From: a virus
IMG/VR virus record: IMGVR_UViG_3300010885_037048
Span: 1-31,790 of that record
Length of the DNA: 31,790 nucleotides
Direction: 5' to 3' (one strand)
In this document: positions 1 to 31,790 of the stretch, one piece after another
Layout: each line of letters opens with the position of its first letter
Numbering within the stretch: the first letter of the stretch is position 1
Notes under the pieces: model-generated
The model's input: the letters and a program-made list of their open reading frames with translations, nothing else
Database searches by the model: none
Told to the model about the DNA's origin: nothing
Made by a program: the position numbers and the translations under genes

Positions 1-168
1 ATCAGGTGCATATTGTTTACCTTGTGTATTATCTTTAGTTGCAAAACCTGATGGAACACTTACTACCACTTGTTGATTACTACTAGGGCCCACTGAAGAT
101 TCAGCACCCGGTCCTAAATTAGCTACATTTTCATAAAGACAAAAAATCTTTTTACTATCAAGGTTCAT
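1..168 (-). CDS. Partial hypothetical protein, probable virion protein
   Basis: The reverse strand is open from an ATG at 168 to the window edge (56 codons, no stop), so only the N-terminus is present. It begins MNLDSKKIFCLYENV and continues Gly/Ser/Gln-rich. I do not recognise the family. An L-Y-E at residues 11-13 fits the (L/I)-x-E rule for T4-type prohead protease sites and lies where the neighbouring small proteins have theirs. It is divergent from the gene at 199, with 30 nt between the two start codons. A weak late-type box (ATTAAATA) ends 5 nt before its ATG. Virion role is inference. Confidence 0.6.
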   Translation of the reverse strand, partial: MNLDSKKIFCLYENVANLGPGAESSVGPSSNQQVVVSVPSGFATKDNTQGKQYAPD

Positions 169-173
169 ACCGA

Positions 174-186
174 TATTTAATAAATA
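174..186. promoter_or_regulatory. Divergent late-type promoter boxes
   Basis: The 30-nt spacer between two divergent genes holds AATAAATA (179-186) facing the gene at 199 and ATTAAATA (complement of 174-181) facing the gene that starts at 168. Both resemble the T4 late-promoter box TATAAATA. The AT-rich background makes chance matches likely, so support comes mainly from the same box recurring before other structural-type genes. Confidence 0.35.
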
Positions 187-198
187 ATAATAGATAAT

Positions 199-528
199 AT
201 GGACTTTGATCAACTATTAAATTTTATGGGTGGGGCAGAAATAACTGCTCACATATTAGAAAAACGTGACCCATCATTATCAGTTAAACGCGGTGAAAAG
301 TTACCTGTAAGTAAAGGAGCTGGTTTAACAGCTAAGGGTAGAGCTAAATATAATAGAGCTACCGGTAGTAAATTAAAAGCCCCCGTGACTGGTAAAGTTA
401 AAAAAGGTTCAAAAGCAGCTAAGAGAAGAAAGAGTTTCTGTGCAAGATCAAGTGCTTGGATACCAACCGGTGGTTGTGCTGGTAAAAAAACAAGAGGCTG
501 TGCAGCACGTAGAAGATGGAAATGCTAG
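199..528 (+). CDS. Small basic Cys-containing protein, DUF6321-like
   Basis: A 109-residue protein with a very basic C-terminal two thirds. The stretch from about residue 43 (GLTAKGRAKYNRATGS, then KAAKRRKSFCARS) matches my memory of the phage domain DUF6321, with Cys at 81, 93, 101 and 109. The N-terminal 20 residues are hydrophobic/acidic and end in I-L-E (19-21) before K-R, a possible prohead protease site. The function of the domain is unknown. High positive charge and the neighbours suggest a packaged virion protein. It heads a run of five to six tightly spaced small genes. Confidence 0.8.
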   Translation: MDFDQLLNFMGGAEITAHILEKRDPSLSVKRGEKLPVSKGAGLTAKGRAKYNRATGSKLKAPVTGKVKKGSKAAKRRKSFCARSSAWIPTGGCAGKKTRGCAARRRWKC

Positions 529-530
529 TT

Positions 531-974
531 ATGAATAAATTTAATAAACTCGTAAAAAGAATACTTAACGAAGTGGTTGGTCCTAATTCACCGGGTGATG
601 ATAGTTTACCATCACCACAAAAGGACTATAGATGGTCATCAGGTAAATTAACACCAGAAATACTTAAACAAATACAAGGTAAAGCTAACACTCCTAAAGC
701 AATAAAAGATATTGTTAGTGAACTTATGCTTGAAATGGATAGACATTTTGAAAATGATGATAAACATTGGAAGCCATTTGTAGAAAGATTACTTAAAGAA
801 AACAAATCTCAATCATTACAGGATTTATTAGAATCTGCAACCATCGAAAGATTAAAGAGTTTAACTAATATACTTTTATTGACTGGTAAGTCTATTTTTA
901 TTAAACTCGGTCAAGAACAAAATGCCCAAGTAGCAAGTGAATTACATAAAGGTTTAATGCAACTTTTTAAATAA
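531..974 (+). CDS. Hypothetical helical protein with capsid-targeting-like N-terminus
   Basis: A 147-residue protein of unknown family. I prefer the ATG at 531 over an in-frame ATG at 516, because 531 avoids overlap with the upstream gene and gives an N-terminus (MNKFNKLVKRILNE) like that of the next gene. L-N-E at 12-14 fits the T4 gp21 cleavage rule. Residues 15-40 are Pro/Gly/Ser-rich and the rest looks alpha-helical and charged, with no catalytic motif seen. It lies 2 nt downstream of the DUF6321-like gene and 1 nt upstream of another small gene, so probably co-transcribed. Confidence 0.75.
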   Translation: MNKFNKLVKRILNEVVGPNSPGDDSLPSPQKDYRWSSGKLTPEILKQIQGKANTPKAIKDIVSELMLEMDRHFENDDKHWKPFVERLLKENKSQSLQDLLESATIERLKSLTNILLLTGKSIFIKLGQEQNAQVASELHKGLMQLFK

Positions 975-975
975 T

Positions 976-1140
976 ATGAATATATTTGACAACCTCGTAA
1001 ACAGTGTACTACAAGAAAAGAAAGACCGGTGCTATAATAGAGCTGTACAAGCATACGGTACTAAAACTTCTGCATACAGATCCGCAGCAATGGTAAAATG
1101 TAGAAAAGGTAAAATTTGGAAAAATAAAAGAAAAAAATAA
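976..1140 (+). CDS. Very small basic protein with SAYxSAAMVKCRKGK motif
   Basis: A 54-residue gene from ATG 976 to TAA 1138-1140, filling the space between two larger genes. It starts MNIFDNLVNSVLQEKK, with L-Q-E at 12-14 just before the basic part, again like a capsid-targeting peptide with its cleavage site. The remainder, with DRCYNRA, then SAYRSAAMVKCRKGK and a Lys-rich tail, resembles a small Lys/Cys family I recall from cyanophages and large eukaryotic viruses (pattern KSRYxxWPSAYASGALVKCRK). No function is known to me. After cleavage the product would be a 40-residue, strongly basic peptide. Confidence 0.75.
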   Translation: MNIFDNLVNSVLQEKKDRCYNRAVQAYGTKTSAYRSAAMVKCRKGKIWKNKRKK

Positions 1141-1141
1141 T

Positions 1142-1402
1142 ATGCTTACATTTCAAGAACTATGTGAAGCATCTGATAATCTACACCAATGGTTTAAACG
1201 TGGGGGTAGAGATCCTAAGACTGGTAAAAATTTTCATGGTTGGGTAAATTGTAAAACAGGTGGCCCATGTGGTAAATCATCTAAAAAGAAAGGTGGTAGT
1301 TACCCTGCGTGTAGACCAACCAAACAGGCCTGTAGATCCATAAAAGGTAAAATGTATAAGAAAACAAGTTCCAAACGTGTAAATTGGAAAAAAAATAAAT
1401 AA
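1142..1402 (+). CDS. Small Lys/Cys-rich virion-type protein
   Basis: An 86-residue basic protein that starts 1 nt after the previous stop. The centre reads GWVNCKTGGPCGK followed by GGSYPACRPTKQAC, a Cys-Lys-Gly pattern that I recall from small phage and algal-virus proteins. Four cysteines in two pairs could bind metal. The N-terminus MLTFQELCE has L-C-E at 7-9, compatible with prohead protease cleavage and close in style to the T4 internal-protein leader. No enzyme motif is visible. Family function is unknown; packaging into the head is inferred from leader and charge. Confidence 0.78.
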   Translation: MLTFQELCEASDNLHQWFKRGGRDPKTGKNFHGWVNCKTGGPCGKSSKKKGGSYPACRPTKQACRSIKGKMYKKTSSKRVNWKKNK

Positions 1403-1410
1403 TTATACAT

Positions 1411-1617
1411 ATGACTAAATTACTACCAGGTGATAAATCATGTGATATGTTAATTGATAATTTTAATGTATTCATAAAAAACTATCAAAAATTTTATGAA
1501 AAAGGTAGTACATTATCTGCTAGAAAATCACGTAAAGCACTAGCTAATATGATAGTGCTTAGCAGAAGAGTAAGAAAAGAAATTTTGTTTGATAAAACAT
1601 TTAACGTTAAAAAATGA
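1411..1617 (+). CDS. Small histone H1 (Hc1)-like basic protein
   Basis: A 68-residue protein. Its second half (FYEKGSTLSARKSRKALAN, then SRRVRKEIL) resembles the short Hc1/H1-like proteins of Bacteroidota and Chlamydia, which carry F-x-EKGN-x-x-x-x-R-x-RKAL followed by a basic helix. The similarity is from memory. Such proteins bind DNA and condense it. Unlike its neighbours it shows no obvious early (L/I)-x-E site. Its last four bases overlap the start of the next gene (ATGA). Confidence 0.65.
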   Translation: MTKLLPGDKSCDMLIDNFNVFIKNYQKFYEKGSTLSARKSRKALANMIVLSRRVRKEILFDKTFNVKK

Positions 1618-2045
1618 AAAATTTTAATAACCAAATTAATGCATTCTTAAAAGAATACGCACAAGATGTAATAGGTAACACTGAAGAAATTTACATTGAC
1701 GGTGTAGGGGATTCAGTATGTAAAGTTGACACAGGTAATAATGCATTTAATGTTATCCACGGTATGGATCTTGAAAATGAGGGTGATGAAGTGATATTTA
1801 ACACTATAAACGACAAGAGGATACGTAAGAAGATAATTGATAATGCAGTGATTAATATAGGTTCGGGTATAAAAGAAGACAGACCTGTAATACTATTCAA
1901 TATTAAATTACATGGAAAAGAATACCCAGATGTAAAATTCACTATTAGCGATAGAACCGAAAATAGTGAACCCGTACTTCTGGGTAAGGAATTTTTATCT
2001 ACTTTAAATAAACTAATAGATATTAATAAAGATTTTACTACTTAG
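1614..2045 (+). CDS. Retropepsin-like aspartic protease (RimK-associated Zn_protease family)
   Basis: A 143-residue protein. K-V-D-T-G-N at 38-42 with a following I-H-G matches the KVDTGAxxSxLHA signature of the 'ATP-dependent zinc protease' family (PF05618), which has a retropepsin fold; D39 would be the catalytic Asp. The C-terminal half carries the second signature, SDRTENSEPVLLGKEFL (112-128). The N-terminus MKNFNNQINAFLKE ends in L-K-E (12-14), so the enzyme could be carried in the virion and processed. The substrate is unknown. It overlaps the previous gene by 4 nt and the convergent next gene by 8 nt. Confidence 0.75.
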   Translation: MKNFNNQINAFLKEYAQDVIGNTEEIYIDGVGDSVCKVDTGNNAFNVIHGMDLENEGDEVIFNTINDKRIRKKIIDNAVINIGSGIKEDRPVILFNIKLHGKEYPDVKFTISDRTENSEPVLLGKEFLSTLNKLIDINKDFTT

Positions 2046-2514
2046 TAACATTAAAAGCGTTAAACAATAGTTCCTCCACTGGTAGTGTAACTACTAAGCT
2101 TTTTGTTTCAGTGATTGAATCATAATCACCGTAAACATCATCAGAATCATTAGTATCAACGGTAGGAGTATTAACAATATTAACATTAGTGTTAGAAAAC
2201 TGTTTAATATCTTCAAGAATAAGCCTTAATAGTAAACTAGTATATGTTTCAGTGTTTGATCTTTTAATAAAATCTCTAATAATAGCTTTAGTAAAGACAC
2301 CTTTTAAAGATTCAATAGGTTTCGGTATACTTATATATGCGTGTATAGGTAAATAGTTTGTTGTAATAGTTGCACAATCACGTATAACGTTATATGCAGA
2401 TTTTACATTGATAGTGATACCCGTATCAGGTTCTTTTGCAGCTTTCAACGCATGTTTTAAAAGCTTTGCTTCTTTAAGAGTAGATACATTTAACAATCTT
2501 GTTTCAAATTCCAT
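2038..2514 (-). CDS. Hypothetical protein downstream of folE2
   Basis: A 158-residue protein I do not recognise. The N-terminal part looks like a mixed alpha/beta fold. Residues 115-140 are low-complexity and acidic (DTNDSDDVYGDYDS). The gene starts 3 nt after the folE2 stop, so it is probably its co-transcribed partner. Its 3' end overlaps the convergent protease gene by 8 nt, leaving no room for a terminator. No catalytic motif, signal peptide or membrane segment is visible. Confidence 0.65.
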   Translation of the reverse strand: MEFETRLLNVSTLKEAKLLKHALKAAKEPDTGITINVKSAYNVIRDCATITTNYLPIHAYISIPKPIESLKGVFTKAIIRDFIKRSNTETYTSLLLRLILEDIKQFSNTNVNIVNTPTVDTNDSDDVYGDYDSITETKSLVVTLPVEELLFNAFNVTK

Positions 2515-2517
2515 AAA

Positions 2518-3564
2518 TTAACGAGGTACATGGATTAAGCTATTGTAAATTTCACGAGGTACACCAGGTCTAAAACCATCTTGCAACCCCTTTACAATTA
2601 CAGCAATAGCATCATGACTATGCAAACTTTCCTGATGAGATGCAACTACTTTAAAATCCTTAATACGGGAGTCTTCATTTAAACGTGCATAAATCAAACG
2701 AACTGCATCTTCAACAAACTTAAGATAAGCACCATTAAGTTCAGCAAATGCTTGCTCATCCTCACGTTTAACCACAACTTGTGTTTCAGTCTTAAGTGCA
2801 TCAACACACATTTCATGGATATCTTCTATCCAAATCATTTCATCAAACTTAATACTAATACGTGCAACGCTACGTTGACTATGAGGTACCACTGCACGGT
2901 TACGATACTTTTCAGCATGTTGTGATAACTCATATGAACAAGGGCATGCTGAACTATATACGAAATCAAAATGAACGTATTTGTTAAGAACACCATTTTG
3001 GTCAATATCACCTTCAAGGGTAACATCATAATATTGATAACCAATATTTTCACTACGAAGACTATTTTGTAGAATAGGGTAACTAATCTTCATCATGATA
3101 CGTGCATCAAATGAATTAAGCTTACCTTTATAATGATTGAGAACATCTTCAATAATACCAATTGAAAATGTTTTATCCTTATGATCGTAGAAGCTACGCA
3201 TTATACGACTCATATTAATACCTTTCTTATGAGCTTCTAAGCTTACAGTTCCGGTGACGCTTGTTTCAAGAGTAATAACTTCACCATTTCTACACTTATA
3301 TGTAAGAGGTAAACGGAAATTATGAATACCAACTTGTTGAATAGCTACTGCTGCACCTTGAATTAAGCTACTTGGACCATTTTGTAAATCAGGTAATGAA
3401 TCAATATATGTATCATCAACCTTTAAATTATTATCATATGTACGAATTGGTGAGATATAGCTAGATGCATATGCATCACCGAGTATTTGTTTAGCTATTT
3501 TATCTTTATCACCACTAAGTTCATCAACATCTCCAAACCATTCATAATTACTTGAATCAGGCAT
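2518..3564 (-). CDS. folE2: GTP cyclohydrolase IB (FolE2)
   Basis: A 348-residue protein of the FolE2/COG1469 family, which converts GTP to dihydroneopterin triphosphate, the first step to both folate and 7-deazaguanines. Visible marks are VGIHNFRLPL (78-87), the catalytic CPCS (207-210), PHSQRS (227-232, usually AHNQRS), FVEDAVR (283-289) and QESLHSHDA (311-319). The usual KGxHMSR appears as KGINMSR (114-120), so that His is replaced by Asn. queD and queE lie a few kb away, pointing to deazaguanine synthesis. A sigma70-like promoter ends 6 nt before the ATG, so this start is well placed. Confidence 0.93.
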   Translation of the reverse strand: MPDSSNYEWFGDVDELSGDKDKIAKQILGDAYASSYISPIRTYDNNLKVDDTYIDSLPDLQNGPSSLIQGAAVAIQQVGIHNFRLPLTYKCRNGEVITLETSVTGTVSLEAHKKGINMSRIMRSFYDHKDKTFSIGIIEDVLNHYKGKLNSFDARIMMKISYPILQNSLRSENIGYQYYDVTLEGDIDQNGVLNKYVHFDFVYSSACPCSYELSQHAEKYRNRAVVPHSQRSVARISIKFDEMIWIEDIHEMCVDALKTETQVVVKREDEQAFAELNGAYLKFVEDAVRLIYARLNEDSRIKDFKVVASHQESLHSHDAIAVIVKGLQDGFRPGVPREIYNSLIHVPR

Positions 3565-3570
3565 ATATGT

Positions 3571-3598
3571 ATATTAAAAGATTTCCTTTAAAACTCAA
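3571..3598 (-). promoter_or_regulatory. Sigma70-like promoter of folE2
   Basis: On the minus strand TTGAGT (complement of 3593-3598) and TAATAT (complement of 3571-3576) are 16 nt apart. The -10 box ends 6 nt before the folE2 ATG at 3564. A start site at normal distance would fall on or next to the ATG, giving a leaderless mRNA. The same arrangement precedes queD and queE. Confidence 0.55.
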
Positions 3599-3614
3599 GG
3601 TTTTCCTTTAAATA
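3587..3614 (+). promoter_or_regulatory. Sigma70-like promoter of the HtrL-like gene
   Basis: TTTAAA (3587-3592) and TAAATA (3609-3614) are 16 nt apart, and the latter ends 6 nt before the ATG at 3621. It overlaps the divergent folE2 promoter. The spacer holds two copies of TTTCCTTTAAA (3582-3592 and 3602-3612) exactly 20 nt apart, and a 16-nt segment from 3590 that matches 14 of 16 positions with one at 7302 before queE. Binding of a common regulator is possible but unproven. Confidence 0.45.
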
Positions 3615-3620
3615 ATTTAT

Positions 3621-4568
3621 ATGGCAAATACAGTTTTGGTAACTTGTCTTTATAATGTAAAATATACCGAGTTAATTGGTGGTAGAGGGTATCCAATTAA
3701 TACATATTTTCCATCATTACAAAGCATTTTTGCGATAAAATTACCGGTAATTTTATATACATCAGAAAAAGATGTTGAAATATTATCTAAGTTTTTACAA
3801 GAATCTAACTATGATAATTATGAAATAAGAACACACGATTTAACTACCTATAGACATTATGCTAAGATTTTAGCAGCAAAAGAAACTCATGTTAATCCAG
3901 CATATAGGTATTATCATAGATGTGAAGTTCTATGTCATACAAAACTTTACTTTCTTGAACAAGCATATACCAATAAATGGGGTTGTAAAAAAGTAGTATG
4001 GATTGATGCAGGAATAACAGAAAATAGTAAAGTTCCAATAAAATATGGTGGTAGAGAATTAGGTGAAGGTAATATTTTAAAGAAGTATGAATTTTCTTTA
4101 TATCCAAATAATCCTGAAAGCTTGTTTAAACCTGAATTAGGAACTAAGCTCGATGAATATGTTGAAAAACATAGATGGTTCTTTGTAACCCTTAATGCAC
4201 CTTTTGATGGTTATAACACACCTTGGTTGAATATACTTAATAAACAAGCTAAAGAACTTTGTAATGTTAGCGATATTACATGTGCTAAATGGGTAGTAGG
4301 TACATTATGGGGTGGTTATAAAGAACATTTTGATGAAATTTACAGTATATACAATAAAATGGTAGATAATACTATAGATGAACAGTTATTTCCTAAAACT
4401 GAAGAGATGTATTTAGGTATTATTAATTATATACTTAAAAAACATAGTTTATACTTTGATACATGGTATGGCGATGTTCCTGGAGAGACAGAATACATGG
4501 AAGAACTATGGAAACATAACCCCGAGTTTAAATCGTTTTATAAGATATTTCGCGATATTCTTGAATAA
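3621..4568 (+). CDS. HtrL/YibB-like protein, probable glycosyltransferase-related
   Basis: A 315-residue protein that I place near the HtrL/YibB family (PF09612), which sits in bacterial LPS-core loci and is thought to be glycosyltransferase-like. Support comes from an N-terminal strand VLVTCLYNV, an early helix region, and VVWIDAG at about 126-132, where this family has its W-I-D-x-D-type motif. The protein is aromatic-rich and lacks a signal peptide or membrane helix. It is transcribed divergently from folE2. The assignment is by motif and length only; a generic GT-A fold is the alternative. Confidence 0.6.
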   Translation: MANTVLVTCLYNVKYTELIGGRGYPINTYFPSLQSIFAIKLPVILYTSEKDVEILSKFLQESNYDNYEIRTHDLTTYRHYAKILAAKETHVNPAYRYYHRCEVLCHTKLYFLEQAYTNKWGCKKVVWIDAGITENSKVPIKYGGRELGEGNILKKYEFSLYPNNPESLFKPELGTKLDEYVEKHRWFFVTLNAPFDGYNTPWLNILNKQAKELCNVSDITCAKWVVGTLWGGYKEHFDEIYSIYNKMVDNTIDEQLFPKTEEMYLGIINYILKKHSLYFDTWYGDVPGETEYMEELWKHNPEFKSFYKIFRDILE

Positions 4569-4571
4569 ATA
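4564..4571 (+). promoter_or_regulatory. Late-type promoter box
   Basis: AATAAATA overlapping the stop codon of the upstream gene and 14 nt before the ATG at 4586. It resembles the T4 late box TATAAATA with one mismatch. Confidence 0.3.
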
Positions 4572-4585
4572 TAATTAAAACAATT

Positions 4586-5647
4586 ATGTCCAATGTTTTA
4601 AATATATTTCAAGAGTATTTTGATAGAAAAGGTGTAAAACGTATTAGATTTAAAGTGGACCCTACTTTAAAAACCGGTTTTGATATAGCTGAAACATATG
4701 AAGGGTATATTTTAAAAGAATCACATAGTTGTGATGCTGTATTATATATACCAATTGGTGATCAAATGGGTATGCATAACATGCAAGGTGTTATACCCGT
4801 ACCAGAAGATGATAGATTAGGTCCTATTAAAGCTAAAATTGTTGAAATTTTGAAAGGTAAACCTGGTCAAGAGGTATTACCACATATAATGAAAACTAAT
4901 TGCTTTGTAGATATTGAATCACTATTACGTGGTATCGGTATGGAGAGTGATGACATTATTGAATTGCTCAAACGTGTTATTACTAATGAAGCAAAATTTA
5001 ATTATGAAGGAATGGATTCAAAGGGTAAAGATGTAAGAGGTGTTGTTGATGCACCTGATCATGGGGTTGCATTTTCACAATTAAGAGCAGCTAATATTTT
5101 ACCCACTAAATTAACACCGATATCACCACCTACACCACCACCTTCCGGAACATCTGGAACATCTGGCACTTCAGGACCAATACCAACAAGAGGTGCTACT
5201 GTACCAGGACCAGTACCACCGAGTTTAAGTTCTTCAACCGCACCATTAGGAATACCAACAAGTGTACACACTGGTATGAATATAAAAGGTAGTTTAAAGA
5301 AAGTAGCAAAAGGTATAGGTGGTGCAATAAAAGGTGTAGCAAAAGCACCATTTAAAGCAGCAGAAAAAATATCAAAAGGTAAAAGTAGATTAGATGCAGC
5401 CACAAGATATCTTAAATCATTTGAACCAGGTTATCTTCAAAGAGATTCACCAAAATGGATTGCAAATCCTAATTTAAATGCACGGATGTTTACAGGTGAC
5501 ACTAATTTTATGGATTGGTATAATGACAAGTATGATATGAAAGGTAACAATAATGCTATTAGAACTATTTTACAAAATGCTTCTATCAATCAATTAAATT
5601 ACTGGGCTAGAAAATTCTATGAAAGTAGTGGTAAATATATCAGTTGA
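4586..5647 (+). CDS. Hypothetical three-part protein, possibly structural
   Basis: A 353-residue protein of unknown family. Residues 1-150 form a mixed alpha/beta domain. Residues 180-235 are a Pro/Thr/Ser/Gly linker with PPTPPPSGTSGTSGTSG. Residues 235-275 are a Lys/Gly/Ala-rich amphipathic stretch (KVAKGIGGAIKGVAKAPFKA) that could touch DNA or membrane. The last 75 residues form a separate Asn/Tyr/Trp-rich domain. The flexible linker, the basic amphipathic segment and the late-type box upstream suggest a virion or injected protein, but no homology supports this. It lies 17 nt after the HtrL-like gene. Confidence 0.7.
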   Translation: MSNVLNIFQEYFDRKGVKRIRFKVDPTLKTGFDIAETYEGYILKESHSCDAVLYIPIGDQMGMHNMQGVIPVPEDDRLGPIKAKIVEILKGKPGQEVLPHIMKTNCFVDIESLLRGIGMESDDIIELLKRVITNEAKFNYEGMDSKGKDVRGVVDAPDHGVAFSQLRAANILPTKLTPISPPTPPPSGTSGTSGTSGPIPTRGATVPGPVPPSLSSSTAPLGIPTSVHTGMNIKGSLKKVAKGIGGAIKGVAKAPFKAAEKISKGKSRLDAATRYLKSFEPGYLQRDSPKWIANPNLNARMFTGDTNFMDWYNDKYDMKGNNNAIRTILQNASINQLNYWARKFYESSGKYIS

Positions 5648-5671
5648 TTATATTATGTAACATGGTAATAT
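5644..5671 (+). promoter_or_regulatory. Sigma70-like promoter of queD, with inverted repeat
   Basis: TTGATT (5644-5649) and TAATAT (5666-5671) are 16 nt apart, and the -10 ends 6 nt before the queD ATG. The -35 overlaps the stop codon of the previous gene. An 8-bp inverted repeat, TTATATTA (5648-5655) and TAATATAA (5666-5673), covers the spacer and -10 box and could be an operator or simply AT-rich chance. Confidence 0.5.
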
Positions 5672-5677
5672 AATTGT

Positions 5678-6367
5678 ATGCATTATTTTAGTACAAAAAT
5701 TTTTGAATTAGGTTCATGTGCTTTCAGACAGCCTTATGCAAATTCTCATTGTAAGTTTTTGCATGGTTATAGACTCACTGCAAAGTTTGTTTTTGCTTGC
5801 TCTAATTTAGACCAAAACAATTGGGTTGTTGATTTTGGTGGTCTTAAAGATTTGAAGAATATTTTTGAGCAGCAATTTGATCATACGACTATTGTTTGGA
5901 GTAAAGATCCTCAGATTGAATTGTTTAAGACACTCAATGAACGCGGTGTCATTGATTTAAGAGTTATGGAGAGCGGTGTCGGTATTGAAAAGTTTGCTGA
6001 GTATTGTTTTAATACTGCTGATAAGTATATTAAAAATAGTACAAATAGTCGCTGTTGGTTAGAGAGTGTTGAAGTATGGGAACATGATAAGAATTCTGCT
6101 TTTGTTAAGAATGGTGTACCTGCATTAACTATTATTAATGAATCTTCAATGAGTGATATTAAAAATAGTGCACATCCGTTGAACAATATTAATGAAACTA
6201 CAACCAATCAAATTGATATACCCGTAGAAAAGCCTGTTGAAGAAGCTCCTAAGACACGTAGATATGAACCAATTCCTGCACCGGTAGGTAACGTAGTTGA
6301 CAAGCAGAACAATCTCAGTTTTAAAGCCGCATTGGATAATCTTAGCTGGGGTAATCCACGTAAGTAA
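5678..6367 (+). CDS. queD: QueD-like 6-carboxytetrahydropterin synthase homologue
   Basis: A 229-residue QueD/PTPS-fold protein. QueD turns dihydroneopterin triphosphate into 6-carboxytetrahydropterin, the second step towards 7-deazaguanines. Residues 9-36 align with the metal-binding start of the family, including the active-site Cys (C25), and VDFGGLK (51-57), FDHT (67-70) and EVWE (132-135) are conserved marks. Two of the three expected zinc ligands appear changed: the first His is F16 and the HGH motif is HGY (29-31). A Pro-rich tail of about 75 residues follows the core, which is usually about 120-150 residues. Its place between folE2 and queE supports the pathway; activity is uncertain. 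Confidence 0.82.
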   Translation: MHYFSTKIFELGSCAFRQPYANSHCKFLHGYRLTAKFVFACSNLDQNNWVVDFGGLKDLKNIFEQQFDHTTIVWSKDPQIELFKTLNERGVIDLRVMESGVGIEKFAEYCFNTADKYIKNSTNSRCWLESVEVWEHDKNSAFVKNGVPALTIINESSMSDIKNSAHPLNNINETTTNQIDIPVEKPVEEAPKTRRYEPIPAPVGNVVDKQNNLSFKAALDNLSWGNPRK

Positions 6368-6555
6368 TGTATAAAGGTGTTCAAATTGAAAAAGACCCAT
6401 CAATTAACAAGTTAGTTGGTGATGTTTTTACTCAATTAAACAAAATAGGAAACCCTGAAGGTAAAAAAGATAATCCTTCAGGGTTTGGTGCTTTATCTGT
6501 AGAAGATGCTATTAAAGAATTATTAGAATTGCAAAAGAATAAACCTACTTCTTAA
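6367..6555 (+). CDS. Hypothetical small protein after queD
   Basis: A 62-residue protein whose ATG shares one base with the queD stop (TAATG), so translation is probably coupled. It has a Lys/Gly/Pro-rich middle and a C-terminal helix (VEDAIKELLELQKN). I do not recognise it. Its end overlaps the convergent phoH gene by 11 nt. Confidence 0.6.
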   Translation: MYKGVQIEKDPSINKLVGDVFTQLNKIGNPEGKKDNPSGFGALSVEDAIKELLELQKNKPTS

Positions 6556-7276
6556 TATTTTCTATAACACTTATAATATACTTTAACAATTGACTTCTTG
6601 TAATTTCATTATTTGTAAATTTAAAGGATAAAATACCCTCATTATTACTTTCAGTGGTATTAAAGACATCATAAATTCGTTTAAACCCTGATCTACCATT
6701 AATATCACTTTGCATTGTATCACCAATTAAAAATAACTTACTATTATTACCGAATCTAGTGAGAATAGTAATTAGTTCGTTAAGTTCTAGATTTTGTGCT
6801 TCATCTACAATAACTACAACATCTTTAAATGTTGTACCTCTTAAGAAATTAACAGGTGTAAACTTAATAATTTCACTATTAATTAAATTATTCGTTTCAG
6901 CCATTCCTATAAGTTCATCACATTTTTCCACCATTGGTAAACTCCATGGCTTGAACTTACTTTCTTCATCACCTGGTAAAAATCCTAATTTTTTATTAGC
7001 ACTTTCAACAACACTTCTTATATAAACTATTTCATTTATTTGTTTTTGTTTAAGAAGCATCAAAGAAACGTATGCAGACAAATATGTTTTACTTGAACCT
7101 GCAGGTCCATCAACCATCATTATTTTTGAATTTTCATGCAAACTACTTAAAACAAACTCTTTATGCGGCTCACTTAATTTATATTGTTGATTAATCCTAA
7201 AATTTAATTCAAGATTTGTGTCAATAATTTTTTGTTTTTGTTTTTTACCCTTGTTTTTTGTTAATGTGTTTGACAT
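6545..7276 (-). CDS. phoH: PhoH-like P-loop ATPase
   Basis: A 243-residue PhoH family protein, a P-loop ATPase related to the ATPase domain of superfamily I helicases and very common in marine phages. It shows Walker A GPAGSSKT (57-64) and Walker B VVIVDEAQN (154-162, DEAQ box), plus RSVVESANKKLGFLPG (87-102), typical of PhoH. The first 25 residues are a Lys-rich extension. An ATG at 7282 is also in frame, but it lies only 1 nt from the predicted -10 box, so I prefer 7276. The biological role of phage PhoH is unsettled. It is divergent from queE and convergent with the small gene after queD. Confidence 0.92.
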   Translation of the reverse strand: MSNTLTKNKGKKQKQKIIDTNLELNFRINQQYKLSEPHKEFVLSSLHENSKIMMVDGPAGSSKTYLSAYVSLMLLKQKQINEIVYIRSVVESANKKLGFLPGDEESKFKPWSLPMVEKCDELIGMAETNNLINSEIIKFTPVNFLRGTTFKDVVVIVDEAQNLELNELITILTRFGNNSKLFLIGDTMQSDINGRSGFKRIYDVFNTTESNNEGILSFKFTNNEITRSQLLKYIISVIENIKK

Positions 7277-7283
7277 CCACATA

Positions 7284-7311
7284 TATTTAATTTTTAACTT
7301 GAAAACTCCAA
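7284..7311 (-). promoter_or_regulatory. Sigma70-like promoter of phoH
   Basis: On the minus strand TTGGAG (complement of 7306-7311) and TAAATA (complement of 7284-7289) are 16 nt apart. The -10 ends 7 nt before the ATG at 7276. It overlaps the divergent queE promoter. Confidence 0.4.
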
Positions 7312-7327
7312 GTTTTCATTTTAATAT
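7299..7327 (+). promoter_or_regulatory. Sigma70-like promoter of queE with palindrome
   Basis: TTGAAA (7299-7304) and TAATAT (7322-7327) are 17 nt apart, close to the sigma70 consensus, with 6 nt from the -10 to the ATG at 7334. GAAAACT-CCA-AGTTTTC (7301-7317) is a perfect 7-bp palindrome with a 3-nt centre lying over the spacer, shared by the divergent phoH promoter. It could be an operator that controls both genes. Confidence 0.6.
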
Positions 7328-7333
7328 ATATGC

Positions 7334-8107
7334 ATGAGTGAAATTACTTACGACGAAAATGTCGATACTTTGTTTATTTCTGATGATAAAGTTTTTTACA
7401 CCCTTGAAGGTGAAGGTAGGTATGTAGGTATACCATCAGTATTTATGAGACTTGCAATGTGCAATCTCACTTGTATTGGTTTTAAGTCACCAGATTCACC
7501 TTTCGGTTGTGATTCTTATAGTTCATGGTCGGTAAAAAATAAATACACCTTTAAAGAACTCTATACTGAGTTTTTTGAAAAGACTGGTTACGGTATTAAG
7601 ATTGCCACCGGGAATGCAATATTAAAGGTTACAGGTGGTGAACCATTAATTCAACAAAACCAACTTGTTAAGTTTTTTAAATATTTGAAAGACAAGGAAG
7701 TTATTACTTGGAATAGTAACATTGATTTTGAAACTAATGCAACTATTACACCTTGTAAAGAACTTCTTAATTCACCAGGTATATCTTTCACTACATCACC
7801 TAAATTAGCTTCTAATGGTGATCCTGAAAATAAACGGTATATACCTGAAACACTTAAAGTGCATGTTATACAAGGTTCAGATTTTAAATTTGTTGTTCAA
7901 AATGAAAATGATTTAAAAGAGATTATTGAAAAATATGTAGATATGTTTGATATAACTAAAAATAATGTTTGGTTAATGCCTTGTTGTGGTTCACGTCAGG
8001 AACTGTTTGAACGATCTGCTCAAGTTGCTGAATGGTGTAAACAATATGGGTTTAATTTTAGCCCAAGACTGCAATTGCTTATTTGGGATAAAGCATTAAA
8101 AGTTTGA
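7334..8107 (+). CDS. queE: 7-carboxy-7-deazaguanine synthase (QueE), radical SAM
   Basis: A 257-residue radical SAM enzyme that converts 6-carboxytetrahydropterin into 7-carboxy-7-deazaguanine (CDG). Signs are the early FYTLEGEGRYVG (21-32), the cluster cysteines C43, C47 and C59, TGGEP (100-104), FETNAT and the end motif SPRLQLLIWD. The cysteines form Cx3Cx11C instead of the radical SAM Cx3Cx2C; expanded motifs are known in QueE. The core length is ordinary. The following DUF1796 gene starts inside its stop codon, so the two are co-transcribed. Together with FolE2 and QueD it completes the route from GTP to CDG. Confidence 0.92.
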   Translation: MSEITYDENVDTLFISDDKVFYTLEGEGRYVGIPSVFMRLAMCNLTCIGFKSPDSPFGCDSYSSWSVKNKYTFKELYTEFFEKTGYGIKIATGNAILKVTGGEPLIQQNQLVKFFKYLKDKEVITWNSNIDFETNATITPCKELLNSPGISFTTSPKLASNGDPENKRYIPETLKVHVIQGSDFKFVVQNENDLKEIIEKYVDMFDITKNNVWLMPCCGSRQELFERSAQVAEWCKQYGFNFSPRLQLLIWDKALKV

Positions 8108-8889
8108 TGAAATATTGGCTAAAAAATAATAGTTTTTTAGATACTCAATATGATTACATGGTGAGTATTGGTCACCGTTGTTGTGTAGGGCAAGGATTAC
8201 ATTACATGCGTAAGTCATCCTTTCCTTTTGATTGGCAAATAACTGATATAGATGGTTTAGTACCATTATTTAAAAATGAGCTAAAAGATATATACCCTAA
8301 CGGTCCTGGTGTTACCTGGGTGCATCAAATACATTACCCACCGGAATTTGAAGGAGGACCTGAAGGTAAAGTAGATGTAGAAAAAACTCTTGAAACATAC
8401 AACCGTAGAGCTCAACGGTTAGTTAAACTTCTTAAAGATAATGATAGAAAACTGTTATTTATAAGAAGTAAATACACCTGGTATTGGTATGAAAATAATT
8501 ATTATTTGCAGAAAGATATGCATTCTGTAAATTATGATTTACATCATCTTATAGAATTATCTAAAATATTTAAAAATCAGTATAAAAATGATAAATTTCA
8601 TATTTTATATGTTTATCAGGACACAAGACACTGGGAAAAGTTAAATTTTGTAGATGAAGTATGTTCTTTTGATGATTTTAGTTTACCAATAGATACTGAA
8701 AGTGTTAATTTAGCAGAAAATAAGCTAGTTTATATAGAACAAGACGGTTTTAAACAGCATAATATTACACCGGTTGTAGTATATCCCGGTAAATATAGAT
8801 TAGAAGGTAATAGATATTTAACTGAAATCTTTAAGGATTTAAAATTATCTGATACACAAGATTTTACTTTACCATATGGGTTTGCATAA
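8107..8889 (+). CDS. DUF1796 family (putative papain-like cysteine peptidase)
   Basis: A 260-residue protein. YMVSIGHRCCVGQGLHYMR followed by FPFDWQITDIDGL matches the DUF1796 N-terminal signature as I remember it (S-x-G-x-x-C ... PFDW). The family is annotated as putative papain-like cysteine peptidase, mainly from fold prediction, and its members often sit among glycosyltransferase genes, as here. The Cys pair C28/C29 would hold the nucleophile. The ATG at 8107 overlaps the queE stop (TGATG). True activity is unknown. Confidence 0.75.
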   Translation: MKYWLKNNSFLDTQYDYMVSIGHRCCVGQGLHYMRKSSFPFDWQITDIDGLVPLFKNELKDIYPNGPGVTWVHQIHYPPEFEGGPEGKVDVEKTLETYNRRAQRLVKLLKDNDRKLLFIRSKYTWYWYENNYYLQKDMHSVNYDLHHLIELSKIFKNQYKNDKFHILYVYQDTRHWEKLNFVDEVCSFDDFSLPIDTESVNLAENKLVYIEQDGFKQHNITPVVVYPGKYRLEGNRYLTEIFKDLKLSDTQDFTLPYGFA

Positions 8890-8892
8890 ATA
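8885..8892 (+). promoter_or_regulatory. Late-type promoter box
   Basis: CATAAATA overlapping the stop codon of the DUF1796 gene and ending 5 nt before the ATG at 8898. T4 late boxes lie at about -13 to -6, so transcription would start at the ATG. Confidence 0.45.
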
Positions 8893-8897
8893 TTTAC

Positions 8898-9506
8898 ATG
8901 ACCTTTGAAGGTGTATTTAGAAATTTAATATCTGAAAAGAAGACGAATTTAGTTGCTAATTTACTTCAACGGGGTGATAGTGTTAAGAATATTAATCCTG
9001 ATTGTCAGCATTGTGGCACTGAGGGTAAGGTAGTTAAAACAATAACACATAAAGGTAAAGGTGGTATATCAGGTAAAACAGTTGTTTACAAAATAGAAAA
9101 AGACCCATTACACAAAGGTAAGTATAATGGTAAGAGTATAGAGAAAACAGAAATACAATTAAAAAAAGAACAAGTAGAAGCTAATTTAAAACACCCATCT
9201 ATGAAACATTTCGATCCTAAAGAGTTAGAAAAGGGTATAAAGATCGAAATGGAGCATACTAAAGATAGAAAAACTGCTGAAATTATTGCTAAACAGCATT
9301 TAAGTGAAAAACCTGATTACTATAAACTTCTCAACAAATATGTAGAGAAGACAATACACGATCCAGTAAGACCTGGTATATTGAAGAGGGCAGCTGGGGG
9401 TGGTAAATTAAGTTGTTCGAAAGCTAGAGGTGTTAAATCTAGACAAAAGAATAAAGGTAATAACACAGCTAAAGCAGCACATCGGTACATAAATTACCAT
9501 TGTTAA
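8898..9506 (+). CDS. Basic virion-type protein with capsid-targeting-like leader
   Basis: A 202-residue Lys-rich protein. The leader MTFEGVFRNLISEKK has I-S-E at 11-13, a T4-type prohead protease site, followed by a basic segment. A short C-x-x-C (DCQHCG) lies near residue 35. The C-terminal 45 residues (GILKRAAGGGKLSCSKARG, then KNKGNNTAKAAHRYINYHC) form a conserved small-protein module that I recall from cyanophage genomes, without known function. A central region rich in KxxHPSMKHFDPKELEKG has a DUF5661-like look (H-P-x-M...ExGxxVExEHT), often found in phage virion-associated proteins. A late-type box directly upstream supports late expression. Confidence 0.75.
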   Translation: MTFEGVFRNLISEKKTNLVANLLQRGDSVKNINPDCQHCGTEGKVVKTITHKGKGGISGKTVVYKIEKDPLHKGKYNGKSIEKTEIQLKKEQVEANLKHPSMKHFDPKELEKGIKIEMEHTKDRKTAEIIAKQHLSEKPDYYKLLNKYVEKTIHDPVRPGILKRAAGGGKLSCSKARGVKSRQKNKGNNTAKAAHRYINYHC

Positions 9507-9541
9507 TAGATATTTTCATCTAATAGAATACATAATATTTA

Positions 9542-10540
9542 ATGAAAGTATTCTTTATAGATACTGATCGTACATTTTCTGCTTTAGAAATGACAAAAAG
9601 CGAAAATGGTAGATCAATAAATAGCCCGTATAGTTTTTCACCACGTATTAAGTCTAAAAACGTTGAGTGGGTAAAATTGAGTTATGATACCTATAATTGT
9701 CAATTACATTTCAATGTAATTCCTGATGATATACAAACAGTAATTTGGTCTGATAGGGCTGCTTTATTTTATTTCTCTAATGAAACTACTATTTGGAGTA
9801 GATGGGAACACGATAATAATCCTAAATTGTACGATTTTACTAAACAATTTCCTAATAAACGTAATATCAATATGATTATGGAACCACCTGATGGTTGTGG
9901 TGAAACATATAATTTTCATAAAGGTATACCTGATTACTCTAAAAGATTTGATTTAGTATTGTCACATAATTTAGATTTAGTTAATTCAGTAAGTAAAGCT
10001 AAATGGTACCCATGGGGTACTACATTACTTGACAGTGAAGAACAATTTGTAATATATCCAAAAAGTAAATTAGTTAGTGCTAATTATTCCAATAAAAAAT
10101 GGTGGACAGGTCATAAATTTAGATTTGAAGTATTTGAAGAACTTAAAGTTAATAAGTATTTTAAACATGTAGATATAATAGGACCTTTTAGTTACGCAAA
10201 TTATTTGCCTAAACTTGACACCCTTAAGGATTATTATTTTTCAATACAAATAGAAAATCAAAAAGTAGATGACTTCTTTAGTGATAAAATTATTGATAGT
10301 TTTCTTACCGGTACTATTCCTATATACTGGGGTACAAATAACATTGGTAAATACTTTAACTTAGACGGTATAATTACATTTGATACGAAAGAAGAACTAT
10401 GCCAAATATTAAAGGAAATTACTCCTAGTTATTATAAATCTAAAGAAAAAGCAATATTAGATAATTTCCATGAGGCAAAGAAATATATATCTCCAGATGA
10501 TTGGTTAATAAAAACTTACGGGAGTGATGTACTTATATGA
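9542..10540 (+). CDS. GT10-like fucosyltransferase
   Basis: A 332-residue protein. Residues 231-264 (YYFSIQIENQKVDDFFSDK, then IIDSFLTGTIPIYWG) match the C-terminal donor-binding region of family GT10 alpha-1,3/4-fucosyltransferases, whose pattern is F-x-x-x-x-E-N-x-x-x-x-x-Y-x-T-E-K ... G-x-x-P-x-x-x-G. The expected donor is GDP-fucose or a similar nucleotide sugar. No membrane anchor is seen, so it should be cytosolic. It starts a four-gene overlapping cluster (ATGA junctions) with two paralogous glycosyltransferases. Donor and acceptor are not determinable from sequence. Confidence 0.75.
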   Translation: MKVFFIDTDRTFSALEMTKSENGRSINSPYSFSPRIKSKNVEWVKLSYDTYNCQLHFNVIPDDIQTVIWSDRAALFYFSNETTIWSRWEHDNNPKLYDFTKQFPNKRNINMIMEPPDGCGETYNFHKGIPDYSKRFDLVLSHNLDLVNSVSKAKWYPWGTTLLDSEEQFVIYPKSKLVSANYSNKKWWTGHKFRFEVFEELKVNKYFKHVDIIGPFSYANYLPKLDTLKDYYFSIQIENQKVDDFFSDKIIDSFLTGTIPIYWGTNNIGKYFNLDGIITFDTKEELCQILKEITPSYYKSKEKAILDNFHEAKKYISPDDWLIKTYGSDVLI

Positions 10541-11334
10541 AAATAATTAGTTTTGGTGATACAAACTATATACCATATGTTATTAGCGGATATAGGAACT
10601 TAAAATCGATAAATAAACATCATAATTTTACTATTTACTGTCATGAACGTGAAATGATAGATAAAATTAAACAAATAGAACCATTATGTGATGCACAATA
10701 TTACCCATCACATTATGACACCGTTAATGCAAATAATGAATTTGTAAGTAATGGTTTACTTCAATTTAAAAAAATAAAGTTGCTACAAGACTGTGTAGAT
10801 GAGTATAAAAAGGTTTTTTATTATGATTGCGATGTAATAATATTTGATGATTTTATTAGTGATGTAGAACAAATGTTAAATCATCATAATATAGTTTATA
10901 AATTATATAGACAGCTTAATCGATTTAACACCGATGAAATTACCAGTATAGTAAATAGTGGTACTTTAGGTATTAATAAATCATCAGATAGTGATTTATT
11001 GTTTGAGGTTTTTAATGAAAAATCTAAACAATTTCCATCACCAACTCTTAACATAGAGGAATATATACTTACTTATTTCTATAATAACTATAAAACTAAT
11101 CATTGTTTAATTAGTGATAAATTAAATCTAGTAAATGGTCACGATTGTATTTACTCATATGAAGAAATAAAAGCATTAAACCCTAAATCTTTCCATCCTA
11201 CTTACTCTAAAAAAAGTCACGATATAACTAAAGAAATAGTAGCTGATTCAGTATTTTGGAAAACTATTGATATAAGCAAATTATATACTAAAATAGAACT
11301 TGCTAAAAAATTCAATAAATGGTTATATGAATAG
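10537..11334 (+). CDS. Glycosyltransferase (nucleotide-diphospho-sugar transferase type), copy 1
   Basis: A 265-residue protein with a Rossmann-like start (MKIISFGDTNYIPY) and a D-x-D motif in FYYDCDVIIFDDF, the metal/nucleotide-sugar site of GT-A enzymes such as GT8 or PF03407. INSGTLGINK-type residues follow (VNSGTLGINK). It is clearly paralogous to the gene at 11629: both share SFGD-x-NYIP, RNLK, KIKxIEPxCD, SFHPTY and the KIExAKxxxKWxY ending. Its start overlaps the GT10-like gene by 4 nt. Confidence 0.72.
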   Translation: MKIISFGDTNYIPYVISGYRNLKSINKHHNFTIYCHEREMIDKIKQIEPLCDAQYYPSHYDTVNANNEFVSNGLLQFKKIKLLQDCVDEYKKVFYYDCDVIIFDDFISDVEQMLNHHNIVYKLYRQLNRFNTDEITSIVNSGTLGINKSSDSDLLFEVFNEKSKQFPSPTLNIEEYILTYFYNNYKTNHCLISDKLNLVNGHDCIYSYEEIKALNPKSFHPTYSKKSHDITKEIVADSVFWKTIDISKLYTKIELAKKFNKWLYE

Positions 11335-11632
11335 AGAGTTTATTACTGGAGCACAAAGAGATACTGGGGATAATAAATTAAAAATGAGTTTATTACCTCA
11401 CGATGAACTTAATAGGGTACTTAAACGATATTTAGATGGTGCTGAAAAATATGGGGCTAATAACTGGAAAAAAGGTATGCCTTTATCTGTTTATTATGAT
11501 TCTGCACAAAGACATATGTTTAAATGGTGGAATGGTGACAATGATGAAGACCATGCAGCAGCAGCAGTGTGGAATATATTAGGTGCCATGTGGACTGAAA
11601 AACATCTTAAAGAAACTATGGATGATAGATGA
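11327..11632 (+). CDS. DUF5664-type dATP/dGTP diphosphohydrolase-like protein
   Basis: A 101-residue protein that begins at an ATG overlapping the upstream stop (ATGAATAG). ALxxG-like start TGDNKLKMSLLPHDEL, then AEKYGANNWKKG, SAQRHMFKWWNG and DEDHAAAAVWNIL follow the order of DUF5664 (PF18909, dATP/dGTP diphosphohydrolase N-terminal domain). Such all-alpha enzymes remove pyrophosphate from dNTPs and may shape the nucleotide pool; phage MazZ has a comparable job. The acidic loop between the helices is shorter than in the members I remember. It sits between two paralogous glycosyltransferases. Confidence 0.72.
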   Translation: MNREFITGAQRDTGDNKLKMSLLPHDELNRVLKRYLDGAEKYGANNWKKGMPLSVYYDSAQRHMFKWWNGDNDEDHAAAAVWNILGAMWTEKHLKETMDDR

Positions 11633-12381
11633 AAATATTAACATTTGGTGATTATAACTATATTCCGCATCTAATTAATTGTTATAGAAACTTAAAAGAA
11701 TTTAATAGACATAACGATTTAATTATATTTGGTATAGATCAAAACACAGTAGATAAAATTAAAACAATTGAACCTACATGTGATGTAAGACTTTTTATAT
11801 CTAAAAAATATGATTATACAATTTACACCAATAAGAAATATGTTTATTATTGTATTTTACAGTATATTAAACAGGAAATAATACAAGAATACATTAAAAT
11901 TTATGATAAAATATTCTATTTAGATAGTGATGTAATTACTTTTATTGATTTTTTTAGTATAATTGAAAAAATGTTAGATAAATATGATATAACACTAAAG
12001 TTTTATTTACAAGCAGATAGGTTCAACCATGGTAATTTAAGAAATATAGTAAATTGTGGTACTATAGGGGTAAAGAAAACAGAAAATGTAGATAAATTAT
12101 TTGATTATTTTTTCAATAGAACTACAAACACATTACCATCAGGTAATTTAGATGAATACCACTACACAGATTTTATAGATAATAACAGTATAAACTATGG
12201 TATAATAGATAATTGTATAAATCTCATAAACAATGAAAAACAAAGTTATAAAATTGATGAGATAAAACAATTATCACCCATGTCTTTTCACCCCACATAC
12301 ACAATTAATAAATTTTACCCAGATAGACATTACACTAAGATAGAAGTAGCAAAAGCATTAGGTAAATGGTTTTATGTTTAA
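11629..12381 (+). CDS. Glycosyltransferase (nucleotide-diphospho-sugar transferase type), copy 2
   Basis: A 250-residue paralogue of the product of 10537-11334, with the same SFGD/TFGD-x-NYIP start, a D-x-D in IFYLDSDVITF, VNCGTIGVKK and the shared SFHPTY and KIEVAKALGKWF end. No membrane segment. Its ATG overlaps the DUF5664 stop by 4 nt. The two copies have diverged widely, so they probably use different donors or acceptors. A GT-A fold is the best call; the CAZy family is not certain. Confidence 0.72.
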   Translation: MKILTFGDYNYIPHLINCYRNLKEFNRHNDLIIFGIDQNTVDKIKTIEPTCDVRLFISKKYDYTIYTNKKYVYYCILQYIKQEIIQEYIKIYDKIFYLDSDVITFIDFFSIIEKMLDKYDITLKFYLQADRFNHGNLRNIVNCGTIGVKKTENVDKLFDYFFNRTTNTLPSGNLDEYHYTDFIDNNSINYGIIDNCINLINNEKQSYKIDEIKQLSPMSFHPTYTINKFYPDRHYTKIEVAKALGKWFYV

Positions 12382-12395
12382 AATTACAACATTTA

Positions 12396-12403
12396 TATAA
12401 ATA
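12396..12403 (+). promoter_or_regulatory. Perfect T4-type late promoter box
   Basis: TATAAATA, identical to the T4 late consensus, ends 5 nt before the ATG at 12409. A start site at the usual distance would be at the ATG. Confidence 0.55.
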
Positions 12404-12408
12404 ATATT

Positions 12409-14088
12409 ATGCCAATAGGGTCTAATAATCATAAAATTGCTGATTTATACAGTGGTATTTATCAAAAGAAACAAAAACAGCTTAATGAATCAAATAAACA
12501 GTACACTGTTAAGGAATCACTTAAGTCTGGTTATTATTCTAATACACCATTTAACAAATACTTAACTGATTATGATCAGATGTATAATGGTTATAAGACA
12601 AATGTAATTTTAAGGGAAAGCTATAAGAGGGACGTAGATACAGCTATTTACTTAATGCAGAAAAATCCTGAATTATGTAATGAAATTTTCGGTGCTATTG
12701 GTCAAAAGATAAAGCAAGGTGTTCAAGCAGGTGCACAAGCAGTTCAAGGTAAACTTATACAACCGCTTATAAACATGATTTTAAGCAAGTTACCTAAAGA
12801 TAAACAAGAGCAATTGGCAAAGGCTGCTCAAGGTGGTGAACAGGCATTACAACAATTTATACAAAAAGAAGGTGATCCTAAAGTATCTAACGAGGTAGCT
12901 GCTCAAGGTGCGCCAGTTGCTGAATCGAGAGATTATCAATTAATGCACGCTTATCAGATTTTGTCCGTGCTAACAATGGATAATTCAGGTGTTATTAGTG
13001 AAGATGCTGCGCAAAATAAATTTAAACAATTTCAAAAGACTTTAAATCAAATTGCTAGTGAAATTCAAGACCCTGCAATAAAGCAACAAGCACAGTCTTT
13101 AAACACTTACATTCAACAAAATTATTCAACACGTGGTAAAGCTAAAAGCGCAGCTCCTACAGCGGCTAAAGGTTCAGCACCAACACCACCAGCACCTGCA
13201 GCACCTGCAGCTCAAGGTGGTTCATTAGTCCCTGCAGGTGGTATTATACCCGCAACAGGTCCAGGTGATATTAATGTTACACCTAGTGGTCCACAAACCG
13301 CACCAACTGTTAGTAGTGGATCTGTTGGTTCTGCTGCACCAACTGCAGCAGGTGGTAGTAGCAGTTTAATCGGTAAGATAGGTTCATTTATCAAGAACAA
13401 TCCAAAACTTAGTGCAGCAGCAGCAATTGGTCTTATTGGGGCTATTGGGGCTGCAACTGGTGGTATAGGATTTGTAACACCAATGCTCCTAACAGGTCTT
13501 AAGGGTGCAGGTATTGGTGGTGCAATTGGAGCAGCAAAAGGTGCTTTTGGTGCTAAAGAAGGTGAAAGACTTAAAGGTGCTCTTAAAGGTGGTCTTTCAG
13601 GTGCTGCAACAGGTGGTTTAGCTGGTGCTGCAGGTGGTTTAGCTGGTCAAGCATTAGGTGGTACTGGTGCACCGGTGGATCAGGGTAGTGAAGTAAATCC
13701 AAACGCACAATCACCAGAGAGTTTAGGTACACCTGAAGTAGATCAGGGTAGTGAAGTAAATCCAAACGCAGAATCACCAGAAAGTTTAAATAGTCAACCA
13801 GGTATAGATACAGATCAAATTGAACCAGGTAGTCCAGAAGATCCTAACCAGGGTATGTATACACAACCTGAACAACCTGAACAACCTACACAGCCTGAAC
13901 AACCTACAGCACCAGCTAAACCAGCTACAGCACCAGCTCAACCAGCTGGTAGTGCTAGAGGAGGTGCTGCTGATTTACAGCAAAGGGGTAATGAAGCACA
14001 AGCTCAAAAAGCAGCAGCAAACTTACAACCAGGTGAAGTATTAAAGAAAGATACATTGGGTAGAACATTTAGAGTAAAAGCTAAGTAA
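12409..14088 (+). CDS. Large Ala/Gly/Pro-rich protein with glycine-zipper segment, probable virion protein
   Basis: A 559-residue protein of unknown family. Residues 1-110 are polar and helical (NHKIADLYSGIYQKKQKQ) and contain L-N-E at 25-27. Residues 100-240 are Gln/Ala-rich helices. Pro/Ala linkers surround residues 245-315. Residues 320-425 form a long Gly/Ala glycine-zipper (GLIGAIGAATGGIGF, AGIGGAIGAAKGAF) that could insert in or cross a membrane. After it come two 21-residue repeats with DQGSEVNPNA and a P-E-Q-P repeat tract. Architecture and the perfect late box suggest an ejected or internal virion protein; this is inference. Confidence 0.72.
   Translation: MPIGSNNHKIADLYSGIYQKKQKQLNESNKQYTVKESLKSGYYSNTPFNKYLTDYDQMYNGYKTNVILRESYKRDVDTAIYLMQKNPELCNEIFGAIGQKIKQGVQAGAQAVQGKLIQPLINMILSKLPKDKQEQLAKAAQGGEQALQQFIQKEGDPKVSNEVAAQGAPVAESRDYQLMHAYQILSVLTMDNSGVISEDAAQNKFKQFQKTLNQIASEIQDPAIKQQAQSLNTYIQQNYSTRGKAKSAAPTAAKGSAPTPPAPAAPAAQGGSLVPAGGIIPATGPGDINVTPSGPQTAPTVSSGSVGSAAPTAAGGSSSLIGKIGSFIKNNPKLSAAAAIGLIGAIGAATGGIGFVTPMLLTGLKGAGIGGAIGAAKGAFGAKEGERLKGALKGGLSGAATGGLAGAAGGLAGQALGGTGAPVDQGSEVNPNAQSPESLGTPEVDQGSEVNPNAESPESLNSQPGIDTDQIEPGSPEDPNQGMYTQPEQPEQPTQPEQPTAPAKPATAPAQPAGSARGGAADLQQRGNEAQAQKAAANLQPGEVLKKDTLGRTFRVKAK
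13678..13803 (+). repeat. 63-nt tandem direct repeat inside the glycine-zipper gene
   Basis: Two adjacent units begin GATCAGGGTAGTGAAG at 13678 and 13741, 63 nt apart, so the frame is kept and a 21-residue unit (DQGSEVNPNAxSPESL) is doubled. The second copy diverges towards its end. Confidence 0.8.
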
Positions 14089-14095
14089 TATACAT

Positions 14096-14124
14096 TTGAA
14101 ATACCCGAGGTAGTAATATAAATT
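14096..14124 (+). promoter_or_regulatory. Sigma70-like promoter of the P-loop kinase-like gene
   Basis: TTGAAA (14096-14101) and TAAATT (14119-14124) are 17 nt apart, with 5 nt to the ATG at 14130. The TATAAATT in the same place (14117-14124) could instead act as a late-type box. Confidence 0.45.
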
Positions 14125-14129
14125 TAAGT

Positions 14130-14861
14130 ATGCGTATTGCTATTTCGGGTACCTCCTGTCAAGGTAAGTCAACTTTGATAAAAGATTTTTTAAAGGAATG
14201 GCCTTCCTACCAACGTGAAAAAACTGATTACAGAGATATAATTAAAGAAAAAAATTACCCACATAGCAAACAATGTAATAAGGATGGTCAGTGGGATATT
14301 CTCAATTGTAAGATTGATGAAATTCAAAAATATAATAAAAAAGATAAAGTTATATTTGATAGATCACCGTTGGATGCAATTGTATATTCTCTCTGGTCGG
14401 TAGACAAAAAGGCAAGTGACATAGATGAGGAATTCATTAATAAATGTATTCCGCTTGTTAGAGAAAGTATCAAAAGTTTAGATATTATTTTCTTTACACC
14501 TATAACTAAAGTAGCACCAGTTGAAATTGTTAATGATGGAATGCGTGAATTTGATGAGGAATATATAACTGAAATAGATAATATATTTAAAGCTATTATT
14601 CACACTCACCACATTAAACCTGGTAGCACACCATTTTTACCTTCATATGATTGTCCTGCTATTATTGAAATATTCGGTAATCGTGAGGAACGTATTCAAA
14701 TAATTAAACAGTATCTTGATGCTGAAGGTGATCTTATCGGTAATAATGAAAGTGTTGTGGGATCTGAATATAATGATATGTCTGCACTACTTGAACAAAT
14801 AAAACAAGAGGCAGACAAAGATAAACAAGTAAAAGAGCTTTACCGTAAGTTTAAAATTTAA
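14130..14861 (+). CDS. P-loop NTPase, AAA_28/NadR-like kinase
   Basis: A 243-residue P-loop protein. GTSCQGKST (7-15) is the Walker A motif directly at the N-terminus, and VIFDRSPLDAIVYSLW around residue 75 resembles the D-R-S lid/substrate region of nucleotide and NadR-type kinases (AAA_28). A nucleoside, nucleotide or ribosylnicotinamide substrate is possible; it cannot be chosen from sequence. The C-terminal 45 residues are a charged helical extension not needed for the fold. It is convergent with the fibre-like gene, with stop codons overlapping by 4 nt. Confidence 0.72.
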   Translation: MRIAISGTSCQGKSTLIKDFLKEWPSYQREKTDYRDIIKEKNYPHSKQCNKDGQWDILNCKIDEIQKYNKKDKVIFDRSPLDAIVYSLWSVDKKASDIDEEFINKCIPLVRESIKSLDIIFFTPITKVAPVEIVNDGMREFDEEYITEIDNIFKAIIHTHHIKPGSTPFLPSYDCPAIIEIFGNREERIQIIKQYLDAEGDLIGNNESVVGSEYNDMSALLEQIKQEADKDKQVKELYRKFKI

Positions 14862-15769
14862 ATATTAGGTCTTACAGCAACTATAGTACTTGTACCTGTT
14901 ATATTGAGGAAGTTATTTTCTGATAAATAGGTAATATCTAATGTACCACCATATGCGGGGGTATTACCAAATGCAAGTGATATAGATGAATTACTACCAG
15001 CCCCGGTGACTGTTGATGAAGCGCTATCATCATTAGTATATAACAATAACCCATAACAAGCAGTACTTACATACACATAACTTTCAAAAGTATGTGTATT
15101 TGTTGTATTATTGTATCCAGGTGTACTATATAGTACCGCAGTGGGACTATTACTAGCACTATAGCTCTTATTATTACCCACTGTAGGTAATGAACCGTAA
15201 AATGCAAAGAAATATAAACCTTTCTTAGACGCGGTACCTATAGTACTGATTAAACTGCCATCTATTCTATATGTACCCGGTTGTAACTGCAAACAGGCAT
15301 TATCAATAAATCCAGTTACATTTTGACTAGAATTGTTTAAATCTACTTTGGTATTTAAACCATATGCACCGTTAAACCCTATTACAATAGGGTTGGTAAT
15401 TGGGGTTAAACTACCAGTATAACCAACACTACTATTTGATGTAAATCCTATAACATTTAATGTAGTGGTGGGGGTATTTGTCCAACCACCACTTAAGTTA
15501 TTAACTGTAGAATAAGTGCTATCCCAATTAGGTTGATTAGCATCAATGTTAGCAGATATACTATTTACTTGTGTTGTTAATTCCACTTGCGAAGCGGAAA
15601 TACTGACAATAGTAGTATAAAAATCAGTTTGATCAGCAGTAATAACAACATTCGACCATGGTACGAGTGATAATGTACCACTATTAATGATAATATAATC
15701 AGTGAGACTAATACCTTGTTTAATTGGTAATAAATTTACCGGTACTTCTTGTGGAGGAACTGTTGCCAT
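14858..15769 (-). CDS. Fibre-like structural protein with C-terminal beta-sandwich
   Basis: A 303-residue protein. The N-terminal 45 residues look like an attachment segment (PPQEVPVNLLPIKQG). Residues 50-85 have a heptad-like stretch with repeated Ile/Val/Leu (ISASQVELTTQVNSISANI) that may trimerise. The rest is rich in Thr/Ser/Asn/Gly/Tyr with the alternating pattern of beta-strands (LQPGTYRIDGSLI, then KKGLYFFAFYG), like the C1q/TNF-type jelly rolls at the tips of phage fibres. It is alone on this strand, with a late-type box 6 nt before its ATG. Fibre function is inferred. Confidence 0.7.
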   Translation of the reverse strand: MATVPPQEVPVNLLPIKQGISLTDYIIINSGTLSLVPWSNVVITADQTDFYTTIVSISASQVELTTQVNSISANIDANQPNWDSTYSTVNNLSGGWTNTPTTTLNVIGFTSNSSVGYTGSLTPITNPIVIGFNGAYGLNTKVDLNNSSQNVTGFIDNACLQLQPGTYRIDGSLISTIGTASKKGLYFFAFYGSLPTVGNNKSYSASNSPTAVLYSTPGYNNTTNTHTFESYVYVSTACYGLLLYTNDDSASSTVTGAGSNSSISLAFGNTPAYGGTLDITYLSENNFLNITGTSTIVAVRPNI

Positions 15770-15775
15770 TTATAT

Positions 15776-15783
15776 TATTTATT
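15776..15783 (-). promoter_or_regulatory. Late-type promoter box
   Basis: On the minus strand AATAAATA ends 6 nt before the ATG of the fibre-like gene at 15769, one mismatch from the T4 late box and at the spacing seen before other structural-type genes here. Confidence 0.4.
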
Positions 15784-15810
15784 TTCTAAAACATAATTAT
15801 AAATTATATT

Positions 15811-16584
15811 ATGAGTAAAATAGGGTTAGGTATAATTACATGTAATAGACCAGATTTCTTTAAAAAATGTTATGAGAGTGTTCCAAAAGATACAGTAGAT
15901 GAGTTAGTAGTTATTAATGATGGTAATAATTTAGATTTTAATTATACAAGCCATTACATTAAAAATGAAAAGAATATAGGTGTTGGTAAATCTAAAAACA
16001 AAGCTCTTAAGTACCTTTTAGATAAAAATTGTGATTATTTATTTCTTATAGAGGATGATATAACAATTACAGATCCTAATGTATTTAATGAATATATCAA
16101 ATACATAGAAAAAACAGGTATACAGCATTTAATGTTTGGTTATCACGGACCAGCTAATAAAAAGGACAATAATCCAATACCAAGATTAGTAGTTGACTAT
16201 GGTGATAATGTTAATTTAGCATTAAATTTTCACTGTGTTGGTGCATTTTGTGTTTACACTAAAAAATTACTTAATGATATAGGTTTATTTGATGAAACGT
16301 TCCTAAATGCGTGGGAACACGTAGAACATTCATATCAAGCTGTTAAAAATGGTTATTTACCAGCTTATTGGTGGTGGCCTGATATACATAATTCATATGA
16401 ATATCTCGGTGAACAGGCATGTTCTGAAGTTAATTCATCTATTAGACCCCGCGAAGATTGGAAATCTAATATAAATAACGGTGCAAGATATTTCTATAAC
16501 AAACATAAATACACACCTTGGCAAGTACCTAATGAAAGTGAAGAAAGTGTGATTAAAGCATTAAGAAAGTTGAAAACTAAGTAA
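15811..16584 (+). CDS. GT2-type glycosyltransferase
   Basis: A 257-residue GT-A protein. The start IGLGIITCNRPDFFKKCYES is the standard GT2 opening, VVINDGNN follows, and YLFLIEDDITI supplies the D-x-D-like acidic motif near residue 80. A late acidic/aromatic region (FLNAWEHVEHSYQ) is where GT2 enzymes have their E-D catalytic base motif. No membrane helix. It opens the long glycan island on the plus strand and is divergent from the fibre-like gene by 41 nt. TATAAATT (15798-15805) lies 5 nt before its ATG. Sugar and acceptor unknown. Confidence 0.8.
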   Translation: MSKIGLGIITCNRPDFFKKCYESVPKDTVDELVVINDGNNLDFNYTSHYIKNEKNIGVGKSKNKALKYLLDKNCDYLFLIEDDITITDPNVFNEYIKYIEKTGIQHLMFGYHGPANKKDNNPIPRLVVDYGDNVNLALNFHCVGAFCVYTKKLLNDIGLFDETFLNAWEHVEHSYQAVKNGYLPAYWWWPDIHNSYEYLGEQACSEVNSSIRPREDWKSNINNGARYFYNKHKYTPWQVPNESEESVIKALRKLKTK

Positions 16585-16598
16585 TTTACATTTAATAA
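16570..16598 (+). promoter_or_regulatory. Sigma70-like promoter inside the end of a GT2 gene
   Basis: TTGAAA (16570-16575) and TAATAA (16593-16598) are 17 nt apart, with 6 nt to the ATG at 16605. TTGAAAACT is identical to the start of the queE promoter. The -35 lies in the last codons of the upstream gene. Confidence 0.5.
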
Positions 16599-16604
16599 AA
16601 ACAG

Positions 16605-17345
16605 ATGAAAATTGCTCTTCTTCTTCCCACACGTGAGAGAATGAATTTAAAGCTCACGTTTTTACTTACCGCATTAGCTAGATGTAAGGACCCCAACAAT
16701 TTTACAGTATATTTCGGTATGGATGCAGATGATCCAACGTTGGATCGCTGTAAGAAACTCGCTAAAGTTATCACAAACCTTAAGATTGTAGAGTTTGAAC
16801 CACAAGGGCCTAAGACTAACATTCATGCTATCTGGAATAAACTTGCAGAAGTAAGTACTGAGGAAATTATTTCCATGGTGGGTGATGATATGATGTTTAG
16901 TAGTGATAACTGGGATGAAAAGATACTTGAAGAGTTTACTGCTGAAAAGTGTCCTAATAAGTTTAAGTTAGTTTGCGGTAACGATGGTTATAGAAAAGAT
17001 CAATTCCCATCATGGTTATTTATTCACAGGTATTATTGCGAGGTGACAGGTAAGTTTATGCGTGATGAATTTGTTAGAAACTGGGTTGATCAGTGGTTAG
17101 ATCAGATTTATCTTGCATTTAATAGTAAGGTATTTCGTCCTGATATCACTATTACCCATAACCATTGGGTATTCAATGCAATGGAAAAAGATAGAGTTGC
17201 TAAAGGTTTAGAACAACGTGAAGGACCTAATAAGGAACTTTCTGATAAGCTATGGCCTAAGCTTGGACCTGAGAGAGTTAAAGAAATTAACAAGTGGGCT
17301 GAAATTCTTAATTTAACTCCTGATTTCACTAAGGTAGATTGTTAA
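16605..17345 (+). CDS. GT-A glycosyltransferase-like protein
   Basis: A 246-residue protein with a GT2-like opening (KIALLLPTRERMNLKL) and FGMDADDPTL, then ISMVGDDMMF near residue 90 as the probable D-x-D-type metal site. AWNKL-like contacts are replaced by HAIWNKLAE, a pattern I recall from viral and capsular glycosyltransferases of this class. Codon choice here (more GTT, CTT and ACT) looks less extreme than in the surrounding very TTA/ATA-rich glycosyltransferase genes, which may reflect a different history. The next gene starts 1 nt after its stop. Confidence 0.68.
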   Translation: MKIALLLPTRERMNLKLTFLLTALARCKDPNNFTVYFGMDADDPTLDRCKKLAKVITNLKIVEFEPQGPKTNIHAIWNKLAEVSTEEIISMVGDDMMFSSDNWDEKILEEFTAEKCPNKFKLVCGNDGYRKDQFPSWLFIHRYYCEVTGKFMRDEFVRNWVDQWLDQIYLAFNSKVFRPDITITHNHWVFNAMEKDRVAKGLEQREGPNKELSDKLWPKLGPERVKEINKWAEILNLTPDFTKVDC

Positions 17346-17346
17346 T

Positions 17347-18030
17347 ATGAAAGTTATAAGTTTTTCTCTTTGGGGTGATAACCCTATGTATATTCAAGGT
17401 GCGTTTGAAAATATCAAACTTGCTAATGAAATATACCCAGATTGGAAGGTAAGAATATATACAGATAAATACACTGATGTAGAATTGCTTAAAAAGTTAA
17501 GTAAAGCAGGTGCTCAAATTCGTGTGGTAGAACATAACTATCCACCTTGGTATAATTTGTTTATTAGGTTCTTTGTTAATGATGACCCTGAGGTAACAAA
17601 GTATATTATTAGAGATACTGACTCAAGATTATCATTAAGAGAAAAAATGTGCGTTGCAGAATGGGAGAAATCAAGTAAACCATTCCATTGTATGCGTGAT
17701 CACCCATGGCATTACGGTGTCAAGTTCCTAGGAGGTATGTGGGGGTGTAAAATCGGTGTGATACCTAATATGGTACAGTTAATTGAACAATATGTTAAGA
17801 TGAGACCTCAATTCATTAAAGGTATTGATCAATTTTTCTTGCAAGATATGGTGTGGAAATACGTTAAAGATTTACGTATTGAACACGATAGCATAAATGA
17901 CCCACGTCATAGGAACGAAAACGTGCTTAAATTCCCAGTAAAGCGTAATGATTATGAATTTGTTGGTTGCATCTTTAATGAACACAATCAGCGTAATGAT
18001 GATTACAAAGGTCTTATAGATATAAAATAA
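17347..18030 (+). CDS. Glycosyltransferase-like protein (GT-A)
   Basis: A 227-residue protein. VISFSLWGDNPMYIQGA at the start and YIIRDTDSRLS near residue 90 as the D-x-D site indicate a nucleotide-sugar transferase of the GT-A type. FHCMRDHPWHYGVKFLGGMWGCK follows in parts (positions 117-140), a His/Trp-rich segment typical of a recurring phage and bacterial family often annotated as glycosyltransferase. Its last base is the first base of the next gene's ATG (TAATG). Confidence 0.68.
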   Translation: MKVISFSLWGDNPMYIQGAFENIKLANEIYPDWKVRIYTDKYTDVELLKKLSKAGAQIRVVEHNYPPWYNLFIRFFVNDDPEVTKYIIRDTDSRLSLREKMCVAEWEKSSKPFHCMRDHPWHYGVKFLGGMWGCKIGVIPNMVQLIEQYVKMRPQFIKGIDQFFLQDMVWKYVKDLRIEHDSINDPRHRNENVLKFPVKRNDYEFVGCIFNEHNQRNDDYKGLIDIK

Positions 18031-18881
18031 TGAAAGTCTTAATTATACAAGAAGCAGGTAGAAATGAAGGTAATAAACAGTTCCGTGAGTGTTTAAGCTT
18101 ACAAAGAGCCTTTAAACATCTAGGTCATGATGCTGTAGTTTGGGGTAAAGGACATGATAATTTTATCTATGATATAGATTATAATAGTTATGATATCATC
18201 TTCAACCTTGAAAACTATGGAGACAGTTGGTTACCTGATATATCTTGTATACATAAACCATATAAGATCTTATGGTCTATAGATGCTCATTGTAGAGGTG
18301 TTGAACCATATGATAAGATTTTTAATGATGGAAAATATAATTTACTTTTACACTCTACTAAAGATTATGCCACTGGTTGTAATAGAGCTTGGTTTCCAAA
18401 TGCTTATGATGACACACTTATTAGGAAACTTGATATTGCAAAGCAATATTTTTTGGGTTTTTGTGGTAATTATGTTAATCGTAAGCAATTAATTGATCAT
18501 CTTACAGCCTATAAAGGGTTAAAACAAGAAATATTCGTTATTGGTGATGAAATGGTTAAAGCAATTAACTCTTATCACATACATTTTAATAAGAATATAG
18601 CTAATGATATAAACTATAGAAGCTTTGAAACATTAGGATGTGGTACATTACTGTTAACTAACTACAATCCACAATACGAAGAGTTAGGATTTATAGATTT
18701 CGATAACTGTGTAATGTATAAAAATTTAGATGAATTGAATTTACGAATTGATTATTTAAAAAATAACCCTAAGTTAATTGAAATAATTACACAAAATGGT
18801 TTTAATTTTGTTAAGAAACATACTTACAATAAAAGAGTAGAAAAACTTTTAGAATATATAAAGCATGAAAAAAATATTTAG
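18030..18881 (+). CDS. CgeB-like GT-B glycosyltransferase
   Basis: A 283-residue protein with a GT-B appearance: an N-terminal Rossmann half (MKVLIIQEAG, then DIIFNLENYG and KILWSIDAHC) and a C-terminal half with SYHIHFNKN, then YRSFETLGCGTLLLTN and FVKKHTYNKRVEKLL, the signature of CgeB-like or group 1 glycosyltransferases (PF13524). The E in RSFETLGCG corresponds to the conserved nucleotide-sugar contact. No signal peptide. It overlaps the next gene by 17 nt. Confidence 0.78.
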   Translation: MKVLIIQEAGRNEGNKQFRECLSLQRAFKHLGHDAVVWGKGHDNFIYDIDYNSYDIIFNLENYGDSWLPDISCIHKPYKILWSIDAHCRGVEPYDKIFNDGKYNLLLHSTKDYATGCNRAWFPNAYDDTLIRKLDIAKQYFLGFCGNYVNRKQLIDHLTAYKGLKQEIFVIGDEMVKAINSYHIHFNKNIANDINYRSFETLGCGTLLLTNYNPQYEELGFIDFDNCVMYKNLDELNLRIDYLKNNPKLIEIITQNGFNFVKKHTYNKRVEKLLEYIKHEKNI

Positions 18882-19419
18882 ATTTGATGATGTTTGTGTA
18901 AACTGCAATATGGATACTGTCAATTTAATGACAGATTATATCCTTCAAAATGTACCAGACAGCCAAGTTCTTTGGGGTGTTTCACCATTAGTGCATAATA
19001 TGTCTAATGAGACAGGTAGTAAGGTAGAAAGAGTTTACCCTAAAATTTTTAATGCGTTATCAGATATAAAGGTATTTTTTAAACCTAATATTGCTGGGGT
19101 ACCTAAATTACGTGATGATGTGGTTACAGCTGGTCATGGGTTAATTCATATTGATCATAGACTTTTAACACCTGAACAGCAAGAGATGTCAATTCTTATT
19201 TCTTGTTCTCTTGCAAATGCTAAAGTATTTATTCCACCATTTAACAAGTGGAATGTTCATACTGAGCTTATTTGTATTGAGAATGATATTACTCTTATTA
19301 AATTTGAAAATGGTTGGAAGTGTATGGAATATAACAAGTACGACCCCGAGCAAACACGTTGGTATATACATGCACGAGAAATGACTTACGAAAACTTTGT
19401 TAACTGGTTTAATGCATGA
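18865..19419 (+). CDS. Polysaccharide deacetylase-like protein
   Basis: A 184-residue protein with the NodB-type order of motifs: FRFDDV (5-10) with the catalytic/metal Asp pair D8-D9, then GHGLIHIDH (90-98) with H91 and H95 as zinc ligands, and IPPFNKWN (123-130) as the third motif. Such enzymes remove N-acetyl groups from sugars. It is short for the family and has no secretion signal, so it should act in the cytoplasm, possibly on a nucleotide-sugar or lipid-linked glycan. It is embedded between a GT-B enzyme and a methyltransferase. Confidence 0.72.
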   Translation: MKKIFRFDDVCVNCNMDTVNLMTDYILQNVPDSQVLWGVSPLVHNMSNETGSKVERVYPKIFNALSDIKVFFKPNIAGVPKLRDDVVTAGHGLIHIDHRLLTPEQQEMSILISCSLANAKVFIPPFNKWNVHTELICIENDITLIKFENGWKCMEYNKYDPEQTRWYIHAREMTYENFVNWFNA

Positions 19420-19501
19420 ACTTGCTGAAGAGTTAGCTGTAAGATTAAATAAACAAGTAAAGTTTTATAGTGATAAAGATAACTTTGCATACATCTGGTA
19501 A
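19412..19501 (+). CDS. Possible 29-residue peptide gene
   Basis: An ATG at 19412 inside the end of the deacetylase gene opens a 29-codon frame to TAA 19499-19501. It fills the only gap (84 nt) between two genes in this tightly packed island and is charged and Leu/Val-rich (HELAEELAVRLNKQ). It could also be non-coding or a remnant. No family recognised. Confidence 0.3.
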   Translation: MHELAEELAVRLNKQVKFYSDKDNFAYIW

Positions 19502-19503
19502 TT

Positions 19504-20097
19504 ATGAATACAACAAAAATGTTTATACAATCCAACCCAAACGTGGAATTAACTTTTCAACAAATAGTTGAATTTACACTTAATAAACAAGAAGGTGGTA
19601 TTATTGAAATAGGTGTAGGACATGGGGATACCAGTGTTGAATTACTTAAACTATGTGAAAAACATAATAGAGAGTATATAGCTATTGACCCATTTGAATC
19701 AAATTGGAATAATATACCTGAAAGTTACGGTAAACCATATCCATATGAAGTGTGGAGTAATAATATAAAACCATTTAGAAATAAGAATAGAATTACACAT
19801 TATCAGGTACCATCACAAGATAAATCACTCTATAAGATATTAAAACAGCATACACCTATTGCTTTTGCATTCGTTGATGGGTTGCAATTTAAAGAAGCAG
19901 TGTTAAGTGATATAAAGCTATTAACTACTTTAAAATGTTCTGTTATTTGTATTGATGATTATAATCGTAATACCACAGTAAGTCAGGTGCCAGAGGCAGT
20001 TAATGAATTTTTACAAAATAATCCAGAATATAAAGTAGTAGCTGAAAATAATAATGTTACACGTTGTAAAGCATACATAGTAGATAACACATGGTAA
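19504..20097 (+). CDS. Class I SAM-dependent methyltransferase
   Basis: A 197-residue Rossmann-fold methyltransferase. IIEIGVGHGDTS at about residues 36-47 is motif I (E-x-G-x-G-x-G), YIAIDPFE near 58-65 is motif II, and FAFVDGLQFKEAVLSDIKLL near 120 resembles the Methyltransf_24 type used on sugars and small molecules. It sits in the glycan island, so O-methylation of a sugar is the likeliest job; the target is inferred. It starts 2 nt after the putative small peptide and overlaps WbqC by 7 nt. Confidence 0.8.
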   Translation: MNTTKMFIQSNPNVELTFQQIVEFTLNKQEGGIIEIGVGHGDTSVELLKLCEKHNREYIAIDPFESNWNNIPESYGKPYPYEVWSNNIKPFRNKNRITHYQVPSQDKSLYKILKQHTPIAFAFVDGLQFKEAVLSDIKLLTTLKCSVICIDDYNRNTTVSQVPEAVNEFLQNNPEYKVVAENNNVTRCKAYIVDNTW

Positions 20098-20669
20098 TTT
20101 CAATACACCAACCTAATTTTGTCCCATGGTATCCTTTTTTTCAAAAGATTAAAAGTAGTGATATATTTGTAATTTTAACGCACTGTCAATTTGAAAAGAA
20201 TAATTTTCAAAACCGGTTTAACTTTAATGATAAGTGGCAAACATTGAGTGTTAACAAAGGGTTAGAACCTATAGTTAATAAAGTATATGTTAACCCTCAC
20301 GATGATTGGGAAAAAATAAAAAATAATTTACCTGAATATAAACATATTTTATCTCAATTTGATAATTATATTAGTAGTAGCTTAGTTTGTACAAATATAG
20401 CAATTATCCGTAAAATAGTTGAATTACTTAATATTAACACTTGTATAGTAGTAGATGAACCAACTAATTTTAAAGGTACAGATAGATTAGTAGAAATTTG
20501 TAAACAATATAAAGCTACAAAGTATTTGGCTGGCAGTGGTGGTAGTAGATTATATTTAGAAGTAGAAAAATTCACTAATACAGATATAGAGGTTGAATTT
20601 CAACAACCAGAACATTTAATAAAAGTACCGATATTAAAGGCACTTAATAATGAACAGAATATTACTTAG
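20091..20669 (+). CDS. wbqC: WbqC-like family protein
   Basis: A 192-residue protein. ISIHQPNFVPWYPFFQKIK at the start is the hallmark of the WbqC family (PF08889), with FVILTHCQFEKNNFQNRF and KYLAGSGGSRLYLE further on, both family-typical. WbqC genes sit in O-antigen and other surface polysaccharide loci, and the proteins are thought to act in making or transferring amino-sugar units, though the reaction is not settled. Length is slightly shorter than usual (about 220-240). It overlaps the next gene by 20 nt. Confidence 0.85.
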   Translation: MVISIHQPNFVPWYPFFQKIKSSDIFVILTHCQFEKNNFQNRFNFNDKWQTLSVNKGLEPIVNKVYVNPHDDWEKIKNNLPEYKHILSQFDNYISSSLVCTNIAIIRKIVELLNINTCIVVDEPTNFKGTDRLVEICKQYKATKYLAGSGGSRLYLEVEKFTNTDIEVEFQQPEHLIKVPILKALNNEQNIT

Positions 20670-21441
20670 CACTGACGATAACGAAACATACCTTAATTTT
20701 TTTCCTATTGTAGCTAAAGCATGGAATAGACTCTTCAATGCACCGGTTTCATTAGCATTTGTTACTAACAAACCAGATAACCACCCATTAATAATAAAGA
20801 TGAGACAATATGGAGATGTATTTACATTTCCTCCAGTGCAAGGTTTACCTACAGGTAACCAAGCAAAAATGGCCAGATTTTATATTGCTAAACATTATTT
20901 AGACAGAATATGCATGGTAAATGATATTGATACTGCACCATTATCAATATCATATTTTCACCGGGTGTTATCAACTCGTGAACCTAATACCGTATTGGCT
21001 GTAGGTAAGGAGGTTTATAAAAAAACTCCAGATGAAGGTAAATTTCCAATGGGTGAAATTACAGCTGAAGGTGCATTATTTACTAAAATAGTTAACCCTT
21101 TAGATCTTTGTTTTAAAGATTATATTTTATCATTTAAAAATATACATGTTTATGATGGTAAAGAATCTATTAACACTAATGTTTTTTCAGATGAATCATT
21201 AATGAGGGTATTATTAAATAGATCTAAAGTACCAGTGACACATACACCTAGAGGTGTAGATATAGAACATTTTTGGATAGATAGATCATGGTGGAAAATA
21301 GATATGGATAAACTTAAGAAAAACAAATATGTATTGGTTAACTTTTTGAGACCATTAAACATGAATTTTGTTCAAATCAAACCAATTATAGATCATATTT
21401 ACGGGGATGAAAAGTATGTGGATATATTTACCGAATTGTAA
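20650..21441 (+). CDS. Nucleotide-diphospho-sugar transferase-like protein
   Basis: A 263-residue protein with a GT-A layout: N-terminal strand RILLSTDDNETYLNFFP, KMARFYIAKHYLDRICMVNDIDTAPL with a D-x-D (D-I-D) near residue 98, and a late EHFWIDRSWW segment with His/Asp/Trp that may contact the acceptor. No membrane helix. It follows WbqC with a 20-nt overlap. I cannot name the CAZy family. Confidence 0.65.
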   Translation: MNRILLSTDDNETYLNFFPIVAKAWNRLFNAPVSLAFVTNKPDNHPLIIKMRQYGDVFTFPPVQGLPTGNQAKMARFYIAKHYLDRICMVNDIDTAPLSISYFHRVLSTREPNTVLAVGKEVYKKTPDEGKFPMGEITAEGALFTKIVNPLDLCFKDYILSFKNIHVYDGKESINTNVFSDESLMRVLLNRSKVPVTHTPRGVDIEHFWIDRSWWKIDMDKLKKNKYVLVNFLRPLNMNFVQIKPIIDHIYGDEKYVDIFTEL

Positions 21442-21453
21442 TATATATTATGT

Positions 21454-22191
21454 ATGGAAATAGTAGGTATTGCTGGTTACGGTGAAGTTGGGGCTTCATT
21501 GCATGAAATATATAAAAAATGCAATTGTTCTATATATATATTAGATACCTTTAAAAAAATTAATACATTTCCTGATAAATTAAATATTCTTAATATATGT
21601 ATACCTTATAACGATACATTTATACAAAATGTTACCGGATACATAAATCTATACAAACCACAATTAACTATTATACATAGTACTGTACCACCAGGTACCA
21701 CAAATACAATAATTAAACAATTTAATGGTGATATTTCAATTGTTTATTCACCTATTAGAGGTGTACATCCAAATTTAGAGCAAGGTATTTTAACATTTAC
21801 CAAATTTGTTGGTGGAGAAAATAAAGAAACAGTTCAATTAGCTGTAAAACATTTAAATAAACTCAATATAGAATGTGAAGTGGTAGAAAGTAGTACTGCT
21901 GCAGAATTAGCTAAAATTATATGTACCACTTACTATGGTTTATGTATTGCATTTCATAATGATATATCTAAATTATGTGAACAATACAATGTTAAATTTG
22001 ATGATGTGGCCACCAAATGGAATTTGAGTTATAATGAAGGTTATAAACAATTAAACATGCCTCATGTAATTAGACCGGTATTATATCCACCTAAAGGTAA
22101 AATTGGTGGTCATTGTGTAATAAACAATACAAAATTATTAAAATCGGTATATAATAGTAAAGCATTAGATTATATTTTAGAACTACAATGA
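21454..22191 (+). CDS. Short nucleotide-sugar dehydrogenase (UDP-Glc/ManNAc DH-like)
   Basis: A 245-residue protein resembling UDP-glucose or UDP-ManNAc dehydrogenases, which oxidise a sugar C6 alcohol to the uronic acid with NAD. G-x-G-x-x-G (8-13, GYGEVG) binds NAD, HSTVPPGTT (75-83) and SPIRGVHP (99-106) are family marks, E151-L-A-K lies where the central helix starts, and GGHC (218-221) carries the catalytic Cys. The protein ends about 24 residues after that Cys, so the C-terminal UDP-binding domain of the usual 400+ residue enzymes is missing. The next gene overlaps by 4 nt. Confidence 0.78.
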   Translation: MEIVGIAGYGEVGASLHEIYKKCNCSIYILDTFKKINTFPDKLNILNICIPYNDTFIQNVTGYINLYKPQLTIIHSTVPPGTTNTIIKQFNGDISIVYSPIRGVHPNLEQGILTFTKFVGGENKETVQLAVKHLNKLNIECEVVESSTAAELAKIICTTYYGLCIAFHNDISKLCEQYNVKFDDVATKWNLSYNEGYKQLNMPHVIRPVLYPPKGKIGGHCVINNTKLLKSVYNSKALDYILELQ

Positions 22192-22889
22192 ATATAACTT
22201 ATGTGGTAAATAGTAATTATGTATTTTATAAAAAAGCCACTGAAGTCATGTTTAGTAGTTTAGATAAAACCAATTACAATTGGAAAGATAAATTTGTAAT
22301 TATAGTTGGTCAATCACCAAATAATGAAACAAAAATTATAGATGGAGTAAAACATGTATTTGTAACATATGGTGGTATAGATTTTACTGCAGCATTTTAC
22401 ATAGCTGAACATCAAGAAGAGTTTGAAGAGTATATATTTTACACTCATGATACCGCATATATGGGTCCTAATTTCTTTAACTTAGTTGCTAATGACTTTA
22501 AAGGTATATACTATAAAAGATTACGTGCTAGATATGGAATGAATATAGGTATATTTAGGAAAGATTTATTTGTAAGATATTATAACATATTAGAACAGCT
22601 AAAATTCCATGATTTATCTAATTATACGATACAATACTACAAATATTTAGGTATTATGTATGAAGATATTATTTGTAATTTAGTAGATGATGATATTGAA
22701 TTACAAAATAACCAATCAATAAGTAACTGTTTTCAATTTAATATGGGTGAAAATTTTATAGCTGAAAATGTAGATTTTTACAATACAAATACATTAAGAA
22801 ATATAATATATGTACCTGAATTAGATTACTACAAAATAAAGGCCAATATAGGTAAAAAACCACCTTTGGAGTGGGTAATAAAACTTTAA
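22188..22889 (+). CDS. Glycosyltransferase-like protein, last gene of the glycan island
   Basis: A 233-residue protein. The N-terminus ITYVVNSNYVFYKKATEVM and the YIFYTHDTAYMGPNFFN segment (about 85-101) fit a GT-A sugar transferase in which H-D-T replaces D-x-D; YGMNIGIFRKDLF follows, as in similar enzymes where this strand positions the acceptor. No membrane segment. It begins at the ATGA overlap with the dehydrogenase. The lack of a clear D-x-D means the call rests mainly on context. Confidence 0.55.
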   Translation: MNITYVVNSNYVFYKKATEVMFSSLDKTNYNWKDKFVIIVGQSPNNETKIIDGVKHVFVTYGGIDFTAAFYIAEHQEEFEEYIFYTHDTAYMGPNFFNLVANDFKGIYYKRLRARYGMNIGIFRKDLFVRYYNILEQLKFHDLSNYTIQYYKYLGIMYEDIICNLVDDDIELQNNQSISNCFQFNMGENFIAENVDFYNTNTLRNIIYVPELDYYKIKANIGKKPPLEWVIKL

Positions 22890-22896
22890 ATTTTAC

Positions 22897-22924
22897 TTGA
22901 ATAACTCAGGTAATAAGTTAAAAT
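22897..22924 (+). promoter_or_regulatory. Sigma70-like promoter of the DUF366 gene
   Basis: TTGAAT (22897-22902) and TAAAAT (22919-22924) are 16 nt apart, ending 8 nt before the ATG. AACTC lies 30 nt before the ATG, as in the queE promoter (30 nt) and the HtrL-like promoter (29 nt). Confidence 0.45.
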
Positions 22925-22932
22925 AATATTGT

Positions 22933-23532
22933 ATGTTTATTCAAAATATTACTGCATACGACGGTATGCTTCTTCATAATCGTTTTGCCTATAAATTCTT
23001 TAAGGATAAAGTATTACCAATCGGTAATATTATTGCTTTTAGAGGTAGAATGGAAGTTCTTGCTGATGGTATGATTGATCAGGAAGATGTTGATAAGAAA
23101 GATTATATTTGGAGTGATGATTCAATTAACTTTCTTTGGGAAATACCTCTTTTAGGTGATAATGTGTTTGGTGCAGTATCGTATCAGAGACTATTTTGTG
23201 CAAATGTAGGTGCTCTTCTTGGTACTTCCGGGTATTTAAATTGCCCTATTGATGTCAGAGGTGATGATATTTACGTAAAGAAAGAGCATAAACAAAGAGG
23301 GGTAATTCAAACTGAAGGTAAGTGTAGTGTTAGTATTACACATATTAAGAACGGGGCTGCATTAGGTCATTTAGGTATTAATGTGAATGCTGGTGAAAAG
23401 GCACCGGTATTTGCTTATAGCACTAATTTTAATGATGAGCAGGTGGGTAATTTTATTAACAATGTAATTAATATATTTTATTCTATGAACGATGATATAT
23501 TTGTAGCCGGTAGTAAGATTATTTCGCACTAA
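22933..23532 (+). CDS. DUF366 family protein, candidate deazaguanine enzyme
   Basis: A 199-residue protein. YDGMLLHNRFAYKFFK, a FRG-R-x-EV segment, GMIDQEDV (47-54) and the late SVSITHIKNGAALGHLGIN match my memory of DUF366, a family with a lipoate-ligase-like fold. I recall that a phage CDG decarboxylase named DpdL was proposed for 7-deazaguanine-modified phages and may belong to this family; both points are from memory and unverified. In this phage FolE2, QueD and QueE would supply its substrate CDG. The gene has its own promoter of the class that precedes those genes, and it heads the replication cluster. Confidence 0.7.
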   Translation: MFIQNITAYDGMLLHNRFAYKFFKDKVLPIGNIIAFRGRMEVLADGMIDQEDVDKKDYIWSDDSINFLWEIPLLGDNVFGAVSYQRLFCANVGALLGTSGYLNCPIDVRGDDIYVKKEHKQRGVIQTEGKCSVSITHIKNGAALGHLGINVNAGEKAPVFAYSTNFNDEQVGNFINNVINIFYSMNDDIFVAGSKIISH

Positions 23533-23533
23533 T

Positions 23534-23938
23534 ATGATATTCGATATTATAAATGACATAGTTCATTATAAGTCGAAAAATTTATTAGAAATACCTGATA
23601 ATGAAAAAGAGTACAGCGGTTATATGGTTAATCGCTGGCTCTCCATGTATTCTGATAATTATTCGATTATAATTAACGAAACTACTAATAAATATTATAG
23701 TAATTTTAAAAATAAAAAGGACCATTATGAATTTTTATGTAATATTATACCAAAAGGTAAAATCCAACGTATACAATATCTTAAAAAAGATAAAGCGGAA
23801 AATAAAATCGATAAGAAAGTAGTAGAGTTTTTATCAAAAAATTTACAAATTTCTCAAAGAGAAATATTTCAATATATTGAAGACAATAATATTGATATTA
23901 AAGAACTGTCACTTAAATTAAAACAATATGAGCAATAA
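23534..23938 (+). CDS. 62: Clamp-loader small subunit (T4 gp62-like)
   Basis: A 134-residue protein. SGYMVNRWLSM (28-38), the following NYSIIINETTNKY and YEFLCNIIPKGK match the pattern of T4-like cyanophage gp62 proteins (Y-M-I-N-R-F-L-S-M ... W-Y-C-N-F-L-P-K-G). gp62 is the stator subunit that joins gp44 ATPase to load the sliding clamp gp45 on primed DNA. Its partner genes 44 and 45 are not in the window. It starts 1 nt after the DUF366 stop and overlaps the GroES-like gene by 11 nt, so the three are probably one operon. Confidence 0.85.
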   Translation: MIFDIINDIVHYKSKNLLEIPDNEKEYSGYMVNRWLSMYSDNYSIIINETTNKYYSNFKNKKDHYEFLCNIIPKGKIQRIQYLKKDKAENKIDKKVVEFLSKNLQISQREIFQYIEDNNIDIKELSLKLKQYEQ

Positions 23939-24350
23939 GGCTAGCATTGACTCTCTTGGACCTATTAGTAAGAGTTTAATTGATCTTTCAAATCCACATA
24001 ATCAATCATTTAATTCAACTTTGAGAGGTTTTGCACTTTCAAAGATTATGAGTGATGTTATTTTGGTTGAGTATACCGATTTCGGTGATGAAGGCGGGGA
24101 TACCATTATGAGAAATGGTTTAGCAATTCCTCTTAATGTACTCACACAAGCATGGAGAATAGGTAAAGTTGCACTTGTTGGAAATGCTGTTGATGTGGTC
24201 ACGGTAGGTGATTATGTTTGTTTTCCAAATAACATGGGTGTACAAATTCAAAATTTAGATGTCAATGGTTATGGTAAAATTAAAAAAGGTGTTTTCCTCA
24301 ATGAACAGCGTATATTCGGTGTTGTTAGCCCATTAAATGAAAGTAAGTAG
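23928..24350 (+). CDS. GroES/gp31-like co-chaperonin
   Basis: A 140-residue protein with a GroES-fold order: SDVILVEYTDFG (first strands), a loop GGDTIMRNGLAIP (mobile-loop like, ending with the strand before it), GKVALVGNAVDVVTVGDYVCFPNN (the G-x-V-x-x-V-G and V-x-x-G-D-x-V signatures) and a C-terminal IFGVVSP. About 40 N-terminal residues are extra against 97-residue GroES. It would cap the host GroEL during capsid folding, as gp31 does in T4. It overlaps the gp62 and WYL_2-like genes. Confidence 0.8.
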   Translation: MSNKASIDSLGPISKSLIDLSNPHNQSFNSTLRGFALSKIMSDVILVEYTDFGDEGGDTIMRNGLAIPLNVLTQAWRIGKVALVGNAVDVVTVGDYVCFPNNMGVQIQNLDVNGYGKIKKGVFLNEQRIFGVVSPLNESK

Positions 24351-24714
24351 AGAACAACTTAAAACTATTCTTCTTAATAATGTTTGTGAAATTAAATTTT
24401 TAAGAAGAAGACCGTTAGCAGATCGATCACCATTTAGACGAATGATGGCGACTCTGAGTTATTCTCTTCTCAATAGCACGAACGGTAGGTTGACGCTCAA
24501 TTTCAGACCTACCTATAGACCACCAAGATTCAATCCTGCACAGAAGAATGTTCTTACTGTGTGGGACATCTTTATGCAAGATTATCGCAATGTTAGTTGT
24601 GATGAAATGGAGATTGTAGCAACAATACCCGCAAATGAAAAGTTCTGGGAGTATTTTGCTAATGTTCTACAAAAGATGACACCAGAAGAAAAATTAACAT
24701 TTCAAAACAAATGA
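24337..24714 (+). CDS. WYL_2/Sm-like phage protein (former DUF2693)
   Basis: A 125-residue protein. EIKFLRRRPLADRSPFRRM, LLNSTNGRLTLNFRP and VWDIFMQDYRNVS are highly similar to a protein widespread in T4-like cyanophages that I recall as WYL_2 (Sm-like SH3 barrel, formerly DUF2693). No function is established to me; the positive charge and small barrel fit a nucleic-acid or protein-binding regulator. It overlaps its neighbours by 14 and 4 nt. Confidence 0.7.
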   Translation: MKVSREQLKTILLNNVCEIKFLRRRPLADRSPFRRMMATLSYSLLNSTNGRLTLNFRPTYRPPRFNPAQKNVLTVWDIFMQDYRNVSCDEMEIVATIPANEKFWEYFANVLQKMTPEEKLTFQNK

Positions 24715-25052
24715 CTAAGGAAATTATTGAATCTTATTTTTTACCGTATTTACAAACAAATATAGGTATCTATAATAAAGATAGCAGATTACTTAAATCT
24801 GGTAAACTATTAATTTTTAATATACATGAATATACTATCCACTTTGTATTTGCTAAAAAGAATGGTAATTTTACATATGAATTACCATATCCATTTGGGG
24901 TAATTGAAGAAAATAACAGAAAATTAAAATTAGATTATAGGTTACATGTATTAGCAGTTAATGATGATTTATTAAACTATAAATTTATTTTGAATCAACC
25001 AGTAAAAAAGAATAAGTTTTATAATACAACACTTACAATTAAACCATTATGA
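24711..25052 (+). CDS. Hypothetical protein in the replication cluster
   Basis: A 113-residue protein with alternating hydrophobic and polar residues suggesting beta-strands. No motif recognised. It overlaps both neighbours by 4 nt (ATGA), so it is part of the 22933-25303 operon. Confidence 0.65.
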   Translation: MTKEIIESYFLPYLQTNIGIYNKDSRLLKSGKLLIFNIHEYTIHFVFAKKNGNFTYELPYPFGVIEENNRKLKLDYRLHVLAVNDDLLNYKFILNQPVKKNKFYNTTLTIKPL

Positions 25053-25303
25053 AAAAATTTATCAGTATTAATTCTGGCATTTGTTATGAAGTACCAGAAG
25101 AAGAAGTTGATTTGTTAGATAAAAGTCAGATACCTTTAAAAGAATTTCCAAAACATAATTGTAAACATTGTAATGGTAGAGGGTATACTAATAAAGATAA
25201 AAATACTGATGTATATATTCTTTGTAAATGTATGATTGACCGTACTGAAGTAGATTTATCTAAGTATTTTATCGAGTCTGTTAGATTACATACAGCAAAA
25301 TAA
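25049..25303 (+). CDS. Small zinc-ribbon-like protein
   Basis: An 84-residue protein with C38-x-x-C41-x-G-x-G and C59-x-C61 (CKHCNGRGY and CKCM). The first half is like a DnaJ zinc-finger repeat, and the whole suggests one zinc site. No other domain is visible. It is the last gene before a hairpin and the helicase gene. Confidence 0.65.
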   Translation: MKKFISINSGICYEVPEEEVDLLDKSQIPLKEFPKHNCKHCNGRGYTNKDKNTDVYILCKCMIDRTEVDLSKYFIESVRLHTAK

Positions 25304-25324
25304 CCTTTTGTGCAATAAAAGGTT
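25302..25324 (+). terminator. Hairpin between the operon and the helicase gene
   Basis: AACCTTTT (25302-25309) and AAAAGGTT (25317-25324) form an 8-bp stem with a 7-nt loop; a TATATTATATT run follows. It overlaps the upstream stop codon. The stem is AT-rich and the tail is not a pure T-run, so it may be a weak terminator or an mRNA 3'-end/5'-leader hairpin. Confidence 0.45.
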
Positions 25325-25342
25325 TATATTATATTAATAATA

Positions 25343-26968
25343 ATGAAATTTCTGTCTAAATTCCCTGAAGGGTTTACACCTACCCCTTCACAAGTTCAAG
25401 TACTTAGAGCATTGGATAATACATTTAAAAAGAAAAAATTTGCAATAGTGAGAGCACCAACCGGCTCTGGTAAATCATTCATATCTAAAACACTTGGTAA
25501 TGCAAGTAATGAATGCAGTGAAGGATTTAAACAATTAATTGAATCATATGATGCATTTAAAACCGATCAATTTGGTGATTATCAAAATGAGATGGATTGT
25601 ATGGCAGAATTTAGTCATGGAGCATTTGCACTTACAATAACTAAACAATTACAAGATCAATATGTTCAACTCTTTGAAAATACCCAACATTTAAAGGGTA
25701 AAACAAATTATAAATGCAATATAGATGAGAATTTTGATGTAGAAGCTGCACCTTGTATATTTTCTACAACTTTACGTAACACATGCTGGTCAACTAATAA
25801 ATGTACATACTATAATCAACGAAATGCTAGTATTATATCTAAGTTTTCAGTTCTTAATTATAGTATGTTCTTAGCATTACCAGGACATGTTAAACGTAGA
25901 AATTATATTATATGTGATGAAGCAAGTGAATTAGAAGAAGAACTTGCCAATAGATATGGTATTTCTATTGATTATGCTAAATTAAAATTAGCCGGTATTG
26001 AAGTCAATAAAGTAACTACAGATGCATATGATAGAGTGTTTACTTGGATTAATAACCTTCATACTGATGTAAATGAAGAGTGCCAAGAGTTAAAAGAAAA
26101 AATGTCTAATAAAACCACTTCAATTTCATTGGGTGATCGTATCAAATTAAAGTTTTTAAGTAATCTTAGCATGAAAATTGCTACAGTATTGGATTATTGG
26201 AGTACTTGTGAGTATATTATTGATAAAAATGCAGAAAGAATCTCTTTTACACCGTTGAATGTTGATATTCTCTGTAAAGATATATTTGATTATGGTGATA
26301 AGATTGTTCTGATGTCAGCAACCATCACTAGACCTGAGATGTATGCTAAATCATTAGGGTTAAAGCCTGATGATTATGATTTTATTGATATAGACTCAAC
26401 ATTTGATGCTAAAAAATCACCAATATATGTATCTTCAAAGACACCACTAAACTATGAAAACTTAAAGAAGAACTTACCAGTAATTGCACAACAGATACAA
26501 GAACTATGTGATGCTCATGGTAAAGAAAAGGGTTTAATACATACTCACACTAGTGATATATGCAATTTTCTTAAAACCAAGTTAAAAGGTAAAAGGTTTA
26601 TATTTAGAGAAGACAATGTAAACAATGAAAAACTCATTGAGATGCACTTTAATTCAAAGGAACCAACAGTATTAGTGAGTCCATCATTAGGTTTCGGCAC
26701 TGATTTCAATGGTGATAAGGGTAGGTTTCAGATTATAGTTAAAACACCATACCCACCATTATCTAACAAACGTATCAGACGTAAGTTTGATATAGACAAA
26801 ACGTGGTATACTGATAAGACGATAAATTCACTAGTGCAGATGTCAGGTAGATGTACAAGAAGTAAGGAGGACCACTCTGTTACCTATGTATTAGACAGTA
26901 CTGCAATTAAGCTTATTAAGGAAAATGTTAGTAATATACCTAAAGATTTTGTAGAACGTATCATTTAA
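25343..26968 (+). CDS. DinG/XPD-type DNA helicase with putative Fe-S cluster
   Basis: A 541-residue superfamily 2 helicase. Walker A APTGSGKS (38-45), DEAS box (192-195, CDEASE), MSAT (324-327), SLGFGTDFNGD and the motif VI QMSGRCTR (499-506) are in order. Between Walker A and the DEAS box lie four cysteines, C125, C138, C148 and C153, in the place where XPD/DinG helicases bind a 4Fe-4S cluster. XPD-type enzymes move 5' to 3'. It probably acts in phage replication or repair. Length matches family 2 helicases. No other domain is fused. Confidence 0.9.
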   Translation: MKFLSKFPEGFTPTPSQVQVLRALDNTFKKKKFAIVRAPTGSGKSFISKTLGNASNECSEGFKQLIESYDAFKTDQFGDYQNEMDCMAEFSHGAFALTITKQLQDQYVQLFENTQHLKGKTNYKCNIDENFDVEAAPCIFSTTLRNTCWSTNKCTYYNQRNASIISKFSVLNYSMFLALPGHVKRRNYIICDEASELEEELANRYGISIDYAKLKLAGIEVNKVTTDAYDRVFTWINNLHTDVNEECQELKEKMSNKTTSISLGDRIKLKFLSNLSMKIATVLDYWSTCEYIIDKNAERISFTPLNVDILCKDIFDYGDKIVLMSATITRPEMYAKSLGLKPDDYDFIDIDSTFDAKKSPIYVSSKTPLNYENLKKNLPVIAQQIQELCDAHGKEKGLIHTHTSDICNFLKTKLKGKRFIFREDNVNNEKLIEMHFNSKEPTVLVSPSLGFGTDFNGDKGRFQIIVKTPYPPLSNKRIRRKFDIDKTWYTDKTINSLVQMSGRCTRSKEDHSVTYVLDSTAIKLIKENVSNIPKDFVERII

Positions 26969-26971
26969 TCA

Positions 26972-26979
26972 CATAAATA
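26972..26979 (+). promoter_or_regulatory. Late-type promoter box before the gp15-like gene
   Basis: CATAAATA ends 5 nt before the GTG start codon at 26985, the same spacing as before 8898 and 12409. This spacing supports the GTG start choice. Confidence 0.45.
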
Positions 26980-26984
26980 ACTAT

Positions 26985-28109
26985 GTGAGGTTTGAAACGT
27001 TTCATTTTGAGATAAAAGATTTACTTACTCAATTTTGTAATGCTTTTGATAGTGTTGTAATTAAGAGATTCAACAATCAAAGACAGACAGTAAGTAAAAT
27101 CAATGTTAGATATCTATATTCACCTAAGCAAAGGGTGTTATATGATATTGTCAACAAGGCTCAAAACATAGACTTACCATGTATTGCCATATCTATAGGT
27201 AGTATATCAAGAGATGACTCGAGAGTTTTCAATAAATTAGATGGGTTTTATGAAAATAGCGTATCTAAATCATATTTTTATAAAACCCCTATACCGGTAA
27301 ATATATCGGTCAGCATGTCGATAATTGGTAAGTATCAAACTGATATTGATCAGATACTTACCAATTTTATTCCATATACCAATCCGTATATTATTATATC
27401 TTGGAAGGTTCCAACTGATATACAATTACCGTATATGCAGGAAATTAGATCAGAAGTTATGTGGGAAGGTAGTGTAAACCTTAGTTACCCCACTGAAATT
27501 GATGCAGGAACTAAGTATAGAGTAACTGCTGATACCAGTTTTACTATAAAAGGTTGGTTATTTAGAAATGATAACAACCCTGTTTCAAATGTTTATACAG
27601 TATCTGCTAATTTCTACCCTGTATCAGCTATAGATGTAGATGATTACTATTCAGCACAGCAATTACTATCCTATAATGATCAATTATCTAGCAATAAGGA
27701 TACAATAGTTGTTAAAGCGTTACCAGATACTACAAATATAACATTTACATATGGTAATAATACATTAAGCACAGGTTATTTTAACATAGGTAATTTACCA
27801 AAAATTACTCTTAATGGTGGGTTCTTAAGTAATAATCCACAAATGGAATACACTAAGAAAGTATTCCTATCAGCTAACAATTCTGTTTTACCTACGTTAT
27901 CATCGGTAGATTTCTATAGTAATACATCATTAGCTTCAAGTAATCCACCGTTTAGTGCATATGAAATTACTACCAACGGTGGACAAGTGACCTATGATGG
28001 TTCCGTAATTTTGATAAATTTACCCCCGGTATCAGCAAGTTGTAATTTTAGTTTAATTGTTTCAAACGAATCGGGTTATAAATCTTATTTACAGGGTGTA
28101 ATACAGTAA
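26985..28109 (+). CDS. 15: Tail sheath stabiliser (T4 gp15-like)
   Basis: A 374-residue protein. F-x-x-x-x-I-K-R near residues 17-28, VRYLYSPKQRVLYDI (41-55), then P-x-x-I-x-I-G-I and the long PIPVNISVSMSIIGKYQTD with IDQILTNFIPYTNPY line up with the layout of T4 gp15 and its cyanophage relatives, which cap the contractile tail. GTG 26985 is the only usable start, because the upstream frame closes 6 nt earlier at TAA 26976-26978. An ATG two bases before it reads directly into TGA. About 120 extra C-terminal residues (from about 250) look like an Ig-type domain, against 272 residues in T4 gp15. Confidence 0.78.
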   Translation: MRFETFHFEIKDLLTQFCNAFDSVVIKRFNNQRQTVSKINVRYLYSPKQRVLYDIVNKAQNIDLPCIAISIGSISRDDSRVFNKLDGFYENSVSKSYFYKTPIPVNISVSMSIIGKYQTDIDQILTNFIPYTNPYIIISWKVPTDIQLPYMQEIRSEVMWEGSVNLSYPTEIDAGTKYRVTADTSFTIKGWLFRNDNNPVSNVYTVSANFYPVSAIDVDDYYSAQQLLSYNDQLSSNKDTIVVKALPDTTNITFTYGNNTLSTGYFNIGNLPKITLNGGFLSNNPQMEYTKKVFLSANNSVLPTLSSVDFYSNTSLASSNPPFSAYEITTNGGQVTYDGSVILINLPPVSASCNFSLIVSNESGYKSYLQGVIQ

Positions 28110-28112
28110 ACT

Positions 28113-28120
28113 AATAAATA
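28113..28120 (+). promoter_or_regulatory. Late-type box in a short hairpin before the first Thr-rich gene
   Basis: AATAAATA, ending 9 nt before the ATG at 28130. The box lies in a 7-bp inverted repeat, ACTAATA (28110-28116) and TATTAGT (28123-28129), that abuts the start codon, so an mRNA stem could affect initiation. Confidence 0.35.
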
Positions 28121-28129
28121 TATATTAGT

Positions 28130-29782
28130 ATGGCTGATTTTTTTGTAAATAAAGGTAAAGCTGATGATTTACCACCAATACTAGGTGGTATTGTAAGTAC
28201 TCCTACCAGAACAGCTACACTTACACCCACCTCCACTGTATCAATTACAGTTACCCCTACAAATACTGTTGGACCGACACAGACACCTACACAGACACCT
28301 ACACGTACTTCAACTCGCACCCCTACTGAAACAATAACAGGTACATCTACAGTAACACCTACAAGAACAAGTACTGCTACACGTACAAATACAACTACCA
28401 CTACACCAACTAATACTCAAACACCTACTAGTACAGCCACAAGTACTAGAACACCTACATCGACAAGAACTAATACAGTTTCAAATACACAAACACAAAC
28501 TAGAACACGTACTTTTACATCTACACAAACTAGAACACAAACTAGAACACAAACAACCACTAGGACTGCTACTAATACCTTATCTAATACACCTTTTGCA
28601 ACACCAACTAACACACTTACAAGAACTTTAACATCAACTCCTACTAGAACACCTACACTTACTAGAACTCCTACTAATACCATTTCCCCTTCTCAGACTA
28701 AAACAAATAGTTTTTCACCTACAAATACTGTTGGTCCTACACAAACTCCTACACAGACACCTACTAAAACAGCCTCTAGTACTAGAACTGCAACAACTAC
28801 TAAATCTGTATCACCAACTAATACATCAACCCAAACACCTACACAAACACCAACTAACACTAGAACACCAACAAATACTAGAACTAGTACAAATACTAAC
28901 ACTATTGCTGTAACACCCACTATTACATTAACACAAACACCTACAAGAACAGCTACACCTACCAAAACAGCCACAACCACTAGAACAAGAACAGAAACTA
29001 GAACATCTACAAATACATCTCCACCAGGTTCAACTCCAACTAGAACAAGAACACAAACACCAACACAGACACTTACAAATACCCCTACAACTACCAGAAC
29101 TTCTACTTTAACGAGAACCACAACGTTTACTAGAACACCTACAATTACTAGAACATCTACTAGTACACAAGGTTTTACATTAACACCTACACCCACATTG
29201 TCTATAACAACGACAAGAACCCCTACTGGAACTAAAACAGCAACTGTAACATCTACCAGTACTGCCATAGCACCAACCAGTACTCAAACACCAACAAAGA
29301 CACCAACTAATACTAGAACACCCACGACTTCAAGATCACCATCTCCAACACCTAACACAACAATAACTAGTACACCTAGCCCGACTAGAACTCAAACACC
29401 AACTAATACAAGAACTAGCACAAGAACACCAACACCAACTCAGACACCAACTCAGACACCATGTGCCGCACCTGTAAATATTACAATTCTCGGTTATAAT
29501 ACCTTTAATACCAATATAACTGATTTAACATATGCTGTAACCAACCCCAATGGTATAACAGTGAATATTGGTTCAGCTCCAGGTGCAATTGACGGGTTTT
29601 CAACTGAATTTATTGGAACAATGTCATTTTGTTGTACAAGTGCACCTATTGCTTTAATTAATCTTGCTGTTACTTTTACTATGCCCGTTGCACCTTATAC
29701 ACCAAAGACTATAAATTTTGGTGGTACTGATTATTGTAACGACTTTGTAAATGGTACTACTTACACTGTAATATTATCTTAA
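28130..29782 (+). CDS. Thr-rich mucin-like protein with C-terminal Cys domain
   Basis: A 550-residue protein in three parts. Residues 1-22 (MADFFVNKGKADDLPPIL) resemble the start of the next gene's product. Residues 23-443 are a Thr-X repeat in which almost every second residue is Thr, interrupted by Pro, Arg, Gln, Asn and Ser (TPTRT, TQTPT). NTVGPTQTPTQTPT occurs twice, 154 codons apart. The last 107 residues form a separate domain with AAPVNITILGYN, CC and YC cysteines and beta-strand-like sequence. It is probably a long fibre or spike; the Thr repeat could be O-glycosylated. No signal peptide. Confidence 0.8.
   Translation: MADFFVNKGKADDLPPILGGIVSTPTRTATLTPTSTVSITVTPTNTVGPTQTPTQTPTRTSTRTPTETITGTSTVTPTRTSTATRTNTTTTTPTNTQTPTSTATSTRTPTSTRTNTVSNTQTQTRTRTFTSTQTRTQTRTQTTTRTATNTLSNTPFATPTNTLTRTLTSTPTRTPTLTRTPTNTISPSQTKTNSFSPTNTVGPTQTPTQTPTKTASSTRTATTTKSVSPTNTSTQTPTQTPTNTRTPTNTRTSTNTNTIAVTPTITLTQTPTRTATPTKTATTTRTRTETRTSTNTSPPGSTPTRTRTQTPTQTLTNTPTTTRTSTLTRTTTFTRTPTITRTSTSTQGFTLTPTPTLSITTTRTPTGTKTATVTSTSTAIAPTSTQTPTKTPTNTRTPTTSRSPSPTPNTTITSTPSPTRTQTPTNTRTSTRTPTPTQTPTQTPCAAPVNITILGYNTFNTNITDLTYAVTNPNGITVNIGSAPGAIDGFSTEFIGTMSFCCTSAPIALINLAVTFTMPVAPYTPKTINFGGTDYCNDFVNGTTYTVILS
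28198..29460 (+). repeat. Thr-X hexanucleotide-periodic low-complexity tract 1
   Basis: An A/C-rich strand-biased tract with ACN codons at every second position. Six-nt periodicity and few G on this strand make long apparent Val-rich reading frames on the other strand, which are not genes. Confidence 0.85.
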
Positions 29783-29811
29783 TATTAATGCAATATTTAA
29801 CTTTATACCAT

Positions 29812-29819
29812 TATAAATA
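29812..29819 (+). promoter_or_regulatory. T4-type late promoter box before the second Thr-rich gene
   Basis: TATAAATA, identical to the T4 consensus, 13 nt before the ATG at 29833. An overlapping AATAAATA (29816-29823) is 9 nt before it. Confidence 0.5.
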
Positions 29820-29832
29820 AATAATAACGAGT

Positions 29833-31164
29833 ATGGTTAATTTTTTACAAAAAGGTTTAAGTGATTTGTTACCAGGGTTTTTATCTAAGGTAAAAAATAT
29901 ATCCACACCAACACGCACCAATACACGTACTGTATCACCAACCACTATTGATACTTTAACACCTACCCCTACAAATACCTCCACACAAACATCTACAAGA
30001 ACATTCACACCAACACAAACAGCTACTCGAACTAATACACCAACTAGAACAGGCACTATTACATCAACACGTACGTTAACAAAAACACAAACATCTACAC
30101 AAACTCCTACACAAACACGTACAGCATCACGTACCGCTACTGCAACTAGAACTAGTACAGCTACAAACACACCTACAAGAACAATTACTAGTACACGTAC
30201 TAATACACCAACGGTAACTTTTACACAAACACCTACACAAACTGCAACTAATACTATTACTTCTACTAGAACTAACACTAGTACAGTTACACCAACTAGA
30301 ACATCCACCACAACACGTACTAGCACCCAGACACCTACACAATCACCTACACAGACACCTACACAAACAATTACTTCTACACGTACTTTAACAGTAACAA
30401 GAACAAATACAAAAACACCAACTGAAACTAGAACAAGTACTGTTACACCTACACAAAGTTCAACACAAACTCCAACACGTACTCAAACAGAAACAAGAAC
30501 AGTAACACCAACTAATACTGCAACTGTATCAAGTACAGCCACTCAAACACCCACACAAACTGTAACACAAACTAGTACTAGAACATCTACTATAACAAGA
30601 ACAGCAACACAAACACCAACAAGTACAGCAACAATTGGTGGTACACTAACACAAACACCAACTCAAACCCGTACTCAAACACCTACACAAACTGTAACAC
30701 AAACTAGTACAAGAACATCTACAACTACACGTACTGCTACTCAAACACCTACATCAACGGTAACAAGAACAGCTACAGAAACACCAACTCAAACAATTAC
30801 ACAAACCCGTACTAGTACAAGAACACCGACAGAAACAAGAACGAGTACACCTACTAGGAGTGCTACACAAACACCTACCAGCACAAAAACCCCTACCCAA
30901 ACAAAAACCGGTACACAAACACCTACCAGCACAAGAACTGCTACAACTACAAGAACAGGAACACAGACACCTACATCTACAAGAACATCAACAACTACAC
31001 CAACACAATCATCTACTCAAACTTCAACTCGTACTAATACCCAAACACCAACCCAAACCAGAACATCTACAACTACAAGAACAGCTACGCAAACACCGAC
31101 ACAAACAAGAACATCAACAAATACCCGTACTGCTACTGAAACACCGACACAAACAAGAACATGA
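29833..31164 (+). CDS. Second Thr-rich mucin-like protein, up to an in-frame TGA
   Basis: A 443-codon frame that starts with MVNFLQKGLSDLLPGFL, similar to the upstream gene's N-terminus (F-x-x-K-G-x-x-D-x-L-P), and then changes to a Thr-X repeat (TPTRT, TQTPT, TSTRT). A 44-codon internal duplication is visible: ACAAACTGTAACACAAACTA recurs at 30555 and 30687, 132 nt apart. TGA at 31162-31164 ends the frame inside the repeat, and the identical repeat goes on in the same frame to the window end. The expected residue would be Arg or another repeat residue. It is likely a truncated allele, read-through or sequence error. Confidence 0.75.
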   Translation: MVNFLQKGLSDLLPGFLSKVKNISTPTRTNTRTVSPTTIDTLTPTPTNTSTQTSTRTFTPTQTATRTNTPTRTGTITSTRTLTKTQTSTQTPTQTRTASRTATATRTSTATNTPTRTITSTRTNTPTVTFTQTPTQTATNTITSTRTNTSTVTPTRTSTTTRTSTQTPTQSPTQTPTQTITSTRTLTVTRTNTKTPTETRTSTVTPTQSSTQTPTRTQTETRTVTPTNTATVSSTATQTPTQTVTQTSTRTSTITRTATQTPTSTATIGGTLTQTPTQTRTQTPTQTVTQTSTRTSTTTRTATQTPTSTVTRTATETPTQTITQTRTSTRTPTETRTSTPTRSATQTPTSTKTPTQTKTGTQTPTSTRTATTTRTGTQTPTSTRTSTTTPTQSSTQTSTRTNTQTPTQTRTSTTTRTATQTPTQTRTSTNTRTATETPTQTRT

Positions 31165-31790
31165 ACATCTACAAGAACCGGTACCCAAACACCAACAAGT
31201 ACAAGAACACCGACTGAAACAAGAACAAACACTGTAACATCTACTAGTACTAGAACATCTACAACAACTAAAACAGGTACACAAACACCCACTTCTACTC
31301 GCACTGCTACACAAACACCTACATCAACCCGTACATCTACAACAACTAGAACTAACACACAAACACCAACGAGTACAAGAACACCAACAGAAACAAGAAC
31401 CGGTACACCAACACCAACACAAACACGTACATCTACAACAACTAAAACAGGTACTGAAACACCAACACCAACACGAACTCAAACAAATACTGCAACGAGT
31501 ACAAGAACAGCTACAGTTTCACGCACATCTACACAGACACCGACAAACACCGTTACAAAGAGTCAAACACCAACGAGTACAAGAACAAGTACTGCAACAC
31601 GTACTGGTACACAAACACCAACAAGTACAAGAACATCAACTAATACCCGTACTGGTACTCAAACACCTACAAGTACTAGAACAGCAACACAAACACCAAC
31701 CGCTACCCAAACACCAACTAATACAAGAACATCAACTGCAACAAGAACATCTACTAATACTGCAACTGTTTCACCATCAAAAACAGCTAC
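29911..31790 (+). repeat. Thr-X hexanucleotide-periodic low-complexity tract 2
   Basis: A/C-rich tract with Thr codons at every second position, all four ACN codons in use, and a 132-nt duplication (30555 and 30687). The use of varied synonymous codons in a repeated peptide indicates selection for the peptide, not a young DNA repeat. Confidence 0.85.
31165..31790 (+). CDS. In-frame continuation of the second Thr-rich protein (partial)
   Basis: After the TGA at 31162-31164 the same frame stays open for 208 codons with no further stop and keeps the Thr-X pattern (TSTRT, TQTPT), then runs off the window end. There is no ATG to start it independently. The simplest reading is one gene with a single interrupting TGA. 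A C-terminal domain like that of the upstream gene is expected beyond the window. Confidence 0.6.

Follow-up and report, generated by a model that had tools for sequence, protein, structure and literature searches.

The question raised by this locus is where transcription and translation of its genes begin. The window, by which we mean the whole stretch of 31,790 bases analyzed here, is a fragment from an IMG/VR virus record with about 31% GC, and many of its start codons are closely preceded by AT-rich, promoter-like boxes. Its proteins include FolE2, QueD-like and QueE-like proteins, PhoH, a DUF366 protein, a gp62-like clamp-loader subunit, a DNA helicase and a tail sheath stabilizer. A megablast of the window against 50,697 phage records gave no match, and FolE2 and DUF366 showed only weak matches when compared with cultured phages. 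Relatives were found via FolE2, which led to 80 related viral contigs. Among them are contigs of 170.9 and 154.6 kb in which a T4 portal was recognized (E about 1e-99) and which also encode homologues of gp17, 18, 19, 20, 21, 23, 25, 32, 43, 44, 46, 47, 55, primase and UvsW. Since the nearest cultured phages have only about 31–34% of portal or capsid residues in common with this lineage, it represents an uncultured T4-like lineage, and the window is a piece of an uncultured marine T4-like phage.

The occurrence of boxes by itself was uninformative. A generic sigma70 consensus scan over positions 1–20000 of the window returned 114 matches versus 118 in shuffles, which is no excess. Because unpositioned consensus matches equal those in shuffles, it is the position relative to the start codon that is decisive. 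Among 427 intergenic upstream regions of the relatives, 54 have a TATAAT ending precisely 6 nt upstream of the ATG and 59 a TTGA ending 30 nt upstream of it, while most other positions showed one or two occurrences of either motif. For TAAATA, the favored distances to the ATG were 5 nt (40 of these 427 regions), 6 nt (27) and 7 nt (24). The same positional peaks were seen in a second set of loci that was fetched independently via another protein. When one representative was counted per protein family (464 families), TAAATA 5–7 nt before the ATG was present in about 116 families versus 3.5 in dinucleotide shuffles, and TTGA-N(17-20)-TATAAT ending 5–8 nt before the ATG in about 25 versus 1.2; control positions were at background. 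The claim in a preliminary description of the window that boxes recur at a set distance from start codons survived this comparison with a composition-matched control.

A simple script supplied the gene starts, and those of orthologues were set by protein alignment. The choice of start codons was considered as a source of the peaks and ruled out, as the same gene caller produced no peaks adjoining the ATG in T4, Mosig or P-TIM68 and the orthologue starts were protein-aligned. Position matrices trained only on distant relatives and then run over the window recovered most of the window sites. Class A matrix sites (TTGA/TATAAT) were found 4–8 nt before 9 of the 43 window starts, with 0.6 expected at random, and class B matrix sites (TAAATA) before 7 of the 43, with 0.3 expected. 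About 60% of the genes in the long contigs have no recognized box. Some of these are operon-internal, and in contig G001 33 of the 78 genes with an upstream gap of at least 20 nt are also without a box.

The boxes fall into two classes, one sigma70-like and one T4-late-like, rather than the single early-gene promoter class that had been proposed. The class A consensus is TTGA followed, mostly after 18 nt, by TATAAT (equal to 16 nt between the hexamers) and then A/T, as judged from 78 sites in 30 families, with a distance d, the number of bases between box and ATG, of 5–8 nt. It has the features of a sigma70 promoter, namely a TTGA(CA)-like -35, a spacer of 16–18 nt and a TATAAT -10. Eight window genes had been credited with a -35/-10 pair, and five of them (folE2, queD, queE, 14130 and 22933) do have class A sites, with TTGA 17–19 nt upstream of the -10. 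The folE2 site lies on the minus strand at 3571–3598, with TTGA at 3595–3598 and TAATAT at 3571–3576, 6 nt before the ATG at 3564. Class A was found in 45 of 49 distinct orthologous upstream regions of folE2, and in 25 of these 45 the box is 9–12 nt from the ATG; leaders of 3–6 nt are therefore to be expected in some phages. On the plus strand, the queD site occupies 5644–5671 (TTGA 5644–5647, TAATAT 5666–5671, 6 nt before the ATG at 5678) and the queE site 7299–7327 (TTGA 7299–7302, TAATAT 7322–7327, 6 nt before the ATG at 7334). Class A is present in 54 of 55 orthologous queD upstreams, 43 of them at d=6, and in 36 of 52 queE orthologues.

The two remaining class A sites of the five are also on the plus strand. 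That of the kinase-like gene 14130 is at 14096–14122 (TTGA 14096–14099, TATAAA 14117–14122, d=7), and the orthologue in locus L003 has TTGA and TATAAT at the spacing seen in the window; among 36 orthologues of this gene, 16 have class B and 5 have class A. The DUF366 gene 22933 has its site at 22897–22924 (TTGA 22897–22900, TAAAAT 22919–22924, d=8), and 38 of 39 orthologues are within one mismatch of TTGA..TATAAT at d=5–8. The orthologous upstreams of queD, folE2, queE, DUF366 and phoH are only 35–42% identical, yet box and spacing are kept; in shuffles of these upstreams at most 5 had a box. In the long contigs, gp32, gp55, primase and DNA polymerase have class A or a TATAAT box. Class A is presumably read by the host RNA polymerase and serves replication, regulatory and deazaguanine genes.

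A promoter at gene 16605 did not hold up. The match on the plus strand at 16570–16596 is doubtful, with a TTGA (16570–16573) that lies within the upstream gene and a weak -10, TTTAAT (16591–16596), and 0 of 8 orthologues keep the site. Relatives have not kept the AACTC that had been taken as a shared signal, which in the divergent regions is partly a reflection of the CTTGA -35 of the neighboring gene on the other strand. Inverted repeats at 3564/3621 and 7282/7334, suggested as operators by the window sequence, were likewise not kept in relatives.

Class B consists of (A/T)(A/T)TAAATA (AATAAATA/TATAAATA) without a -35 and with little information further upstream. Two of the eight sites described earlier, those of gene 3621 and phoH, are real but belong here, with TAAATA and no -35. 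At gene 3621 TAAATA is at 3609–3614 on the plus strand, 6 nt before the ATG, and is kept in loci L001 and L004. The phoH box is on the minus strand at 7284–7289, which leaves 1 nt to the listed ATG (7282) and 7 nt to an in-frame ATG at 7276; class B is present in 40 of 44 phoH orthologues and class A once. The phoH start is probably this second in-frame ATG, two codons after the listed one, because the first ATG in L001 is directly followed by a stop codon and 7276 fits the box distance. Class B boxes also precede gene 8898 (8887–8892, plus strand, 5 nt before the ATG, in 3 of 3 orthologues), gene 12409 (TATAAATA, 12398–12403, plus strand, 5 nt before the ATG, kept in L003) and, on the minus strand, gene 14858–15769 (15776–15781, 6 nt before the ATG at 15769). 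The tail sheath stabilizer gene has one at 26974–26979 on the plus strand, 5 nt before a GTG at 26985. At five further plus-strand genes the box is at a greater distance from the ATG: 9 nt for genes 28130 (28115–28120), 29833 (29818–29823) and 1411 (1396–1401), 12 nt for gene 199 (181–186), and 14 nt for gene 4586 (4566–4571), where it overlaps the stop codon of gene 3621. The TAAATA motifs of genes 199 and 4586 are kept in L001.

Class B resembles the late promoters of T4, which depend on gp55, gp33 and gp45 (PMC2988020), in its TAAATA core at the -10 position, here inferred relative to the ATG, in the lack of a conserved -35 and in the AT-rich sequence just downstream. As in T4, the TATAAATA-like box stands on structural genes (gp18, 19, 20, 21, 25 and 13 in contigs G001 and G002), and a gp55-family sigma factor is encoded in the relatives of the window. 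The G001 homologue matches the PHROG late sigma factor with E=1e-25, and homologues are present in G002 and G012 as well; there is none in the window fragment itself. Searches of 8 contigs for gp33 and gp45 gave no Pfam match, although positive controls were also silent in those searches. The clamp-loader genes gp44 and gp62 are present. From the sequence match, we infer that class B is a gp55-type T4 late promoter. There are two differences. In T4 the ATG follows the TAAATA peak at about 27–28 nt, with a Shine-Dalgarno leader in between, whereas here the distance is 5–7 nt, and the box here begins with A/T positions instead of a strict TA.

The distances between box and ATG bear on where transcripts would start. 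A sigma70 -10 box occupies -12 to -7, so the modal distance of 6 for TATAAT puts +1 on the A of the ATG. Bacterial start sites favor a pyrimidine at -1 and a purine at +1. The T4 late box occupies -13 to -6 (PMC2988020), so the modal distance of 5 for TAAATA puts +1 on the same A. Both boxes would accordingly set +1 on the A of the ATG or 0–3 nt before it, as judged from box geometry. A pyrimidine directly precedes the ATG in 92% of class B sites at d=5, in 84% of class A sites at d=6 and in 100% of class A sites at d=5 (12 sites only), compared to 41% where genes have no box. With class B at 7 nt from the ATG, the enrichment is instead for T at -3 and A at -2, which indicates that the initiator follows the box. 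Shine-Dalgarno 4-mers were found in 6–7% of genes in G001 and G002 versus 4–7% in control windows, that is, at background, whereas the same gene caller found them in 50% of Mosig genes, 71% in a T4 stretch and about a quarter in P-TIM68. A published criterion for leaderless bacterial genes is a -10-like box some 12 bp upstream of the start codon (PMC3160421), and this arrangement, together with the absence of a Shine-Dalgarno motif, is what these phages have. Comparison of many phages lends strong support to the earlier suggestion that transcription begins at about the start codon.

Other explanations for the boxes were considered. They could be translation signals, either non-Shine-Dalgarno and Kozak-like or simply unstructured as in Bacteroidota, on transcripts that start further upstream. 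Such signals would suit genes without Shine-Dalgarno motifs, and A-rich upstream regions do promote initiation in Flavobacterium (PMC6847099). However, operon-internal genes need translation as well and have neither boxes nor an A-rich motif, the class A -35 is at a fixed 17–19 nt from the -10, the two boxes are split by gene function, and the initiator base shifts with the box and not with the ATG. The details also differ from those of Bacteroidota, for which a TANNTTTG -7 element and Kozak-like adenines at -12/-13, -6 and -3 have been described (PMC6847099): class A has TATAAT followed by A/T without TTTG, and genes without boxes lack the A-rich motif. We regard translation signals as an improbable explanation. 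It is equally improbable that the boxes are real but secondary promoters with the main transcripts coming from further upstream, or that the true starts are further inside the genes and the leaders normal. The starts used here are predicted, not measured, and the listed phoH start is probably wrong. On the other hand, starts agree among orthologues and adjoin conserved domains, the family matches of 14130 and DUF366 begin at residue 1–2, the peaks are sharp to one or two nucleotides, and there is no Shine-Dalgarno motif anywhere near the starts.

AT-rich sequence might also generate spurious boxes beside start codons by chance. That unpositioned matches in the window equal shuffles, and that strong matrix matches are present within genes too, would be expected from chance. 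At start-relative positions, however, the family-level counts are about 20- to 30-fold over dinucleotide shuffles, and Mosig, which is similarly AT-rich, has no such peak. Chance is refuted for the set as a whole, for which it is hardly conceivable, but may account for single sites such as 16605.

We propose instead that many transcription units of this phage start at the start codon and that sigma70-type and gp55-type promoters both give rise to leaderless mRNAs, an explanation that we hold to be highly probable. Class A (TTGA, 17–19 nt, TATAAT) would be used by the host RNA polymerase and class B by a phage sigma factor of the gp55 type. Translation of the first gene in each unit would start from a leaderless mRNA, with ribosomes probably binding to the 5′-terminal AUG. 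No ribosome-binding motif is detectable at the downstream genes, which abut or overlap, and these would likely be reached by translational coupling to the gene upstream. In this proposal the 5′ ends, the polymerase with its sigma factor, the timing and the translation mode are deduced from what the sequences contain: the boxes, their spacing and conservation, the split of the classes by gene function, the absence of Shine-Dalgarno motifs and the gp55 homologue. The many genes in the long contigs that have no recognized box, the phages with the box 9–12 nt from the ATG and the long leader of the major capsid gene speak against it, and so, less firmly, does the lack of gp33 and gp45 matches. Phage-encoded IF3 or S1, which might favor leaderless mRNA, were looked for in 17 related contigs and found in none; one of the 17 encodes a ribosomal protein S21 homologue (G016:C1:82041-82163; L340). 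There may be an even chance that the proposal extends further, such that the whole marine T4-like lineage gave up Shine-Dalgarno initiation, with leaderless transcripts from both promoter types, coupling downstream and a structured leader kept by the capsid gene. In that case the uncultured host must translate leaderless mRNA efficiently as a rule.

The major capsid gene gp23 is the exception. It has a leader of ~85 nt (L091:110-195, equal to G001 120110-120195), which two long contigs share almost unchanged and of which degenerate versions can be recognized by eye at about 40 or more further gp23 loci (L190–L269). Its layout is roughly GAGG-stem-CCTGAG..CCTGG-stem-CCTTGAGGTCGA..AAAGGAAA before the ATG. 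The stem covaries, with 36 two-sided changes versus 13 in column shuffles and 80% of cells paired versus 50% in column shuffles. An Rfam search with the capsid leader gave no match. The leader is thus a candidate for a new structured RNA, and this exception gives a hint of what a leaderless mRNA might be unable to provide.

Neither leaderless mRNA nor either promoter type is new in itself. Middle and late genes of the Thermus phage P23-45 are leaderless, in a host already rich in leaderless mRNA. The cI gene of lambda is treated as leaderless too (PMC9031893). The phages studied here would share with these two cases the start of mRNAs at the AUG, but the earlier cases are single genes or come from a leaderless-rich host, and neither is a T4-like phage with early-type and late-type promoters so placed. 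Leaderless (TA-led) genes of Actinobacteria, Deinococcus-Thermus and others likewise combine a -10-like box roughly 12 bp upstream of the start with the lack of a Shine-Dalgarno motif (PMC3160421); here, in contrast, the genes are those of a lytic T4-like phage, the promoters are of two classes including that of a phage sigma factor, and Shine-Dalgarno motifs are at background genome-wide. The marine T4-like cyanophages and pelagiphages (S-PM2, P-TIM68 and Mosig) share the T4-like core genes, and a late motif, NATAAATA, has been reported for cyanophages (PMC2984593). Mosig and P-TIM68 differ from the present lineage in the Shine-Dalgarno motifs on half and about a quarter of their genes, respectively, and in having no box peak next to the ATG. 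In the open-access literature searched, we found no report of leaderless T4-like phages or of the systematic combination of leaderless mRNA with both promoter types in a T4-like lineage.

T4, with its Shine-Dalgarno leaders, is the model for phage gene control. If the proposal is true, a large lytic phage can have its whole mode of initiation remodeled, and these phages offer a natural test of the efficiency of leaderless translation. The arrangement also provides practical rules for predicting start codons, promoters and the probable timing, early or late, from the sequences of these uncultured phages, and the promoter architecture narrows the plausible hosts. SAR11 seems an unlikely, though still conceivable, host of the lineage because Mosig, a T4-like phage of Pelagibacter, has Shine-Dalgarno motifs and no box peak. 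The FolE2 proteins of G001 (92597–93646) and G002 (85496–86545; see also loci L108–L110) are about 83% identical to marine Planctomycetaceae MAG proteins encoded on 47%-GC contigs. The window FolE2 is about 69% identical to Planctomycetaceae MAG FolE2 and up to 67% to that of Bacteroidota. These identities are a lead to gene transfer and possibly to the host.

Several other features of these genomes were observed. ARAGORN called a tmRNA in G001 (L093:4252-4661) with an unusually long tag (AEQEEADLLAEAEAIFNNPDAFLVQEEALLAA), which may be a false positive. The DUF366 gene (window 22933–23938) is directly upstream of the gp62 clamp-loader gene, and its relatives are found in about 70 viral contigs (L270–L339). 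Window positions 9542–12381 and 15811–22889 hold a long series of glycosyltransferase-like and nucleotide-sugar-like genes; gene 16605 matches a glycosyltransferase PHROG, and genes 10537 and 11629 appear paralogue-like by eye. Two long Pro/Thr-rich repeat proteins (TPTRT/TQTPT-type) are encoded at 28130–31164, where the opposite strand has long Val-rich open frames and the GC skew is strongly shifted.
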